Of a stretch of DNA of 64,000 nucleotides, positions 1 through 64,000 are shown piece after piece; position 1 is the first letter of the stretch; each line of letters opens with the position of its first letter. Under the pieces are notes generated by a model that saw nothing but the letters and a program-made list of their open reading frames with translations, did not search any database and was not told the DNA's origin. The DNA comes from Cryobacterium sp. PAMC25264 (GTDB lineage: Bacteria > Actinomycetota > Actinomycetes > Actinomycetales > Microbacteriaceae), in the NCBI RefSeq assembly GCF_019443325.1, contig NZ_CP080383.1:1612001-1676000 (forward strand), read 5' to 3'. Position numbers and translations under genes: made by a program.

Positions 1-980
1 TGGCCGGGCTCCCCCGCGCTCCGCCCGTCGATGTGGCGTGAGTAGTTCTCGATGCCGGAGCAGAAACCGATCTGCTCCATCATCTCCAGGTCGAACGAGG
101 TGCGCATCCGCAGGCGTTGCGCCTCCAGCAGCTTGCCCTCACGTTCCAGCTGACCCAGTCGTTCGGCCAGTTCCTCCTGGATGGTGCCCATCGCCCGCTG
201 CATCACATCAGTGCTGGCGACGTAGTGCGACCCGGGGAAGACCGAGACGGCATCGAGTTTCTTGACGACATCGCCCGTGAGCGGATGCAGGCTGTACAGC
301 GCCTCGATCTCATCGCCGAACATCTCGATACGGATGGCGAGTTCTTCATACATCGGGATGATCTCGATGGTGTCGCCGCGCACCCTGAAGTGCCCGCGTG
401 AGAAGTCGACGTCGTTGCGCTGGTACTGCATGGCCACGAACTTGCGGATCAACCAGTCCCGGTCGACCTTCTGGCCAACCTGCAGGGCCACCATCGCCTC
501 GAGGTACCCCTCCGGGGTGCCGAGGCCGTAGATGCACGACACCGTAGAGACGACGATGACGTCGCGACGGCTGAGCAACGAGTTGGTCGTGGAGTGCCGG
601 AGCCGCTCCACCTCTTCGTTGATCGAGGAGTCCTTCTCGATGAAGGTGTCCGTCTGCGGAACGTAGGCCTCGGGCTGGTAGTAGTCGTAGTAGGAGACGA
701 AGTATTCGACGGCGTTGTTGGGCATCAGCTCGCGGAACTCGTTGACGAGTTGGGCCGCGAGGGTCTTGTTGTGCGCGAGAACCAGCGTCGGACGCTGCAC
801 CTGCTCGATCAACCACGCCGTGGTCGCGGACTTTCCGGTGCCGGTGGCACCGAGCAACACGATGTCGGTCTCACCGGCGTTGATTCGGCCGGCCAGCTCG
901 GCGATGGCACCGGGCTGGTCACCACTGGGGGTGTATTCGCTCACGACCTCGAAAGGGTGAACGGAACGGGTAGCTTCCAT
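1..980 (-). CDS. uvrB: UvrABC excinuclease subunit B (N-terminal part, cut by window edge)
   Basis: UvrB is the damage-verifying, DNA-loading subunit of nucleotide excision repair; it works with UvrA and UvrC in the cytoplasm. The window holds about 326 N-terminal residues of a protein usually near 690; the rest lies beyond base 1. Visible are the Walker A motif GATGTGKS (residues 44-51), the helicase motif with HNKTLAAQL around 70-78, and the tyrosine-rich beta-hairpin [12 protein letters not shown] (97-108) that probes damaged strands. The ATG at 980 was chosen because the family N-terminus begins here and a TAGACT hexamer lies six bases upstream, suggesting a leaderless mRNA (a GGAAG close to the ATG could also serve as a weak ribosome site). 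That hexamer overlaps the stop codon of coaE upstream. Identification is certain; only the 3' part is unseen. Confidence 0.97.
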
Positions 981-986
981 GCTTCC

Positions 987-992
987 AGTCTA
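987..992 (-). promoter_or_regulatory. uvrB -10 element, leaderless type
   Basis: On the minus strand TAGACT is followed by six bases and the uvrB ATG at 980, placing the expected transcription start at or beside the start codon. It overlaps the coaE stop codon. No convincing -35 was seen. Confidence 0.5.
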
Positions 993-1652
993 AGGAGCCC
1001 CACCGACACTCGGGTCGGCGGACGCCTCGGTCGCCTCAGGGTGGGCGTCGTGGTGGGACCGCAGTTTGCGTTTCCACAGCCTGTCCACCTGGCTGAGGGT
1101 GGCGTCGAGGGACCCGGTCGAGTCGATGACGGCGTCGGCCACGGCCAGGCGCTCGTCGTCTCCGGCCTGAGCGGCGATGCGGCTCCGCGCGTCGGCCTCG
1201 TTCATGCCGCGCAGCTCCACCATGCGGCTTACCCGGGTTTCGGCATCGGCGTGCACGACGACGATGAGGTCGAACGGGTGGCCGACGGAGGCCTCGACCA
1301 GCAGGGGCACGTCGTAGACCACGACGACGTGCGGGTTGGCCCGCTCGGCCGCGTCGATGGCCTGCGCGGACAGGGCTCGAACGGCGGGGTGCACAATCTG
1401 GTTGAGCAGGTTGAGCGCGGCCGGGTTTCCGAAGACGATGGCGCCCAGGGCCGCCCGGTTGAGGCTACCGTCGGCGTTGGCGACCTCGTCGCCGAAGACC
1501 TCGATCACGTGCGCCAGCGCATCCGTGCCCGGTGCGACGGCCGCTCTGGCCAGCTGATCGGCGTCGATCACCACTGCTCCGTGCTCGCCGAAGCGCTTGG
1601 CCACGGTGCTCTTCCCCGATGCGATCCCGCCGGTCAACCCAATCAAGTACAC
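990..1652 (-). CDS. coaE: dephospho-CoA kinase
   Basis: CoaE phosphorylates the 3'-hydroxyl of dephospho-CoA with ATP, the last step of coenzyme A synthesis. The 220-residue protein matches the family size. The P-loop GGIASGKS is at residues 8-15, followed by the conserved VIDADQLAR segment (about 28-36) and the typical VYDVPLLVE segment in the core. The C-terminal tail rich in H, E and A is probably non-catalytic. The start is GTG at 1652: there is no Shine-Dalgarno, but TAGCAT lies exactly six bases upstream, so translation is probably leaderless. An ATG a few bases upstream is out of frame. The gene sits between rpsA and uvrB on the same strand, an order common in Actinobacteria. CoaBC, an earlier enzyme of the same pathway, is encoded near 33 kb. 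Confidence 0.96.
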   Translation of the reverse strand: MYLIGLTGGIASGKSTVAKRFGEHGAVVIDADQLARAAVAPGTDALAHVIEVFGDEVANADGSLNRAALGAIVFGNPAALNLLNQIVHPAVRALSAQAIDAAERANPHVVVVYDVPLLVEASVGHPFDLIVVVHADAETRVSRMVELRGMNEADARSRIAAQAGDDERLAVADAVIDSTGSLDATLSQVDRLWKRKLRSHHDAHPEATEASADPSVGGAP

Positions 1653-1658
1653 GGCCCC

Positions 1659-1664
1659 ATGCTA
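1659..1664 (-). promoter_or_regulatory. coaE -10 element, leaderless type
   Basis: TAGCAT on the minus strand ends six bases before the coaE GTG start. A weak CTGACG lies about 15 bases further upstream and could act as a poor -35. Confidence 0.5.
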
Positions 1665-1762
1665 ACGAACGCACCGGAACGTCAGCCGTGGGGCCCGCCG
1701 CAGTGGGCGAACGTGCACAGCGGGAAAGGCCGCGGAGCTGCGGCGGACACGACGGTTAACCG

Positions 1763-1796
1763 GCACAGGCCGGACCCCGACGGGTCCGGCCTGTGC
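1763..1796 (-). terminator. intrinsic terminator-like hairpin after rpsA
   Basis: A perfect 15-bp inverted repeat (gcacaggccggaccc and its complement) encloses a four-base loop, 28 bases downstream of the rpsA stop. There is no strong T tract, as is common for high-GC Actinobacteria. Confidence 0.75.
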
Positions 1797-1824
1797 GGCT
1801 CCGGCCAGAGCCGGAGGGATACTG

Positions 1825-3282
1825 CTAGTTGTTGCTGCTGAGCTTCTCGCGCAGGGCGGCAAGCGCCTCGTCGTCCGCGAGGGTGCCGGCTCCGGCGGTC
1901 TCGCTGGAGAACGAGTTGCCAGCGGCGGACGCGACATCGCCGGGGGCGATGATCTCGTCGTTCGCGGATGCGACCTGCTTCTTGTGAGCTTCCCAGCGAG
2001 CCTGGGCTGCAGCGTAGTCCTGCTCCCACTTCTCGCGCTGGGTCTCGAAGCCTTCGCGCCACTCGTTGGTCTCCGGGTCGAAGCCCTCGGGGTACTTGTA
2101 GTTGCCCTGGTCGTCGTACTCGGTGAGCATTCCGTAGAGTGCAGGGTCGAACTCGGTGCCCTCGGGGTCGACACCGTCGTTGGCCTGCTTGAGGCTCAGC
2201 GAGATACGGCGACGCTCCAGGTCGATGTCGATGACCTTGACGAACACCTCGTCGCCGACCGAGACAACCTGCTCGGCGAGCTCAACGTGCTTGCCGGACA
2301 GCTCGGAGATGTGCACGAGGCCCTCGATGCCCTCTGCGACGCGAACGAACGCACCGAAGGGAACGAGCTTGGTGACCTTACCCGGTGCAACCTGGCCGAT
2401 GGCGTGGGTGCGGGCGAAGACCTGCCACGGGTCTTCCTGCGTGGCCTTGAGCGACAGGGACACGCGCTCGCGGTCCAGGTCGACCTCGAGGATCTCGACG
2501 GTGACTTCCTGACCGACCTCGACGACCTCGCTGGCGTGCTCGATGTGCTTCCAGCTGAGCTCGGAGACGTGAACCAGACCGTCAACGCCACCCAGGTCGA
2601 CGAACGCACCGAAGTTGACGATCGACGAGACGACGCCCTTGCGGACCTGTCCCTTCTGGAGGTTGTTGAGGAAGGTGGTGCGGCTCTCGGACTGGGTCTG
2701 CTCGAGCAGTGCGCGACGCGACAGGACCACGTTGTTGCGGTTCTTGTCGAGTTCGAGGATCTTGGCCTCGATCTCCTGGCCCAGGTACGGGGTCAGGTCG
2801 CGAACACGGCGAAGCTCAATGAGCGACGCGGGCAGGAAGCCACGCAGGCCGATGTCGACGATGAGACCGCCCTTGACGACCTCGATGACCGATCCGGTGA
2901 CAACTCCGTCGGATTCCTTGATCTTCTCGACGTCGCCCCATGCACGCTCGTACTGAGCGCGCTTCTTCGACAGGATGAGACGGCCTTCTTTGTCTTCCTT
3001 CTGAAGTACGAGGGCCTCGACCAGGTCGCCGACCTTGACAACCTCGGAAGGGTCAACGTCGTGCTTGATGGAAAGTTCGCGGGAGGGGATGACACCCTCG
3101 GTCTTGTAGCCGACGTCGAGGAGGACCTCGTCGCGGTCGATCTTCACGACGGTGCCCTCGATGAGGTCTCCGTCGTTGAAGAATTTCAGAGTCTTTTCGA
3201 CCGCGGCAAGGAAGTCTTCAGCAGATCCGATGTCGTTGATGGCGACCTGCTTGGGTGCCCGTTCGGTCGTTGCGATTGTCAT
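1825..3282 (-). CDS. rpsA: 30S ribosomal protein S1
   Basis: S1 binds mRNA on the 30S subunit and helps initiate translation. The 485-residue protein has four S1 (OB-fold) domains at roughly 38-105, 123-193, 209-278 and 295-365, with the last two carrying the classic GAFVDLGG/GAFVRVAEG-GLVHISEL pattern. This four-domain form is standard for Actinobacteria, compared with six domains in E. coli. The C-terminal 120 residues are low in structure and rich in E, A and N. The start ATG at 3282 is preceded by GGAG about 11 bases upstream and by a leader of roughly 100 bases. A strong hairpin follows the gene. The sequence uses AAG, CTC and GTC heavily, as expected of a highly expressed gene. Confidence 0.98.
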   Translation of the reverse strand: MTIATTERAPKQVAINDIGSAEDFLAAVEKTLKFFNDGDLIEGTVVKIDRDEVLLDVGYKTEGVIPSRELSIKHDVDPSEVVKVGDLVEALVLQKEDKEGRLILSKKRAQYERAWGDVEKIKESDGVVTGSVIEVVKGGLIVDIGLRGFLPASLIELRRVRDLTPYLGQEIEAKILELDKNRNNVVLSRRALLEQTQSESRTTFLNNLQKGQVRKGVVSSIVNFGAFVDLGGVDGLVHVSELSWKHIEHASEVVEVGQEVTVEILEVDLDRERVSLSLKATQEDPWQVFARTHAIGQVAPGKVTKLVPFGAFVRVAEGIEGLVHISELSGKHVELAEQVVSVGDEVFVKVIDIDLERRRISLSLKQANDGVDPEGTEFDPALYGMLTEYDDQGNYKYPEGFDPETNEWREGFETQREKWEQDYAAAQARWEAHKKQVASANDEIIAPGDVASAAGNSFSSETAGAGTLADDEALAALREKLSSNN

Positions 3283-3392
3283 GTAGTAGTTGCTCCAGGA
3301 TGGACATATTCGGGCCAGAAGGGAGGTTAGTGCGATTTACTATGATGTTTCCGCGACTGGCAGCGGCTAATTCGTCACAAGCGTGACAGTAA

Positions 3393-3422
3393 AGCTTAGC
3401 TGTTTCGGGGCGGGCCGGGCAA
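3393..3422 (-). promoter_or_regulatory. candidate rpsA promoter
   Basis: On the minus strand TTGCCC (3417-3422) is followed after 18 bases by TAAGCT (3393-3398). Transcription would start near 3386, giving a leader of about 100 bases. Between it and the gene is a small inverted repeat, gtcac-aagc-gtgac, of unknown meaning. Confidence 0.45.
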
Positions 3423-3518
3423 CCCGCCCAACCAGGTATCTCCCCCGACTGGAGAACGCGCGCCAGACCCTCCGATTCCTCGCCCGTCGCGACAGAACTC
3501 GGGAACGTCCCCATCCGC

Positions 3519-3612
3519 TGGTCGAGCCTGTCGAGACCCGGTGACCCGATCCGCGGTCCGTGGATGCGTCAAACCCGCAGGTCGGCCCACGGGGTCTCGA
3601 CGAGCTCGACCA
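3519..3612. repeat. imperfect inverted repeat, TGGTCGAGC...TCGAGACC type
   Basis: The left arm (3519-3539, tggtcgagcctgtcgagac plus cc) is matched by the reverse complement of 3592-3612 in 19 of 21 positions, with about 52 bases between. The arm TGGTCGAGC-TCGAGACC resembles a short intergenic repeat I recall from Microbacteriaceae genomes; that recollection was not checked. No other copy was noticed in this window. Confidence 0.6.
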
Positions 3613-3620
3613 ACGTGAGG

Positions 3621-3640
3621 CCGCGACCCGCGGGTCGCGG
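3621..3640 (-). terminator. perfect 20-bp palindrome after the DUF885 gene
   Basis: The sequence ccgcgacccg/cgggtcgcgg is self-complementary over all 20 bases and lies 11 bases beyond the stop codon of the DUF885 gene. It may end transcription. As a perfect palindrome without a loop it could alternatively be a protein-binding site. Confidence 0.45.
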
Positions 3641-3651
3641 CCAGGCGCGGG

Positions 3652-5328
3652 TCAGGGCTGCAGGGCCGAGCGGAGGGTGTCAAGGCCGACGCCGCCGAGG
3701 TCGAGCGCGCGGCGGTGGAATTCCTTGATGTTGAACGCCGCACCATCCCTGGCTTGTGCCTCGTCGCGCAGCTGCTCCCAAATCCGCTGGCCGATCTTGT
3801 ACGACGGTGCCTGGCCCGGCCAGCCCAGGTAGCGGTTCACCTCGAACCTGACGAATCCCTCGTTCATGTTGACGTTCCGGGCGAGGAAGTCGAAGGCGTA
3901 GTCGGCCGTCCACACCCCTGAGCCGTCCGGGACGGTCTTGCCCAGGTGCACACCGATGTCCAGCACCACCCGCGCCGCACGCATCCGCTGCCCGTCGAGC
4001 ATGCCGAGCCTGTCGGCGGGGTCGTCGAGGTAGCCCAGCTGCTCCATCAGGCGTTCGGCGTACAGGGCCCAGCCCTCGGCGTGGCCGGAGGTGCCGGCCA
4101 GCTGCCTGCGCCAGGTGTTCAACTTGGCCCGGTTGTACACCGCCTGGCCGATCTGCAGGTGGTGACCGGGGATGCCCTCGTGATAGACCGTGGTGAGCTC
4201 GCGCCAGGTGTCGAATTCGGTCACACCGACGGGCGCGGACCACCACATCCGGCCGGGCCGGGAGAAATCGTCGGTCGGGCCTGTGTAGTAGATCCCGCCC
4301 TCCTGGGTGGGTGCGATCATGCACTCCAAACGGCGGATCTCCTCCGGGATGTCGAACTGGGTCTCGCCCAGCTCGGCGACGGCACGGTCGCTGGTCTCCT
4401 GCATCCAGCGCTGCAGGGCGTCGGTGCCGTGCAGCTTGCGGGCCGGATCGGTGTCGAGGAACTCGATGGCCTCCAGCACCGTGGCGCCCGGTGTGATCTG
4501 CCTGGCCACGCTCTCCTGCTCGGCCACCATACGACCGAGTTCCTCGATGCCCCACTCGTAGGTCTCGTCGAGGTCGACGGTGGCGCCGAGGAAGCGGCGT
4601 GAACTGAGCGCGTAGAGGTCGCGGCCGATGCCGTCGACCTCGGTGGCGCGCGGCGCGAGGTCGTCGGCGAGGAACGCCGCGAGTTTGTCGTAGGCCGAGG
4701 CCGCCCGACTGGCCCGTGCTCCGAGGTCGGTGGCCAGGGTGGCCGGAAGCGAGCCGTTCTCCAGACCGGCCTCGGCGACGAAATGATTGAAGAACCCGTC
4801 GTTGGCGGCTGTGCGCCGTACCTGACCGAGCACCTCGACCACCTGGCGCCTGGCCGGGGTGATGCCCTGTTCGATTCCCACACGCAGGGTCTGGATGTAG
4901 CCGTCGATGGCCGAGGGTACGGCCTGCAGCCGCTCGGAGATGTTCTGCCAGTCGGCCACGGTACCGGTGGGCATCAGGTCGAAGACCTCCCGGATCTCCT
5001 GCACCGGGGAGGCGATCACGTTGAGGTCGCGCAGGTGCAGCCCGGCCGCCGAGCTCTCCAGGTCGAGCGCGAGGGTGCTGCCGAGGTCCGTGCGGGTGAC
5101 GACGTCGACGGCATCGACCGGGCTCGCGGCGTCCAGGGCCGCGATGACCTCGGTGGCCGCCTGCACGTACCTGGCGTGCCCGTCGGGCGAGTAATCCGCA
5201 AATCCCGACCCATCCGCGGCCCGGCCGATGTAGGTGCCCACTGTCGGATCGAGGGCGACGAGGGTGTCCACCCACTGCTCGGCGATCTGGTCGACGGGTG
5301 TGGGAGTCCGGTAATCGTTGACAGTCAT
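3652..5328 (-). CDS. DUF885 family protein, putative zinc metallopeptidase
   Basis: This 558-residue protein belongs to the DUF885 family, large alpha-helical proteins with a gluzincin-like core. The decisive motif is HEGIPGHH near residues 381-388, an HExxxHH-like zinc site preceded by the segment ELTTVY. Length and the conserved EGWALYAE segment downstream of the motif also fit the family. No signal peptide or membrane segment is seen, so it is probably cytoplasmic. Substrates are unknown for most members; a peptidase role is inferred from the motif only. The start is ATG at 5328, with TAGGCT exactly six bases upstream and no Shine-Dalgarno, so it is probably leaderless and transcribed alone. 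It lies between polA and rpsA without obvious functional link. Confidence 0.88.
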   Translation of the reverse strand: MTVNDYRTPTPVDQIAEQWVDTLVALDPTVGTYIGRAADGSGFADYSPDGHARYVQAATEVIAALDAASPVDAVDVVTRTDLGSTLALDLESSAAGLHLRDLNVIASPVQEIREVFDLMPTGTVADWQNISERLQAVPSAIDGYIQTLRVGIEQGITPARRQVVEVLGQVRRTAANDGFFNHFVAEAGLENGSLPATLATDLGARASRAASAYDKLAAFLADDLAPRATEVDGIGRDLYALSSRRFLGATVDLDETYEWGIEELGRMVAEQESVARQITPGATVLEAIEFLDTDPARKLHGTDALQRWMQETSDRAVAELGETQFDIPEEIRRLECMIAPTQEGGIYYTGPTDDFSRPGRMWWSAPVGVTEFDTWRELTTVYHEGIPGHHLQIGQAVYNRAKLNTWRRQLAGTSGHAEGWALYAERLMEQLGYLDDPADRLGMLDGQRMRAARVVLDIGVHLGKTVPDGSGVWTADYAFDFLARNVNMNEGFVRFEVNRYLGWPGQAPSYKIGQRIWEQLRDEAQARDGAAFNIKEFHRRALDLGGVGLDTLRSALQP

Positions 5329-5334
5329 GCACAG

Positions 5335-5340
5335 AGCCTA
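5335..5340 (-). promoter_or_regulatory. -10 element of the DUF885 gene, leaderless type
   Basis: TAGGCT on the minus strand is separated by six bases from the ATG at 5328, the same spacing seen before polA and aroQ with the same hexamer. Confidence 0.55.
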
Positions 5341-5380
5341 GAACACGCACCCACCCCAGGACACGGCCGTGACGCCGGCG

Positions 5381-8065
5381 TCAGTGTGCGGCGGCGTCCC
5401 AGTCGGCCCCGCGCCCGACCTGCACGTCCAGCGGCACCAGCAGCTCGGCGGCGGTCTCCATCCTGTGCGTGACGACGGCGCGCAGGGCGTCCCACTCCCC
5501 CGGGGCGACCTCGAAGATCAGCTCGTCGTGCACCTGCAGCATCATGCGGCTGGCCAGGTCCTGGTCGCGCAGGTCAGCGGCGATCCGGTTCATGGCGATC
5601 TTCATCAGGTCGGCCGCCGAGCCCTGGATCGGGGCGTTGAGCGCGGCGCGTTCGGCATTGTCGCGCAGCACCCGGTTGGGGCTGTTCAGCTCGGGGAACG
5701 GCCGGCGCCGGCCGAAGATCGTGGTGGTGTAGCCGTCGATCTTGGCCTGCTCCACGACGCGGCGGAGGTAGTCCCGCACGGCGCCGAACCGGGCGAAGTA
5801 GTCGGCGATGAGCTGCTTGGCTTCCCGGGATTCGATCCGCAGCTGGCGGGACAGGCCGAAGGCGCTGAGCCCGTAGGCGAGGCCGTACGACATGGCCTTG
5901 ACCTTGTTGCGCATCTCCCCCGTCACGTCCTCCGGCGCGACGCCGAAGACCCGGGCGCCGACGAACCTGTGCAGGTCCTCGCCGGCGTTGAACGCCTCGA
6001 TGAGACCGGCGTCCTCCGAGAGGTGCGCCATGATCCGCATCTCGATCTGGGAGTAGTCGGCGGTGAGCAGGCTCTCACTGCCGGGTCCAGCCTGGAACGC
6101 GGCGCGGATGCGGCGGCCCTCCTCGGTGCGGACGGGGATGTTCTGCAGATTCGGGTCGGTAGACGAGATACGCCCGGTGGCGGTGCCGATCTGCACGTAG
6201 GTGGTGTGGATGCGCCCGGTGTCGTCAATGGCCTTGTCGAGGGTTTCCACGATCTGGCGGAGCTTCGTCGCGTCGCGGTGCTTGAGAAGCAGGTCGAGGA
6301 ACGGGTGCGGGTTGCTGGCCTGCAGGTCAGCCAGGGCGCCGGCGTCCGTGGTGAAACCGGTCTTGTTCGCCCGCGTGCGCGGCATACCGAGCTGGTCGAA
6401 CAGGACCTCCTGCAGCTGCTTGGGCGAGCCGAGATTCACCTCCCGGCCGATCTCGGCGTATGCGCCGGCGGCGAGGGTTGCGGCCGTGTCGCCGAGCTGG
6501 GTGGACAGGGCGGCGAGTTCGTCGTGGGCGACCGCCACACCAGCCAGTTCCATGTCGGCCAGGGTCATCAGGGTGGGCATCTCGATGTCGGTCAGCACCG
6601 AGCGGGAGCCCGCGTCGAGCTGGGCGACCAGGGTCGCGGCGAGGCGCACGGTATACCAGGAGTCCACGGCGATGCCCCCGGCGACGCTCTCGTCCGGCAC
6701 GAGCTGGTTGGGGTCGACCACGGGCAGGGTCTCGTCGAGGTAGCGCTTGACGAGGTCGGCCAGGGTCTTGTCCGGGCCGCCGGGCCGTAGCAACCAGCCG
6801 GCCACGAGGGTGTCGATGGCCAGTCCGTCCATACTCAGGCCGGCTCGCGTGAGCGCCTTCACCTGCGGTTTGGCATCGTGCATGACCTTGGGGCTCGGGC
6901 CGGCCAGCCATTCCTCGAGGGGAAGGTAGTCGGCACGGTCGGGCTGCCAGGCCACTGTCGCGATCTCGGTGACCGTGGCCAGGCCGAATCCGATCGGCAG
7001 ACCGTTCTGCATGTCGACGGTGACGGAGATCGCGGTGCCCGCGCGGGTCACCCGGTCCAGCCAGGTGGCCAGTTCCTCGTCCAGCAATTCGCGCTCGACG
7101 GGTGCGCGGGCCGCGTCGGGGGCCTCGGGGGCGGCAACGGCCGCAGCCGGAGTGGCGTCGACACCGTTGCCGTTCCCGGCCTCGATCTTGATCACCCGGT
7201 CGAGCAGGGTTCGGAACTCCAGGCGTCCGAACACGTCGCGCACGGCGTCCTCGTCGATGGGTCCGCGCGCCAGGTCGTCCAGCTCGACGGGCAGGTCCAG
7301 ATCGGTCACGAGCCGGTTGAGCCGGCGGTTGCGGATCGCATTGTCCTTCTGCTCGCGCAGGTTGGCGCCGACCACGCCGGTGATCTCGTCGGCGTGCTCG
7401 AGGATCGCGTCGAGACTGCCGAATCGGTCGAGCCACTTCACGGCGGTCTTCTCGCCGACCTTGCTGATGCCGATCAGGTTGTCGCTGGTCTCCCCCACCA
7501 GCGCGGCGACGTCCGGGTACTGCTCGGGGGCGATGCCGTACTTCTCGCGCACCTTCGCGGGGTCGTACCGGGTCAGAGCCGAGACACCCTGGCTGGCCGG
7601 GTAGAGCAGGGTCACGGTGTCGTTGACGAGCTGGATGGTGTCGCGGTCGCCGGACACGACGTACACGTCGTAGCCCTCTGCTGTGCCGCGCACCGACAGG
7701 GTCGCGAGGATATCGTCGGCCTCGTAGTCGTCCTTGGTGAGCGTGGTGATGTTCATGGCCTTGAGGGCCTCCTGCAGGAGCGGCACCTGGCCCTTGAACT
7801 CGGAGGGAGTGATGGCTCTAGTGCCCTTGTACTCGGGGTAGTCCCTGGTACGGAACGAGAAGCGGGAGATGTCGAAGGCCACGGCGATGTGGGTCGGCTT
7901 CTCATTGCGGAGCAGGCTCAGCAGCATCGACAGGAAGCCGTGGATGGCATTGGTGTGCTGCCCGTCCCTGGTCTGGAAGCTGTCGACGGGGAGGGCATGA
8001 AATGCCCGGTAGGCCAACGAGTGGCCGTCGATGATCATCAGGGTAGGCTTTTTGGATTCCGACAC
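5381..8065 (-). CDS. polA: DNA polymerase I
   Basis: Pol I fills gaps in repair and removes Okazaki primers. The 894-residue protein has an intact 5'-3' exonuclease domain (about 1-300, opening with IIDGHSLAYRAFHA and later DYEADD), a central domain at about 320-490, and a family A polymerase domain to the C-terminus. Motif A (ADYSQIEMR, about 668), motif B (KVKAMSYGLAYG, about 722) and motif C (QVHDELIFE, about 845) are all present. The central domain lacks the acidic DxE of the 3'-5' exonuclease, reading TVDMQN where the catalytic residues should be, so proofreading is probably absent, as known for mycobacterial Pol I. The start is GTG at 8065, six bases after TAGGCT with no Shine-Dalgarno, hence probably leaderless. 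Confidence 0.97.
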   Translation of the reverse strand: MSESKKPTLMIIDGHSLAYRAFHALPVDSFQTRDGQHTNAIHGFLSMLLSLLRNEKPTHIAVAFDISRFSFRTRDYPEYKGTRAITPSEFKGQVPLLQEALKAMNITTLTKDDYEADDILATLSVRGTAEGYDVYVVSGDRDTIQLVNDTVTLLYPASQGVSALTRYDPAKVREKYGIAPEQYPDVAALVGETSDNLIGISKVGEKTAVKWLDRFGSLDAILEHADEITGVVGANLREQKDNAIRNRRLNRLVTDLDLPVELDDLARGPIDEDAVRDVFGRLEFRTLLDRVIKIEAGNGNGVDATPAAAVAAPEAPDAARAPVERELLDEELATWLDRVTRAGTAISVTVDMQNGLPIGFGLATVTEIATVAWQPDRADYLPLEEWLAGPSPKVMHDAKPQVKALTRAGLSMDGLAIDTLVAGWLLRPGGPDKTLADLVKRYLDETLPVVDPNQLVPDESVAGGIAVDSWYTVRLAATLVAQLDAGSRSVLTDIEMPTLMTLADMELAGVAVAHDELAALSTQLGDTAATLAAGAYAEIGREVNLGSPKQLQEVLFDQLGMPRTRANKTGFTTDAGALADLQASNPHPFLDLLLKHRDATKLRQIVETLDKAIDDTGRIHTTYVQIGTATGRISSTDPNLQNIPVRTEEGRRIRAAFQAGPGSESLLTADYSQIEMRIMAHLSEDAGLIEAFNAGEDLHRFVGARVFGVAPEDVTGEMRNKVKAMSYGLAYGLSAFGLSRQLRIESREAKQLIADYFARFGAVRDYLRRVVEQAKIDGYTTTIFGRRRPFPELNSPNRVLRDNAERAALNAPIQGSAADLMKIAMNRIAADLRDQDLASRMMLQVHDELIFEVAPGEWDALRAVVTHRMETAAELLVPLDVQVGRGADWDAAAH

Positions 8066-8071
8066 GGACCC

Positions 8072-8077
8072 AGCCTA
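8072..8077 (-). promoter_or_regulatory. polA -10 element, leaderless type
   Basis: TAGGCT on the minus strand, six bases before the polA GTG. The divergent thioesterase gene begins about 45 bases away on the other strand. Confidence 0.55.
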
Positions 8078-8122
8078 CAAGCCGCATCCCGGCCTGGCTG
8101 AGCCGGCACTCAGAGGGTGGTT

Positions 8123-8563
8123 ATGACCGAACACGACATGCCCGACAGCGGCGCCGACTACCTCGCCTGGACGAAGGCGCGCGGCGCCGGCGACCTCGCC
8201 GACAAGATGGGCATCGAGTTCACCGAGTTCTCGCTCGACCGCGCGGTGGCCAGGATGCCCGTCGAGGGCAACACCCAACCGGCCATGCTGCTGCACGGCG
8301 GCGCGTATGTGGTGATGGGCGAGTCGCTCGGGTCGATGTCGGCGAATCTGCACGCCGGGGCCGGCAAGATCGCGGTGGGTATCGAGATCAACGCCAGCCA
8401 CACCGGCTCCGCCACCTCCGGGTGGGTCACTGCGGTGTGCACGCCCATCCACCTCGGCCGCACGCTCACGACGCACGAGATCGTGGTCACCGACGACCGC
8501 GGCCGGCGCTGCTCCACCATTCGCATCACCAACCTGATCATGGACCGTCCCGCCGGGGCGTGA
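8123..8563 (+). CDS. hotdog-fold thioesterase, PaaI/MenI-like
   Basis: A 146-residue single-domain hotdog thioesterase that hydrolyses acyl-CoA thioesters. The central segment LLHGGAYVVMGESLGS holds the conserved HGG and the catalytic glutamate (GES), and EINASHTGSA follows, the arrangement found in PaaI-type enzymes and YdiI/MenI (1,4-dihydroxy-2-naphthoyl-CoA hydrolase). The exact substrate cannot be told from the sequence; a menaquinone role would suit an actinobacterium but is inference. ATG at 8123 was preferred over GTG at 8117 because AGAGG lies six bases before it. The gene is alone on the plus strand, divergent from polA and convergent with pdtaR, and the two convergent genes share a bidirectional terminator. 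Confidence 0.87.
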   Translation: MTEHDMPDSGADYLAWTKARGAGDLADKMGIEFTEFSLDRAVARMPVEGNTQPAMLLHGGAYVVMGESLGSMSANLHAGAGKIAVGIEINASHTGSATSGWVTAVCTPIHLGRTLTTHEIVVTDDRGRRCSTIRITNLIMDRPAGA

Positions 8564-8591
8564 CCCGGCGGTCGAACCGCGGACGGGCACG

Positions 8592-8626
8592 AAAAAGCGG
8601 GTCCCTCACCGAGGGACCCGCTTTTT
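8592..8626. terminator. bidirectional intrinsic terminator
   Basis: A perfect 16-bp inverted repeat (aaaaagcgggtccctc and its complement) encloses the loop acc, flanked by A and T tracts on both sides. It can end both the thioesterase transcript (plus) and the pdtaR transcript (minus). Confidence 0.92.
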
Positions 8627-8658
8627 TCGTGACGGGGGTTGGTGCGTCGTGGTCCGGG

Positions 8659-9264
8659 TTACTTCTTGGCGCTGAGCTGTTCGATGATGGCCTGGGCCAC
8701 GTCGTGCATGGTCAGCCGGCGGTCCATGGACGCTTTCTGGATCCAGCGGAACGCCTCGGGCTCGGTGAGGCCCATCTTCTCGTTGAGCAGGCCCTTGGCG
8801 CGGTCGACGAGCTTGCGGGTCTCGAAGCGCTCGACGAGGTCGGCGACCTCAGCCTCGAGGGTGATGATCTGGCTGTAGCGCGAGAGGGCGATCTCGATCG
8901 CAGGCAACAGGTCGTTGGGCGTGAACGGCTTGACGACGTACGCCAGGGCGCCGGCCTCGCTGGCGCGCTCCACGAGCTCCTTCTGGCTGAACGCGGTGAG
9001 CAACACGACGGGCGCGATGTGGGCCTTGGTGATGCGCTCAGCGGCCGAGATCCCGTCGAGGTGAGGCATCTTGACGTCCATGATCACCAGGTCTGGGCGC
9101 AACTCGGTGGCCAGGGCCACGGCGGTCTCGCCGTCACCGGCTTCACCCACGACTTCGAATCCGTTGTCACGGAGGATCTCGACGATGTCGAGCCTGATGA
9201 GGGATTCATCCTCCGCTACGACGACGCGGCGGGGGGGTACTGGAGTTGTCTCTTGGTCGGTCAC
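8659..9264 (-). CDS. pdtaR: ANTAR-domain response regulator, PdtaR-like
   Basis: A cytoplasmic antitermination regulator with an N-terminal receiver domain (about residues 10-128) and a C-terminal ANTAR RNA-binding domain (about 135-197). The receiver has the acidic pair in VVVAEDES, the phospho-acceptor aspartate in LVIMDVKMP (about residue 63), the LLTAF threonine and the VKPF lysine. The ANTAR part shows the typical AKGLLNEKMGLTEPEAFRWI pattern. It matches PdtaR (Rv1626) of mycobacteria, which a PdtaS histidine kinase phosphorylates; that kinase is not in this window. GTG at 9264 is preferred. A TTG at 9270 lies exactly six bases after the -10 TACCGT, so the start is uncertain by two codons. 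The gene is divergent from tRNA-Leu. Confidence 0.93.
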   Translation of the reverse strand: MTDQETTPVPPRRVVVAEDESLIRLDIVEILRDNGFEVVGEAGDGETAVALATELRPDLVIMDVKMPHLDGISAAERITKAHIAPVVLLTAFSQKELVERASEAGALAYVVKPFTPNDLLPAIEIALSRYSQIITLEAEVADLVERFETRKLVDRAKGLLNEKMGLTEPEAFRWIQKASMDRRLTMHDVAQAIIEQLSAKK

Positions 9265-9276
9265 AGGCAAAAGCCT

Positions 9277-9286
9277 ACGGTATTCT
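9277..9286. promoter_or_regulatory. back-to-back -10 elements for pdtaR and tRNA-Leu
   Basis: Minus-strand TACCGT (9277-9282) lies just upstream of pdtaR. Plus-strand TATTCT (9281-9286) lies 16 bases before tRNA-Leu. The two hexamers share two base pairs. Clear -35 elements were not seen. Confidence 0.45.
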
Positions 9287-9302
9287 TGTGCAGGTGTTGT
9301 GA

Positions 9303-9388
9303 GCCGGTGTGGCGGAATGGCAGACGCGGAGCACTCAAAATGCTTTGTTCGAGAGGACGTGTGGGTTCGAGTCCCACCACCGGTACCA
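9303..9388 (+). tRNA. tRNA-Leu (anticodon CAA)
   Basis: An 86-base class II tRNA with the CCA end encoded. The acceptor arms GCCGGTG and CACCGGT pair over seven positions, with G-U at the end. The D stem is GCG/CGC. The anticodon stem GAGCA/TGCTT closes the loop CTCAAAA, giving anticodon CAA for UUG codons. A long variable arm follows, and the T arm is GTGGG-TTCGAGT-CCCAC. The large variable arm and anticodon agree with leucine. Confidence 0.96.
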
Positions 9389-9391
9389 CAT

Positions 9392-9440
9392 CACCGCATG
9401 CCCGCCCCGGTTGAACCCCGGCGTCGGGCATGCGGTGTTT
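9392..9440 (+). terminator. terminator after tRNA-Leu
   Basis: A perfect 13-bp stem (caccgcatgcccg with its complement) surrounds a 20-base loop that itself contains a small ccgg hairpin. It is followed by a short T run and begins four bases after the tRNA CCA. Confidence 0.75.
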
Positions 9441-9581
9441 AACCCGCCGGGCCGCTGCGCGGCCGCCTGCGCGTCACATCACGCCCCTCCCGCTCGCTGT
9501 CCGTCTGTGGCCTGCACAGGCGTCCACCGGGCGTGCACGGCCGCTCAGGGGTCGTCTGCCGGCCTGTCGTTCCGGGGGAAA

Positions 9582-9619
9582 GACAACAGCCCCGCGGATT
9601 CCTCCGCGGGGCTGTTGTC
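9582..9619 (-). terminator. intrinsic terminator after pyk
   Basis: A perfect 17-bp inverted repeat (gacaacagccccgcgga and complement) with a four-base loop, 26 bases beyond the pyk stop codon. The roughly 140 bases between this hairpin and the tRNA terminator show nothing recognisable. Confidence 0.85.
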
Positions 9620-9645
9620 GTTCTGCCGACTACCGGTACTGCTGG

Positions 9646-11091
9646 TTACTGCTGGGCGTACGCCGGAGCGACACCGTTGTGGGCGTCACCGATGCGGTGG
9701 ACCCGGATGTCGTTCGTGGAGCCCGCGATTCCGGGAGGGGAACCGGAGATCACAACGACCTTGTCGCCGATCTCGGCCAGGCCCTGGCCGAGCAGGATGT
9801 CGTCCACCTGACCGAACATCGAGTCGGTGTGGGTGACCGGCTCGACGAGGTACGTCTGCACGCCCCAGGTCAGAGCCAGACGGCGACGGATGCCGGCGTC
9901 CGGGGTGAAGGCCAGCATCGGGATGCTCGAGCGCAGCCGCGACATACGGCGCGCAGAGTCGCCGGACTCGGTGAAGATGCAGAGGTACTTGGCCTCCACG
10001 AACTCGGCGACCTCGATGGCGGCCAGCGTGATGGCACCGCCCTGGGTGCGCGGCTTGTTGGTGAGCGGAGCGATCCGCTCCAGGCCGTGCTCCTCGGTCG
10101 AGGACACGATCCGGGCCATCGTCTGCACGGTGACCACGGGGTACTCGCCGACACTGGTCTCTCCACTGAGCATGACCGCGTCCGCCCCGTCGAGAACGGC
10201 GTTGGCGACGTCGGACGTCTCCGCGCGCGTCGGAACGGGGCTGTGGATCATCGATTCGAGCATCTGCGTCGCGACGATGACGGGCTTCGCCATGCGGCGG
10301 GCCAGCTCGACGGCGTGCTTCTGCACGATCGGCACGGCCTCGAGCGGAAGCTCCACACCGAGGTCGCCACGGGCGACCATGATCGCGTCGAAGGCGTCGA
10401 CGATTCCCTCGAGGGCCTCGACGGCCTGGGGCTTCTCGATCTTGGCGATGACGGGAACCTTGCGTCCCTCCTCTGCCATGATCTCGTGCACCCGGTCGAT
10501 GTCCGCGGCGTTCCGCACGAAGGACAGCGCGATGAGGTCGGTGCCGAGGCGAAGGCCCCAACGCAGGTCTGCCTCGTCCTTTTCGCTCAGGGCGGGCACG
10601 TTGACGGCAACGCCGGGCAGGTTGATGCCCTTGTTGTTCGACACCGGGCCGGCGACGATGACCTTGGTCGTAACGACGGTGCCGTCGGTTTCGACGACCT
10701 CGACCTTGACCTTGCCGTCGTCGATGAGCAGGAAGTCGCCCGGCTTGACGTCGTTCGGCAGGCCCTTGTAGGTCGTGCCGGACAGTTCTTTGGTGCCGAG
10801 GATGTCTTCGGTGGTGATCTTGAAGATGTCTCCGACGGCCAGATCGTACGGGCCGCCCTCGAACTTGCCGAGGCGGATCTTCGGGCCCTGCAGGTCGACC
10901 ATGACGGCGACGGCGCGTCCGGAGTCGTTGGCTGCCTTACGCACATTGGCGTAGACGCCCTCGTGCACGGTGTAGTCGCCGTGGCTCAGGTTCATGCGGC
11001 AGACGTCTACGCCGGCGTCGATAATGGCGCGGATCTGTTCGTAGCTGGATGCTGCCGGCCCGAGGGTGGCGACGATTTTCGCGCGTCTCAT
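9646..11091 (-). CDS. pyk: pyruvate kinase
   Basis: Pyruvate kinase converts phosphoenolpyruvate and ADP to pyruvate and ATP, the last step of glycolysis. The 481-residue length is standard. The N-terminus MRRAKIVATLGPA opens the TIM barrel; MNLSHG, MVDLQGPKIR and the magnesium-binding MVARGDLGVELP segment follow, then the MLSGETSVGEYP signature and the C-terminal allosteric domain ending near the HRIGDA region. The frame stays open upstream to 11292, but the family N-terminus and a GGAG ten bases upstream fix the ATG at 11091. The gene lies 89 bases downstream of gltD on the same strand, and a strong hairpin ends it. Its own promoter was not located. Confidence 0.97.
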   Translation of the reverse strand: MRRAKIVATLGPAASSYEQIRAIIDAGVDVCRMNLSHGDYTVHEGVYANVRKAANDSGRAVAVMVDLQGPKIRLGKFEGGPYDLAVGDIFKITTEDILGTKELSGTTYKGLPNDVKPGDFLLIDDGKVKVEVVETDGTVVTTKVIVAGPVSNNKGINLPGVAVNVPALSEKDEADLRWGLRLGTDLIALSFVRNAADIDRVHEIMAEEGRKVPVIAKIEKPQAVEALEGIVDAFDAIMVARGDLGVELPLEAVPIVQKHAVELARRMAKPVIVATQMLESMIHSPVPTRAETSDVANAVLDGADAVMLSGETSVGEYPVVTVQTMARIVSSTEEHGLERIAPLTNKPRTQGGAITLAAIEVAEFVEAKYLCIFTESGDSARRMSRLRSSIPMLAFTPDAGIRRRLALTWGVQTYLVEPVTHTDSMFGQVDDILLGQGLAEIGDKVVVISGSPPGIAGSTNDIRVHRIGDAHNGVAPAYAQQ

Positions 11092-11180
11092 TCTGGTGGA
11101 TCTCCGGTTTCCGCGCCGGTCTGGCGCATTGGTACGTTCGGTTGAGTGGAGAAATGGGCAGCGGAATTCACGTCGTTCGC

Positions 11181-12637
11181 TCAGATGGCAAACGAATGAT
11201 CCGTCGGCTTCACCGGGGCGGGCAGTTGAGTCTCGCCTTCGAGAAACCGATCGACGGCTGCCGCAGCAGCGCGCCCTTCGGCGATCGCCCATACGATGAG
11301 CGACTGACCTCGGCCTGCATCTCCGGCAACGAAAACACCCTCGTGGCTGGTCTGGTAATCACTATCACGCACGACATTACTCCGGTCGTCGAGCGGTAAG
11401 TGCAGCTCATGGGTCAATTCGGTGCTGTCGGGGCCGGTGAAGCCCAACGCCAGCAACACCAAGTCCGCCGGAATCTCGCGCTCTGTGCCGGCTTTGGGAA
11501 CCCGGCGGCCATCGAGATATTCGGTCTCGGCAACCCGGATCGCCCGCACTTCGCCGGCCTCGTTGGCCAGGAATTCGATCGTGGAGGCGAGGTACTGGCG
11601 GGTGCCACCCTCTTCGTGGGCACTGGAGACCTCGAACAGGGTGGGCGACAGCGGCCACGGCTGGTGATCCGGGCGGCTGTCACCGGGCTGCTTGCCGATG
11701 GCCAGGTTGGTCACGGATGCCGCCAGCTGGCGATGCGCGGTGCCGATGCAGTCCGCACCGGTGTCGCCGCCGCCGAGGACGACGACGTGCTTGCCCTCCG
11801 CGGTGATCTGGTTGTCGACGGTGTCGCCGGCGCCCACCTTGTTCTGCTGCACGAGGTATTCCATCGCGAAGTGGACACCGGGCAGGTCGCGCCCGGGATC
11901 GGTAGGTCGCGGGGCACCATGGCACCGGTGGCGACGACCACGGCGTCATAGCGAGCGCGCAGGTCGGCCCAGGTGATGTCCACGCCGATGTTCACTCCGG
12001 CGCGGAACCGGGTGCCCTCAGCGGTCATCTGTGCGAGCCGCCCGTCGAGGTGCTTCTTCTCCATCTTGAAGTCGGGGATACCGTAGCGAAGTAGGCCGCC
12101 GATGCGGTCGTCACGCTCGAACACGGCCACGGTGTGACCGGCCCGGGTGAGCTGCTGTGCGGCGGCGAGACCGGCCGGGCCGGAGCCGACGACGGCGATG
12201 GTCTTGCCGGTCAGGCGCCCGGGGGGCTGCGGGACGACCCAGCCCTCCGCGAAGGCCTGGTCGATGATCGACACCTCGACCTGCTTGATCGTGACCGCGG
12301 GCTGGTTGATGCCCAGCACGCAGGCCGATTCGCAGGGCGCGGGGCAGAGACGGCCGGTGAACTCGGGGAAGTTGTTCGTGGCGTGCAGACGTTCGATGGC
12401 CTGCCGGCCCTCGTCGCGCCAGGTGAGGTCGTTCCATTCGGGGATCAGGTTGCCCAGTGGGCAGCCCTGGTGGCAGAACGGCACACCGCAGTCCATGCAG
12501 CGGCCGGCCTGACGCTTGAGCACGGCCGAGTCGCCGGCCTCATAGACCTCTTTCCAGTCCATCAAGCGGATGGATACCGGACGACGGGCGGGAAGTTCCC
12601 GATCCGTGGTCTTCAGGAATCCCTTCGGGTCAGCCAT
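11181..12637 (-). CDS. gltD: glutamate synthase small subunit, frameshifted in this sequence
   Basis: GltD supplies electrons from NADPH through FAD and Fe-S centres to GltB for ammonia assimilation. The N-terminal part carries the Fe-S cysteines ([16 protein letters not shown] and [10 protein letters not shown]) and the first FAD site ([13 protein letters not shown]). The reading frame breaks near 11891 after VPRDLPIPG and resumes in another frame at [11 protein letters not shown], with the NADPH site [12 protein letters not shown] and the C-terminal [18 protein letters not shown]. Adding one base at a G/C run restores a 485-residue protein of normal length. The first frame alone would end at 11711. 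ATG at 12637 overlaps the gltB end by eight bases. A sequencing error is likelier than a real mutation. Confidence 0.9.
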
Positions 12638-15600
12638 TGGTTACCTCCAAGATACGGTTCCAGACCACGTCGCCGTCGGGGTCGAGACCCTCGGCGACAG
12701 CGCTCTGCCTGGTCGCCAGGACGGCCGCGTAGTCCCGCGGCAGTACCTTGACGAAGTTCTTCAGTGTGGTGGCGCGGTCGGCCAGGAGCCGTGCGGCCAG
12801 ATCGGAGTCGGTCTGCGCGAGGTGCTGTTCGAGCAGGTCGGTGACGATCTCGATGTCGGCGCTGCCGAGGGGCAGCAGGGACAGTTCACCGGATTCGAGC
12901 GAGTCGCGGTTGACCTGTTCGGTGCGCAGGCCGTACACGTACGCGGTTCCGCCGGACATACCGGCACCGAGGTTCCGGCCGGTGCTGCCCAGGATCACGG
13001 CGAGTCCACCGGTCATATACTCCAGGGCGTGGTCGCCCACGCCCTCCACGACGGCGGTCGCGCCGGAGTTGCGCACCAGGAATCGTTCACCGACGATGCC
13101 GCGGATGAACATGCTGCCCAGGGTGGCGCCGTAGCCGATGACGTTGCCGGCGATCACGTTGTCCTCGGCGGCGAAGACGCTGCCGCGGTCGGGGCGCACG
13201 ATGATCTCTCCGCCGGAGAGACCCTTGCCGACGTAGTCGTTCGAGTCTCCCTCGAGGCGCAGTGTGATCCCGCTGGGCAGGAAGGCCCCGAAGGACTGTC
13301 CGGCCGAACCGGTCAGCGTCACGTCGATCGAGCCGGCGGGCAGGCCGTTCTCGCCGTGCCGGAGGGTGACCTCGTGACCGAGCATGGTGCCGACGGCGCG
13401 TTCGGTGTTGCGGATCGGCAGGGCGATCTTCACAGTTCCGCCGTGCTCCCGGCCGTGTTCGAGCACGCTGGCGCTCTGGCGGATGAGTTCGACGTCGAAG
13501 TGCTTGTCGAGCTCGTGTTCCTGGGCGCGGCCGGACTGACGGGGCTCGCCGGCGGAGAAGTCCGGACCCACGAGGATCGGGGCCAGGTTGAGACCGGACG
13601 CCTTCCAGTGGTTCAGGGCACCGTTGACGTTCAGCAGTTCCTTGCGCCCGGTGGCCTCCTCAAGGCTGCGGAAGCCGAGCTCGGCCAGGTACTCGCGTAC
13701 CTCCTGGGCGATGAACTCGAAGAAGTTCACCACATAGTCCGCCTTGCCGCTGAAGCGCTTGCGCAGCTCGGGGTTCTGGGTGGCGACGCCGACCGGGCAG
13801 GTGTCCAGGTGGCAGACCCGCATCATGATGCAGCCTTCCACGATGAGCGGTGCGGTGGCGAAACCGAACTCCTCGGCTCCGAGCAAGGCACCGATGACGA
13901 CGTCCCGGCCGGTCTTGAGCTGGCCGTCGACCTGCAGCACGACGCGGTCGCGCATGCCGTTGAGCATCAGGGTCTGCTGGGTTTCGGCAAGGCCGAGTTC
14001 CCAGGGCGTGCCCGCGTGCTTGAGCGAGTTGAGCGGGCTCGCGCCGGTGCCGCCGTCGTGCCCGGAGACCAGGATCACGTCGGAGAGCGCCTTGGCGACG
14101 CCGGCCGCGACGGCACCGATACCGGACTGGCTGACCAGTTTGGTGTGGATGCGCGCGGTCGGGTTGGCCCGTTTGAGGTCGAAGATGAGCTGTTTGAGGT
14201 CTTCGATCGAGTAGATGTCGTGGTGCGGGGGCGGCGAGATCAGACCGACGCCGGCGGTGGCGTGACGAGTGCGGGCCACCCACGGGTAAACCTTGGTGGG
14301 CGGCAGCTGGCCGCCCTCCCCCGGCTTGGCGCCCTGGGCGAGCTTGATCTGGATGTCGTCGGCATGCGTGAGGTACATGCTCGTCACGCCGAATCGGCCG
14401 GAGGCCACCTGCTTGACGGCGCTGCGACGCTCGGGGTCGAGCAGTCGGTCGAGGTCCTCGCCGCCTTCACCGGTGTTGGACTTGCCGCCCAGCCGGTTCA
14501 TGGCGATGGCCAAGGTCTCGTGCGCCTCCTGCGAGATGGAGCCGTAGCTCATCGCGCCGGTGGAGAATTTCTTCACGATCGACGCCACGGACTCGACCTC
14601 GTCGATGGGAACGGCCTTGCGCTGGCCCACGTTGAAGGTGAACATGCCGCGCAGCGTCATCAGGCTCTCGGCCTGATCGTCGACGAGTTTGGTGTACTCC
14701 TTGAAGATGTCGTAGCGGCGGGTGCGCGTCGAGTGCTGCAACCGGAAGATGGTCTCCGGGTTGAACAGGTGCGGCGAACCGTCGCGGCGCCACTGGTACT
14801 CGCCACCGGTCGCGAGGCGCTCGTGCACCGTGACGGCCGCATCCTGCGGGTAGGCACCCACGTGTCGTTCGAGGTTCTCCGCGGCGATCACGTCGATGCC
14901 CACACCGCCGAGCTTGCTCGTGGTGCCGGTGAAGTACTGGTCGATGAACTCCTGGCTGAGTCCGACGGCTTCGAAGGTCTGAGCGCCGGCGTACGACGAC
15001 ACCGTGGAGATGCCCATCTTGGACATGATCTTGAGCACGCCCTTGCCGAGCGCCTTGATGACGTTCTTGACGGCCTTCTCGGGCGTGACGGTGGTGATGA
15101 AGCCGCTGCGAACGAGATCCTCGCAGGTCTCCATCGCCAGGTACGGGTTGACGGCGCTGGCGCCGTACCCGATCAGCAGGGCGACGTGGTGCACCTCGCG
15201 CACATCGCCGGCTTCGACGACGATGCCCACCTTGAGGCGGTTCTCGGTGCGGATGAGGTGGTGGTGCACGGCCGCGATCATCAGCAGCGACGGGATCGGG
15301 GCCAGGTCCTTCGTGCTGTCCCGGTCGGACAGCACGATGAAGAGCGCGCCGGCCTCGATGGCCGCGTCGACCTCGTGGCACATCTCCTCGATGCGGGTGG
15401 AGAGCGCGCAGGGGCCGTCGTCGAAGCGGTAGAGACCACGGATCGTGGTGGTCGTGCGGCTTCCCGGTGAGGTGTCGATGTGCTGGATCTTGGCCAGCTC
15501 GTCGTTGTCGATCACAGGGAAGTCGAGCACGACTTGGCGGGCGTGCTCCGGACCGGCTGAGAGCAGGTTGAGCTCAGGGCCCAGGCCGAGCTTCAGGCTC

Positions 15601-17218
15601 GTGACGACCTCTTCGCGGATCGAGTCCAGGGGCGGGTTGGTGACCTGGCGAACTGCTGGGTGAAGTAGTCGAAGAGCAGCCGCGGGCGCTCACTGAGCAC
15701 GGCTATGGGCGTGTCGCTGCCCATGGCACCGAGCGGCTCAGCGCCGGTACGTGCCATCGGCGCGAGCAGGATGCGAACCTCTTCTTCGGTGTACCCGAAG
15801 GTACGCTGGCGGCGCACGACGGATGCCGGCGGGTGCACGATGTGCTCCCGGTCGGGCAGGTCCTTGAGGTTGATCCGCCCGGCATCCAGCCAGGAGCCCC
15901 ACGGCTCGCTCGCGGCGAGCTCGCCCTTGATCTCCTCGTCCTCGATGAGGCGACCAGCCTCGGTGTCGACGAGGAACATCTTTCCGGGCTGCAGCCGGCC
16001 CTTCCGCACCACGCGCGCGGGGTCGACGTCGATGACGCCGATTTCGCTCGCGAGCACGACGAGGCCGTCGTCGGTGATGACGTACCGGCCCGGGCGCAGT
16101 CCATTGCGGTCCAGGGTGGCGCCGACGAGCGTGCCGTCGGTGAAGACGATGGCGGCCGGGCCGTCCCACGGCTCCATGAGCATCGAGTGGTACTCGTAGA
16201 AGGCACGACGGTCACGGTCGAGGTCGGGCTGGTTCTCCCAGGCCTCAGGGACCATCATCATGACGGCGTGCGGCAACGACCGACCGGACAGGCTGAGCAG
16301 CTCGACGACCTCATCGAAGGAGGCCGAGTCGCTGGCACCGGGGGTCACGATCGGGAAGAGCGGGTTGAGATCGCCGAGCAGTTCGGATTCGAGCTGGGAC
16401 TGGCGTGCGCGCATCCAGTTGCGGTTGCCCTGAACCGTGTTGATCTCGCCGTTGTGCGCGATCATGCGGAACGGCTGGGCCAGAGGCCAGGACGGGAACG
16501 TGTTGGTGGAGTACCGGGAGTGCACCAGGGCGAGCTTCGAGGTGAAGCGCTCGTCGGAGAGGTCCGGGTAGAACGGTTCGAGCTGCAGCGTGGTGACCAT
16601 GCCCTTGTAGACGATGGTGCGGCAGGACAGCGACGCGAAGTAGGTCTCGAGTTCCCGTTCGGCGCGCTTCCGCAGCCGCACGGCCTGGCGGTCCAGGTCG
16701 ATCCCGGAGGGCAGCGAGCCGTCTTCGGTGGTGCGGGTGCTGGCTACATAGAGCTGCTGGATGGCGGGCATGGCTGCCCGGGCCAGGTTGCCGACCTCGT
16801 CTGGCCGCACGGGGACCTCGCGCCAGCCGAGGATACTCAGGCTCTCCTGGCGCGCGATGGCCTCGATGGCGCCCTTGACGGCGCTCCGTGCGGTCGGCTC
16901 TGTCGGCAGGAACACGTTCCCGACGGCGTACTGTCCGGCGTCGGGCAGCGCGAACGTCGAGACGGCGCGGAAGAAGTCATCGGGAATCTGGGTGACGATT
17001 CCGGCGCCGTCACCGGTACCGGCGTCGGATCCGACCGCACCACGGTGCTCGAGGTTGCGGAGAGCGTCGAGGGCACGCGTGATGATGTCGTGCCCGGCCG
17101 TACCCCGGAGGGTGGCGACCATGGCGAGACCACAGGCGTCGCGTTCGTCGTGCGGGTTGTAGAGCCCCTGGGCTGGGGGAACACTACTGAACCGCGAGAA
17201 GAGAGGTTGCTGCGTCAT
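12630..17218 (-). CDS. gltB: glutamate synthase large subunit, frameshifted in this sequence
   Basis: GltB converts glutamine and 2-oxoglutarate to two glutamates. The N-terminal class II amidotransferase domain has its nucleophile at Cys29 in [11 protein letters not shown], preceded by a short propeptide. The central and FMN domains follow, with the 3Fe-4S cysteines in [14 protein letters not shown], the GGTGASPL segment, and a C-terminal GXGXG beta-helix domain (about the last 250 residues). The frame breaks near 15647: the first part (from ATG at 17218) reads [10 protein letters not shown] and then nonsense to 15593, while the second frame supplies [15 protein letters not shown] onward from before 15530. 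One extra base restores 1529 residues, the family length. The start has only a weak AGGACGG upstream. Confidence 0.92.
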
Positions 17219-17335
17219 TAGACCGTCCTCACGAAATGACTGGCAGGTGGGGACGCCGTTGGCCCGCTGGAAGAGGAGATACCGGCCGCCCGGTATGTGG
17301 GGCGAAAAACCGTGGACCGGGTGGGATGACCGCGG

Positions 17336-18301
17336 TTAGGGGCGTGAGTCGGTGGTGCTTGTGGCGTCGACCTCGCGTGATTCAACGGGTTCAGCAGCCT
17401 CATTGCCGTGATCCTCGATGTCGGAATCGGATTCACCAGATTCTACCTCAGGGTTCACCGGCTTCCACTCGCGGCCCGGCCGGTAGGGGCTGAGTTCGGC
17501 GCCGGTGTGCCGGCGGCTCTGCACCAGGATGATGACCAGGCCGATCACGATGGCGAACAGCGCGGCCCACACATTGGTGCGGAGGCCGAAGAAGATCTCG
17601 CTGGGGTCGACCCGGATCGACTCGAAGACGCTGCGGCCGACGCCGTACCAGATCAGGTAGACACCGAAGGCGCTCCCCCAACGCAGGCGGAAGCGGCGCT
17701 CGAGGATGAGGATGACGGCGACGCCGACCAGGTTCCAGACGATCTCGTACAGGAAGGTCGGGTGGAACAGAGTGCCGGCGGGCAGGCCGACCGGGAATGC
17801 GGCGTTGGTGGGCTCGATCTCGAGGCCCCAGGGCAGCGTGGTCGGCAGACCGAACAGCTCGTGGTTGAACCAGTTGCCGAGGCGTCCCATGGCCTGGGCG
17901 AGCAGCATGCCCGGAGCCAGGGCGTCGGCGAAGGACCAGAACCGGATGCCTGAGCGACGGCAGCCGATGTAGGCTCCGACCGCTCCACCGAGCAACGCTC
18001 CGAAGATGGCGATGCCGCCCTTCCACACAGCGAAGACGTCCCAGAGGTTCGCGCCGTCGTAGAAGTAGTCATTGGGGTGCGTGAGAACGTGGAAGATGCG
18101 AGCTCCCACGATGCCGAGCGGAACGGCCCAGAGGATGATGTCGAGCACCACGCCCGGCTCGCCACCTCGCTTGGTCAGTCGACGGCTGGTCAACGCGGTG
18201 GCCGCGAAAATGCCGATCAGGATGCAGATCGCATAGGCGTGGATGCGGAGCGGCCCCAGGTCGAAGTAGCTCCACTCGGGGCTCGGAATGCTCAAGGGCA
18301 T
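17336..18301 (-). CDS. lgt: prolipoprotein diacylglyceryl transferase
   Basis: Lgt moves diacylglycerol from phosphatidylglycerol to the lipobox cysteine of prolipoproteins, at the cytoplasmic membrane. The protein (about 321 residues) has seven predicted membrane segments. The signature MGRLGNWFNHELFGLPT with its essential arginine lies near the middle, and the early HAYAICILIG and RIFHVLTH segments are typical. The C-terminal 60 residues are hydrophilic and rich in E, S and D, as in other Actinobacteria. ATG at 18301 is the better family start; a GTG two codons earlier (18307) is possible. Unlike in many Actinobacteria it is separated from trpA by a hairpin and its own promoter candidate, although the trpA-lgt order itself is common. 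Confidence 0.96.
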   Translation of the reverse strand: MPLSIPSPEWSYFDLGPLRIHAYAICILIGIFAATALTSRRLTKRGGEPGVVLDIILWAVPLGIVGARIFHVLTHPNDYFYDGANLWDVFAVWKGGIAIFGALLGGAVGAYIGCRRSGIRFWSFADALAPGMLLAQAMGRLGNWFNHELFGLPTTLPWGLEIEPTNAAFPVGLPAGTLFHPTFLYEIVWNLVGVAVILILERRFRLRWGSAFGVYLIWYGVGRSVFESIRVDPSEIFFGLRTNVWAALFAIVIGLVIILVQSRRHTGAELSPYRPGREWKPVNPEVESGESDSDIEDHGNEAAEPVESREVDATSTTDSRP

Positions 18302-18324
18302 AGACACGACAACAACCTTTCATC

Positions 18325-18380
18325 GTGACCCATCGGTCACTGGGAGCCGGTCGAATGACCGCCTCGGACAATTTACCCTA
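18325..18380 (-). promoter_or_regulatory. candidate lgt promoter and leader hairpin
   Basis: Minus-strand TAGGGT (18375-18380) would start transcription near 18368 and leave a leader of about 65 bases. Within it gtgacc-catc-ggtcac (18325-18340) forms a 6-bp hairpin. Function unknown. Confidence 0.4.
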
Positions 18381-18392
18381 GAACACCGCTGT

Positions 18393-18415
18393 CGATGATC
18401 GTGAGGCGATCATCG
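18393..18415 (-). terminator. hairpin at the end of the his-trp cluster
   Basis: A perfect 9-bp stem (cgatgatcg/cgatcatcg) with a five-base loop lies 32 bases past the trpA stop. No T tract follows, so its strength is uncertain. Confidence 0.6.
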
Positions 18416-18446
18416 TGCGCCGGAGAGTGGAGAGCAGGGGGACGGG

Positions 18447-19286
18447 TTAGACGGCGGCTCGGATGTCGCGGGCGCCGGCGGCGAGTTCGGCGGCGAGGGT
18501 CGCGACGGCGGCTACTCCTCCGTCTGAGAGCGCCTTGACGAGGGCGGAGCCGACGATGGCGCCGTCCGCGTACTGCAGGACCTCGCGCACCTGGGCGGGC
18601 GTGGAAATGCCCAGGCCCACGCAGGCGCTGGTCGAACCGGCCTCACGCAGGCGGGAGACGAGCACGCGCGCGGCCGAGTCCACGTCGGAGCGGGCGCCGG
18701 TGATGCCCATGGTGGACACGGCGTAAACGAAGCCGCGGCTGCGGGTGACGGCCTGCACGAGGCGTTCGTCTGAGGACGACGGCGCGGCGAGGAACACCCG
18801 GTCGAGGCCGGCCCGCTCACTGGCGTCGAGCCAGGCCTGCGCGTCATCGGGGATCAGGTCGGGCGTGATCAGCCCGGCTCCCCCTGCGGCGGCCAGGTCG
18901 TCGGCGAACCGGTCGACACCGTACTGCAGCACGGGGTTCCAGTAGGTCATGATGAGCACCGGGGTATCCACTTGCGCGGTGATCGCGGCAACGGCTTCGA
19001 AGCCGTGCCGCAGGCGGAAGCCGTTGGCCAGCGCCTGTTGCGTGGCGGCCTGAATGACCGGGCCGTCCATGACGGGGTCGGAGTACGGCAGGCCGAGCTC
19101 GAGGATGTCCACGCCGTTCGACGCGATCGCGACCGCAGCGTCGATGCTTCCCGTGAGGGTGGGGAAACCGACCGGGAGGTAGCCGATCAGTGCGCCGCCA
19201 CCGGCTGCGCGCCGCGCGGCGATGGTCGCCTCGACAGTGCTGGTGCTGGTGCCGGTGCTTCCGGTGCGGATGGGAGAGGTCGTCAC
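18447..19286 (-). CDS. trpA: tryptophan synthase alpha subunit
   Basis: TrpA cleaves indole-3-glycerol phosphate to indole, which tunnels to TrpB. The 279-residue TIM-barrel protein has the signature [15 protein letters not shown], with the catalytic pair at Glu63 and Asp74. [10 protein letters not shown] precedes it, and the phosphate-binding segment with [10 protein letters not shown] lies near the C-terminus. The first 18 residues are Ser/Thr-rich and probably disordered. The ATG overlaps the trpB stop by four bases (ATGA), so the two subunits are probably translationally coupled. This is the last gene of the his-trp cluster. Confidence 0.97.
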
Positions 19287-20509
19287 AGTTGCTGCGCTCC
19301 AGCGTCGAGGAGGTCGAAGTACCGACCGGCGGTTTCCATGTCCTTGTCGCCGCGCCCACTGAGGTTGACCAGGATGGTGGAGTCGGGTCCGAGCTGCTTG
19401 CCCAGTTCGAGTGTTCCGGCGAGGGCGTGCGCGGATTCGATGGCGGGGATGATGCCCTCTGTGCGGCTGAGCAGGCGGAGCGAGTCCATGGCTTCGGCAT
19501 CCGTCACCGGCAGGTACGTGGCCCGGCCGATGCTGGCCAGCCAGGCATGCTCGGGTCCGACGCCCGGGTAGTCCAGTCCGGCCGAGATGGAGTGGGACTC
19601 GACGGTCTGGCCGTCTTCGTCCTGCAGCATCATGCTGCGGGCGCCGTGCAGGATGCCCGGGCGGCCCTTGGTGAGGGTGGCGGCGTGGCGCAGCCCTGAG
19701 GTTCCCTCCCCTCCGGCTTCGTAGCCGTACAGGGCCACACCGGGGTCGTCGAGGAAGGCGTGGAAGATGCCCATGGCGTTGGATCCGCCGCCGACGCAGG
19801 CGGTGACGGCATCGGGCAGCCGGCCCGTGAGGTCGAGGACCTGCTGGCGGGCCTCCTCCCCGATGATCTTCTGGAAGTCGCGCACCATGGCCGGGAACGG
19901 GTGCGGGCCTGCGACGGTGCCGAACACGTAGTTGGTGGTTTCCACGTTGGTGACCCAGTCGCGCATGGCGTCGTTGATCGCGTCCTTGAGCGTCCGAGAG
20001 CCGGTCTTCACCGAGACGACCTCGGCCCCGAGCAGGCGCATCCGGGCGACGTTGAGCGCCTGGCGTTCGGTGTCGACCTCGCCCATGTAGACGACGCAGT
20101 CCAGGCCGAACAGAGCGGCGGCCGTGGCCGTGGCGACGCCGTGCTGGCCGGCCCCGGTCTCGGCGATGACGCGCTTCTTGCCGATGCGCTTGGTGAGCAG
20201 AACCTGGCCGAGCACATTGTTGAGCTTGTGCGAACCGGTGTGGTTGAGATCCTCGCGCTTGAGGATGATGCGGGCGCCGCCAGCGTGCTCAGCGAAGCGG
20301 GGAACCTCGGTGATGAGGGAGGGGCGCCCGGTGTAGCTGCGGTGCAGCTCCGTGAGCTCAGCGGCGAAGGCCGGATCGGCCTTGGCCAGGGCGTACTCGG
20401 CCGAGAGCTCATCGAGCGCGGCCACCAGGGACTCGGGGACGAACCGGCCACCGAAGTCGCCGAAGTACGGACCGGCCTGGGCGCGGAGGGATTCTGTTTC
20501 GAGGGACAT
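19283..20509 (-). CDS. trpB: tryptophan synthase beta subunit
   Basis: TrpB condenses indole with serine to tryptophan using pyridoxal phosphate. The 408-residue length is normal. The Schiff-base lysine is Lys95 in [11 protein letters not shown], the glycine-rich phosphate loop is GGGSNAMG, and the catalytic-loop and GYEAGGEG segments are conserved. The start ATG follows the trpC stop directly (TGAATG) and the gene end overlaps trpA, so trpC, trpB and trpA form a tight block. Confidence 0.98.
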
Positions 20510-21292
20510 TCAGACCGCCAAGAATTCGCTGAGGGTGAGGATCGGATCGCGCGTCACGAGGGCTTCGCCGACGAGGACGACGTCGGCTCCTGCGGCGCGG
20601 TAGTGGGCGACATCGGCGGCAGTCTTCACCGCAGACTCGGCCACCCGGATGACGCCGGCCGGGATACGGTCGGCGAGGCTGGCAAACAGGTTCTGGTCGA
20701 GCTCGAAGGTGCTCAGGTTCCGGGCGTTCACGCCGACCAGGTTGGCGCCCACGTCGAGCGCCCGGTCGACTTCGTCAGCACTGTGCGTCTCCACGAGCGG
20801 GGTCATGCCCAGTTCGAGGACGAGGGTGTGCAACGACGTCAGGGTGGCCTGGTCGAGCGCGGCCACGATGAGCAGCACGAGGTCTGCTCCGGCCGCCCGG
20901 GCCTCGAGCACCTGGTACGGGTTGCCGATGAAGTCCTTACGCAGCACCGGGAGCGCCACGGCGGACCTGACCTGTTCGAGGTCGTCCAGGGAACCGAGGA
21001 ACTTGCGCCCCTCGGTGAGCACGCTGATGGCGCTGGCGCCGCCGAACTCGTAGGAGACAGCAAGTGCGGCCGGGTCGCTGATTTCGGCGAGGGCTCCGCG
21101 GGACGGGCTGGCGCGTTTGACCTCGGCGATGATCTTCACCCGGTCGGCTGGTGCAAGCGCGTGCAGCGCGTCGAGGGCGCCAGCCCGGGCGAGGGCATCG
21201 GCCTCGACAGCCGCGAACGGCTTGTCGATGCGTCGCGTCTCGGCGTCAGCCAGCGAGCCGGCGAGCAGTTCTGCGAGGAGGTCGCTGCTCAC
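20510..21292 (-). CDS. trpC: indole-3-glycerol phosphate synthase
   Basis: TrpC closes the indole ring from carboxyphenylamino-deoxyribulose phosphate. The 260-residue TIM barrel shows the family motif IIAEVKRASPSRG (catalytic lysine), then VLRKDFIGNPYQ and GVNARNLSTF, and ends with the GADVVLVGEALV phosphate loop. It is a single-function protein, not fused to TrpF. trpF and trpD are not in this window and must lie elsewhere. It begins four bases after the small HGxxPAAW gene and abuts trpB. Confidence 0.97.
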   Translation of the reverse strand: MSSDLLAELLAGSLADAETRRIDKPFAAVEADALARAGALDALHALAPADRVKIIAEVKRASPSRGALAEISDPAALAVSYEFGGASAISVLTEGRKFLGSLDDLEQVRSAVALPVLRKDFIGNPYQVLEARAAGADLVLLIVAALDQATLTSLHTLVLELGMTPLVETHSADEVDRALDVGANLVGVNARNLSTFELDQNLFASLADRIPAGVIRVAESAVKTAADVAHYRAAGADVVLVGEALVTRDPILTLSEFLAV

Positions 21293-21296
21293 GTAG

Positions 21297-21518
21297 TCAG
21301 TGACTTCCGTCGACCGACGCCACGCCGTAGCCGGCCTTGGCCATGGCCCAGCCGGCGACGAGGCCGAGCAGCAGCAGGGCGGCGGACGCCCAGACGAGCC
21401 AGGCCACCTCGAAGAAGAAGGCGACGGTGCCGATGCTGAAAGCGATCAGCATGATCGTGACTGCGGTCCAGGCCGCCGTCGAGTGGCCGTGGCCGGGGTC
21501 TGCCGACTCGAAGCTCAT
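21297..21518 (-). CDS. small HGxxPAAW-family membrane protein
   Basis: A 73-residue protein with the N-terminal motif GHGHSTAAWTAV, the HGxxPAAW signature, followed by two hydrophobic segments (about 16-36 and 40-60) that should span the membrane. Proteins of this family are found in actinobacterial trp operons; their function is unknown. The frame opens further upstream to 21551, but the ATG at 21518 is chosen because GGAG lies four bases before it and the motif then stands near the N-terminus. It sits between the Trp-associated membrane protein (71 bases upstream) and trpC (four bases downstream). Confidence 0.85.
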   Translation of the reverse strand: MSFESADPGHGHSTAAWTAVTIMLIAFSIGTVAFFFEVAWLVWASAALLLLGLVAGWAMAKAGYGVASVDGSH

Positions 21519-21589
21519 GGTTCTCCTAAGGTCAAGGGGCGTACGGGTCAATTCTAGCTTGCCGGTGCGGTCCGGCTTGCCGGTGTGCT

Positions 21590-22288
21590 CTAGCGCTCAG
21601 GCGCGGTCGGGTCGTCCCCGCGGGTCAAACCGTCCCAGTCGTCCACGGCGTCGCGTGGCCGGGTCTGCCCGCCCGGTGTTTCGGCAGCCGTGCCGGGAGT
21701 GGGCTCCCCCGCACCATCGGCCGGTGCGAATCGGGTGGTCTCGTACCGCTTGGTCGGGCCGGGCCACCGCCGGGCGGTGACGCAGACGGCCAGGCCGATG
21801 ATCAGCATGAAGACGCCCGCCGCCAGAGCGAGGTACGGCCAGCCGGTCAGCTGCGCCTGACTCACTCCGGCGCGGGTGGATTCGGACCCGGCAATGCCGG
21901 TGGCGGCCGTGACGGCCGCTGAGCCCGCTCCGACCGGGTCACCGATGGCAAGCCCGGCGGAGAGGATCACACTGACGCCGAGGAGTATTTCCAGGAGGCC
22001 GAGGATGATACGGATCACCGGTCCGGCGATGGTGAGCGCCCCGGCCAGAGCCAAGCCGGCCAGCGCCAGGGCGGTGAGGCCGGGGGCGGCGATGGAACCG
22101 GTGACCTCGAGGGCCTGGGCGCTGGCACCGTCCAGCGTGACCTGCAAGGTGGCCCAGGTCTGGGTCCAGGCGAGCAGGGCCAGACCGCTGGCGGCGATGA
22201 CCGCCAGGATCAGCAACGGCTTGATCCGTCGGCTGGACGCCTTCGGCGCGGGCGGCACCGGCGCGCCGGCCTCGTGGTCGGCGCTCAT
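21590..22288 (-). CDS. Trp biosynthesis-associated membrane protein
   Basis: This 232-residue protein matches the actinobacterial trp-operon membrane protein family (often named trp_oprn_chp). Four hydrophobic segments are visible (about 25-43, 68-88, 92-112 and 150-170), the first followed by the conserved-looking LLAWTQTWA. The last 60 residues are hydrophilic and poorly conserved. Role unknown. The link to tryptophan rests on its invariant place after trpE: its ATG follows the trpE stop without a gap. A transport or sensing function has been guessed for the family but nothing in the sequence proves it. Confidence 0.87.
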   Translation of the reverse strand: MSADHEAGAPVPPAPKASSRRIKPLLILAVIAASGLALLAWTQTWATLQVTLDGASAQALEVTGSIAAPGLTALALAGLALAGALTIAGPVIRIILGLLEILLGVSVILSAGLAIGDPVGAGSAAVTAATGIAGSESTRAGVSQAQLTGWPYLALAAGVFMLIIGLAVCVTARRWPGPTKRYETTRFAPADGAGEPTPGTAAETPGGQTRPRDAVDDWDGLTRGDDPTAPER

Positions 22289-23812
22289 CTAGGACACCCG
22301 GGTCATGGCGTTGGCCACGGCAACGGCCCGCAACGGGGCGGCCGCCTTGTTCTGGGATTCCTGGTACTCAGAAGCCGGGTCGGAGTCGGCCACCAGGCCG
22401 CCGCCGGCCTGCACGTGGGCGACGCCGTTCATGATCGTTGCGGTGCGGATGGCGATCGCCAGGTCGGCGTCGCCGGCGAAGCCGAAGTACCCCACCACCC
22501 CGCCGTACACGCCGCGCTGGGCGGGCTCCAGCGAGTCGATGATCTCGAGGGCGCGAGGCTTGGGGGCACCCGAGAGCGTGCCGGCCGGGAATGTCGCCCG
22601 GAACACGTCGATGGGGCTCATCTCTGGCAGGAGGTCACCCTCGACGGAGGACACCAAGTGCATGATGTGGCTGAAGCGCTCGATGCGCATGAACTCGGTC
22701 ACCTCGACCGAACCGGCCCGGCAGACCTTGAGCAGGTCATTGCGGGCCAGGTCGACGAGCATGAGGTGCTCCGCGCGTTCCTTGGGGTCGCCGGCGAGTT
22801 CGGTCTCGAAGTCGGCATCTGCCTCGGGGGTCGCACCGCGCGGCTTCGATCCGGCGATCGGATGTGTGAACACCCGGGTGTCGGCGACCTTCACGAGCGC
22901 CTCCGGTGAGGAGCCGACGATCCAGTACGGCTCGGCCGCCGTGGACTCGAGGCTGAGCAGGTACATGTACGGGCTCGGGTTGAGGCTGCGGAGCACCCGG
23001 TACACGTCGATCGGGTCGGCGGTGCACTCCTGGTCGAAGCGCTGGGAGATGACGACCTGGAAGATGTCGCCGTCGATGATGTGCTGCTTGGACGTGTCCA
23101 CGGCGGCCAGGAAGTCGGCGCGTTCGGTGCGGTATACCGGGTCGGCCGGGGTGGAAAGGTCGACCTCGGAGACGAAGGCTTCGGCCGGCTGGGTGAGCCG
23201 GGCCTGCAGGGCGTCGAGGCGGCCCTGGGCGGCGTCCCACAGCGCATCCGTGGGGTCGACGCCGTCGTTGAGCACATTGGCGATGAGCTGGACGGTGCCG
23301 TACTTGTGGTCGATCACGACGAGGTCGGCGACGAAGCTGAACGCCTGTCCCGGCACGTCGTAGTCCGCCGGAGGTCGGTTCGGCAGACGCTCGATCTGGC
23401 GGATGGCCTCCCAGCCGATGAACCCGACGAGTCCGCCGGTCAGCGGCGGGTGCTCGGCCAGCCGCGGGGTCTGCCACCGCTCGTAGAGGTAGCCGAGCGC
23501 CGCCAGCGGGGCCAGGTCGGTGGCGCCGCCGAAGGCCCGCTCGGCTGAGATGCCGTAGTCGAGCCAGGCCGTGTCGTCGCCGGTCTGGGTGAGCACGCCG
23601 AACGAGGAGACCCCGACGAAGGAGAAGCGCGACCAGATTCCGCCCTGTTCGGCGGACTCCAGCAGGAAGCTGCCGGCGGTGCCGTGGGCGAGCTTGCGGT
23701 AGATGCCGACGGGTGTCTCGCCGTCGGCGAAGAGCTCGCGGATGACCGGGATCACCCGGTGGGCGCCGAGGAGCTCGGTGAAGGCCTCGTGCGTGGTCGA
23801 ACCGGCGCTCAT
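22289..23812 (-). CDS. trpE: anthranilate synthase component I
   Basis: TrpE makes anthranilate from chorismate, the first committed step of tryptophan synthesis. The 507-residue protein has the feedback-binding motif SFLLES near residue 47, so it is probably inhibited by tryptophan. The chorismate-enzyme core includes [18 protein letters not shown], and [12 protein letters not shown] with [12 protein letters not shown] near the C-terminus. The frame is open upstream into hisI, but ATG at 23812 gives the family N-terminus and overlaps the hisI stop by four bases (ATGA). The glutamine amidotransferase subunit trpG is not present here. No leader peptide or attenuator can fit before it. Confidence 0.96.
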
Positions 23813-24171
23813 CGTTCGTCCTCCGGGATCAGGCCGGCCACGTCGATGTCGCGTCCGTCGAAGCACGTGCGGGTGCCGGTGTGGCAGGCGGCGCCGATCT
23901 GCTCGACCTGCACGACGAGAGTGTCGGCGTCGCAGTCGAGGGCGGCGGAGCGCACGAACTGGGCGTGGCCGGAGGTGTCGCCCTTACGCCAGTACTCCTG
24001 GCGGCTGCGCGACCAGAAAGTGACGCGTCCCTCGGTGAGGGTACGGCGGAGGGCCTCGCGGTCCATCCAGCCGAGCATGAGTACCTCGCGGGTGTCCCAC
24101 TGCTGGATGACGGCTGGCAGCAGACCCTCGGCTGAGAAGAGCGCAGATTCCAGAGCGGCGTCGACGTTCAT
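23809..24171 (-). CDS. hisI: phosphoribosyl-AMP cyclohydrolase
   Basis: HisI opens the adenine ring of phosphoribosyl-AMP, the third step of histidine synthesis. The 120-residue length matches the stand-alone enzyme; the pyrophosphohydrolase partner is a separate gene, hisE. The family segment [12 protein letters not shown] and the zinc/magnesium residues in LDCDADTL and [10 protein letters not shown] are present. ATG at 24171 overlaps the hisF stop by four bases, and the stop overlaps trpE, so the cyclohydrolase is coupled on both sides. Confidence 0.96.
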
Positions 24172-24932
24172 CGGCGCACCACCATTCCGGCGGCGGCAAG
24201 CTCTCGCTTGACGTCGCCAATCGTCAGGTCTCCGCTGTGGAAGACGGAGGCGGCCAGTACGGCGTCCGCGCCGGCCGCGATGGCGGGCGGGAAGTGCTCG
24301 ACCAGGCCCGCGCCGCCGGAGGCGATCACGGGCACCGAGCTGAGTTCGCGCATGATCGTGATGAGTTCGAGGTCGAAGCCGGCCTTGGTCCCGTCGGCGT
24401 CGATGCTGTTGACGAGAAGTTCGCCCGCGCCGAGCTCGATGGCCTGGCTGGCCCACGCCAGCGCATCCAGGTCCGTCTCGGTGCGGCCGCCGTGGGTGGT
24501 GACGACGAAGCCGGATTCGGTGCGCCCGCTGCGCTTGACGTCCAGCGAGAGCACGAGCACCTGCGCTCCGTAGCGGTCAGCGATCTCGGAGATCAGCGCC
24601 GGCCGCGCGATCGCGGCGCTGTTGACGCCCACCTTGTCGGCGCCGCTGGCCTGCAGCCGGGACACGTCGTCGACGCTGCGGATGCCGCCGCCCACCGTGA
24701 GCGGGATGAAGACCTGCTCAGCGGTGGCACGCACCACGTCGTAGGTGGTGGACCTGTCATCGACCGTGGCGGTGACGTCGAGGAAGGTGAGTTCGTCTGC
24801 GCCCTGCTCGTAGTAGCGTTTGGCGAGTTCGACGGGGTCGCCGGCATCGCGCAGGTTCTGGAAGTTGACGCCCTTGACCACGCGGCCGTTGGCCACGTCG
24901 AGGCACGGGATCACTCTGACGGCGAGGCTCAT
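24168..24932 (-). CDS. hisF: imidazole glycerol phosphate synthase, cyclase subunit
   Basis: HisF uses ammonia delivered by HisH to form imidazole glycerol phosphate and AICAR. The 254-residue half-barrel pair shows [16 protein letters not shown] at the N-terminus (catalytic Asp12), [16 protein letters not shown], and [13 protein letters not shown] with the second catalytic aspartate, then VIASGGAG. hisH and hisA are not in the window. It begins 33 bases after hisG, without a clear Shine-Dalgarno. Confidence 0.97.
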
Positions 24933-24965
24933 GGGTGCGGTGCGCTTTCTGGTCGACGACCTGGG

Positions 24966-25805
24966 TTACAGCCGGGCGTTGTGGATGGACGTGACGAGGA
25001 TGGCGCGGGCACCGAGTTCGTACAACCGGTCCATGACACTGTTGGTGTCCAGTCGAGGGATCATCACCCGCACGGCCACCCAGTTCGGGTCGCGGAGCGA
25101 GGAGATCGTAGGCGACTCGATGCCTGACGCGGCCTGGCAGGCGGCGTCGAGGTTGTCGACGTGCACGTCGTAGTCCACCAGGACGTACTGGCGGGCCACG
25201 AGAACGCCCTGCAGGCGGCGCAGCAGCGTGTTGATGCCCGGATTCACGTTTTCGGAGGTGATCAGCACCGCGGTCGACTCGAGGATGACCGGGCCGAAGA
25301 TCTGCAGGCCGGCCTTCCGCAGCGTGGAGCCGGTGGAGACCACGTCGGCGACGGCATCCGCCACGCCCAGCTGCACGGCGGACTCGACGGCGCCGTCGAG
25401 GGTGACCAAGTGCACGTTGACGCCGTGGCCGGCCAGGAAGGTGCCCACGAGGCCGGGGTAGCTCGTGGCGACTCGGAGGCCCTCGAGGTCGGCGAGGTCG
25501 GTGAAGCGGCCGGCGGGCCCGGCGAAGCGGAAGGTGGAGCCGCCGAAGTCGAGGCTGGCGATCTCCGCGGCGCTCGATCCCGAGTCCAGCAGCAGGTCAC
25601 GGCCGGTGATGCCCACGTCCAGTGCGCCGCTGCCGACGTAGGTAGCGATGTCACGGGGACGCAGGTAGAAGAACTCCACGTCGTTGCGCGGGTCGGCGAC
25701 GACGAGGTCGCGCGGGTCACGGCGACCGTTGTAACCGGCCTCCGACAGCATCTGGGCGGCGGTCTCGGCGAGCGAGCCCTTATTGGGCACGGCGATTCTC
25801 AACAT
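24966..25805 (-). CDS. hisG: ATP phosphoribosyltransferase (long form)
   Basis: HisG joins ATP and PRPP in the first, feedback-controlled step of histidine synthesis. The 279-residue size is the long form, which carries a C-terminal ACT-like regulatory domain (about 205-279) and does not need HisZ. The catalytic part shows [19 protein letters not shown] and the PRPP loop [15 protein letters not shown]. The ATG at 25805 has an AAAGAG upstream. hisE lies 76 bases upstream. Confidence 0.97.
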
Positions 25806-25828
25806 GTCACTCTTTCTGATGGTGGGCG

Positions 25829-25853
25829 GTACTCACGCTGAGTACTCACGCTG
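25829..25853. repeat. short tandem repeat, period 13
   Basis: The 12-mer gtactcacgctg occurs twice, one base apart, in the hisG-hisE gap just upstream of hisG. It may be a local duplication; no function is implied. Confidence 0.6.
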
Positions 25854-25881
25854 GGGGTGGTTTTCCGTGAGGGCGTCGACA

Positions 25882-26145
25882 TCAGAGATGTCGGTAGACG
25901 TCCTCGGGGGAAAGACCCTTCGCCACCATCAACACCTGCAGGTGGTAGATGAGCTGCGAGATCTCTTCGGCAGTCTCGGTGTCGCTCTGGTACTCAGCGG
26001 CCATCCAGACTTCGGCGGCCTCTTCGACGATCTTCTTGCCGATGGCATGCACGCCGGCGTCGAGCTCGCGGACGGTGCCGGAGCCCTCAGGGCGGTCGAT
26101 GGCCTTCTGGCTCAACTCAGCGAACAGGGCGTCGAATGTTTTCAC
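25882..26145 (-). CDS. hisE: phosphoribosyl-ATP pyrophosphatase
   Basis: HisE removes pyrophosphate from phosphoribosyl-ATP, the second step of the pathway. The 87-residue all-helical protein has the MazG-like metal-binding pattern [14 protein letters not shown] followed by [14 protein letters not shown]. The start is GTG at 26145. There is no Shine-Dalgarno, but TAACCT lies exactly six bases upstream, so this is probably a leaderless gene and the head of the hisE-hisG-hisF-hisI-trp transcript. Confidence 0.96.
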
Positions 26146-26151
26146 TCGTAC

Positions 26152-26157
26152 AGGTTA
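26152..26157 (-). promoter_or_regulatory. hisE -10 element, leaderless type
   Basis: TAACCT on the minus strand with six bases to the hisE GTG. It is the most likely promoter for the whole his-trp cluster. Confidence 0.5.
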
Positions 26158-26171
26158 CCGGTCCGGCAGGG

Positions 26172-26192
26172 CGACCGGGCGCGCACCGGTCG
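26172..26192 (-). terminator. possible hairpin after rpe
   Basis: A 7-bp stem (cgaccgg/ccggtcg) with a seven-base loop lies 22 bases past the rpe stop. It would separate rpe from the hisE promoter, but there is no T tract. Confidence 0.4.
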
Positions 26193-26214
26193 GTCGACGG
26201 CTCGGCTGGGTCGT

Positions 26215-26883
26215 TCAGCCGTGCCGGTGCGGGTGCGCCTGGGCGGCCGCCCGCAGGCGGGCGATCCGGTCGGCGGGGTTGCCGGTGAAGACGCTGGAGC
26301 CGGCCACGAAGGTGTCTGCGCCGGCCTCGGCGGCCTGCACGATGGTGTCTTCGGTGATGCCGCCGTCGACCTGCAGCCACACGTCGAGGCCGCTGGCCCT
26401 GACGGCGTCGGCGAGCACGCTGAGCTTGGGCATGGTGGAGGCCAGGAAACTCTGCCCGCCGAAGCCGGGTTCGACGGTCATGACGAGCACCTGGTCGAAC
26501 TCGGCGAGCAGGTCCAGGTACGGCTCGACCGGTGTGCCCGGCTTGAGGGCGATGCCGGCCCTGGCGCCAATCTGACGCAGCCTGCGGGCCAGGCCGACGG
26601 CATCCGCGGCGGCCTCGGCGTGGAACGTGACCGAGTAGGCGCCGGCTTCGGCGTAGGAGGGAGCCCAGCGGTCCGGGTCCTCGATCATGAGGTGGATGTC
26701 CAGCGGGATCGCCGACACCTGCAGCAGACGTTCCACGATGGGCAGCCCGAGGGTCAGGTTGGGCACGAAATGGTTGTCCATCACGTCCACGTGGGCGAGG
26801 TCTGCGCTGCTGATGCGGCCGAATTCGCTTTCCAGGTTCGCGAAGTCTGCGGCCAGAATGCTGGGGTTGATCCGGGTAACCAT
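26215..26883 (-). CDS. rpe: ribulose-phosphate 3-epimerase
   Basis: Rpe interconverts ribulose 5-phosphate and xylulose 5-phosphate in the pentose phosphate pathway. The 222-residue TIM barrel has [12 protein letters not shown], the metal-binding [28 protein letters not shown], and the [12 protein letters not shown] loop with the catalytic aspartate region [11 protein letters not shown] at 26883 is preceded by TAGGGT at six bases and no Shine-Dalgarno, so a leaderless transcript starts here in addition to any read-through from rsmB. Confidence 0.97.
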
Positions 26884-26889
26884 CCACTC

Positions 26890-26895
26890 ACCCTA
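26890..26895 (-). promoter_or_regulatory. rpe -10 element, leaderless type
   Basis: TAGGGT on the minus strand, six bases before the rpe ATG, within the 36-base gap after rsmB. Confidence 0.5.
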
Positions 26896-26919
26896 GCGAA
26901 TCGTCCCGAGCGGCCGGTC

Positions 26920-28319
26920 CTACGCCTCGGTGCGCTGCAGCAGGGTGATGAACATGGCGTCGGTGCCGTGGCGGTGCGGCCAGAGCTGCACGCTGCCGGG
27001 GTCGCCGGCGAGGTCGAGCGGATGCTCGGACAGGCTCTGCAGCACCGCGGCGGTGTCGAGAGGCTCGATCTTGTCGCCCCACGCCTTCCGCGCGGTGGCC
27101 ACGATGCCGCGGGTCTCGGCGACGTGCGGCGAGCAGGTGACGTAGGCGAGAATGCCGCCGGGCTTGAGGGCGCCGAGGGCCGCGTGCAGCAGGGCCGACT
27201 GCAGGTCGGAGAGTTCGGCGACGTCCTTGGGGAGCTTCCGCCAGCGGGCCTCCGGGCGCCGCCGCAGGGCGCCGAGGCCCGTGCAGGGGGCGTCGAGCAG
27301 GATCCGGTCGAAGACCTCCGGCTGGTCCTCGCCCACCCAAGTGCCGTCCATCTCCCAGACAGGGACGTCGGCGGGGACGGCGGCCAGCGCGGCACGCACG
27401 AGCTGCGCGCGCGCAGGGACGACCTCGTTGGCGACGAGGCTGGCGCCGCCGTTGAGGGCTTCGGCGGCCAGCAGTGCGGCCTTGCCGCCGGGTCCGGCGC
27501 ACAGGTCGAGCCAGCGCTCCCCCGACACGATCGGGCGGGCCCGGCTGAGCGCGAGCGCGGCCAGCTGCGATCCCTCATCCTGCACCCGCAGGCGCCCCTG
27601 GCTCTCCTTCATCAGGTGGTGGGGGTCTCCCCCGGCCAGAACGAAGCCGGTGGGCGAATACAGGTCGGCCTCGCCGAGTTCGTCAGTCGCTCCGGAGAGT
27701 CCGGGCAGGGCCACCATATTCACCCGGGGGCGGCATTGTCGGCGGCCAGCAGCTCCTCGAGTTCCTGCTCACGGCCCTCCTGCTTGAGCGCCTGGCGGAA
27801 GGCACGCACGACCCAGACCGGGTGCGAGTACAACACGGCTAGGGCGTCGTCGCCAGACCCGGCGTCGGCGAGGATGCGCTGGCGCCATTCGTCGGCGCTG
27901 ACCCGGGCGATGGCGCGCAGCACGCCGTTGGTGAAGCCGGTGGCGGAGCGGGAGCCCACCTGACTGGCCAGTTCGACGGACTCGTTGACGGCGGCGTGGG
28001 TGGCCACGCGCGTGGCCAGCAGCTGGTGGGCGCCGAGTCGCAGCACATCGAGGATGGCGGGGTCGATGGCGCTCACGGGCCGGCCGGCGGCTTCGGCGAT
28101 GACCCGGTCGTAGAAACCCTGCATGCGCAGGGTGCCGTAGGTGAGCTCGGTCGCCAGGGCGGCATCCGCCGTGTTGAGGGCGGCGCGCTGGATGCGGGTG
28201 GGTAACAGCAGGTTGGCATAGGCGTCGTCCTCGCGCACGGCGGCGATGACCTCGTACGCGACCCGGCGGGCCGGCTGGACGACGAAGTTGGGCCGGGTGG
28301 TGTCCCGCTGGGCGCTCAT
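26920..28319 (-). CDS. rsmB: 16S rRNA m5C967 methyltransferase RsmB-like, frameshifted in this sequence
   Basis: The protein combines an N-terminal NusB-like RNA-binding domain (about 1-140, with ARRVAYEVIAAV and NGVLRAIAR) and a SAM-dependent rRNA cytosine methyltransferase domain (LDLCAGPGGKAALLA, then DAPCTGLGALRRRPEARW and YVTCSPHVAE, holding both catalytic cysteines). The frame breaks at a five-base G run at 27726-27730: the first part ends with LLAADNAAPG and a stop at 27720, and the second resumes at once with NMVALPGL. One added base gives 466 residues, the family size, with no residues lost. The ATG at 28319 overlaps the fmt stop by four bases. A base-calling error is the simplest explanation. 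Confidence 0.9.
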
Positions 28320-29233
28320 GAGGCGACCACCTCGGTTGCTGCCACTCCGCGCCACCAGTCGATTGCTTTCATTGGGGTTTTTCCTGCCGGTTGAACGGTG
28401 ATGAGCTCAAGCGGATCCGTGCCGGTGCCGATGAGGACTCGTTTGTCGATTTCGCTGAGGTGTCCGGGCACGAGCCGGGGCAGGCCGTGCGCCGGAGCCA
28501 CATCGTGAAGCTTGAGGCGGGCGCCGCCGATCTCCGTGAAGGCACCGGGCTCAGGGGTCACCCCGCGGATGATCGCGTGGATCCGATCGGCGTCGAGGGC
28601 CCAGTCGACCCTGGCGTCGTCCAGGGTGAGCTTGGGGGCGAGGGTGACCTCGCCCACCTGTTCGATGGCCTGGATGGTGCCTGCCGCGAGGCCGTCGACC
28701 ACACCGCAGAGGAGCTCGGCGCCGCTGCGGCTCAGGTTCTCCAGCAGGGTGCCCGCCGTCGCGTGCCGGCCGATCGGGGTGGTGAGCTCGGCGAACACGG
28801 CGCCGGCGTCGAGTTCGGCGACAAGCTGGAACACGGCAGCACCGGTTTCGGCGTCGCCGGCCATGATCGCGCGCTGCACGGGTGCCGCGCCGCGCCAGCG
28901 CGGGAGCAGGGAGAAGTGCAGGTTGATCCAGCCCAGACGGGGAGCCGAGAGCAGTGGTTCGCGCACGAGGCCGCCGTAGGCCACGATCACGCCCAGGTCG
29001 GCGTCCAGCGCGGTGATGGTGTCCGTGGCGGCAGCGTCAAGCCGGTTGGCCTTGATCACGGGCAGGCCGAGACTGTCGGCGGCGGCGGCGACCGGGGACG
29101 GCGTGAGCACACGCTTGCGGCCCAGTGCGGCATCCGTTCGGGTCACGACGGCTGCGATCTCATGGCCTGACGAGGCCAGGAGGGTCAGGCTGGGCACGGC
29201 GACCTGCGGGGTCCCGGCGAAGACGAGTTTCAT
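28316..29233 (-). CDS. fmt: methionyl-tRNA formyltransferase
   Basis: Fmt formylates initiator Met-tRNA with 10-formyl-tetrahydrofolate. The 305-residue protein has the Rossmann start KLVFAGTPQVAVPSL, the catalytic and folate signature NLHFSLLPRWRGAAPVQRAI, and a C-terminal OB-like tRNA-binding domain from about 205. The ATG at 29233 follows the priA stop directly. The priA-fmt-rsmB order is widely conserved. Confidence 0.97.
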   Translation of the reverse strand: MKLVFAGTPQVAVPSLTLLASSGHEIAAVVTRTDAALGRKRVLTPSPVAAAADSLGLPVIKANRLDAAATDTITALDADLGVIVAYGGLVREPLLSAPRLGWINLHFSLLPRWRGAAPVQRAIMAGDAETGAAVFQLVAELDAGAVFAELTTPIGRHATAGTLLENLSRSGAELLCGVVDGLAAGTIQAIEQVGEVTLAPKLTLDDARVDWALDADRIHAIIRGVTPEPGAFTEIGGARLKLHDVAPAHGLPRLVPGHLSEIDKRVLIGTGTDPLELITVQPAGKTPMKAIDWWRGVAATEVVAS

Positions 29234-31435
29234 TTACAGCAGCTCCGGGTCGTCGAATCGTACTCTGAGTGTAGGCGCAGGGCGGAAGGCCGCGCCCTTG
29301 GGCTTGCGGCGGCTGGCGGCATTGCGCACGATCGCGGCCTTGAGCGTGCGGGCGACCTCGTCGCCCAACGGGTAGCCGAAACGCACGATCGCGCGCACTG
29401 ACGGTGTCCCACCGGCCGCACGTGCGGGCCCGCTCGCGCTCGGGCCGGTGCTTCCGGGTTCGTGCGCCACCGGCCCGAGCACGTCCAGTCCGGGCAGGTC
29501 GTCGAGGGATTCGAGGGCTGCGGCCACCTCCGCGCTGGTCCCGGTGACGGAGGCCACCCGCACGGCGGGTGGGAAACGCAACTGCCGGCGGTCGGCCAGT
29601 TCCGCGGCAGCGTACGGGCCGGGCTGCCAGGTGTTCAGGGCTCGGGCGAGAGAACCGCCCACCCCGGCGAGCATGACCGAGGCGCCGGGGGCGGCCAGGG
29701 CGGCGGCGTTGGCCCACCAGCGCAAGCAGTCCTCCCCCACCCGCAGGGACTCGCGCGCGAGCATCCGTTCACCGTCGAGGATGAGGATCGCGCTGTAGCC
29801 GTTGCGGGGAATCGGTTCGGCGCCGCGGGTGGCGATCACCAGGGCCGGCTCCGGCCCGATCGTCTGCACGGTGTGCTCGCCGTCGGCGACGATGACCCGG
29901 GAGCCGGGGAAGGCCCGGCCGAGTTCTTCGGCGGTGCGGCCGGTGCCCACGGTGACCACCCGCAGCTGGGTTCCCTCGCAGTGTGAGCAATGCCAGCCGG
30001 CGGCCAGGTGGCCGCACCAGCGGCAGGCCGGGGTGGCGTTGGCGCTGGACTGCGCCAGCGGGCCCTGGCATTGGGTGCACCGGGCGGACTGCCCGCAGGA
30101 GCGGCAGGCCAGCATCGGGGCGTAGCCGGGGCTCGCGACCTGCACCAGTACCGGTCCGGTGCGCACGGCCTCCTTCGCGGCCAGCCAGGCGGCCGACGGG
30201 ATGCGCGCGGCCCTGGCCTGGGCGTCGGGCTCGGACTGGAAGGTGGTGGGGATCACCCGGGGATGGACGTCCTTGGCGGGGTGAACGGCACGCAACCAGC
30301 CGATCTCGATCAAACGCTCGGTCTCCACGCTGCGCGAATGCCCGAGGAAGACCAGGGCACAGTCGGCCGCCTCCCTGCGGATCAGGGCCGCGTCCCTCGC
30401 GTGCACGTACGGGCTGAGCTGTTCGCCGTAGAGCGGGTCGCCGTCGTCCCAGATCACGATCAGGCCGAGGTCGTGAGCGGGGGCGTATACCGCCGACCGG
30501 TTGCCCACGATGATGCGTGGAGTGCCCTCGAGCAGGCTGAGGAAGCCGCGGTAGCGGTCCGGGTTTGCCTGGCGGGCGTCGACCCGCACGACGTCCGCCG
30601 CGGGCGCCAGCATCGCCAGGGCGGCCTGCAGCTGGTCCTGGTCGCGGAAGTCCGGGGTCACGAGAATGCTGCTCTTGCCCTGCCGAAGAGCCGACACGGC
30701 CAGTTCGGCCATGGTGATGGCCCAGGTGCCCACGGTGGTGCCGGAGTCTGCGCTCTTCTTCACGCTTGTCTTCACGTCCGTCGCCGCGACTGTCACCACG
30801 TCCGTCGCCCCTGCGGCGGCGTCCGCCTCGGCGCCGGGCAGCCGCACCAGGCTGGGCACGGCGGCGATGGCCACCCGCAAGCGTGCGGCGACGATGGTGC
30901 CCAGCGTTCCGGGCGGGTATTCGGCGAAGCCGGGCTCGGCCAGCTCGGCGGTATCCGTCGTTCCGGGTGACCCGGCACCGGCTTCGCTCGCTCGCGCGGC
31001 CAGCCAGGCCTTCTCCACTCGCACGGCACGCGGCGGGACACCGAGCCGCACGATGTCGCTGGCGTTGCCTGCGGCGCGGTCGGCCAGCCGGCGTGCGAGT
31101 TGCCAGACCGGAATGCTGAGCACCGGAACCGCGGAAACGATCGATTCGACCGGGCTCAGTTTGCCGCTGTATCCCGCGTCAGCCGCCAGGCCGTCCAGGG
31201 TGGACGTCGAGGTGGCCGGCCCGGACGGGGACGTCCGCGGCTCGGCCTGCGGGTCGATCAGGTCGATGACGTACCCGTCGGCCACCCGGTTCGCCGAACG
31301 CAACGGAACCCGCACCCGAACGCCGGGTTGCGCGAGATGGGCGAGTTCGTCGGGGATCGCATAATCGAACAGGTGGTCGAGCTGCGGGAGGGGCGAATCG
31401 ATCAGCACCCGTGCGATGAGGCCGGTGCGAGTCAT
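29234..31435 (-). CDS. priA: primosomal protein N' (PriA), helicase motifs degenerate
   Basis: PriA recognises stalled forks and restarts replication. This 733-residue version keeps the N-terminal DNA-binding domain (ARVLIDSPLPQLDHLFDYAIP) and the paired zinc cysteines (CRSCGQSARCTQC and CRWCGHLAAGWHCSHC, about 455-495). The ATPase motifs are eroded: where Walker A is expected the sequence reads DSGTTVGTWAI, and the DEEH box reads WDDGDPLY. Actinobacterial PriA proteins are known to lack detectable helicase domains, so this is normal for the lineage. The protein is longer than average because of A/G/T-rich inserts near 90-110 and 200-225. GGGAGG precedes the ATG. Confidence 0.93.
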   Translation of the reverse strand: MTRTGLIARVLIDSPLPQLDHLFDYAIPDELAHLAQPGVRVRVPLRSANRVADGYVIDLIDPQAEPRTSPSGPATSTSTLDGLAADAGYSGKLSPVESIVSAVPVLSIPVWQLARRLADRAAGNASDIVRLGVPPRAVRVEKAWLAARASEAGAGSPGTTDTAELAEPGFAEYPPGTLGTIVAARLRVAIAAVPSLVRLPGAEADAAAGATDVVTVAATDVKTSVKKSADSGTTVGTWAITMAELAVSALRQGKSSILVTPDFRDQDQLQAALAMLAPAADVVRVDARQANPDRYRGFLSLLEGTPRIIVGNRSAVYAPAHDLGLIVIWDDGDPLYGEQLSPYVHARDAALIRREAADCALVFLGHSRSVETERLIEIGWLRAVHPAKDVHPRVIPTTFQSEPDAQARAARIPSAAWLAAKEAVRTGPVLVQVASPGYAPMLACRSCGQSARCTQCQGPLAQSSANATPACRWCGHLAAGWHCSHCEGTQLRVVTVGTGRTAEELGRAFPGSRVIVADGEHTVQTIGPEPALVIATRGAEPIPRNGYSAILILDGERMLARESLRVGEDCLRWWANAAALAAPGASVMLAGVGGSLARALNTWQPGPYAAAELADRRQLRFPPAVRVASVTGTSAEVAAALESLDDLPGLDVLGPVAHEPGSTGPSASGPARAAGGTPSVRAIVRFGYPLGDEVARTLKAAIVRNAASRRKPKGAAFRPAPTLRVRFDDPELL

Positions 31436-31481
31436 CTGCGGCCTCCCGTGTTCGGTTCTCGGCTAGTGCGTCCCCTGCGGT

Positions 31482-32675
31482 TCAGAGTCCGGCTGCGCTT
31501 CTCAGGTCATCGACTCTGTCGAGCCGCTCCCAGGTGAAGTCGGGCAGTTCACGCCCGAAGTGGCCGTAGGCCGCCGTCTGGGCGTAGATCGGGCGGAGCA
31601 GGTCGAGATCGTGGATGATGGCGGCCGGGCGGAGGTCGAAGACCTCGCGGATGGCCGCGGTGATCTCCTTGTCCGGCAGGGCGCCGGTGCCGAACGACTC
31701 CACGTACAGGCCGACGGGGGACGCCGTGCCGATGGCGTAGGCCACCTGGATCTCGAGGCGTTCGGCCAGGCCGGCCGCCACGGCGTTCTTGGCCACCCAG
31801 CGCATTGCGTAGGCGGCTGAGCGGTCGACCTTGGACGGGTCCTTGCCGCTGAAGGCGCCGCCGCCGTGCCGGCTGGATCCGCCGTACGTGTCGATGATGA
31901 TCTTGCGACCGGTGAGGCCGGCATCGCCCTGCGGGCCGCCGATCTCGAACCGACCGGTGGGGTTCACCAAGGTGCGCAGGCTCCCTGCGTCCAGGTCGAC
32001 GCGCTCGAGGACCGGCTTGATGACGAGCTCGGCGATGTCGGCGCGCAGTTTCTCGGTGGTCACGGCCGGTGAGTGCTGGGTGGAGAGAACGACGGTTTCG
32101 ACAGTGCGGGGAACGATGCCGTCGTAGCCGATGGTCACCTGGGTCTTGCCGTCCGGGCGCAGGTAGTCCAGTTCGCCGGACTTCCGCACCTCGGCGAGGC
32201 GCTCCGCCATGCGGTGGGCGATCCAGATCGGGATCGGCATGAGCTCAGGGGTCTCGCGAGTGGCGTACCCGAACATGATGCCCTGGTCACCGGCGCCCTG
32301 GCGGTCGTAGTCGTCGAGGCTGTCCTGCTCGCGGCTCTCGTAGGCGTCGTCGACGCCCTGGGCGATATCCGGGGACTGTCCGCCGATGGAGATCTCCACT
32401 CCGCAGGAGCGGCCGTCGAACCAGACGTCGGACGAGTCGTATCCGATGTCGGTGATGCACTTGCGCACGATCGACGGGATCTCGACGTATCCGGCCGTGG
32501 TGACCTCACCGGCGACGTGTACGAGGCCCGTGGTGACGAGGGTCTCGACGGCGACCCGGCTCTGCGGGTCCTCCGTGAGCAGGGCGTCGAGGATGCTGTC
32601 GGAGATCTGGTCGCAGATCTTGTCCGGGTGGCCTTCGGTGACCGACTCCGAGGTGAAGAGGCGAAGATCGCTCAT
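31482..32675 (-). CDS. metK: S-adenosylmethionine synthetase
   Basis: MetK forms S-adenosylmethionine from ATP and methionine. The 397-residue protein has [20 protein letters not shown] at the N-terminus, [12 protein letters not shown], and [19 protein letters not shown]. The ATG at 32675 was chosen over one five codons upstream because the family begins [12 protein letters not shown]. No SAM riboswitch was recognised in the 75-base gap before it. It follows coaBC on the same strand. Confidence 0.98.
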
Positions 32676-32750
32676 CGGGGTGATTCTCAATTCTGTGAGT
32701 AAAGGTGCTGCGGTTCTAAGAAAACAGGCTGTGACCTGCGGGTCCCCGGC

Positions 32751-34001
32751 TCAGACGCCGTGGGCCTGCAGGATGCTGTCGAGGATACGGTGGGCCACCG
32801 ACAACTTCGTCCCGGAGGCCTCCATCACTATATCTCCGGCGCCGTTGAGCACCTCGATAGCGTTACCCTCTGTGGCGAAACCCTCGGTCCAGCCGACCCG
32901 GTTGAGCACGAGCAGATCCGCGCCCTTCCGTTGGATCTTGCTGCGACCGAGCTCCCGGCGCAGCGCGTCGTCGGGTTCGGTCTCGGCGGCGAATCCCACG
33001 ATGACCTGGCCCGGACGCCGATCGACGACGAGGCCGGCGAGCACATCGGGGTTGCGCACGAGGTCCAGCGACAGCCGCTCCCCCGTGCTGTCCTTCTTGA
33101 TCTTGTCCGCCCGCACCTCGGCCGGACGGTAGTCGGCCACGGCGGCGGCCATCACGATCAGGTCGGCGGAGGCGGCGGCATCCTGCATCGCCCGCTGCAG
33201 GTCGAGGGTGCTGCTGACGGTGCGCACCCGGATGCCCTCCGGCACGGCGACCTCGAGGTGGGCGGCGACCAGCGTGACGGTGGCACCGCGCGACAGGGCG
33301 GCCTGCGCCAGGGCGATGCCCTGGCGGCCGCTGGAGCGGTTGCCGAGGAAGCGCACCGGGTCGAGCGGTTCGCGAGTGCCGCCGGCGCTGATCAGCACGC
33401 GGCGGCCGGCGAGGTCCTGCACCGGGAGTTCGACGTCCGACCCTGTGGACCGGGACGACGTCCGGGCCTCGAGCGCGGCGAGGGCTGCGGCCACGATGGT
33501 CTCGGGTTCCTCCATCCGGCCAGGGCCGGAATCGGAGCCGGTGAGCCGGCCGGTGCCCGGTCCGACGATGGTGACGCCGCGTTCCCGCAGGGTGTCCACG
33601 TTGGCTACGGTGGCGGGGTTGTTCCACATCTCGGTGTGCATGGCCGGCGCGATCACGAGCGGGGCGGTGCTGGCCAGGATGGTATTGCCGAGCAGGTCGT
33701 CGGCCAGGCCGAGGGCGATCTTGGCGATGCTGTGGGCCGTGGCGGGCGCGATCACGATGAGGTCGGCCGACTGTCCGATGGCCACGTGGCGCACCTCGGC
33801 GACCCCCTCGTAGAGGTCGGTGTGCACGGTGTTGCGAGAGATGGCCTCGAGGGTCGGCTTGCCGACGAAGCGCAGCGCCGCCTCGGTCGCGACGACGTGA
33901 ACGTCGTCCCCGAGCAGCACAAAAGCGCGCACGACGTTGACGGCCTTATAGGCAGCGATGCCGCCGGTTATCCCGACGACGATCGTGCGACCAGTCGACA
34001 T
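32751..34001 (-). CDS. coaBC: bifunctional phosphopantothenoylcysteine decarboxylase/synthetase
   Basis: CoaBC adds cysteine to 4'-phosphopantothenate and decarboxylates the product, two central steps of CoA synthesis. The N-terminal flavoprotein (CoaC, about 1-185) shows VGITGGIAAYKA, the FMN-site histidine in EVRHVAIGQSADLIVIAPAT, and the PAMHTEMWNNPA substrate motif. The CoaB part (from about 195) has LISAGGTREPLDPVRFLGNRSSG and later FAAETEPD and the KGADLLVLN loop. Length 416 is usual. The start is ATG at 34001, 29 bases after rpoZ, with only CAGG adjacent. CoaE, the pathway's last enzyme, is at the left end of the window. Confidence 0.97.
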   Translation of the reverse strand: MSTGRTIVVGITGGIAAYKAVNVVRAFVLLGDDVHVVATEAALRFVGKPTLEAISRNTVHTDLYEGVAEVRHVAIGQSADLIVIAPATAHSIAKIALGLADDLLGNTILASTAPLVIAPAMHTEMWNNPATVANVDTLRERGVTIVGPGTGRLTGSDSGPGRMEEPETIVAAALAALEARTSSRSTGSDVELPVQDLAGRRVLISAGGTREPLDPVRFLGNRSSGRQGIALAQAALSRGATVTLVAAHLEVAVPEGIRVRTVSSTLDLQRAMQDAAASADLIVMAAAVADYRPAEVRADKIKKDSTGERLSLDLVRNPDVLAGLVVDRRPGQVIVGFAAETEPDDALRRELGRSKIQRKGADLLVLNRVGWTEGFATEGNAIEVLNGAGDIVMEASGTKLSVAHRILDSILQAHGV

Positions 34002-34023
34002 CCTGCGCGCTTACGAAAGGCTG

Positions 34024-34040
34024 CGTCGAGTTACTCGACG
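34024..34040 (-). repeat. inverted repeat across the rpoZ stop codon
   Basis: cgtcgag-tta-ctcgacg is a perfect 7-bp stem whose three-base loop is the rpoZ stop codon (TAA on the minus strand). It might slow decay or reduce read-through into coaBC; it could also be chance. Confidence 0.5.
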
Positions 34041-34288
34041 ATGGGCTTCGAGGTGAGCTTGTCCTCGTTGATTTCGCGCAGTGCCACGGACAGCGGCTTG
34101 TCGTCGACGGTGGAGTCCACGAGCGGTCCGACGTTGTCGAACAGGCTGCCTTCGTGCAGGTCCGCGTAGTAGTCGTTGATCTGGCGGGCGCGCTTGGACG
34201 CGAAGATCACCAGGGCGTACTTGGAATCGACCTTGGTCAGCAGGTCGTCGATGGGCGGGTCAATGATGCCAGTGGGCTTGTTGGGCAC
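34031..34288 (-). CDS. rpoZ: RNA polymerase omega subunit
   Basis: Omega helps assemble RNA polymerase by binding the beta-prime subunit. The 85-residue product begins GTG at 34288 ([17 protein letters not shown]), chosen because GAAGGAG lies at good distance upstream; ATG codons up to 34315 would place the ribosome site inside the gene. The conserved core [20 protein letters not shown] lies at about 20-40, and [15 protein letters not shown] ends the protein. The order gmk-rpoZ-coaBC-metK is standard for Actinobacteria. The 138 bases before it, back to gmk, show nothing recognisable. Confidence 0.95.
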
Positions 34289-34426
34289 GCTGTCACACTC
34301 CTTCATGCAGTTCAAGCAAAATGTACGGGCTGCGCGGTGTCACGCTGGATGTTCCGTGGCCGGAAATCCCTGCGTTCGCCACGATGATGCGCCGAGTCGA
34401 CGCGGGAAATTCACGTGCAGCGGGCG

Positions 34427-35347
34427 CTACGACGGCGTCGCTGACGTGCGAATCTTCATCAAGTCTACGACTTCTTCGGCCGCTTCGGCCACGTCGGTGT
34501 TCACGACACGATAATCGAACTCGCCCTGAGCGGCCAATTCGAGCTTTGCGGTCTCGAGACGGCGGCTCTGTTCGGCGGAATCCTCCGTGCCCCGGCCGAT
34601 CAGGCGGCGCACGAGTTCGTCCCAGCTGGGCGGCAGCAGGAAGACCAGTCGGGCCTCCGGCATGGCCCGGCGCACGGCACGGGCGCCCTGGATGTCGATC
34701 TCCAGCAGCACGCTGTTGCCGTCCTTGATGGCCGCTTCGACGGGGCCGCGGGGCGTTCCGTACCGGTAGGCGTTGTGCACTGTGGCGTACTCGAGCAGCT
34801 CTTCGTCGGCGATCATGCGGTCGAATTCGGTATCCGACACGAAGAAGTAGCTCACGCCCTCCACCTCGCCGGCGCGCGGGGCGCGGGTGGTGGCCGACAC
34901 CGACAGGTGCACCTCTGGGTGGTGTTCGCGGATGTAGGCAGCCACTGTTCCCTTGCCGACGGCGGTGGGCCCGGCCAGGACGATCAGGCGGGAGTCCGGG
35001 GCGCCGCGGCGGGTGGTGGGCCGGGCTGCGAGGAAGTCACGAAGCCGGTCGCGCTGGTGCTTGCCGAGGCCGCCCAAGCGCTTGGACGGGGAGATCTCGA
35101 GCCGCGTCATGATGCGCTGCATCTTGGTCACCCCGATGGCGGGGATGCTCACGAGCAGCTCGGTGACGCGCAGCCGACCCTCGACACCGTTGGGTTCCTT
35201 GACGGCAGCGGCGAGGACGTCGAGCGCGGTGCGCTCACCGGCTGCAACCTGGGCCTTCACGAAAGCGCGGGCTCGTCGGGCGGCGACGGCGGCGCGGGAA
35301 GCCGCGACGCGGTCGACGTCGGGTGGGGTAGGGCGATTGTCAGCCAC
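34427..35347 (-). CDS. gmk: mIHF-guanylate kinase fusion protein
   Basis: A 306-residue protein with two parts. Residues about 1-108 match the actinobacterial integration host factor mIHF, including [36 protein letters not shown] and [11 protein letters not shown]. Residues about 120-306 are a complete guanylate kinase (GMP + ATP to GDP + ADP) with P-loop GPTAVGKGT, the GMP-site [21 protein letters not shown], and [13 protein letters not shown]. In mycobacteria mIHF and gmk are separate neighbouring genes; here they are one continuous frame. GTG at 35347 overlaps pyrF by eight bases. The DNA-binding part may bring a nucleoid role to the kinase; that is inference. The kinase domain alone would be normal in size. 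Confidence 0.93.
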
Positions 35348-36248
35348 GGGTCGCTCCAGCTTCGGTTACTCGGCGTGTTATCTCGTCGGCAACATGGTGT
35401 GGACCTGCCGATAACACGCTGCGCGATTCACTCACGATAACGCCTTGAGCGTATCCGCCAAACAAACTCGCCACATCGGCGGAATTCGCACCCTGATGGC
35501 CGAAGCCCGGGGCGAGCACCGGAGTGGTGACGGCGGTGGACGGGGCGTGGATGTCGATGCCGAAATCGGCCAGGGCGACGGTGGCGCCGAACACCACTCC
35601 GACCGAACCCATGCCTGCTGGGCCCGTCGCGGCCGAGTTGATGTCCTGCACCTGGTCCAGCACGGAGGCGGCCACGGTGCGGCCGGCCTGCGCTCCCCCG
35701 GCGAGCACCGCCTGCTGCAGGGCGGCGGCCTCCGGGTTTGAGGTCGCCGCGAGCAGGAACAGTCCTTTGTTCGCATCCGCGGCCAGGGCGATGGTGCTCG
35801 CGAGCGACCCCACGCCCATGTACGGGCTGAGGGTGATCGCGTCGGCCTCGAGCGGTGACCCCGGGCTGAGCCAAGCCTGGCCGTAGGCCTCAACACTGGT
35901 GCCCAGATCGCCCCGTTTGACGTCGGCGATGACCAGCAGCCCCGCGGCGCGTGCGTCGCCGAGCACTCGTTCGAGGGCGAGGTAGCCGGCGGAGCCGAAC
36001 CGCTCGTAGAACGCCACCTGTGGCTTGACAATGCCCACCAGGCCGGCGGATGCCTCAACGACCAGCCGGCCGAAGCGCTCGGCTCCGGCGGCGGTGTCGG
36101 GCAGGCCCCACTCGGTGAGCAACCAGGAGTGCGGGTCGATCCCGACGCAGAGCCTGCCGAACCGGCCGAACGCCCCGTTCAGACGTTCTCCGAAGGAACC
36201 GGCGGATACGGCCGGTTCGGTCTGGCTCACGGCGTCGGCTGGGGTCAC
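35340..36248 (-). CDS. pyrF: orotidine 5'-phosphate decarboxylase
   Basis: PyrF makes UMP from OMP, the last step of de novo pyrimidine synthesis. The 302-residue protein belongs to the second subfamily (PyrF type 2), recognised by [31 protein letters not shown] and the catalytic [17 protein letters not shown], with an APGFGHQGA segment near the C-terminus. Its ATG overlaps the carB stop by four bases, and it overlaps the following mIHF-gmk gene by eight, so it is embedded in the pyr operon. Confidence 0.97.
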
Positions 36249-39200
36249 AGGGCAGCCATCCGTTTCGTGTGGTACTCCTGCAGGCTGGTGACGTCGAACC
36301 CCGTGCGGATGGAATCGATCGAGGCCACAGCGGCACTCAGCTCGGCGATCGTGGTGAACAGGGGCAGGTCGCCGGCCACGGCGGCCGCCCGGATCTCGTA
36401 GCCGTCGGCGCGTGCGGTGCGACCGTTGGGTGTGTTGATCACGATCTGCACCTCCTCGCGCCGGATCAGGTCGACAACGGTGTCCACGGACTCATCGGCC
36501 TTTTCGCTGAACTTTGCCACCACTGTGGCCCCGATTCCGTTTCGCTGCAAAACTTCGGCGGTTCCCTCGGTGGCCATGATCGTATAGCCGAGCTGCGACA
36601 GGCGCAGCATCGGCAGGATCACGGCGCGCTTGTCGCGGTCGGAGACCGAGACGAAGACGGTGCCGGTGAGCGGGATTCCGCCGTACGCGGCCAGCTGGCT
36701 CTTGGCGAAGGCCCGCGGGAAGTCGCGGTCGATACCCATGACCTCGCCCGTCGAACGCATCTCCGGGCCGAGCACGGAATCCACGATCAGACCCTCGCGG
36801 GTACGGAACCTGTTGAACGGGAGCACGGCCTCCTTGACGGCGACGGGCGAGTCCATCGGCACCCGCGAGCCGTCGATCAGCGGCAGCTGACCGCTGGCCT
36901 TGAGCTCGGCGATGGTGGTGCCCACCATGATGAGCGACGCGGCCTTGGCCAGGGTGATGCCGAGGGCCTTGGCGACGAAGGGCACCGTACGCGAAGCACG
37001 CGGGTTGGCCTCGAGCACGTAGAGCACACCGGCGCCGATGGCGAACTGCACGTTGAGCAGGCCGCGCACCCCGATGCCCTGGGCGATGGCCAGGGTCGCG
37101 TCGCGGACCCGGTCGATCTCGGCGCGGCCGAGGGTGACGGGCGGCAGGGTGCAGCTGGAGTCACCGGAGTGCACGCCGGCCTCTTCGATGTGCTCCATCA
37201 CGCCGCCGATGTAGAGCTCGTGACCGTCGTAGATGGCGTCCACATCGATCTCGATGGCGTCGTCGAGGAAGCGGTCCACCAGCAGCGGGTGCGACGGGCC
37301 GATGATGCCCTGGCCCTGCATGCGGGTGAAGTAATCGGCCAGGCTGGCGCTGTCGTAGATGATCTCCATGCCGCGGCCGCCGAGCACGTAGCTGGGGCGC
37401 ACGAGCACCGGGTAGCCGATCTCCTCGGCCACCACGACGGCGCCCGAGTAGTCGGTGGCGGTGCCGTTGCGGGGAGCGAGCAGGCCCGCGTCGGCGAGGA
37501 TGCCGCTGAACAGGCCGCGCTCCTCCGCCAGGTCGATCGCGGTGGGCGAGGTGCCCAGGATCGGGATGCCCTCGGCCTCGAGGCCCTTGGCCAAGCCCAG
37601 CGCGGTCTGACCGCCGAGCTGCACGACGACGCCCACGAGTTCGCCGCTCTGGCTCTCGGCGTGGATGATCTCCAGCACGTCCTCCAGGGTGAGCGGCTCG
37701 AAGTAGAGCCGGTCGCTGGTGTCGTAGTCGGTCGAGACCGTCTCCGGGTTGCAGTTGATCATGATGGTCTCGTAGCCGGCCTCGGAGAGGGCGAAGGACG
37801 CGTGCACGCAGGAGTAGTCGAATTCGACACCCTGGCCGATGCGGTTCGGTCCGGATCCGAGGATGACCACCTTGCGGCGGTCGCTCGGGATCACCTCGGT
37901 CTCCTGGTCGTAGCTCGAGTAGTGGTACGGGGTGAGGGCGGGGAATTCGCCCGCGCAGGTGTCGACGGTCTTGAAGACCGGGCGCACCCCGAGGATGTGC
38001 CGGACCTTGCGCACATCCGCTTCGCCGAAGCCGCGGAGTTCGCCGATCTGGGCGTCGGAGAAACCGTGGTCCTTGGCTGTGCGCAGGATCTCGGTGTCGA
38101 GGGTGTCCGAGCCGGCGACGGCGTCGGCGATCTCGTTGATGAGCACGATCTGGTCGAGGAACCACGGGTCGATCTTGGTGGCCTCGAAGAGCTGCTCGAT
38201 GGTGGCGCCCTTGCGGAGCGCCTGCTGCACGGTGACGATGCGCCCGTCGGTGGGGACCTCGGCGATCTCGAGGAGCTCCTCGACCGAGCGGTTCTCCACG
38301 CCCCAGTGGAAGGAGGAGCCGCGCTTCTCGAGCGAGCGGAGGGCCTTCTGCAGGGCGGAGGCGTAGTTGCGGCCGATGGCCATGGCCTCGCCGACCGACT
38401 TCATAGTGGTGGTCAGGCGCGGGTCGGCCTTGGGGAACTTCTCGAACGCGAACCGGGGCACCTTGACGACCACGTAGTCGAGCGTGGGCTCGAAACTGGC
38501 CGGGGTCACGCCGGTGATGTCGTTGGGGATCTCGTCGAGGCGGTAGCCGAGGGCGAGCTTCGCGGCGATCTTGGCGATCGGGAAGCCGGTGGCCTTGCTG
38601 GCCAGAGCCGACGAGCGGGAGACGCGCGGGTTCATCTCGATCACGATGATGCGGCCGTTGGCCGGGTCGATGGCGAACTGGATGTTGCAGCCACCGGTGT
38701 CGACGCCGACGGCGCGGATGATGTCGATGCCGATGTCGCGCAGCTTCTGGTACTCACGGTCGGTGAGCGTGAGGGCCGGGGCGACGGTGATCGAGTCGCC
38801 GGTGTGCACGCCGACGGGGTCGACGTTCTCGATCGAGCAGACGACCACCGTGTTGTCGGCGGTGTCGCGCATCATCTCGAGCTCGTATTCCTTCCAGCCC
38901 AGGATCGACTCCTCAAGGAGCACCTCGGTGGTCGGGCTCTGGTGCAGGCCATCGCCGACGATGCGGCGCAGCTCCTCCTCGGTGTACGCGAAGCCGGAGC
39001 CGAGACCGCCCATGGTGAAGGACGGGCGCACCACAAGCGGGTAGCCGAGGTCTGCGGCGAAGCCGACGGCTTCCTCCACGGTGTGGGCGATGTAGGACTT
39101 GGCCACGTCGGCGCCGGCATCCAGCACCAGTTGCTTGAAGATCTGGCGGTCCTCGCCCTTGTTGATGGCTTCGAAGCTGGCGCCGATGAGTTCGACGTTG

Positions 39201-39532
39201 TACTTCTCCAGGATGCCGCGCTCGTGCAGGGCGATGGCCGCGTTGAGGGCCGTCTGGCCGCCCAGGGTCGGCAGGATCGCATCCGGTCGTTCCTTGGCGA
39301 TGATGGTCTCGAGGATCTCCGGGGTGATCGGCTCGATGTACGTCGCGTCGGCGAAGTCGGGGTCGGTCATGATGGTGGCCGGGTTGGAGTTGACCAGGAT
39401 GACCCGGACCCCTTCCTCGCGCAGGACCCGGCAGGCCTGGGTGCCCGAGTAGTCGAACTCACAGGCCTGGCCGATGACGATCGGGCCGGATCCGATGACG
39501 AGGACGCTGTTGATATCGTCGCGCTTGGGCAT
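36245..39532 (-). CDS. carB: carbamoyl phosphate synthase large subunit
   Basis: CarB builds carbamoyl phosphate from bicarbonate, ATP and ammonia from CarA, feeding pyrimidines and arginine. The 1095-residue protein has the duplicated ATP-grasp halves: [25 protein letters not shown] opens the first, and [22 protein letters not shown] the second (about 560). The last 140 residues form the MGS-like allosteric domain. The frame is open upstream into carA, but [10 protein letters not shown] is the family start, and the TAATG junction (carA stop, carB ATG) couples them. The opposite strand has a long chance open frame, a result of codon bias. Confidence 0.98.
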
Positions 39533-40698
39533 TACTTGGCGTCTCCTGCTCCGGCGGCCGCGTGCGCGACAACCACATCCCTGAACCTGTCGAAAAGATA
39601 GTTGGCGTCGTGCGGGCCGGCCGCGGACTCCGGGTGGTATTGCACCGAGAATGCCGGGATGTCCAGGCATCTGATGCCCTCGACGACCTGGTCGTTGAGG
39701 CTGTAGTGGCTCACTTCCACCCGGCCGAAGCCGGTGCGGGACTCGCTGATGCCCTCGATGGGCATGTCCACGGCGAAGCCGTGGTTCTGCGAGGTGATCT
39801 CGACCCGGCCGGTGGCCTTGTCGAGCACCGGCTGGTTGATGCCGCGATGGCCGAAGGGCAGCTTGTAGGTGCTGAAGCCGAGGGCCCGGCCGAGCAGCTG
39901 GTTGCCGAAGCAGATGCCGAAGTACGGCACCCCGGCGCGCAGGACCTCCTGCAGGAGGGTGACGTGGGCGTCGCTGGCGGCGGGGTCGCCGGGGCCGTTC
40001 GAGAAGAACAGGGCGGACGGGTTGAGCGAGAGCACGTGCTCGGCGGTGACCGACTGGGGCAGCACGAACACCTCGAAGCCCCGCTCGGCGAGGTAGGTGA
40101 GGGTGGATGTCTTCACGCCGAGGTCGAGCACGGCGACGGAGCCGATGCGCTCACCCTGCGCGGGCAGGGAGTAGGGCTCGACGGTGGAGACCTCGTCGGA
40201 GAGGTTGCGGCCGCGCATGCTGGCGCCGCCGCGGACGAGTTCGAGCTGTTCGCCCTCGGAGATGTCGTAGCTCTCGCCCGAGAAGATGCCGCTGCGCATG
40301 GCGCCGAGTGACCGGATGTGCCGGGTGATCGCGCGGGTGTCGATGCCGCTGATGCCTACGACGCCGTTGGACTCGAGGTCGGTGTCGAGGCTGCGCTGGG
40401 AGCGGAAGTTGGAGGGCGTGCGGGCGGGCTCGCGCACCACGAAGCCGGAAACCCAGATGCGGGAGGACTCCATGTCTTCGTCGTTGGCTCCCGTGTTGCC
40501 GATGTGCGGGGCCGTCATGAGGACGATCTGACCGGCGTAGGACGGGTCGGTGAGGGTCTCCTGGTAACCGGTCATGCCGGTGGCGAAGACGATCTCACCG
40601 AGGGTCTGGCCACGGCTGCCGTAGGCGCGTCCCACGTAGCGGCTGCCATCTTCGAGGACGAGCACGGCCGGGGCCGGTGTGTTTGTTGGGTAGCTCAC
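39532..40698 (-). CDS. carA: carbamoyl phosphate synthase small subunit
   Basis: CarA is the glutaminase subunit that supplies ammonia to CarB. The 388-residue protein has the N-terminal small-subunit domain ([34 protein letters not shown]) and a class I amidotransferase domain with the nucleophile in [17 protein letters not shown] and the His-Glu pair in [12 protein letters not shown]. It lies three bases after the PH-like membrane protein gene. Confidence 0.98.
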
Positions 40699-40701
40699 GG
40701 G

Positions 40702-41292
40702 CTACACCTCACTTTCTTCGGTGCCGAATGCAGTACTGCCGGGGGTGCCAGTGGCACGCCCGGTGAGAGTGGTGATGGCCTCGCTGATCGCGGTGCGATC
40801 GGCGGGGTCGCTGAAACGGAAGTAGCTGTCGACGCTGACGGGGGCGTCCGGGGCTGCGGTGCCGGCCGGACCGTTCTGGCCGTCCGTACGGTTCAACCGC
40901 CAGCCGAGCAGCAACAGCCCGCCGGGTTCGACGGCGCGGTCGATGGCCCAGGTGGCGTGGGTGACGAGCTCAACGGCATCCGCGGGGATGAAGAGTGCCG
41001 CAGAGCCCGCGAGCTCGAGGAGCACGCCCTGTTCGGTGACGGACACTCCCCCGCGCGCCCGGAAGCCGAGCCCGGGGATGTTGAGGCGCTCAAGCGGCTG
41101 GTCCCTGGGCGTCGTGGCCACGTAGAGGGCCGCGGCCGAGGCGAGCTCGCGGCTGCTGGCAGCCGGCTGCGGGTAGCCGGCGGGCAGGGCGGCATCCCGG
41201 CGGCTGCGGCGGCGCCAGGAGCGCAGCATCAGCAGCAGCACGACGACCAGGACCAGCGCGGTGATGAGCGTCGCGACGGTGCGGCTACTCAT
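40702..41292 (-). CDS. pyr-operon membrane protein with PH-like domain
   Basis: A protein of about 196 residues with one N-terminal membrane segment (TLITALVLVVVLLLMLRSW), a basic RRRSRR stop-transfer stretch, and a soluble C-terminal domain that resembles the PH-like domain of the membrane proteins found between pyrC and carA in Actinobacteria. Its function is unknown. ATG at 41292 is chosen because GGAG precedes it and it overlaps the pyrC end by eight bases; an ATG at 41316 is possible. Location inside the operon suggests a role tied to pyrimidine synthesis, but nothing in the sequence shows one. Confidence 0.8.
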   Translation of the reverse strand: MSSRTVATLITALVLVVVLLLMLRSWRRRSRRDAALPAGYPQPAASSRELASAAALYVATTPRDQPLERLNIPGLGFRARGGVSVTEQGVLLELAGSAALFIPADAVELVTHATWAIDRAVEPGGLLLLGWRLNRTDGQNGPAGTAAPDAPVSVDSYFRFSDPADRTAISEAITTLTGRATGTPGSTAFGTEESEV

Positions 41293-42630
41293 GCGCGCTC
41301 CGTGCCGCGTGGACATCGGCCGGGCTACGGAGCACACCATCCAGGACGGTGGCGTAGCCGTTGTGGAACGTCGCCATCACCTGTCCGGGCAGGGTCATCT
41401 CGAGGTAGGGCGAGTTGATGCCCTTGCCCACGAGGTTCTCGCGGCCGAAGACCCGGCGGGCGTTCGGGTCGTACAGGGTGATCTCGGCGGCAGAGCCGAC
41501 CGTGAGCTGACCGGTGTGACCGGAGATCCGGCCGATGCGCGCCGGCGTGGTGGAGAATACCCGGACCAGATCGGCCCAGTTCAGGTAGCCCGACTCGACC
41601 ACGGAGGCGTGGGCCACGGAGAGGGCGGATTCGAGCCCGACCATCCCGTTGGCGGCGGCATCCCACTCGCAGTCCTTGGACTCGGTGGGGTGCGGTGCGT
41701 GGTCGGTGGCGATGATGTCGATGGTGCCGTCGGCCAGGCCCTGGCGCAGCGCGTCCACGTCTTCCCGACGGCGGAGCGGCGGGTTGACCTTGTACCGGGC
41801 GTCGTAACCGGCGACCAGTTCCTCGGTGAGCAGCAGGTGGTGGGGGGTGACCTCGGCGGTGACGTTGATGCCCGGGCCTTGGCCCAGCGCACCACGTCGA
41901 CGGCCCCGGCGGTGGAGACGTGGCAGACGTGCAACCGGGAGCCGACGTGTTCGGCCAACAGCACGTCGCGGGCGATGATCGATTCCTCGGCCACGGCCGG
42001 CCAGCCGGTGAGTCCGAGCTCGCCGGACAGGGCACCCTCGTTCATCTGGGCGCCGACGGTGAGGCGCGGTTCCTGGGAGTGCTGCGCGACGACGCCGTCG
42101 AAGGCCTTGACGTACTCGAGGGCCCTGCGCATGAGCAGGGGGTCGGAGACGCAGAATCCGTCGTCGGAGAAGACGCGCACCTGGGCGCGGCTGGCCGCCA
42201 TGGCGCCGAGTTCGGCGAGTCGGTCACCTGCCAGACCGACGGTGACGGCTCCGATGGGCTGCACGGTGACGTAGCCGGCCCGCTCGCCGAGCGCGAGGAC
42301 CTGCTCGACGACGCCGGCGGTGTCCTGTACCGGCGAGGTGTTGGCCATGGCGAACACCGTCGTGAAGCCGCCGATGGCCGCGGCCTGGCTTCCGGTGAGC
42401 ACGGTTTCGCTCTGCTCGTAACCGGGTTCACGGAGGTGGGTGTGCAGGTCGACCAGGCCGGGGAGGGCGATCAGGCCGTCGGCGTCGATCACGGTCGCAC
42501 CGGCATCCGAGAGTCCCAGGCCTGTTTCGGTGATGACACCGTCGGCCAGCAGCAGGTCAGTGCTGGTTCCGTCGCTGAGCTGGGCTCCGCGCAGGAGGTA
42601 GCGTTCGCTGGACATTCGTTCGCTCGACAT
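41285..42630 (-). CDS. pyrC: dihydroorotase, frameshifted in this sequence
   Basis: PyrC cyclises carbamoyl aspartate to dihydroorotate. The first frame carries the zinc motif DLHTHLREPGYEQSET, then FAMANTSPVQDT and the LHVCHVSTAGAVDVVRWAKA segment. It then loses frame at the C run at 41871-41873. The rest continues in another frame with DALRQGLADGTIDIIATDHAPH (metal aspartate), and ends with YATVLDG near the C-terminus. One added base yields 448 residues, the family length. ATG at 42630 directly follows the pyrB stop. The first ten residues are a tandem MSSER-MSSER. The break is more likely a sequence error than a mutation, since pyrC sits in an otherwise intact operon. Confidence 0.9.
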
Positions 42631-43581
42631 TCAGTGATCCTCTCGGTCGCCCGATAACAGCAAGTACAACGCCGCCATGCGCACGGAGACCCCGTTTGCG
42701 ACCTGTTCGCGCACGGTGGACCGTTCAGAGTCTGCCGCGGCGGAGGAGATCTCCAGGCCGCGGTTCATCGGTCCGGGGTGCATGACAATGCTATGCGACG
42801 ACAGCCGGGCGAAGCGCTCGTCGTCCAGGCCCCAGCGGCGGGAGTACTCGCGGCTGTTTGGGAAGAACGCGGCGTTCATCCGTTCGGCCTGGATGCGCAG
42901 CATCATGACGACATCGGGGCCGGCATCGATGGCGGCGTCCAGGTCGTAGCCGATGGTGGCGGGCCAGGCGGAGGTGTCCGCCGGCACCAGCGTGGGCGGG
43001 GCGATGAAGGTGACCTGGGCGCCCAGGGTGTTCAGCAGCCACAGGTTGGAGCGGGCGACGCGGGAGTGCAGGATATCGCCGACGATGGTGACGGTGACGC
43101 CGTCGAGGCCACGGCCGCGGGACGCGCTGCCGTGCAGGCGACGGCGGATGGTGAAGGCGTCGAGAAGCGCCTGAGTGGGGTGCTCGTGGGTGCCGTCGCC
43201 CGCGTTGATGATGCCGGCGTCGATCCAGCCGCTGCCGGCCAACACCTGCGGGCCGCCGGAGGCGGGGTGGCGGATGACGACGCCGTCGGCGCCCATCGCG
43301 GCCAGGGTCTGCGCGGTGTCCTTGAGGCTTTCGCCCTTGGAGACGCTGGACCCCTTGGCGCTGAAGTTGATCACGTCGGCGCTGAGGCGCTTGGCGGCGG
43401 CCTCGAACGAGATGCGGGTGCGGGTGGAGTCCTCGAAGAACAGGTTGACCACGGTCTTGCCGCGCAGGGTCGGAAGCTTCTTGACCTCGCGGTTGGCCAC
43501 ATCCGCCATGTCCTCGGCGATGTCGAGCAGGCCGATGGCCTCGTCACGGCTCAGTGCCTTGGTGGAGAGCAGGTGCTTCAC
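42631..43581 (-). CDS. pyrB: aspartate carbamoyltransferase catalytic subunit
   Basis: PyrB condenses carbamoyl phosphate with aspartate. The 316-residue protein has the carbamoyl-phosphate motif [12 protein letters not shown] (about 50-61), [17 protein letters not shown], and the [14 protein letters not shown] loop. No regulatory subunit gene (pyrI) is present, as usual in Actinobacteria. The ATG overlaps the pyrR stop by four bases, and the stop abuts pyrC. Confidence 0.98.
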
Positions 43582-44189
43582 CGGGTGCCCCCGTCGCTTG
43601 CTGCGCCGGTGTCGGTGCTGTCGCTGTCGCCAGGGCCACCGTCGCCGCCGTCGCTGCCGCTGTCGATGCTCACGAACTCGTCGCCGTCGATCTCGGTGAC
43701 GTGCACATTGATGCGTTCGTGGCTGGCGCTGGGGAGGTTTTTGCCCACGAAGTCGGCGCGGATCGGCAGCTCGCGGTGGCCGCGGTCCACGAGGACCGCG
43801 AGGCGCACCACACTGGGTCGGCCATGGTCGCCGAGGGCGTCGAGTGCGGCGCGGATGGTGCGGCCGGAGTAGAGCACGTCGTCGACGAGCACCACGGTGG
43901 CTCCGTCGATGCTGCCGGGCACCTGGGTGGGCGAGGGCGTGCGGGTGCGGGTGTGAGAGAGGTCGTCTCGGTACATCGTCACGTCGAGCGAACCGACCCG
44001 CACGGCTCCGGAGGTGGGCTCGATGCGTTGGATGGTCTCGGCGATTCGCCGGGCCAGGGCGACTCCCCTGGTGGGGATGCCCAGAATGACCAGGTTCTCC
44101 GCACCTCGATTGGACTCCAGGATCTCGTGAGAGATCCGAGTCAACGCGCGGGTGATGTCAGCCTGGGTGAGCACAGTGCGCTCCGTCAA
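43578..44189 (-). CDS. pyrR: pyrimidine regulator PyrR / uracil phosphoribosyltransferase-like
   Basis: PyrR senses UMP and represses the pyr operon by binding its mRNA leader; many homologues also have uracil phosphoribosyltransferase activity. The 203-residue protein has the PRPP-binding motif [19 protein letters not shown] and the conserved [13 protein letters not shown] and [16 protein letters not shown] segments. The last 30 residues are a low-complexity G/S/D tail. The start is TTG at 44189, five bases after AGGAGG, and a hairpin lies just upstream, fitting translational control. It heads the pyr operon. Confidence 0.96.
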
Positions 44190-44219
44190 ACCAACCTCCT
44201 TTCCCGTCTCACAGGACGG
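44190..44219 (-). promoter_or_regulatory. PyrR-binding leader hairpin and ribosome site of pyrR
   Basis: On the minus strand ccgtc-ctgtga-gacgg (44204-44219) is followed by gaaaggagg, the pyrR ribosome site, five bases before TTG. Stem-loops with a GA-rich loop next to the ribosome site are the known PyrR targets of mycobacterial pyr leaders. Binding would block translation of pyrR and coupled genes. Confidence 0.6.
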
Positions 44220-44248
44220 CTCTTAAAGTAGGTCTTAATACCTCATGT

Positions 44249-44254
44249 ACCCTA
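44249..44254 (-). promoter_or_regulatory. candidate pyr operon -10 element
   Basis: TAGGGT on the minus strand would start transcription near 44242 and give a leader of about 53 bases that holds the PyrR hairpin. No clear -35 was seen. Confidence 0.45.
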
Positions 44255-44344
44255 GCATCCCCGCCCCACCCCTCCCGCGAACTGTGACTTAAGCACCCAA
44301 AACTCCCGAATTCTGGGGCTTTTCTCACAGGTCGCGGATGCGTG

Positions 44345-44750
44345 TGGGTGGCACCACCGCCCGCTCCGGACGATGGTGAGAACTCACCGTCGCCCACTCT
44401 GGACGATCAGGTCCGGGCCGATCAGGCCCGCGCGTCCCAGTGCAGCCGCTGGAAAGACCACGAGGTCGCCCGGCGCACCATCCTGAGTGAGACCGCGTGC
44501 CTGACCCGCACCGCCGAACGCACCATCGATCGGCAGTTGGAGCAGGCACGCTACCTGTGCGAAGCCCACCACCGTCTCAAATACCTCTCGACCTGGCAGG
44601 TGCGACACGAGAATGGCGGGGTGCTGGTCTGGCCCTCATCCGGCACACCCAGCTACCGCACCGACCCCGCCAACCCGGTGGGGCCACCCCGGCCCCTGCC
44701 GCCGGTTGTCGGACCCCGGAAACGGAGACGCCCCGTCAAGGACAGCGATC
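44345..44750 (+). pseudogene. remnant of a DUF222/HNH endonuclease gene (3' part)
   Basis: In one plus-strand frame the segment RTIDRQ (about 44515) to YLCEAHHRLKYLSTWQV, then GGVLVWPS and DPANPVGPP, matches the C-terminal HNH region of DUF222-type proteins (typical pattern: cysteines, DHT.D..GG.T...NL..LC..HH.LKH, then W.V...GGVL.W.SP.G). The GGxT-loop residues and the first cysteines are lost or scrambled, there is no DUF222 domain upstream, and no ribosome site precedes the frame. These genes are frequent and repetitive in Microbacteriaceae. It is judged a decayed 3' fragment. The chance open frame runs on to 45262 opposite the DsbA-like gene, but that part has no meaning. Confidence 0.65.
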
Positions 44751-44917
44751 TCACTCCGAGACCCCGGTCAACCCCACAGCCGGCACCGCGCGTGTCGGAC
44801 AACCCACCCTTCCGACCACCGGCCGCACGACGAGCCACGAGGTCAGGACAAGCACAACCGACGAGGTGCGGAATTTCCGCGCAGATCTCGTTCGACTGCC
44901 GGGATCCTTCTGGTTGC

Positions 44918-45910
44918 TTAGGACGTGGCGCCGAGAACGAAGTCGGCGAACGCCTGTGGGTCGTCGATGGCTCCCAGGTACTGACGCCCGTCGACGAGGG
45001 CGGTCGGCGTGCCCTGCAGCGAGGGCAGGTCGGACCCGGGGATCGGGCCGTTCAGGGCGTTGTCGGTGTTCTGCTGCGACCAGGCCAGGTAGCGACCGCT
45101 CGTGACGCAATCGCTGATCGAGTCCGCGCCCACGGACAGGGCGATGAGCTCGTCGTCGGTGAGCCCGGTGGTTCCCTCGATGGGCTGGTCGCCGAACAGG
45201 GCGGTGAGATAGTCCAGCGTCGAATCCGGGTTGGTCGCGGCCACGCACGTGAGAGCGGCTGACGCCCGCGACGAGTACTCGCTGCCCGCGGATGCCTGGT
45301 CGAGGAAGGTGAGAGCGTGCAGGCGCAGCGTGATGGCGCCGTTGTCGACGAGGGCGGCGAGGGTGGCTCCGTTCGCGGCGTCGAACTGGCCGCAGTAGGG
45401 GCACATCGGGTCGATGTAGAGGTCCACGACGGTGTCGCCGGTACCCACCAGGAGATAGCCGTCATCGAGGTAGGCGGCGCCGACCTGTCCGGCGACGATG
45501 CTCGACGAGGGGCCGGTGTTGCCGGTGTTGCCGTTGATTCCACCGAGGACCCCGAACAGCGTGCTGAAAAGCGCGGTGAAGGTGAGGGCCAGCACCAGAA
45601 TCAGGGTCGTGATCCCGATTCCGATGTAGCCGAGCACCAGTCCGGCGATCGCCAGGTTGCGGCCCCCCTCGCCCGTGCGCTTCACCTGGGCCAGGGCGAT
45701 GTGCCCGGTGATCACGGCAGCGAGAGAACAGCAGAACCCGGTGACCAGCGAGACGATGGCGAGGGTGTTGGTGCGGGGCGGGATGGCCGGCACGTAGGAG
45801 GCTCCGAGGTATGTCACCGGTTGATTGCCGCCGCCGGTGTACCCGGCTTGGGCGTCTGCCTGGGCAGCGCGTTCAGCGCCAGTCTGTTGCGGATCAGTGT
45901 GCTCGGTCAT
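44918..45910 (-). CDS. DUF4190 and DsbA-like thioredoxin fusion, membrane-anchored
   Basis: A 330-residue protein. Residues 1-40 are Q/A/G/T-rich and cytoplasmic. A DUF4190 unit with two membrane segments follows (NTLAIVSLVTGFCCSLAAVITGHIALAQVKR..., about 45-120), then a short linker. The C-terminal domain (about 155-330) is a DsbA-type thioredoxin fold with the redox motif MCPYCGQF and a cis-proline-type LQGTPTALVDG. It should sit outside the membrane as a thiol-disulfide enzyme. ATG at 45910 is chosen for GGGGAG just upstream. A DsbB/VKOR partner is not in the window. The gene stands between the pyr and nusB groups, on its own. Confidence 0.88.
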   Translation of the reverse strand: MTEHTDPQQTGAERAAQADAQAGYTGGGNQPVTYLGASYVPAIPPRTNTLAIVSLVTGFCCSLAAVITGHIALAQVKRTGEGGRNLAIAGLVLGYIGIGITTLILVLALTFTALFSTLFGVLGGINGNTGNTGPSSSIVAGQVGAAYLDDGYLLVGTGDTVVDLYIDPMCPYCGQFDAANGATLAALVDNGAITLRLHALTFLDQASAGSEYSSRASAALTCVAATNPDSTLDYLTALFGDQPIEGTTGLTDDELIALSVGADSISDCVTSGRYLAWSQQNTDNALNGPIPGSDLPSLQGTPTALVDGRQYLGAIDDPQAFADFVLGATS

Positions 45911-45927
45911 GGTCTCCCCTCGTATGT

Positions 45928-45957
45928 CCGGACCGGCCGCGATAGCGGCCGGTCCGG
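45928..45957 (-). terminator. hairpin after nusB
   Basis: A perfect 13-bp stem (ccggaccggccgc and its complement) with loop gata lies 78 bases beyond the nusB stop and 18 bases before the DsbA-like start. It probably ends the aroQ-efp-nusB transcript. Confidence 0.7.
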
Positions 45958-46034
45958 CAGTGCGCTTCACGTGACGTGCCGTCACCCACCCGCCGTTCCC
46001 GCCGCGGGCGATCGAGCCTTCTGGACGGACGGTT

Positions 46035-46454
46035 CTAAACGGACGGAGCCGTCTGGGCGATCCGGCCGAGCAGTCCGTTGACGAACCCGGCGGAGTCATC
46101 CGTCGAGAGGACCTTGGCGGCCTCGACGGCTTCGTCGATCGCGACGGCGTGCGGCACGGCGTCGTTGTACAGGATCTCCCAGATGCCGATACGCAGGATG
46201 GCCCGGTCGATCGTGGGCATCCGCGAGAGCGTCCAGCCCTGCGAGTACGTCTCGATCAGTTCGTCGATCTCGTCGCGGTGGTCGACCACGCCGTCCACGA
46301 TGTCCCTGGCGTACAGCCACGACGCCATGCGGGCGGGTTCACTCGCGGCACGTTCGGCTTCCATCGCCAGCGACTGCTGAATCGTCGACTGGCGGATGTC
46401 CGCGGCGTACAGGATGTCGATCGCGCGCTTGCGCGCCTTGGTTCGGGCGCTCAC
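46035..46454 (-). CDS. nusB: transcription antitermination factor NusB
   Basis: NusB binds boxA RNA with NusE and helps rRNA transcription resist termination. The 139-residue all-helical protein has the family start ARTKARKRAIDILYAADIR and the C-terminal IDRAILRIGIWEILY and DEAVEAAKVLSTDDSAGFVNGLL segments. Its GTG overlaps the efp stop by one base, a coupling found throughout Actinobacteria. Confidence 0.97.
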   Translation of the reverse strand: MSARTKARKRAIDILYAADIRQSTIQQSLAMEAERAASEPARMASWLYARDIVDGVVDHRDEIDELIETYSQGWTLSRMPTIDRAILRIGIWEILYNDAVPHAVAIDEAVEAAKVLSTDDSAGFVNGLLGRIAQTAPSV

Positions 46455-47014
46455 TAGTTGACGCGGCCGAGGTAGTCACCGGTGCGGGTGTCGACCTTGA
46501 CCTTGGTGCCCTGCTCGAGGAACAGCGGCACCTGGATCTGGTACCCGGTTTCAACGGTGGCGGGCTTGGTGCCGCCGGTGGAGCGGTCGCCCTGCAGGCC
46601 CGGCTCGGTGTAGGTGATTTCGAGGGTCACGGAGGCAGGCAGCTCGACGTAGAGCGGGTTGCCGTCGTGCAGCGCGACAGTCACGGCCTGGTTCTCCAGC
46701 ATGAAGTTGGCGGCGTCGCCGACCACGGTGGAGGACACGGTGAGCTGGTCGTAGTCCGCGACGTCCATGAAGACGTAGGAGTCGCCATCCGCGTAGAGGT
46801 ACTGGAAGTCGCGGCGGTCGACGTTCTCGGTCTCGATCTTCGCGCCGGCGTTGAAGGTGCGGTCGACCGTCTTGCCGGTGACGACGTTCTTCAGCTTGGT
46901 GCGCACGAAGGCGCCACCCTTGCCGGGCTTGACGTGCTGGAACTCGATGACGGCCCACAGCTGCTTGTCGATGTTGAGGACGACGCCATTTCGAATGTCG
47001 GCGGTAGATGCCAT
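46454..47014 (-). CDS. efp: translation elongation factor P
   Basis: EF-P relieves ribosome stalling at polyproline sequences. The 186-residue, three-domain protein has the loop [12 protein letters not shown] with Lys32 at the tip, and the C-terminal signature [30 protein letters not shown]. The ATG at 47014 gives the family start [10 protein letters not shown]; a TTG eight codons earlier is less likely. The lysine-modification enzymes known from E. coli are not nearby. The gene lies in the order aroQ-efp-nusB. Confidence 0.97.
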
Positions 47015-47125
47015 GAAGAGGTGTTCCGTTCGATTCAATTGGGAAGGTGCATGGCCACAGGCCTCAGACGAGTGTAGCCGACACGCCGGGAATGGCCGAT
47101 TCGAAACCGGCCGGTGGCTTCAGGC

Positions 47126-47563
47126 TCAGCCGAGCCGGACGATGTAGTCCACGGCCAGTCGGTAGGAATCGAAGCCGAAGCCGGCGATGACGCCGGTGGC
47201 CACGGCGCTGACCACGCTCGTGTGCCGGAAGGTTTCGCGGGCGTGCGGGTTGGAGATGTGTACCTCGACGAGCGGGATCCCCGCCTTGGTGACCAGGGCC
47301 GCGGCGTCGCGCAACGCGTAGCTGTAATGCGTGAACGCGGCGGGGTTCAGCACCACGGGGGTTCCGGTGTCCACGGCCTCGTAGAGCCAGTGGATGAGTT
47401 CGGCCTCGTCGTCGGTCTGACGGAGGTCCACGGTGACGTCGTCAGGGGTGGCCGCGGAGAGCAGCGCACGCAGGTCGTCGAGGTTGGCGGACCCGTAGAC
47501 ATCCGGTTCACGGCTGCCGAGGCGGCCGAGGTTGGGACCGTTCAGGACGAGGACTGTGCGCAT
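47126..47563 (-). CDS. aroQ: 3-dehydroquinate dehydratase, type II
   Basis: AroQ removes water from 3-dehydroquinate in the shikimate pathway. The 145-residue size and the motifs VLVLNGPNLGRLGSREPDVYG (catalytic arginine and tyrosine region), LNPAAFTHYSYALRDA and EVHISNPHARETFRHTSVVS mark the dodecameric type II enzyme. ATG at 47563 has TAGGCT exactly six bases upstream and no Shine-Dalgarno, so it is probably leaderless. The other shikimate genes aroE, aroC, aroK and aroB lie 5-9 kb away. Confidence 0.97.
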   Translation of the reverse strand: MRTVLVLNGPNLGRLGSREPDVYGSANLDDLRALLSAATPDDVTVDLRQTDDEAELIHWLYEAVDTGTPVVLNPAAFTHYSYALRDAAALVTKAGIPLVEVHISNPHARETFRHTSVVSAVATGVIAGFGFDSYRLAVDYIVRLG

Positions 47564-47569
47564 GCACCC

Positions 47570-47575
47570 AGCCTA
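47570..47575 (-). promoter_or_regulatory. aroQ -10 element, leaderless type
   Basis: TAGGCT on the minus strand, six bases before the aroQ ATG; it is identical in hexamer and spacing to those before polA and the DUF885 gene. Confidence 0.55.
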
Positions 47576-47606
47576 GGCCCGGCGCGCGGCCCGGCCTGTT
47601 GCAGGG

Positions 47607-48059
47607 TCAATCGGCGAAGGACTCCATCAGCTCCGAACGGATGATGAAGCGGACCCCGCGCGGAGCCTCGGCCGAGAATCCCCCGCCGCGACCGGGCACG
47701 GTGTCGATCAGCAAAGCGGTGTGGCTCCAGTACGCGAACTGTTCGGCGGAGATCCAGAAGTCGATGACCTGCTCGGGGCCACCGGCCGGCGCGATGTCCA
47801 ACCGGCCGAGCAGGACGTCCTGATCGGAGGTGATGAACTCCCCCGCAGGGAAGCACATGGGTGAGCTCCCGTCGCAACATCCGCCGGACTGGTGGAACAT
47901 GAGCGGTCCGTGTTCCTCCCAGAGGCTGCGCAGCAGATCGACCGTGGCCGGGGTGAGCGCCACCCGTGACCGGGTCTCGCCGGGGATGGTGATGGTGCCT
48001 TCGACGGCGCTGGCGGGCGTGGGCGGCGCATCGGGTTCGGGCGCGATGAGGTCGGTCAT
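47607..48059 (-). CDS. DUF779 domain-containing protein
   Basis: This 150-residue protein has the DUF779 core, seen as LMFHQSGGCCDGSSPMCFPAGEF with paired cysteines that may bind metal, then VLLGRLDI and FWISAEQFAYWSHT and a C-terminal GGGFSAEAPRGVRFIIRS. DUF779 proteins are regularly encoded next to aldehyde dehydrogenases in Actinobacteria and Proteobacteria; their activity is not known. GGAGG precedes the ATG at 48059. It lies 102 bases after the aldehyde dehydrogenase gene and is probably cotranscribed with it. Confidence 0.9.
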   Translation of the reverse strand: MTDLIAPEPDAPPTPASAVEGTITIPGETRSRVALTPATVDLLRSLWEEHGPLMFHQSGGCCDGSSPMCFPAGEFITSDQDVLLGRLDIAPAGGPEQVIDFWISAEQFAYWSHTALLIDTVPGRGGGFSAEAPRGVRFIIRSELMESFAD

Positions 48060-48161
48060 CAGGGGTCCCTCCGGAGGTGGTGCGTGCTGGGGGTGTGGGC
48101 GGGTGGTGGTGCCGACCGGGATGGTCTTCGGGTGGCCGTCCGGCCGGCACCGGGGTGTGGC

Positions 48162-49685
48162 TTAGAAGAAGCCCAGGGCGTCTTCGGAGTAGGACACGAG
48201 CATGTTTTTGGTCTGCTGGTAGTGCCCCAGGGCGAGCTTGTTGTTCTCCCGGCCGATGCCGGAGCTCTTGTATCCGCCGAAAGCGGCTCCAGCCGGGTAG
48301 TTGTGGTAATTGTTGACCCAGACCCGGCCGGCATGCAGGTCGCGGCCGGCCCGGTAGGCGATGTTGCCGTTACGCGACCAGACGCCGGCACCGAGACCGT
48401 AGAGGGTGTCGTTGGCGATGGAGATGGCGTCGTCGTAGTCCTCGAAGCTGGTCACGGCCACGACCGGGCCGAAGATCTCCTCCTGGAAGATGCGCATCTT
48501 GTTCTGGCCCTCGAAGATCGTCGGCTGCACGTAGTAGCCGCCGGCCAGGTCCCCGCCCAGATCGAGCTGTTCCCCACCCAGCAGCAGCTTGGCGCCCTCC
48601 TTCTTGCCGATGTCGATGTAGGAGAGGATCTTCTCGAGCTGGTCGTTGCTGGCCTGCGCACCCACCTGGGTGTCGGTGTCCAGCGGGTTGCCCTGGATCG
48701 CGAGCTTGGTGCGCTCGATGGCGCCGCCGAGGAAGCTGTCGTAGATGGGCTTGTGCAGGAGGGCCCGGCTCGGGCAGGTGCACACCTCGCCCTGGTTGAA
48801 GGCGAACAGCACGAAGCCCTCTTGGGCCTTGTCGTAGTAGCTGTCGTCCTTCTGGGCCACGTCGTCGAAGAAGATGTTCGCGCTCTTGCCACCCAGCTCC
48901 ACGGTGGAGGGGATGATGTTGGCGCTGGCGTACTGCAGGATCAACCGGCCCGTGGTGGTCTCCCCGGTGAACGCGATCTTGCGGATACGGTTCGACGACG
49001 CCAGCGGCTTGCCGGCCTCGATGCCGAAGCCGTTGACGATGTTCAGTACGCCGGGCGGCAGGATGTCGCCGATCAGTTCGATGAGTACCAGGATCGACGC
49101 GGGGGTCTGCTCGGCGGGCTTGAGCACCACCGCGTTGCCGGCGGCGAGGGCCGGGGCCAGCTTCCACACGGCCATCAGGATCGGGAAGTTCCACGGGATG
49201 ATCTGCCCGACCACACCGAGTGGCTCGTGGAACTGATACGAGACGGTGTCGTTGTCGAGTTCGGCGTGGTCGCCGTCCTGCGCGCGGATGGCGGCGGCGA
49301 AGTAGCGGAAGTGGTCCGCGGCCAGCGGCAGGTCGGCGTTCAGCGGCTCCCGGATGGGCTTGCCGTTGTCCCAGCTCTCGGCCACGGCCAGCAACTCGAG
49401 ATTCTTGTCGATGACATCCGCCATCTTGTTGAGCACTGCGGCACGCTGCGTGGCCGTGGTCTTGCCCCAGGCCGGAGCGGCCTTGTGCGCCGCGTCGAGG
49501 GCGAGGTCGATGTCCTCGTGGGTGCTGCGGGCGACTTCGGTGAAGGGCTTGCCGTTGACCGGTGAGATGTCTTCGAAGTACTGGCCCCTCACCGGTGGCA
49601 CCCATTCGCCTCCGATCCAGTTCTCGTAGCGGGACTTGAAGGTGACTTTGGCGCCCGGCGTGCCGGGGGCGGCGTAAACGGTCAT
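48162..49685 (-). CDS. NAD-dependent aldehyde dehydrogenase (ExaC/AldA-like)
   Basis: The 507-residue enzyme oxidises aldehydes to acids with NAD(P). It has the cofactor-binding [32 protein letters not shown], the catalytic glutamate in [11 protein letters not shown], and the nucleophile in [14 protein letters not shown]. High similarity in FAFNQGEVC and the [22 protein letters not shown] end points to the ExaC/acetaldehyde dehydrogenase subgroup, used for short-chain alcohol breakdown. AAGGAG precedes the ATG. The next gene is DUF779, and a GAF-domain regulator of AcoR type is encoded 2 kb away, so it is probably induced by substrate. Exact substrate is not fixed by the sequence. Confidence 0.94.
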
Positions 49686-49855
49686 TTCGCTCCTTGTTCG
49701 ACGACTCTGTCGATGGCTGTCCGCGTCTGCGCGGACCGTGCTGTGAGCCTATGGACGTGAGGGTTGCGAAACGTTGCGGACGTCACCCGGCCGGCGCACC
49801 CCCGTCATCCGCAGGGAGGACGACACCCGAGGATGCCCCGTCTAACGTCGGAAGG
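49686..49855. other. divergent intergenic region, aldehyde dehydrogenase and membrane protein
   Basis: A 170-base region with promoters for both sides. The spaced direct repeat ttgcg-aaacg-ttgcg near 49764-49778 may be an operator for the aldehyde dehydrogenase, but no proper dyad is seen. On the plus strand ACGACA (49820-49825) and TAACGT (49843-49848) with 17-base spacing could be a promoter whose transcript begins close to the ATG at 49856. Confidence 0.4.
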
Positions 49856-50530
49856 ATGGACACCCTTGCAGCTTCCCGCACCGTCATAGCGGACAGACCA
49901 GAGCCCGGCTGGTGGTACCGCGAGAGCCTCAGGTCATCGCTACACGCCATCCTGATCGCGGTGATCGGCGGTGCACTGATCGGCTCTCTGACCAGTTTCG
50001 GCCAGGGGTACCTGCCGGAGTGGGTCAATTCCCTGAGCAACTCGGTGGGCGGCTGGACGATGTTCTGCTTCCTGATCGTCTGGCTGGGTCGTGCCCGCCC
50101 CGTCCTCGCCGCGGTTCTGGGCGCGCTCGTGTTCCAGCTGCTGGTCGAGTCCTACAGTGTCGTGAGTGAGTGGCGGGGCTTCGATGACGGGGATCCGTTC
50201 ACGTCGGTATGGACCGTGGCCGGTCTGGTCGCGGGTCCGTTCCTCGGTACCACCGCCGGCCTGGTTCGCCACGCTCCCCCGCTCTGGCGGGCCCTCGCGG
50301 TCACTCCCCTTTGCGCGGTCCTCCTGGGCGAGGGTCTCTGGGCGCTCACTGCCGTAGCCGGCACCACCAGTCCGGTGTACTGGGGGTTGGAGATCGTGCT
50401 GTCGGTGGTCTTCCTGTTGGCGGCGGTCCTCCGCTGCCGGCTCGAGCCGCGGGTGGTCCCCGTGGTGGTGTGCGTGTGGCTGGTGGGCACCCTGGCCTAC
50501 ATCGGCGTGATCGTCGGCATCCTGAGCTGA
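49856..50530 (+). CDS. integral membrane protein, DUF6518-like
   Basis: A 224-residue hydrophobic protein with about six membrane segments (starting LHAILIAVIGGALIGSL and ending VVCVWLVGTLAYIGVIVGIL). The conserved-looking GPFLGTTAGL lies in the middle. It resembles the DUF6518 family of actinobacterial membrane proteins; the match was judged by eye and is not certain. Function unknown. ATG at 49856 is preferred over the upstream open frame to 49694 because the intervening residues look non-protein-like and a promoter ends just before the ATG, so the mRNA may be nearly leaderless. It runs convergently into the regulator gene. Confidence 0.7.
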   Translation: MDTLAASRTVIADRPEPGWWYRESLRSSLHAILIAVIGGALIGSLTSFGQGYLPEWVNSLSNSVGGWTMFCFLIVWLGRARPVLAAVLGALVFQLLVESYSVVSEWRGFDDGDPFTSVWTVAGLVAGPFLGTTAGLVRHAPPLWRALAVTPLCAVLLGEGLWALTAVAGTTSPVYWGLEIVLSVVFLLAAVLRCRLEPRVVPVVVCVWLVGTLAYIGVIVGILS

Positions 50531-50567
50531 CGGCCTGACGCGCAGGCAGTTCTTCGTGCAGGCATGC

Positions 50568-51917
50568 TCACAGCGCGGACGTGGTTCCGATGTCGTGCTC
50601 GATGCGGGCGAGCCGGGCGAGCACCGCGGCTCGCTGGGGTGACCGGGCCGGCAGCAGTTCCCGGCACGCGCGCCAGACCTCGCTGTCCCAGGCCGCCTCG
50701 TCGGTCGCGGCAAAGTCGAGCAGTACCTCAACGGATGCGTCGCTGAGCAGGGTCTCCCTCAGCCGGCGAGTCACCTCCGTGCGGATCTCCACGATGCCAG
50801 GGGCCACCGAGCCCGGGAGCACCGGGCCTCGGTACGCGGCGAGGGCCATCCGGTGCGCGCCACGCCGCAGCAGCGCCAGAAGGCGCCCGGCATCCGTGTC
50901 GATGTCGGTCTCGAGCCGGTACGGGCGTGACCCGATGCGCAGCCGCGGATGGTCGACGGACAGGACCCTGCGCAGCCGCACCATCTCCGCGCGCAGGTTC
51001 TCCACCGCGTGCGGCTGATCCTCGCTCAGAGCCGCTGCGAGACGTTCGGCTGACAGGCCCTGCCGGTGCCAGGCGAGCAGCAGAAGAATCTCGGCATGCC
51101 GGGGGCTGAGCTGAGCGCTGCCGGAGTGGCCGCGCAGGCTGCCGTTCTCGGTGCCGAGCACGCTGAGCAGCATCGCCGGTGCGGTGAAACCGGACGGTCG
51201 CGGGGCGGGCCGTCGAGGGGCACTGAGGCTCTGGATGCGCAGCTCGGCTTCGAGCGCCGCCACCGCAGCCTCCACCAGGGGCAGAGTCTGCGGGGCCACC
51301 GCCTGGTCTCCCCCGGTGATATCGATAACTCCGAGCACGGCCCCGGTGACCGGGTCGTGGATGGGAACGGCCGTGCAGCTGAACTGGTGGGCGAGCTGGC
51401 TGAAATGCTCGGCACGCTGGATCTGGACGCCGTGGTCGAGCTCAAGTGCCGTGCCGGGGGCGCTCGTGCCCACCCGGGCCTCCGACCAATCGGCGCCCAC
51501 CACGAAGCGCATCTCCTCGGCGCTCGTGCGCACTGCGCTGTCGCCGTCGATCCAGAGCAGCCGGCCGGCCTCATCCGCCACGGCGACGATCAACCCGAAC
51601 TCGGTGGCATGACGCACCAGCAGGGCGTTGATCACCGGCAACACGCTGGCCAGAGGGTTGCGGGAGCGCAACAGGGCCAGTTCGTCGCTGCTCAGTGTCG
51701 GATCGGCCTGGGCGGTGAGAGGGTCAAGTCGCAATGAGATGGAGCGTTGCCAGGACTCCCGCACGAGGGCGCGCATTCCTGCCTGCATAACGTTTGCACT
51801 CAGGTCGGTGCGGTGACCGATGGCGGCCTCATGCAGCCGTTCCTGTGCGGTGAACGAGCGCAGAGTCGACGCGCGCACAGTCGAATCGGCAGGCGTGATG
51901 GTCCACGGGCTGCTCAC
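50568..51917 (-). CDS. GAF-domain transcriptional regulator, probable regulator of the aldehyde dehydrogenase
   Basis: A 449-residue protein with an N-terminal helical segment (HEAAIGHRTDLSANVMQAGMRALVRESWQRSI), a GAF domain at about 85-225 (GLIVAVADEAGRLLW, FSCTAVPIHDPVTGAVLGVIDITGGD), and a C-terminal winged-helix-like DNA-binding region (LSPRHAEILLLLAWHRQGLSAERLAAALSE, then VENLRAEMVRLRRVL). The N-terminal layout is that of AcoR-type activators, but the sigma54 AAA+ domain is missing. Regulators of this form are commonly found beside DUF779 and aldehyde dehydrogenase genes in Actinobacteria. GTG at 51917 is chosen because GGAGGT lies just upstream; the frame opens at TTG 51932. Confidence 0.85.
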   Translation of the reverse strand: MSSPWTITPADSTVRASTLRSFTAQERLHEAAIGHRTDLSANVMQAGMRALVRESWQRSISLRLDPLTAQADPTLSSDELALLRSRNPLASVLPVINALLVRHATEFGLIVAVADEAGRLLWIDGDSAVRTSAEEMRFVVGADWSEARVGTSAPGTALELDHGVQIQRAEHFSQLAHQFSCTAVPIHDPVTGAVLGVIDITGGDQAVAPQTLPLVEAAVAALEAELRIQSLSAPRRPAPRPSGFTAPAMLLSVLGTENGSLRGHSGSAQLSPRHAEILLLLAWHRQGLSAERLAAALSEDQPHAVENLRAEMVRLRRVLSVDHPRLRIGSRPYRLETDIDTDAGRLLALLRRGAHRMALAAYRGPVLPGSVAPGIVEIRTEVTRRLRETLLSDASVEVLLDFAATDEAAWDSEVWRACRELLPARSPQRAAVLARLARIEHDIGTTSAL

Positions 51918-52079
51918 AACACCTCCGATCAACGCTGGTCGTAGGCGACCTGCGCCAGCGGCCGGTCGGGTGCTTCATTCTAGGCACAGACTGCGAGAAA
52001 GCGTGGAGCTCGGCACGCGGGCTTGTGCTCGACGATCAGCGGCAGCGCAACGAGATCTGCTGGTCGGTGTTCGACCGGC

Positions 52080-53204
52080 TTAGGACCCGATCTCCTGGTA
52101 CGCGGCGAACAGGAGTGATGCATCGGGCGCTTCGAGAACGGTGGGCTTGCCGATGTCGTCGAGCACGATGAAACGCAGCATGCCGCTGCGGGTCTTCTTA
52201 TCGCGCTGCATGGTGGCCAGCAGCGTGGGCCAGCGGCCAACCGGGTAGCTGATCGGCAACGTGAGCGATTCCAGGATGCGGCGGTGCCGGTCGACGGCCT
52301 CGTCCGAGAGCCGTCCGCTGAGACGGGCGAGTTCGGCGGCGAACATCATTCCCACGGCCACGGCGGCCCCGTGACGCCAGCCGTAGCGTTCGGCGTGCTC
52401 GACGGCGTGGCCGAGCGTGTGCCCGTAGTTGAGGATCTCGCGCAGGCCCGCCTCCTTGAAGTCGGCGCCCACCACGCGAGCCTTCATGGCGATCGCCAGT
52501 TCGAGCACCCGGCGGAACTGCTCGGTGGTGGGGTCGGTCACCAAGGCGACGTCGGCTTCGACGATGTCGAGGATCTCGGGGACCTGGATGAAGCCCGCCT
52601 TCACGATCTCGGCAAACCCTGCCAGGATCTCGTTGCGGGGCAGGTCGGCCAGGATGTCCAGGTCGCAGACCACGGCCGCCGGGGCGTAGAAGGTGCCGAC
52701 AAGGTTCTTGCCTTCGGCGGTGTTGATGCCGTTCTTGCCGCCGACGGCCGCGTCGACCATCCCGAGCACGCTGGTGGGAATCTGCACGAGCTTCACGCCG
52801 CGCAGCCAGGTGGCGGCGACGAACCCGGCCAGGTCGGTCACCGCGCCGCCGCCGAAGCCGATCACGGCATCCGTGCGGGTGAAGTCGGCCTGCCCCATCA
52901 CCTGCCAGCAGAACGCGGCCACCTCCACGCGTTTGGCGGGCTCGGCGTCGGGCACCTCGGCGATGAGGACCTCGTAGCGGTCGAGCAGGCTCTCACGCAG
53001 CGCCACCGCGCGGGCGCCCAGGTGCGAGGTGTGCACGATGAGCACCTTCTTGACAGTGTCACCCAGCTGCTCGGCAACGTCGGCAACGATGCCGCGCCCG
53101 ATGTAGACGGGGTAGCTGTCCACCCCGCTCACGGTGATGGTCGTTGTGGACTCGGTGTCGGTGCCGGATTCAGCGGAGGGGTCTTCGGGATGCAGGTCAG
53201 TCAT
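52080..53204 (-). CDS. aroB: 3-dehydroquinate synthase
   Basis: AroB cyclises DAHP to 3-dehydroquinate. The 374-residue protein has the NAD-binding FGGGAVTDLAGFVAATWLRGV and the metal and substrate segments GGKNGINTAEGKNLVGTFYAP and LNYGHTLGHAVEH. The first 25 residues are E/S/T-rich. Its ATG overlaps aroK by eight bases. It closes the aroE-aroC-aroK-aroB row. Confidence 0.97.
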   Translation of the reverse strand: MTDLHPEDPSAESGTDTESTTTITVSGVDSYPVYIGRGIVADVAEQLGDTVKKVLIVHTSHLGARAVALRESLLDRYEVLIAEVPDAEPAKRVEVAAFCWQVMGQADFTRTDAVIGFGGGAVTDLAGFVAATWLRGVKLVQIPTSVLGMVDAAVGGKNGINTAEGKNLVGTFYAPAAVVCDLDILADLPRNEILAGFAEIVKAGFIQVPEILDIVEADVALVTDPTTEQFRRVLELAIAMKARVVGADFKEAGLREILNYGHTLGHAVEHAERYGWRHGAAVAVGMMFAAELARLSGRLSDEAVDRHRRILESLTLPISYPVGRWPTLLATMQRDKKTRSGMLRFIVLDDIGKPTVLEAPDASLLFAAYQEIGS

Positions 53205-53882
53205 GGTGTCGTCGTACCCATTTCACGATGTCGTCGGCGATGGCATCGACCGGTCTGGTCGACGTGTCGAAGTGGATGCTGGCCAGCGCGTCGTAGAGCG
53301 GGCGTCGCTCATCATAGATGCGTTGCCACGCGTCGGGACCGGCAGCCAGCAGCGGCCGTTTGGCGTTTCTGGTGCGCGAGCGCACGGCCTCGGCGGTGGT
53401 ACTCAGCGATACCACGGTGGTGCCGCGGAGGCGTTCCCGGGTGGCGGGGTCGAGCACGGCTCCCCCGCCGAGCGACACCACGGCCCGCCCGCGCCCGAGG
53501 GCGTCGGCCACCGCGTCGCGCTCGAGGTCCCGGAAGTGCGGCTCGCCGAGCCTGGCGAAGATCTCGGTGATCGGCCCGTGCGCGGCAACGATGGTCTTGT
53601 CGGTGTCGATGAACGGAACCCGGAGTAGGCGGGCGACCCGGCGACCGATCTTGGACTTGCCCGACGCCATGGGCCCGATGAACACGAGCGGGAAGAGGGG
53701 GCGTCCGCATCCCGCTCAGGCTCCTGCACGACAGAGGCGGCGCCGCGCTGGGCACCGTCCTCGGATGAACTGCCGGCCGGCAGCCTGGTCTGGCTCGGCT
53801 GAGGCACCTCTGCCGGCTCTTTCGGAACCCTGGCCGGCCAGCCCTCCGGCGGCCGGGAGGCCTCCGGGCTCAGGAACAGCAC
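53197..53882 (-). CDS. aroK: shikimate kinase, probably frameshifted near its N-terminus
   Basis: AroK phosphorylates shikimate. The kinase part (from GTG at 53685, 162 residues) has the P-loop GPMASGKSKIGRR, the FIDTDK aspartate, and VVSLGGGAVLDPATRERL. That start has no ribosome site and cuts the first strand short. One extra G/C at the run 53697-53701 would join this frame to another that runs back to a GTG at 53882, one base after the aroC stop, adding a 66-residue P/E/S-rich leader ending ADAPLFPLVFIGPM. The short form (53197-53685) is the safe call; the joined form is inferred. A 200-base gap inside this otherwise tight operon favours the joined form. Confidence 0.8.
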
Positions 53883-53883
53883 G

Positions 53884-55092
53884 CTAGACGGTCGCGTCGC
53901 TGGACGCCCCGGTGCGCAGATTGGCCGGGATGCTGGCCAGGTAGGAGTCCAGGTTGCGCTTGGTCTCGGTGAGCGAGTCGCCACCGAACTTCTCCAGCAC
54001 CGAATTGGCGAGCACGAGCGCGACCATGGCTTCGGCGACGACGCCGGCCGCCGGAACGGCACAGACATCGGACCGCTGGTGGTGTGCGGGTGCGGCCTCG
54101 CTGGTCGTGACGTCGACCGTGCGGAGGGCCCGGGGAATGGTCGCGATGGGCTTCATCCCGGCCCGCACACGCAGGACCGTTCCGGTGCTCATGCCGCCCT
54201 CGGTGCCGCCGGCCTTGTCGCTGGCGCGCACGATCTCGTCGTCGACCTGCACGAGCTCATCGTGGGCCGCTGAGCCGCGACGGGTGGTGGTGAGGAAGCC
54301 GTCGCCGACCTCGACGCCCTTGATCGCCTGGATGCCCATCAAGGCGGCGGCGAGCTGGGAGTCCAGCCGGCGGTCCCAGTGCACGAACGAGCCGAGCCCG
54401 GGCGGAAGGTTGTACGCGAGCACCTCGACGATGCCGCCGAGGGTGTCGCCGTCCTTGTGGGCGGCATCCACCTCGGCCACCATCAATGCGCTGGTGGCGG
54501 GGTCGAAGCAGCGCAGCGGGTCGGCGTCGAGGGTGTCGACATCGCTCGGGTGCGGCAGAGGCGAGCCTTCCGGCACGCGCACGGGCCCGATCGACAGGGT
54601 GTGGCTGACCAGCTCGATGCCGAGTCCGGCCAGGAAGGCGCGGGCGACGGCGCCGAGGGCGACCCGGGCGGCGGTCTCGCGGGCGCTGGCGCGCTCCAGG
54701 ACCGGTCGGGCCTCGTCGAAGTCGTATTTCTGCATGCCGACGAGGTCGGCGTGGCCGGGGCGCGGGCGCACCAGGGGTGCTCCGCGGCCGCGGGTGAGCA
54801 GGGCGGGGTCCACGGGCTCTGGGCTCATCACGTCGGCCCACTTGGGCCATTCGGTGTTGCCGATCCGCAGGGCCACGGGGCCGCCGAGGGTGAGTCCGTG
54901 GCGCACGCCGCCGGAAATGTTCAGTTCGTCCTGCTCGAACTTCATGCGCGCCCCCCGGCCGTAGCCGAGTTTGCGGCGCGCAAGGTCGAGGCGGATCTCA
55001 TCTAGTGTGACCGGGATTCCAGCGGGCAAACCCTCGACAATGGCGAGGAGTTCGGGGCCGTGGGACTCTCCGGCGGTGAGCCAACGAAGCAT
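53884..55092 (-). CDS. aroC: chorismate synthase
   Basis: AroC forms chorismate from EPSP using reduced FMN. The 402-residue protein has the three family signatures: [18 protein letters not shown] at the N-terminus, [18 protein letters not shown], and [23 protein letters not shown] near the C-terminus. Length is normal. It follows aroE after a five-base gap. Confidence 0.98.
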
Positions 55093-55097
55093 GGGTA

Positions 55098-56045
55098 CTA
55101 TCCTTCCACAGCCGGGCCGGGCGAAGCAGCGGGCAGGGCCGCGCGCATGGCGCTCAGCACGCTGTCTTCGTCGGGAAGCGGCTGAAACGGGTCATTTGCC
55201 ACGAAGATGCGCACCTGGATTAGCGCCTGGTGCAGCAGCATGGTCAGTCCGGAGTACGCCGTGCCGCCGGTCGCCGCCCAGGAGGAGGCCAGGGCGCTCG
55301 GCCAGGGGGCGTAGCCCACGTCGAACAACGGGGTCTCCGCCCGCAGGCGCGTGGGGAATTCGGTGGGCAGCGCCGTTCCGCCGGGCAGGGTGCTGATCAC
55401 GAGGTCGCTTTCCCGGTCGGCCGCGTCGACGGCGTCGAGGCCGGTGACCGTCACGACGAGTCCGAGTTCGCGACCCAGGGTCTCCAGGGTTTCGGCCTTG
55501 CCCGGGGTACGGGCGATTACGTCCACGAATTCGGCGCCGAGTTCGGCTGCGGCGACCAGAGCGGATGCCGCGGTGGCGCCGGCTCCGAGCAGGGTGACCC
55601 GGTTGGCCCGGTCGACTCCGGCCTCGGCCAGGGCGCGCACGAGGCCGGGCACATCCGTGTTGTACCCGGACAGGGTGCGGCCCTGCCCGGGCGTGTCACT
55701 GAGACGAACGGTGTTGACCGCTCCGGTCACGGCGGCGACCCGGTCGAGATCGGTGAGGCGGTGCTGGATCACGTGCTTGAGCGGCATCGTGAGGGACAGA
55801 CCCAGCCAGTCCGGGCCGAGCCCGTCCAGGAACGTGTTGAGCTCGCGCGCACCGACCTGGCCGGCACCAACCTCGATCGCGGTGTATTCCCAGTCCAGCC
55901 CGAGCGCCCGGTAGGCCGCCTGGTGCAGGGCCGGCGAGAGCGAATGCCCGATCGGCGAGCCGAGCACGGCCAGCCGGCGCCGGCCGCTCGGTGTCGTCGT
56001 GTCAGGGTCGGTTCCGCTGAGATCAGCCATATTCGGGGTGCTCAT
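55098..56045 (-). CDS. aroE: shikimate dehydrogenase
   Basis: AroE reduces 3-dehydroshikimate with NADPH. The protein has the substrate-binding [19 protein letters not shown] (about 30-48), LTMPLKHVI with the catalytic lysine, NTDVPG, and the dinucleotide loop [12 protein letters not shown]. Two starts are possible: ATG at 56045 (315 residues) or ATG at 56030 (310 residues). Either way it overlaps the mltG end, so the two are translationally coupled. Confidence 0.96.
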
Positions 56046-57549
56046 CCATCCAGGCCAGCCACTTGGCGACGCCCGCGTCGTGCTCTTCCACCGTGGTCGA
56101 GAAGATGGTCTCGCCGGTGTCCAGGTTCCAGGTCACGAAGAATAGCCAGGTTCCGTCCGCGGGGCGTAGGGCCGCGTCGATGGCGAGGTCGCCCGGATTG
56201 CTGATCGGCCCGACCGGCAGTCCCGGGTGCACGTAGGTGTTGTACGCGTTGTTGGCGTCGCCGCGTTCGGCATCCGTCGTGGTGACCAGATGGGTGTTGC
56301 CGGTGCCGTAGGCCACGGTGGCGTCGGACTGCAACAGCCCGCTCTCCCACTGGGCAGGGTCGAGCCGGTTGTAGAACACCCGGGACACCTTGTAATAGTC
56401 GTCCTTCAGTCCAGCCTCACGCTGGATCAGCGATGCCATCACAATGGTCTTCCACCGGTCGCCCGGCGCGACACCCGCCGCATCGAGGGCCTGGAACTGG
56501 CGGTCAACCAGAGTCTTGATCGCATCGTGCGCAGTGGTTCCCGGCTGGAACGTGTAGGTCGCGGGAAACAGGAACCCCTCCAGGCTGGTGGCCTCGGCGG
56601 GGAGACCGAACCCGGACAGGTCGGCTGCGGCCGCCTGCAGATCGGCCAGGGGGATGTCGGTGCCCTCGGAGATCGAGGTGAGCACATCCACCGCCGCGGT
56701 GCCTTCGGGGATCGCCACGGTGAGCTCCTGCCGGGTAGCCGGGTCCTGCAGAGCCGTAAGTGCGGCCTGGGAGCTCATCTGGGAGGCCAGCAGGTAGGCG
56801 CCGGGCTGGAACACCGGGTCGGTCGCTTGGGCGAGGAGGAGGCTGTAGAACGCGTCGTAGCTCTTGACGACGTCCTGGTCCACCAGGGTGTTGGCGATAT
56901 CGGAGCCGGTCTCGCCGTCGTGGATCATGACGAGCACCTCACCGGAGCCCGAACCCTCGTAGTCTTCGGGGCCCTGAGTCGCCGCGATCAGCTGGCTGAT
57001 AGGCCCCTGCAGGGCGAAGGCCGCAGCGCCCATCAGCGCGAGGAGCACGACGAGGACGATCAGGCAGCCCCAGGCTCCCTTACGTCTGGGCTTCTTCTCG
57101 GCGGGCAGGCCGGAGAGCTGGGCCCGGCGATTCGCACGGCTCTCGCGGCCGGTTCGCCCGGCGGCCGAGTCTGCGGGACGAGCCGTGCTCGGCCCCGCCG
57201 CGGCAGTGCCGGATGCAGAGGCGTCGGATACGTCGGCAGCGCTGGCCGGGACGCCGAAGCCGAGACCGGCGAACGGGTTGTTCTCTGCCGCCCACGCGGC
57301 GGACGAGGTGTCGGCGGGCGCTGTGTCGGCAGGCGCTGTATCGGCGGGCAGCGGCGCTTGGACCGGCGCCTGCGCGCCGGCAGCTGGAACAGCACCCGTG
57401 CCGTCGAACGGGCCGGACTGGGCGTCGTGGACTGCCTGCGCGTCCCGGGCCGCCTGCGCCTCACGCAGTGCGCGCCTGCTGGTCGGCGGGCGGTCGCCCT
57501 GGGCGCCCGACAAATTGCTGTCGGGTGATTCCGGCGGACTAACTGCCAC
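56023..57549 (-). CDS. mltG: endolytic murein transglycosylase MltG
   Basis: MltG cleaves nascent peptidoglycan strands at the membrane. The 508-residue protein has a long A/P/Q-rich cytoplasmic region (1-165), one membrane segment (GCLIVLVVLLALMGAAAF, about 165-185), then the extracytoplasmic YceG domain with LEGFLFPATYTFQPG, the catalytic glutamate in MASLIQREAGL, YNRLDP, and the PGLPVGPISNPG loop near the end. The start is GTG at 57549, two bases after ruvX. The cytoplasmic extension is longer than in E. coli but usual in Actinobacteria. Confidence 0.95.
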   Translation of the reverse strand: MAVSPPESPDSNLSGAQGDRPPTSRRALREAQAARDAQAVHDAQSGPFDGTGAVPAAGAQAPVQAPLPADTAPADTAPADTSSAAWAAENNPFAGLGFGVPASAADVSDASASGTAAAGPSTARPADSAAGRTGRESRANRRAQLSGLPAEKKPRRKGAWGCLIVLVVLLALMGAAAFALQGPISQLIAATQGPEDYEGSGSGEVLVMIHDGETGSDIANTLVDQDVVKSYDAFYSLLLAQATDPVFQPGAYLLASQMSSQAALTALQDPATRQELTVAIPEGTAAVDVLTSISEGTDIPLADLQAAAADLSGFGLPAEATSLEGFLFPATYTFQPGTTAHDAIKTLVDRQFQALDAAGVAPGDRWKTIVMASLIQREAGLKDDYYKVSRVFYNRLDPAQWESGLLQSDATVAYGTGNTHLVTTTDAERGDANNAYNTYVHPGLPVGPISNPGDLAIDAALRPADGTWLFFVTWNLDTGETIFSTTVEEHDAGVAKWLAWMDEHPEYG

Positions 57550-57551
57550 GA

Positions 57552-58028
57552 TTACGGCCTTCCGGTGGTGTCGACAGGCGCGCCGGCTGGTTTGCCCGAG
57601 GCCCGTTCCGTATCAAGAGCGTGCTGCAAGATGATAGTCGCGGCGACCTGATCGACCACTGGACGCTGGGTGCGGGTGCTGCGGCCGCTCGTGCGGAGCG
57701 CGGCCTGGGCGGACACCGTGGACAGCCGCTCGTCGACCAGGCGCACGGGAACCGTCAACTCACCGGCCAGCGCAGCGGCGAAGGCCACGGCGTCCTCGGT
57801 GGAGGCGGTGTGACGCCCGGACAGCGCCAGCGGCAGCCCCACGATGACTTCGACGGCATCCAGCTCGGCCACAATCGCGGTGAGGCGAGCGAGATCGCCC
57901 GGTGCCGCTGCGCCACGTTGCCGCGGCACGGTCTCGACGGGGGTGGCGAGCATGCCGTGGAAGTCGCTGCGGGCAACGCCGATCCGCACGGTTCCGACAT
58001 CGACTCCCACCCGCACACCCGTTCGCAT
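57552..58028 (-). CDS. ruvX: RuvX/YqgF Holliday-junction resolvase-like protein
   Basis: A 158-residue RNase H-fold protein of the YqgF family, proposed to resolve Holliday junctions or process 16S rRNA ends. It shows GVDVGTVRIGVARSD (first catalytic aspartate), VGLPLALSGRHT, and LVDERLSTVSAQ followed by VDQVAATIILQHALD with the last acidic residue. ATG at 58028 lies three bases after the alaS stop. The alaS-ruvX-mltG-aroE order is a standard actinobacterial arrangement. Confidence 0.95.
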   Translation of the reverse strand: MRTGVRVGVDVGTVRIGVARSDFHGMLATPVETVPRQRGAAAPGDLARLTAIVAELDAVEVIVGLPLALSGRHTASTEDAVAFAAALAGELTVPVRLVDERLSTVSAQAALRTSGRSTRTQRPVVDQVAATIILQHALDTERASGKPAGAPVDTTGRP

Positions 58029-58031
58029 GGC

Positions 58032-60686
58032 TTAGCGGGCCACCAGCGTGCGGAGCGTGCTGAGCGCCTCGGGGATCGCGGCCACGTTCGTTCCGCCGCC
58101 CTGCGCCAGGTCGTCCTTGCCGCCGCCGCCGCCGCCGAGGACACCGGCAAGCTGCTTGGCCAGCGCGCCGGCCTTCGCACCGGCGTCGCGGGCCGCGGCG
58201 TTGGTCGCGACGATCACGACGGGCTTGTCCGCCACCGTGGCGGCCAGGGCCACGACGGCCGGCGCGGACCCGAGGCGTTCCCGGGTGCCGGTGACGAGCA
58301 TCCGCACGTCATCGGCCGAGTGGAGCACGCCCAGATCCTCGGCCACCACGGTGAGGTCGCCGATCCGGGTCGCCGCCGCGACGAGGGCGGGCACCCGGTC
58401 GCTGAGCGCGCGGGCTTCGAAGCCGGCGATCTTCTTCTCGGCGGCCTTGAGGCTCTGCATGAGGTCCATGATCTTGGCCGGCAGCTGTTCGCGCGGGGTC
58501 TTGAGGTTGCTGGTGAGCTGCGACACGATGGCGCGCTCGGCCGCCAGATCGCGGAACGCCTCGAGCCCGACGAGGGATTCGACCCGGCGGTTGGTGGACC
58601 CGACAGACGCCTCGCTGACCAGGTTGATCATGCCGATCTCGGCGCTGGTGGACACGTGCGTGCCGGCGCAGAGCTCACGCGACCAGGGTCCGCCGATGTC
58701 GACGACACGCACCCGGTCGCCGTACTTCTCACCGAACAGTGCCATCGCCCCGAGCGCCTTGGCCTCGGCCAGCGGCAGCTCGCGGGTGGTGACCTGCAGG
58801 TTGTCGCGGATGGCGTTGTTGGAGATCTCCTCGATCTCACTGCGGGTGGCCGGGGACAGCGCCTGGTTCCAGGAGAAGTCGAGGCGGAAGAAGCCGGCCT
58901 TGTTGTACGAACCGGACTGATGGGCGTTCGGGCCGAGCACCTGGCGCAGGGCCGCGTGCAGGATGTGCGTGCCCGAGTGCGCCTGCCGTGCGCCGCGGCG
59001 CCAATCGGGGTCGACGACGCTCGTGGCGGAGTCGCCCACGCCGACCTCGCCGCTGGTGACCTGCACCTTGTGGCTGATCAGTCCCTTGACGGGCTTCTGC
59101 ACGTCGAGCACCTCGAGCTCGTAGCCCGGGCCGACGATGAGGCCGGCATCGGCCTCCTGGCCACCCGATTCGGCGTACAGCGCGGTCTCGGCGAGGATGA
59201 CCTCGGCGATGTCACCGGCGACGGCCCGGTTGACGGAGGCGCCATCGACGATCAGGCCCAGGATGCTGGACTCGGTCTGCAGCATGTCGTACCCGGTGAA
59301 CACGGTCTCACCGTGCGCACGGAAGGCGCTGTAGACCGAGAGGTCGGCCAAGTGGGTTTTCTTCGCCTTGGCGTCGGCCTTGGCCATGGCACGCTGCTTG
59401 GCCATGAGGGTGTCGAACGCTTCGCGGTTGACGCTGAGGCCGGCCTCTTCGGCCATCTCGAGGGTGATCTCGATGGGGAAACCGTAGGTGTCGTGCAGCA
59501 GGAACGCGGTGTCTCCGGCAAGCTCCGCCTTCTGTGCGCTCTTGGTCTTCGCCACGGCGAGGTCGAGCACGCTCGATCCGCTGGCGAGAGTGCGCAGGAA
59601 GGTCTCTTCCTCGGCGTACGCGGCCTGGCTGATCCGGTCGAAGTCGGTGGCGACCTCGGGGTAGGCGGCGCTCATGGCGTCGCGGGAGGCGGGGAACAGC
59701 TCCGTGAACGATGCGGTGTCGACGCCGAGCAGGCGCATCGCGCGCACGCTCCGGCGCATCAGGCGGCGCAGGATGTAGCCTCGGCCCTCGTTGGACGGCA
59801 TCACGCCGTCGCTCATAAGCATGAGGGAGGACCGCACGTGGTCGGCGACGATGCGCATCCGCACGTCGTCGTCGTGAACGGCGCCGTAGCGGCGGCCGGA
59901 GAGCGCCGCGGCACGGTCGAGGACCGGGCGCACCTGGTCGATCTCGTACATGTTCTCGACGCCCTGCTTGAGGAACGCGACGCGCTCCAGGCCCATACCG
60001 GTGTCGATGTTCTTCTTGGGCAGGTCGCCGAGGATCTGGAAGTCGTTCTTTCCGGTCCCCTCGCCGCGGAGGTACTGCATGAAGACCAGGTTCCAGATCT
60101 CCACATAGCGGTCGTCGTCGGTGGCCGGACCCCCGTCGATGCCGTAGGCGGGACCGCGGTCGAAGAAGATCTCGCTGCAGGGTCCGGCCGGGCCGGGCTG
60201 ACCGGTTGACCAGTAGTTCGTGTCCATGCCCAGGCGCTGGATGCGCTGCTCGGGCAGTCCGAGCGCGCGCCAGTAGCCGAATGCCTCATCGTCGTTCTCG
60301 TAAACGGTGACCCAGAGGTCCTTCTCGGCGAACCCGTAGCCGCCGTCGGCCTCGCTGGAGGTGAGCAGCTCCCAGGCGTAACTGATCGCCTGTTCCTTGA
60401 AGTAGTCGCCGAAGGAGAAGTTGCCGTTCATCTGAAAGAACGTGCCGTGCCGCGGCGTCTTGCCGACCTCTTCGATGTCGTTGGTGCGGATGCACTTCTG
60501 CACGCTCGTGGCGCGCGGGTACGGTGCGGGCACCAGACCGGTGAGGTACGGCACGAACGGCACCATACCGGCGACGGTGAAGAGGAGGGTGGGGTCATCG
60601 CTCACGAGCGACGCCGACGGGACAACGGTGTGTCCACGATCGGCGAAGAAGTCGAGCCAGCGCCCGCGGATGTCGGCAGTCTGCAT
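58032..60686 (-). CDS. alaS: alanyl-tRNA synthetase
   Basis: AlaRS charges tRNA-Ala. The 884-residue protein has the class II core starting IRGRWLDFFADRGHTVVPSASL, FQMNGNFSFGDYFKEQAI and RNWVF-type motifs, the editing domain with HSGTHILHAALRQVLG and the partner CAGTHVSTSAEIG metal cysteine, and the C-terminal G-rich oligomerisation domain (LAGVLGGGGGGKDD). All catalytic and editing residues are present. A 116-base gap separates it from the small upstream gene; ATG at 60686 fits the family start. Confidence 0.98.
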   Translation of the reverse strand: MQTADIRGRWLDFFADRGHTVVPSASLVSDDPTLLFTVAGMVPFVPYLTGLVPAPYPRATSVQKCIRTNDIEEVGKTPRHGTFFQMNGNFSFGDYFKEQAISYAWELLTSSEADGGYGFAEKDLWVTVYENDDEAFGYWRALGLPEQRIQRLGMDTNYWSTGQPGPAGPCSEIFFDRGPAYGIDGGPATDDDRYVEIWNLVFMQYLRGEGTGKNDFQILGDLPKKNIDTGMGLERVAFLKQGVENMYEIDQVRPVLDRAAALSGRRYGAVHDDDVRMRIVADHVRSSLMLMSDGVMPSNEGRGYILRRLMRRSVRAMRLLGVDTASFTELFPASRDAMSAAYPEVATDFDRISQAAYAEEETFLRTLASGSSVLDLAVAKTKSAQKAELAGDTAFLLHDTYGFPIEITLEMAEEAGLSVNREAFDTLMAKQRAMAKADAKAKKTHLADLSVYSAFRAHGETVFTGYDMLQTESSILGLIVDGASVNRAVAGDIAEVILAETALYAESGGQEADAGLIVGPGYELEVLDVQKPVKGLISHKVQVTSGEVGVGDSATSVVDPDWRRGARQAHSGTHILHAALRQVLGPNAHQSGSYNKAGFFRLDFSWNQALSPATRSEIEEISNNAIRDNLQVTTRELPLAEAKALGAMALFGEKYGDRVRVVDIGGPWSRELCAGTHVSTSAEIGMINLVSEASVGSTNRRVESLVGLEAFRDLAAERAIVSQLTSNLKTPREQLPAKIMDLMQSLKAAEKKIAGFEARALSDRVPALVAAATRIGDLTVVAEDLGVLHSADDVRMLVTGTRERLGSAPAVVALAATVADKPVVIVATNAAARDAGAKAGALAKQLAGVLGGGGGGKDDLAQGGGTNVAAIPEALSTLRTLVAR

Positions 60687-60802
60687 GGGGTCCGTACTGT
60701 TGCTGGGAACGGACGAAGTCCGATCGGGGATGCGGTGGGGGGAATATCAGTGGGGAGGCGACGCGGTGGAACGTGACTCCGTCGGAGTGGGCGGCGCCAG
60801 GT

Positions 60803-61024
60803 TCAGGGCTTGGAGAGCTCTTCGATGGTGTCTTCAGCGTCGCCGAGGGCGGCGTGGAGCTCGGCTTCGCGCTTGCGGTAGCCCTCCGAGATGGCCTCGC
60901 CGAACTCACGGGTCTTCGCGTCCAGATCGGTGAAGAAGCGCTTACCCTGCTGGGTCTTGTTGACTTCGTGGGCGACGACGAAGCCGACGCCGACGCCGAC
61001 GACCAACCAGATGAAGTTCTTCAT
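60803..61024 (-). CDS. small membrane-anchored protein of unknown function
   Basis: A 73-residue protein with an N-terminal hydrophobic segment (FIWLVVGVGVGFVVAHEV, about 4-21) followed by a charged helical tail (LDAKTREFGEAISEGYRKREAELHAAL...). The look is that of YtxH-like or DUF948-associated small proteins, but no family is certain. GGAGC precedes the ATG by nine bases. It lies between DUF948 and alaS in the same direction and is probably cotranscribed. Confidence 0.75.
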   Translation of the reverse strand: MKNFIWLVVGVGVGFVVAHEVNKTQQGKRFFTDLDAKTREFGEAISEGYRKREAELHAALGDAEDTIEELSKP

Positions 61025-61129
61025 GGCATGTGCTCCCTGAATTCGGTGAAGCTGGTGTGTGTTGAGAAACTGTGTGCGCGCGGAAACCGGTGCGCGGACA
61101 GCGGACAGTCTGGTTCCCAGCGTAGTGGA

Positions 61130-61495
61130 CTACTTCCGGGTGCGCCGGGGACGGGCTGCGCGAAAGGCCGCTGTCACACCCGCCGAGAAACCGGCGATCT
61201 TGATCAGCGGACCGCCCACAGTGGCGGCCACGAGGGCGACGAGGGCGGACACATTGCCCGTCACTTCGGCCACGTTGGTGGTGATGGTGTCGATCGTGGC
61301 CAACTGGTGGTTGGTCTGCGCGACCGTGCCCGTGGTCTCCTCGAGCAGCGGGGTGATGTTCTGGCTGAGATCGCGGATCGCGTGGGTGGTCTCGTCGAAC
61401 ACCCTGCCCAGCTTGATCAGCGGGATGGCGAGGAACGCCACCAGGACCGCGAATACGCCGGCGGCAATCAGCCCGGCAATATCTCCACCAGTCAT
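61130..61495 (-). CDS. DUF948 domain-containing protein
   Basis: A 121-residue protein with an N-terminal membrane segment (IAGLIAAGVFAVLVAFLAIPLIKLG) followed by an amphipathic helix typical of DUF948 (LGRVFDETTHAIRDLSQNITPLLEET) and a basic end ARPRRTRK. Function unknown; related proteins in Bacillus and Actinobacteria are small envelope proteins. GGAAG six bases before the ATG at 61495 fixes the start, although the frame is open to 61540. It lies between rpsD and the 73-residue gene. DUF948 next to alaS is common in Actinobacteria. Confidence 0.87.
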   Translation of the reverse strand: MTGGDIAGLIAAGVFAVLVAFLAIPLIKLGRVFDETTHAIRDLSQNITPLLEETTGTVAQTNHQLATIDTITTNVAEVTGNVSALVALVAATVGGPLIKIAGFSAGVTAAFRAARPRRTRK

Positions 61496-61528
61496 TCGAC
61501 ACTTCCATTCGGTCTCGGGTACGAGAAA

Positions 61529-61556
61529 AGGGCGGATCACCTAGGTGATCCGCCCT
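61529..61556 (-). terminator. intrinsic terminator after rpsD
   Basis: A perfect 28-base palindrome (arms agggcggatcacc/ggtgatccgccct around ta) lies 45 bases past the rpsD stop and is followed on the minus strand by a TTTT run. Confidence 0.88.
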
Positions 61557-61600
61557 CCAGCGTAGTTCAGTTCCGCACGAGAGGATCGCGCGGGAGATGA

Positions 61601-62229
61601 CTAGCGTGCTGCGTAGTACTCCACGACGAGCTGGACTTCACAGGTCACGGGGATCTCGATGCGCTTCGGGGCGCGCACGAGGCGGGCCTGCAGCTTGTCG
61701 AGTTCGACCTCGAGGTACGGCGGGAGCTTGGGCAGCAGGTCGACGTGACCGCCGGCCGCGGCAACCTGGAAGGGCTCGGTGCCCTCGCTGCGTGCCTTGA
61801 CGTGGATGAGCTGACCCGGCTTCACGCGGAAGGAGGGGCGGTCGACCAGCTGGCCGTCGACCAGGATGTGACGGTGCACAACCATCTGACGGGCCTGGGC
61901 GGTGGTGCGGGCGATGGCCGAACGCACGAGGAGGGCGTCGAGACGGGTCTCGAGGATCTCGACCAGGTTCTCACCGGTCAGGCCCTGGCGGCGACGAGCT
62001 TCCTCGAAGGCGATCTTGAGCTGGGCTTCGCGGATGCCGTACTGGGCGCGTAAGCGCTGCTTTTCGCGGAGACGCACGGCGTAGTCCGAGTCGGTCTTGC
62101 GCTTGGTGCGGCCGTGCTCGCCCGGAGCGTACGGGCGCTTCTCGAGGTACTTGGCGGCCTTCGGGTCAGGGCGATGCCCAGGGCCCGCGAGAGGCGGGTC
62201 TTGCTGCGGGTACGTGACTTGGTAGACAC
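61601..62229 (-). CDS. rpsD: 30S ribosomal protein S4, frameshifted in this sequence
   Basis: S4 starts assembly of the 30S subunit by binding 16S rRNA. Almost all of the protein is in one frame: PKAAKYLEKRPYAPGEHGRTKRK, the S4 RNA-binding domain with RLDALLVRSAIARTTAQARQMV and HRHILVDGQLVDRPSFRVKPG, ending QLVVEYYAAR. The first 22 residues, beginning GTG at 62229 (STKSRTRSKTRLSRALGIALT), are in another frame. The frame breaks at the GGG at 62163-62165; GGGG there restores a 209-residue S4, the family length. AAGGA precedes the GTG. An organism without S4 would not be viable, so the missing base is almost surely a sequence error. Confidence 0.94.
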
Positions 62230-62466
62230 AGTGTCCTTTCGGATGGAACTGGAAATTGGATACCAGGGCGACCGGGCCAGCCAGGTGATGGGCAGGCCGA
62301 GCGTCATGGGAGATCAGAGGGGTGGGCGCCACGGGCCGCCCGGCTACAGGGCGAATCCACTCCAACACACGTTTCGCGACGCAGCCGCATGACGAAACCA
62401 GTTGTAGGCGAGGTCAAGGCTAGCACAACGGGCCTGCTGTTCCGCGCTGATTCAGGGCCGTTGCCG
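62230..62466. other. gap between rpsD and rarA
   Basis: This 237-base gap is the upstream region of rpsD and the tail of rarA. A possible rpsD -35 (TTGACC) lies on the minus strand near 62414-62419 but no good -10 follows it. No gene is seen. Confidence 0.4.
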
Positions 62467-63804
62467 CTACTGGCCGTGGATGATCCGACGCAGTTTGGCC
62501 AGCCGGGCGGACACATCCCGCTCGTTGCCGTGTTCGGTGGGCTGGTAGTACTGGGTGCGCCGCAATTCGGTGGGCAGGTAGTCCTGCGCGAGGACGCCGA
62601 GTGCGTCGTCGTGCGGGTACTTGTAACCCTTGCCGTGGCCGAGCCGCTTGGCGCCCGGGTAGTGGGCGTCCCGCAGATGCTTGGGCACCCGGCCGGTCTT
62701 GCCGGCCCGCACGTCGGCGATGGCCGCGTCGAGGGCCGTGTAGGCGGCATTGGACTTGGGGGCGCAGGCCAGGTGGACCACGGCCTGGGCCAACGGGATG
62801 CGTCCCTCCGGCATGCCGATGTATTGCACGGCGTCGGCGGCCGCGATCGCGATCACGAGCGACTGCGGGTCGGCCATGCCGATGTCCTCGGAGGCGAGCA
62901 CGATAATGCGCCGGCAGATGAATCTCGGGTCCTCGCCGGCCTCGATCATGCGGGCGAGGTAGTGTAGGGAGGCGTCGACGTCGGATCCGCGCACGGATTT
63001 GATGAAGGCGCTGATCACGTCGTAGTGCTCGTCGCCGTTCCGGTCGTAGCGCAGCAACGCCCGGTCCACAGCGAGGGAGACGATCTCGGTGGTGATGACG
63101 GGCTTGTCGCCGTCCACCGTCTCGGTCGTCGCGGCCGAGACCGAGGCCGCCTCCAGGGCGGTCAGTGCCCGCCGGGCGTCGCCGGAGGCTAGGCGGATGA
63201 TTGCTCCGCGGGCCTCAGGGTCGAGCACGAACCTGTCGGCGAGTCCCCGGGGGTCGGTGACGGCACGGTCCACCACGATGCCGAGGTCGTCGTCGCTCAG
63301 GGTTTCAAGCGTCAGCAGCAGGGACCGCGACAGCAGCGGTGAGATGACCGAGAACGACGGGTTCTCGGTGGTCGCCGCGACGAGGATGATGATGCCGTTC
63401 TCCACGCCGGGCAGAAGGGCGTCCTGCTGCGCCTTGCTGAAGCGGTGGATCTCGTCGAGGAACAGCACCGTGGACAGGCCGTACAGGTCCTGGCTGGTGC
63501 GGGCCTCCTCCATTACCTGGCGCACATCGCGCACCCCAGCCGACACCGCGGACAACTCGACGAACCGACGGCCTGAGCTGTGTGCGATGGTCTGGGCCAG
63601 TGTGGTCTTGCCGGTGCCTGGTGGGCCCCACAGGATGACCGACACCGAGCCCTGCTCCCCCGTCTTGTCGTTGGCGAGGCTCACCAGGGGTGACCCCGGG
63701 GTGAGCAGGTGGCGTTGTCCCGCGACCTCGGCCAGGCTTTTCGGGCGCATCCGAACGGCAAGCGGCGTCGCGCCCGTGCGCAGGCCAGGTTGAACGGAAG
63801 ACAT
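62467..63804 (-). CDS. rarA: replication-associated recombination protein RarA (MgsA)
   Basis: RarA is an AAA+ ATPase that acts at stalled replication forks and on single-stranded gaps. The 445-residue protein has Walker A in [17 protein letters not shown], Walker B in [10 protein letters not shown], the sensor segment [12 protein letters not shown], and the C-terminal tetramerisation domain with [26 protein letters not shown] and [28 protein letters not shown] at 63804 gives the family N-terminus; TACGCT lies exactly six bases upstream without a Shine-Dalgarno, so it is probably leaderless. The frame stays open to 63867 but the residues there are not conserved-looking. Confidence 0.95.
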
Positions 63805-63810
63805 GGTCCC

Positions 63811-63816
63811 AGCGTA
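63811..63816 (-). promoter_or_regulatory. rarA -10 element, leaderless type
   Basis: TACGCT on the minus strand with six bases to the rarA ATG. Confidence 0.55.
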
Positions 63817-63889
63817 GTTTGTGCCGCCGACACCGAATGGCAGGCACCGCCCCGCTGCACGCAGCATAAGCGGGCGCTGAGCGGCTGAA

Positions 63890-63919
63890 TTGTTCCCGCC
63901 GCCGCGGGATGCGTAGAGT
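63890..63919 (+). promoter_or_regulatory. candidate promoter of the right-edge gene
   Basis: TTGTTC (63890-63895) and TAGAGT (63914-63919) with an 18-base spacer. It faces the gene that starts at 63988. Confidence 0.5.
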
Positions 63920-63987
63920 TCACAGTGACCCGGGCCCCGTCGCCCGCACGCTTTGATTCCGCCGCAGGCGGCACCTGGAGGATTCCC

Positions 63988-64000
63988 GTGGCACCGAGCA
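63988..64000 (+). CDS. start of an unidentified gene, cut by window edge
   Basis: A GTG at 63988 follows GGAGG (63977-63981) with six bases between, and a promoter candidate lies about 70 bases upstream. Only about four codons (V-A-P-S) are inside the window, so the product cannot be named. It is divergent from rarA. Confidence 0.45.

Follow-up and report, generated by a model that had tools for sequence, protein, structure and literature searches.

Six core genes in the window, a stretch of 64,000 nucleotides comprising bases 1,612,001-1,676,000 of a 4.06 Mb Microbacteriaceae genome assembled as one contig, are each interrupted by one missing base in a short G or C run, and we regard it as very nearly certain that all six breaks arose as errors of base calling or consensus in the assembly. 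The organism itself almost certainly carries these genes intact. On this reading, short G/C runs have been under-counted by one base, more often as the runs become longer and whatever the function of the gene, in the window and in the other sampled stretches alike.

An earlier sequence-only reading had listed the six broken core genes, and all six breaks are present where it placed them when the window is aligned to G004, the nearest relative fetched (94-97% identity by aligned piece). The gaps against G004 lie at window positions 11894, 15646, 27725, 41870, 53696 and 62162, each of them one base lost in a G/C run. The genes concerned are as follows:

11181-12637, minus strand: gltD, glutamate synthase small subunit; two frames, with the G run near 11894-11897; 485 aa in G004.
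12630-17218, minus strand: gltB, glutamate synthase large subunit; split at the G run near 15646-15648; 1529 aa in G004.
26920-28319, minus strand: rsmB, 16S rRNA cytosine-967 methyltransferase; split at the G run 27726-27730; start set by comparison with G004, where the product has 466 aa.
41285-42630, minus strand: pyrC, dihydroorotase; split at the C run 41871-41873; 448 aa in G004, 453 from the first ATG.
53197-53729, minus strand: aroK, shikimate kinase; SKI domain in the open reading frame (ORF) 53197-53685; shift at the G run 53697-53701, in an N-terminal tail.
61601-62229, minus strand: rpsD, ribosomal protein S4; the reading frame breaks off about 22 codons in, at the G run 62163-62165; 209 aa in G004.

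Five relatives were compared with the window, namely G004, G007 and G002 (the latter two at 73-93% identity to our sequence), G008 (75-93%) and G005 (67-87%), again by aligned piece. The loss had been said to be always of one base in a G/C run, and all 28 alignable site-by-relative comparisons agree, the window being one base shorter in each; 30 were tried, and the two that gave no alignment were aroK in G008 and aroK in G005. Comparison with close relatives was also the check that had been proposed, and on running it we found that relatives carry one base more at all six sites, with three to five of them agreeing on the longer version at each. In rsmB, pyrC and aroK, several relatives have an interrupted run at the same place, which makes the long run there special to the window and G004.

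Profile searches place the window pieces within single genes. The gltD halves match TIGR01317 positions 1-249 and 258-485, and the rsmB fragments match successive parts of one family profile; in searches of whole genomes, pyrC and rsmB each appear as two pieces here and as one piece in G004, G007 and G002. For gltB, the domain searched lies within one long frame both here and in the same three relatives, the frame being 1,019 aa here versus 1,513-1,568 aa. The initial profile search gave one matching fragment each for pyrC and rpsD; the 109-aa rpsD piece had no profile match and holds just the short true N-terminal part. Both the pyrC and the rpsD frames are open in G005. The full-length products that had been predicted upon addition of one base are borne out by the G004 frames for gltD (485), gltB (1529), rsmB (466), pyrC (448) and rpsD (209), with aroK as the exception described below.

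The same searches bear on the possibility that the window is right and the relatives carry extra bases, which of all the readings we regard as the one with the least chance of being true. The relatives are indeed not error-free, as gltB in G007 itself shifts frame near residue 39, but nothing in favour of this reading was found at the six sites, and three to five relatives agree at each. Since the relatives' frames span the family profiles searched, while the window pieces of gltD, rsmB and pyrC match successive profile parts, this reading is already refuted.

A protein search with pyrC, in which 8,000 candidates were scored and the best 120 listed, returned a 453-aa dihydroorotase (P0001) that matches one window half at 99.2% (residues 1-253) and the other at 95.5% (residues 254-453). 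Its source is a public ENA contig of 1,771 bases, probably metagenomic. Homologues shorter than 400 aa numbered five among the best 120 of the 8,000 (P0004, P0063, P0107, P0116 and P0119), of which the source database marks P0107 and P0119 as partial. P0004 and P0063 were aligned, and the one with a changed frame is P0004. This protein, a 342-aa pyrC product from another organism, was considered as a case of the same break and rejected; its frame changes about 22 residues later, making it a separate event.

For aroK, a product of about 228 residues had been predicted, and this is unsupported, as the kinase domain is whole in one frame and the shift lies 5' of it. The ORF 53197-53685 (162 aa) spans SKI profile positions 1-158 of 159, and it scores 120.7 bits in the genome profile search versus 119.5-122.5 in the relatives. 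The shift falls in the tail before the P-loop, leaving the enzyme domain uninterrupted. With the start taken from G004, a GTG at 53729, the break probably comes after about 11 codons of a 177-aa product. The peptide around the shift (DAP / LFPL) is the same in G004 and reads DAPLYPL in G007 and DTPLYPL in G002, and it is less alike in G008 and G005. Given that relatives have this peptide in common, the tail is probably coding sequence, and its shift is probably an error as well.

The scope of the problem goes past the window, to which the first reading was confined. Our sequence was aligned to G004 over 199.6 kb, consisting of 63.1 kb of the window and 136.5 kb outside it, the latter from seven control stretches of 20 kb (L119-L125; 140 kb fetched, 136.5 kb aligned). 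Those 136.5 kb contain nine one-base shortfalls within domains of family-matched genes, which are DUF3097, sufC, tkt, pgk, uvrA (hit twice, by breaks of the same kind), secF, DUF6325 and recN. Such breaks within family domains occur in six of the seven control stretches (L119-L124), and L125 has none. The rate of 9 per 136.5 kb outside is not different from that of 6 per 63.1 kb in the window (P 0.58). In total, 12 control events are shorter than G004; an alignment to G007 was obtained for eight, of which seven are one base short against it as well. With the aroK tail included, this makes 15 breaks in 14 family-matched genes over 199.6 kb, or, as a rough extrapolation from the window and the seven stretches, about 305 genome-wide.

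The behavior of runs of at least three bases is one-directional. Against G004, 28 of 4,752 G/C runs are shorter and 2 longer over the 199.6 kb (two-sided P ~9e-7), and 27 of the 28 are short by one base and one by two. Arranged by run length of 3, 4, 5, 6 and 7, the shortened runs number 7/3896, 9/684, 9/162, 3/9 and 0/1, so that the shortfall equals 0.18%, 1.3%, 5.6% and 33% for runs of 3, 4, 5 and 6 (trend z 11.3). All 524 A/T runs are unchanged relative to G004, whereas the G/C rates predict 4.8 changes (probability of zero, 0.008). That the breaks are always in G or C is partly an effect of base composition. The control pair G004 versus G007 had 1 of 1,562 G/C runs shorter, and the rate between our sequence and G004 is higher (Fisher P 0.004); the A/T runs of that pair were 2 shorter and 1 longer of 253. 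Between G007 and G002, 3 G/C runs were shorter and 1 longer of 581, all of them runs of three. Against the more distant G007, 7 of our 1,372 G/C runs are shorter and 1 is longer, and of 258 A/T runs 2 are shorter and 1 is longer, just as in the G004-G007 pair.

The main rival is real decay, in which slippage during replication of G/C runs has destroyed the genes, as it might in a mutator or a host-dependent strain, and we give it a very slight chance. The breaks do exist in the deposited sequence, and replication slippage is also length-dependent. Furthermore, shortened G/C runs are more frequent in non-coding (11/726) than in coding sequence (17/4,022; P 0.002), as selection against true frame shifts would give, although true intergenic indels are not separable in this count. 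This inequality is at odds with a uniform error, which predicts equal rates; genuine indels in intergenic DNA probably contribute to the non-coding shortfall count. The script that made the division is also rough: it counted a site near 24940 as coding, and it missed aroK, where the flanks differ. Nevertheless, the inequality does not rescue real decay, because the shortfalls strike essential genes without a second copy.

The search for second copies covered rpsD, pgk, pyrC, aroK, gltB and rsmB. Profile searches of the genome turned up no further intact copy of rpsD, pgk, pyrC, gltB or rsmB; rpsD gave the sole S4 match above the family cut-off, and gltB the sole strong match to Glu_synthase. 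Weaker matches were rejected as other genes: for pyrC, none of those in our genome exceeds 159 bits, where the cut-off is 538, and the relatives possess equivalents of the two strongest. A cell should not survive without S4 or phosphoglycerate kinase, and under real decay it is the sole copies found of rpsD and pgk that are hit.

The codons also speak against decay. Those on either side of the breaks are under purifying selection, with synonymous changes dominating after each of the six. Counted relative to G004, synonymous and non-synonymous changes stand, first upstream and then downstream of each break, at 20:1 and 18:4 for gltD, 66:2 and 96:3 for gltB, 15:4 and 24:3 for rsmB, 18:3 and 19:1 for pyrC, and 1:0 and 6:0 for rpsD. 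For aroK the values are 1:2 over the 11 codons of the N-terminal tail, in which non-synonymous changes are not fewer than synonymous ones, and 25:2 downstream. Outside the window, the corresponding values are 3:0 and 12:0 for pgk, 1:0 and 9:0 for sufC, 76:2 and 9:1 for uvrA around its break at L121 16476, 21:1 and 27:6 for recN, and 9:3 and 24:4 for secF. Each window gene has one lesion within the gene limits used, and the relaxed constraint and further lesions expected of real pseudogenes were seen in none of the six. Real decay also fits poorly with the unchanged A/T runs and with the genome size, as 4.06 Mb is inside the 2.9-4.7 Mb span of the genus members searched. Under-calling explains almost all of the observations, and the earlier judgement that it is likelier than decay agrees with our results, since the shortfalls are one-directional and length-dependent, strike essential single-copy genes inside and outside the window and leave purifying selection in place.

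A different possibility is that the short runs are real but tolerated, as slippage of the ribosome or of RNA polymerase restores the frame. Such rescue is known for some genes (PMC5009743 and PMC4256274), yet here we find it hardly credible, less so than decay. The window runs are just 2-5 bases long; the site is not conserved, with relatives one base longer and the runs interrupted in rsmB, pyrC and aroK; and all 15 breaks in the 14 family-matched genes would need it. The truncated pyrC product P0004, with its later change of frame, does not share the site either. An extended version, in which a general frame-restoring activity reads through hundreds of G/C deletions, including those in rpsD and pgk, seems to us marginally less probable again. 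Under-counting by the assembly remains our explanation for the breaks.

Several further runs in the window, each with one base fewer than its G004 counterpart, were recorded, namely:

24938-24940: G run, immediately 5' of a His_biosynth gene (24168-24932); other relatives align poorly.
45915-45919: C run, non-coding by the script; G004 is the sole alignable relative.
48139-48141: C run, non-coding by the script.
61510-61512: G run, non-coding by the script.
62454-62457: G run, non-coding by the script.

Window sites flagged as coding and left out of the count of breaks were 24938, 53829, 60709, 60739 and 62273-62301, which belong to parts of ORFs upstream of the starts used, and 57342, which is part of a compound change within a repeat. 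Uncounted flags outside the window were compound or repeat-region changes in L119, L120, L123, L124 and L125. Of the 12 shortened control events, three were excluded from the tally of gene breaks: L122 969, at residue 23 of a DUF349 ORF, lies 5' of the best-matching domain and has no clear reading in G007; L122 18293, at residue 22, lies 5' of a sigma-factor domain; and L123 16366 is in an ORF without a family match. At L123 1374, in a glpX-like ORF, our genome is longer than G004, and this event was also left out.

The value of these results is a caution for users of this genome. At the sampled rate, some 300 genes would seem broken in a 4.06 Mb single-contig assembly that is listed as 99.99% complete, and any model derived from it would wrongly predict auxotrophies and gene losses. 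A curve of shortfall against run length, drawn with one close relative, is a quick and read-free way to spot such assemblies. We infer that sequencing is the cause of the shortfall, and a PacBio-type long-read consensus would fit best as the platform because G/C runs are affected and A/T runs are not.

The frame breaks are almost certainly an assembly artefact of a known kind, and not biology. The PacBio assembly of Streptomyces leeuwenhoekii (PMC4487206) omitted C or G in runs of at least three, causing frame shifts, and 2,934 bases were inserted in 7.9 Mb on Illumina evidence. That case and ours share the missing C/G in runs of at least three, the frame shifts, the high-GC actinomycete and the single contig; they differ in that Illumina contigs were used there while here we had relatives alone, and in our lower density (28 shortened runs per 199.6 kb). 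The Kastor report (PMC12007338) describes long-read deletions at homopolymers of 2-8 bases, most of them after 4-5 bases, and 1,234 annotated pseudogenes (23.3%) in one assembly before correction. Gene-fragmenting deletions at homopolymers are common to that case and ours, whereas in its 59% GC assembly G/C errors were about half of A/T errors, unlike our 0/524 changed A/T runs. In one unpolished nanopore assembly, indels disrupted 664 genes (PMC8306402). The G/C-only pattern found here is closer to that of S. leeuwenhoekii than to the Kastor or nanopore cases.

In the strain's own genome outside the window, G/C runs that are one base shorter, as at the window's sites, and lie inside gene domains were found at nine positions over six control stretches (L119-L124), which are the following:

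One-base G/C run shortenings within domains
L119:11883, DUF3097 gene
L120:13050, sufC
L120:19304, tkt
L121:9790, pgk
L121:16476 and L121:18354, uvrA, two events
L122:6079, secF
L123:6695, DUF6325 gene
L124:12386, recN

In a glpX-like ORF (L130:3217-4248 in the nearest relative, G004), the own genome carries one additional G at L123:1374 relative to G004, and the error could possibly sit in G004 instead; at this site, the more distant relative G007 gave no clean alignment. The single-contig genome of G007 may itself hold similar errors, because its gltB changes frame near residue 39 (about 16978-16981 of its stretch L013).

The repeat-rich stretch L124:5700-7400, part of which falls in a long open frame, differs at many places between the own genome and G004. 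A variable spot at window 44266-44924, flanked by conserved pieces, measures about 0.65 kb in the window; in G004 its length is about 1.3 kb, in another relative, G002, 1.8 kb, and in G007 3.9 kb.

Regarding pyrC, a public contig of 630 kb from another organism encodes the 342-aa dihydroorotase P0004. In the alignment, this protein changes frame about 22 residues past the window's pyrC break, and its tail is similar to the out-of-frame tail of the window pyrC, perhaps reflecting a similar error in another assembly.
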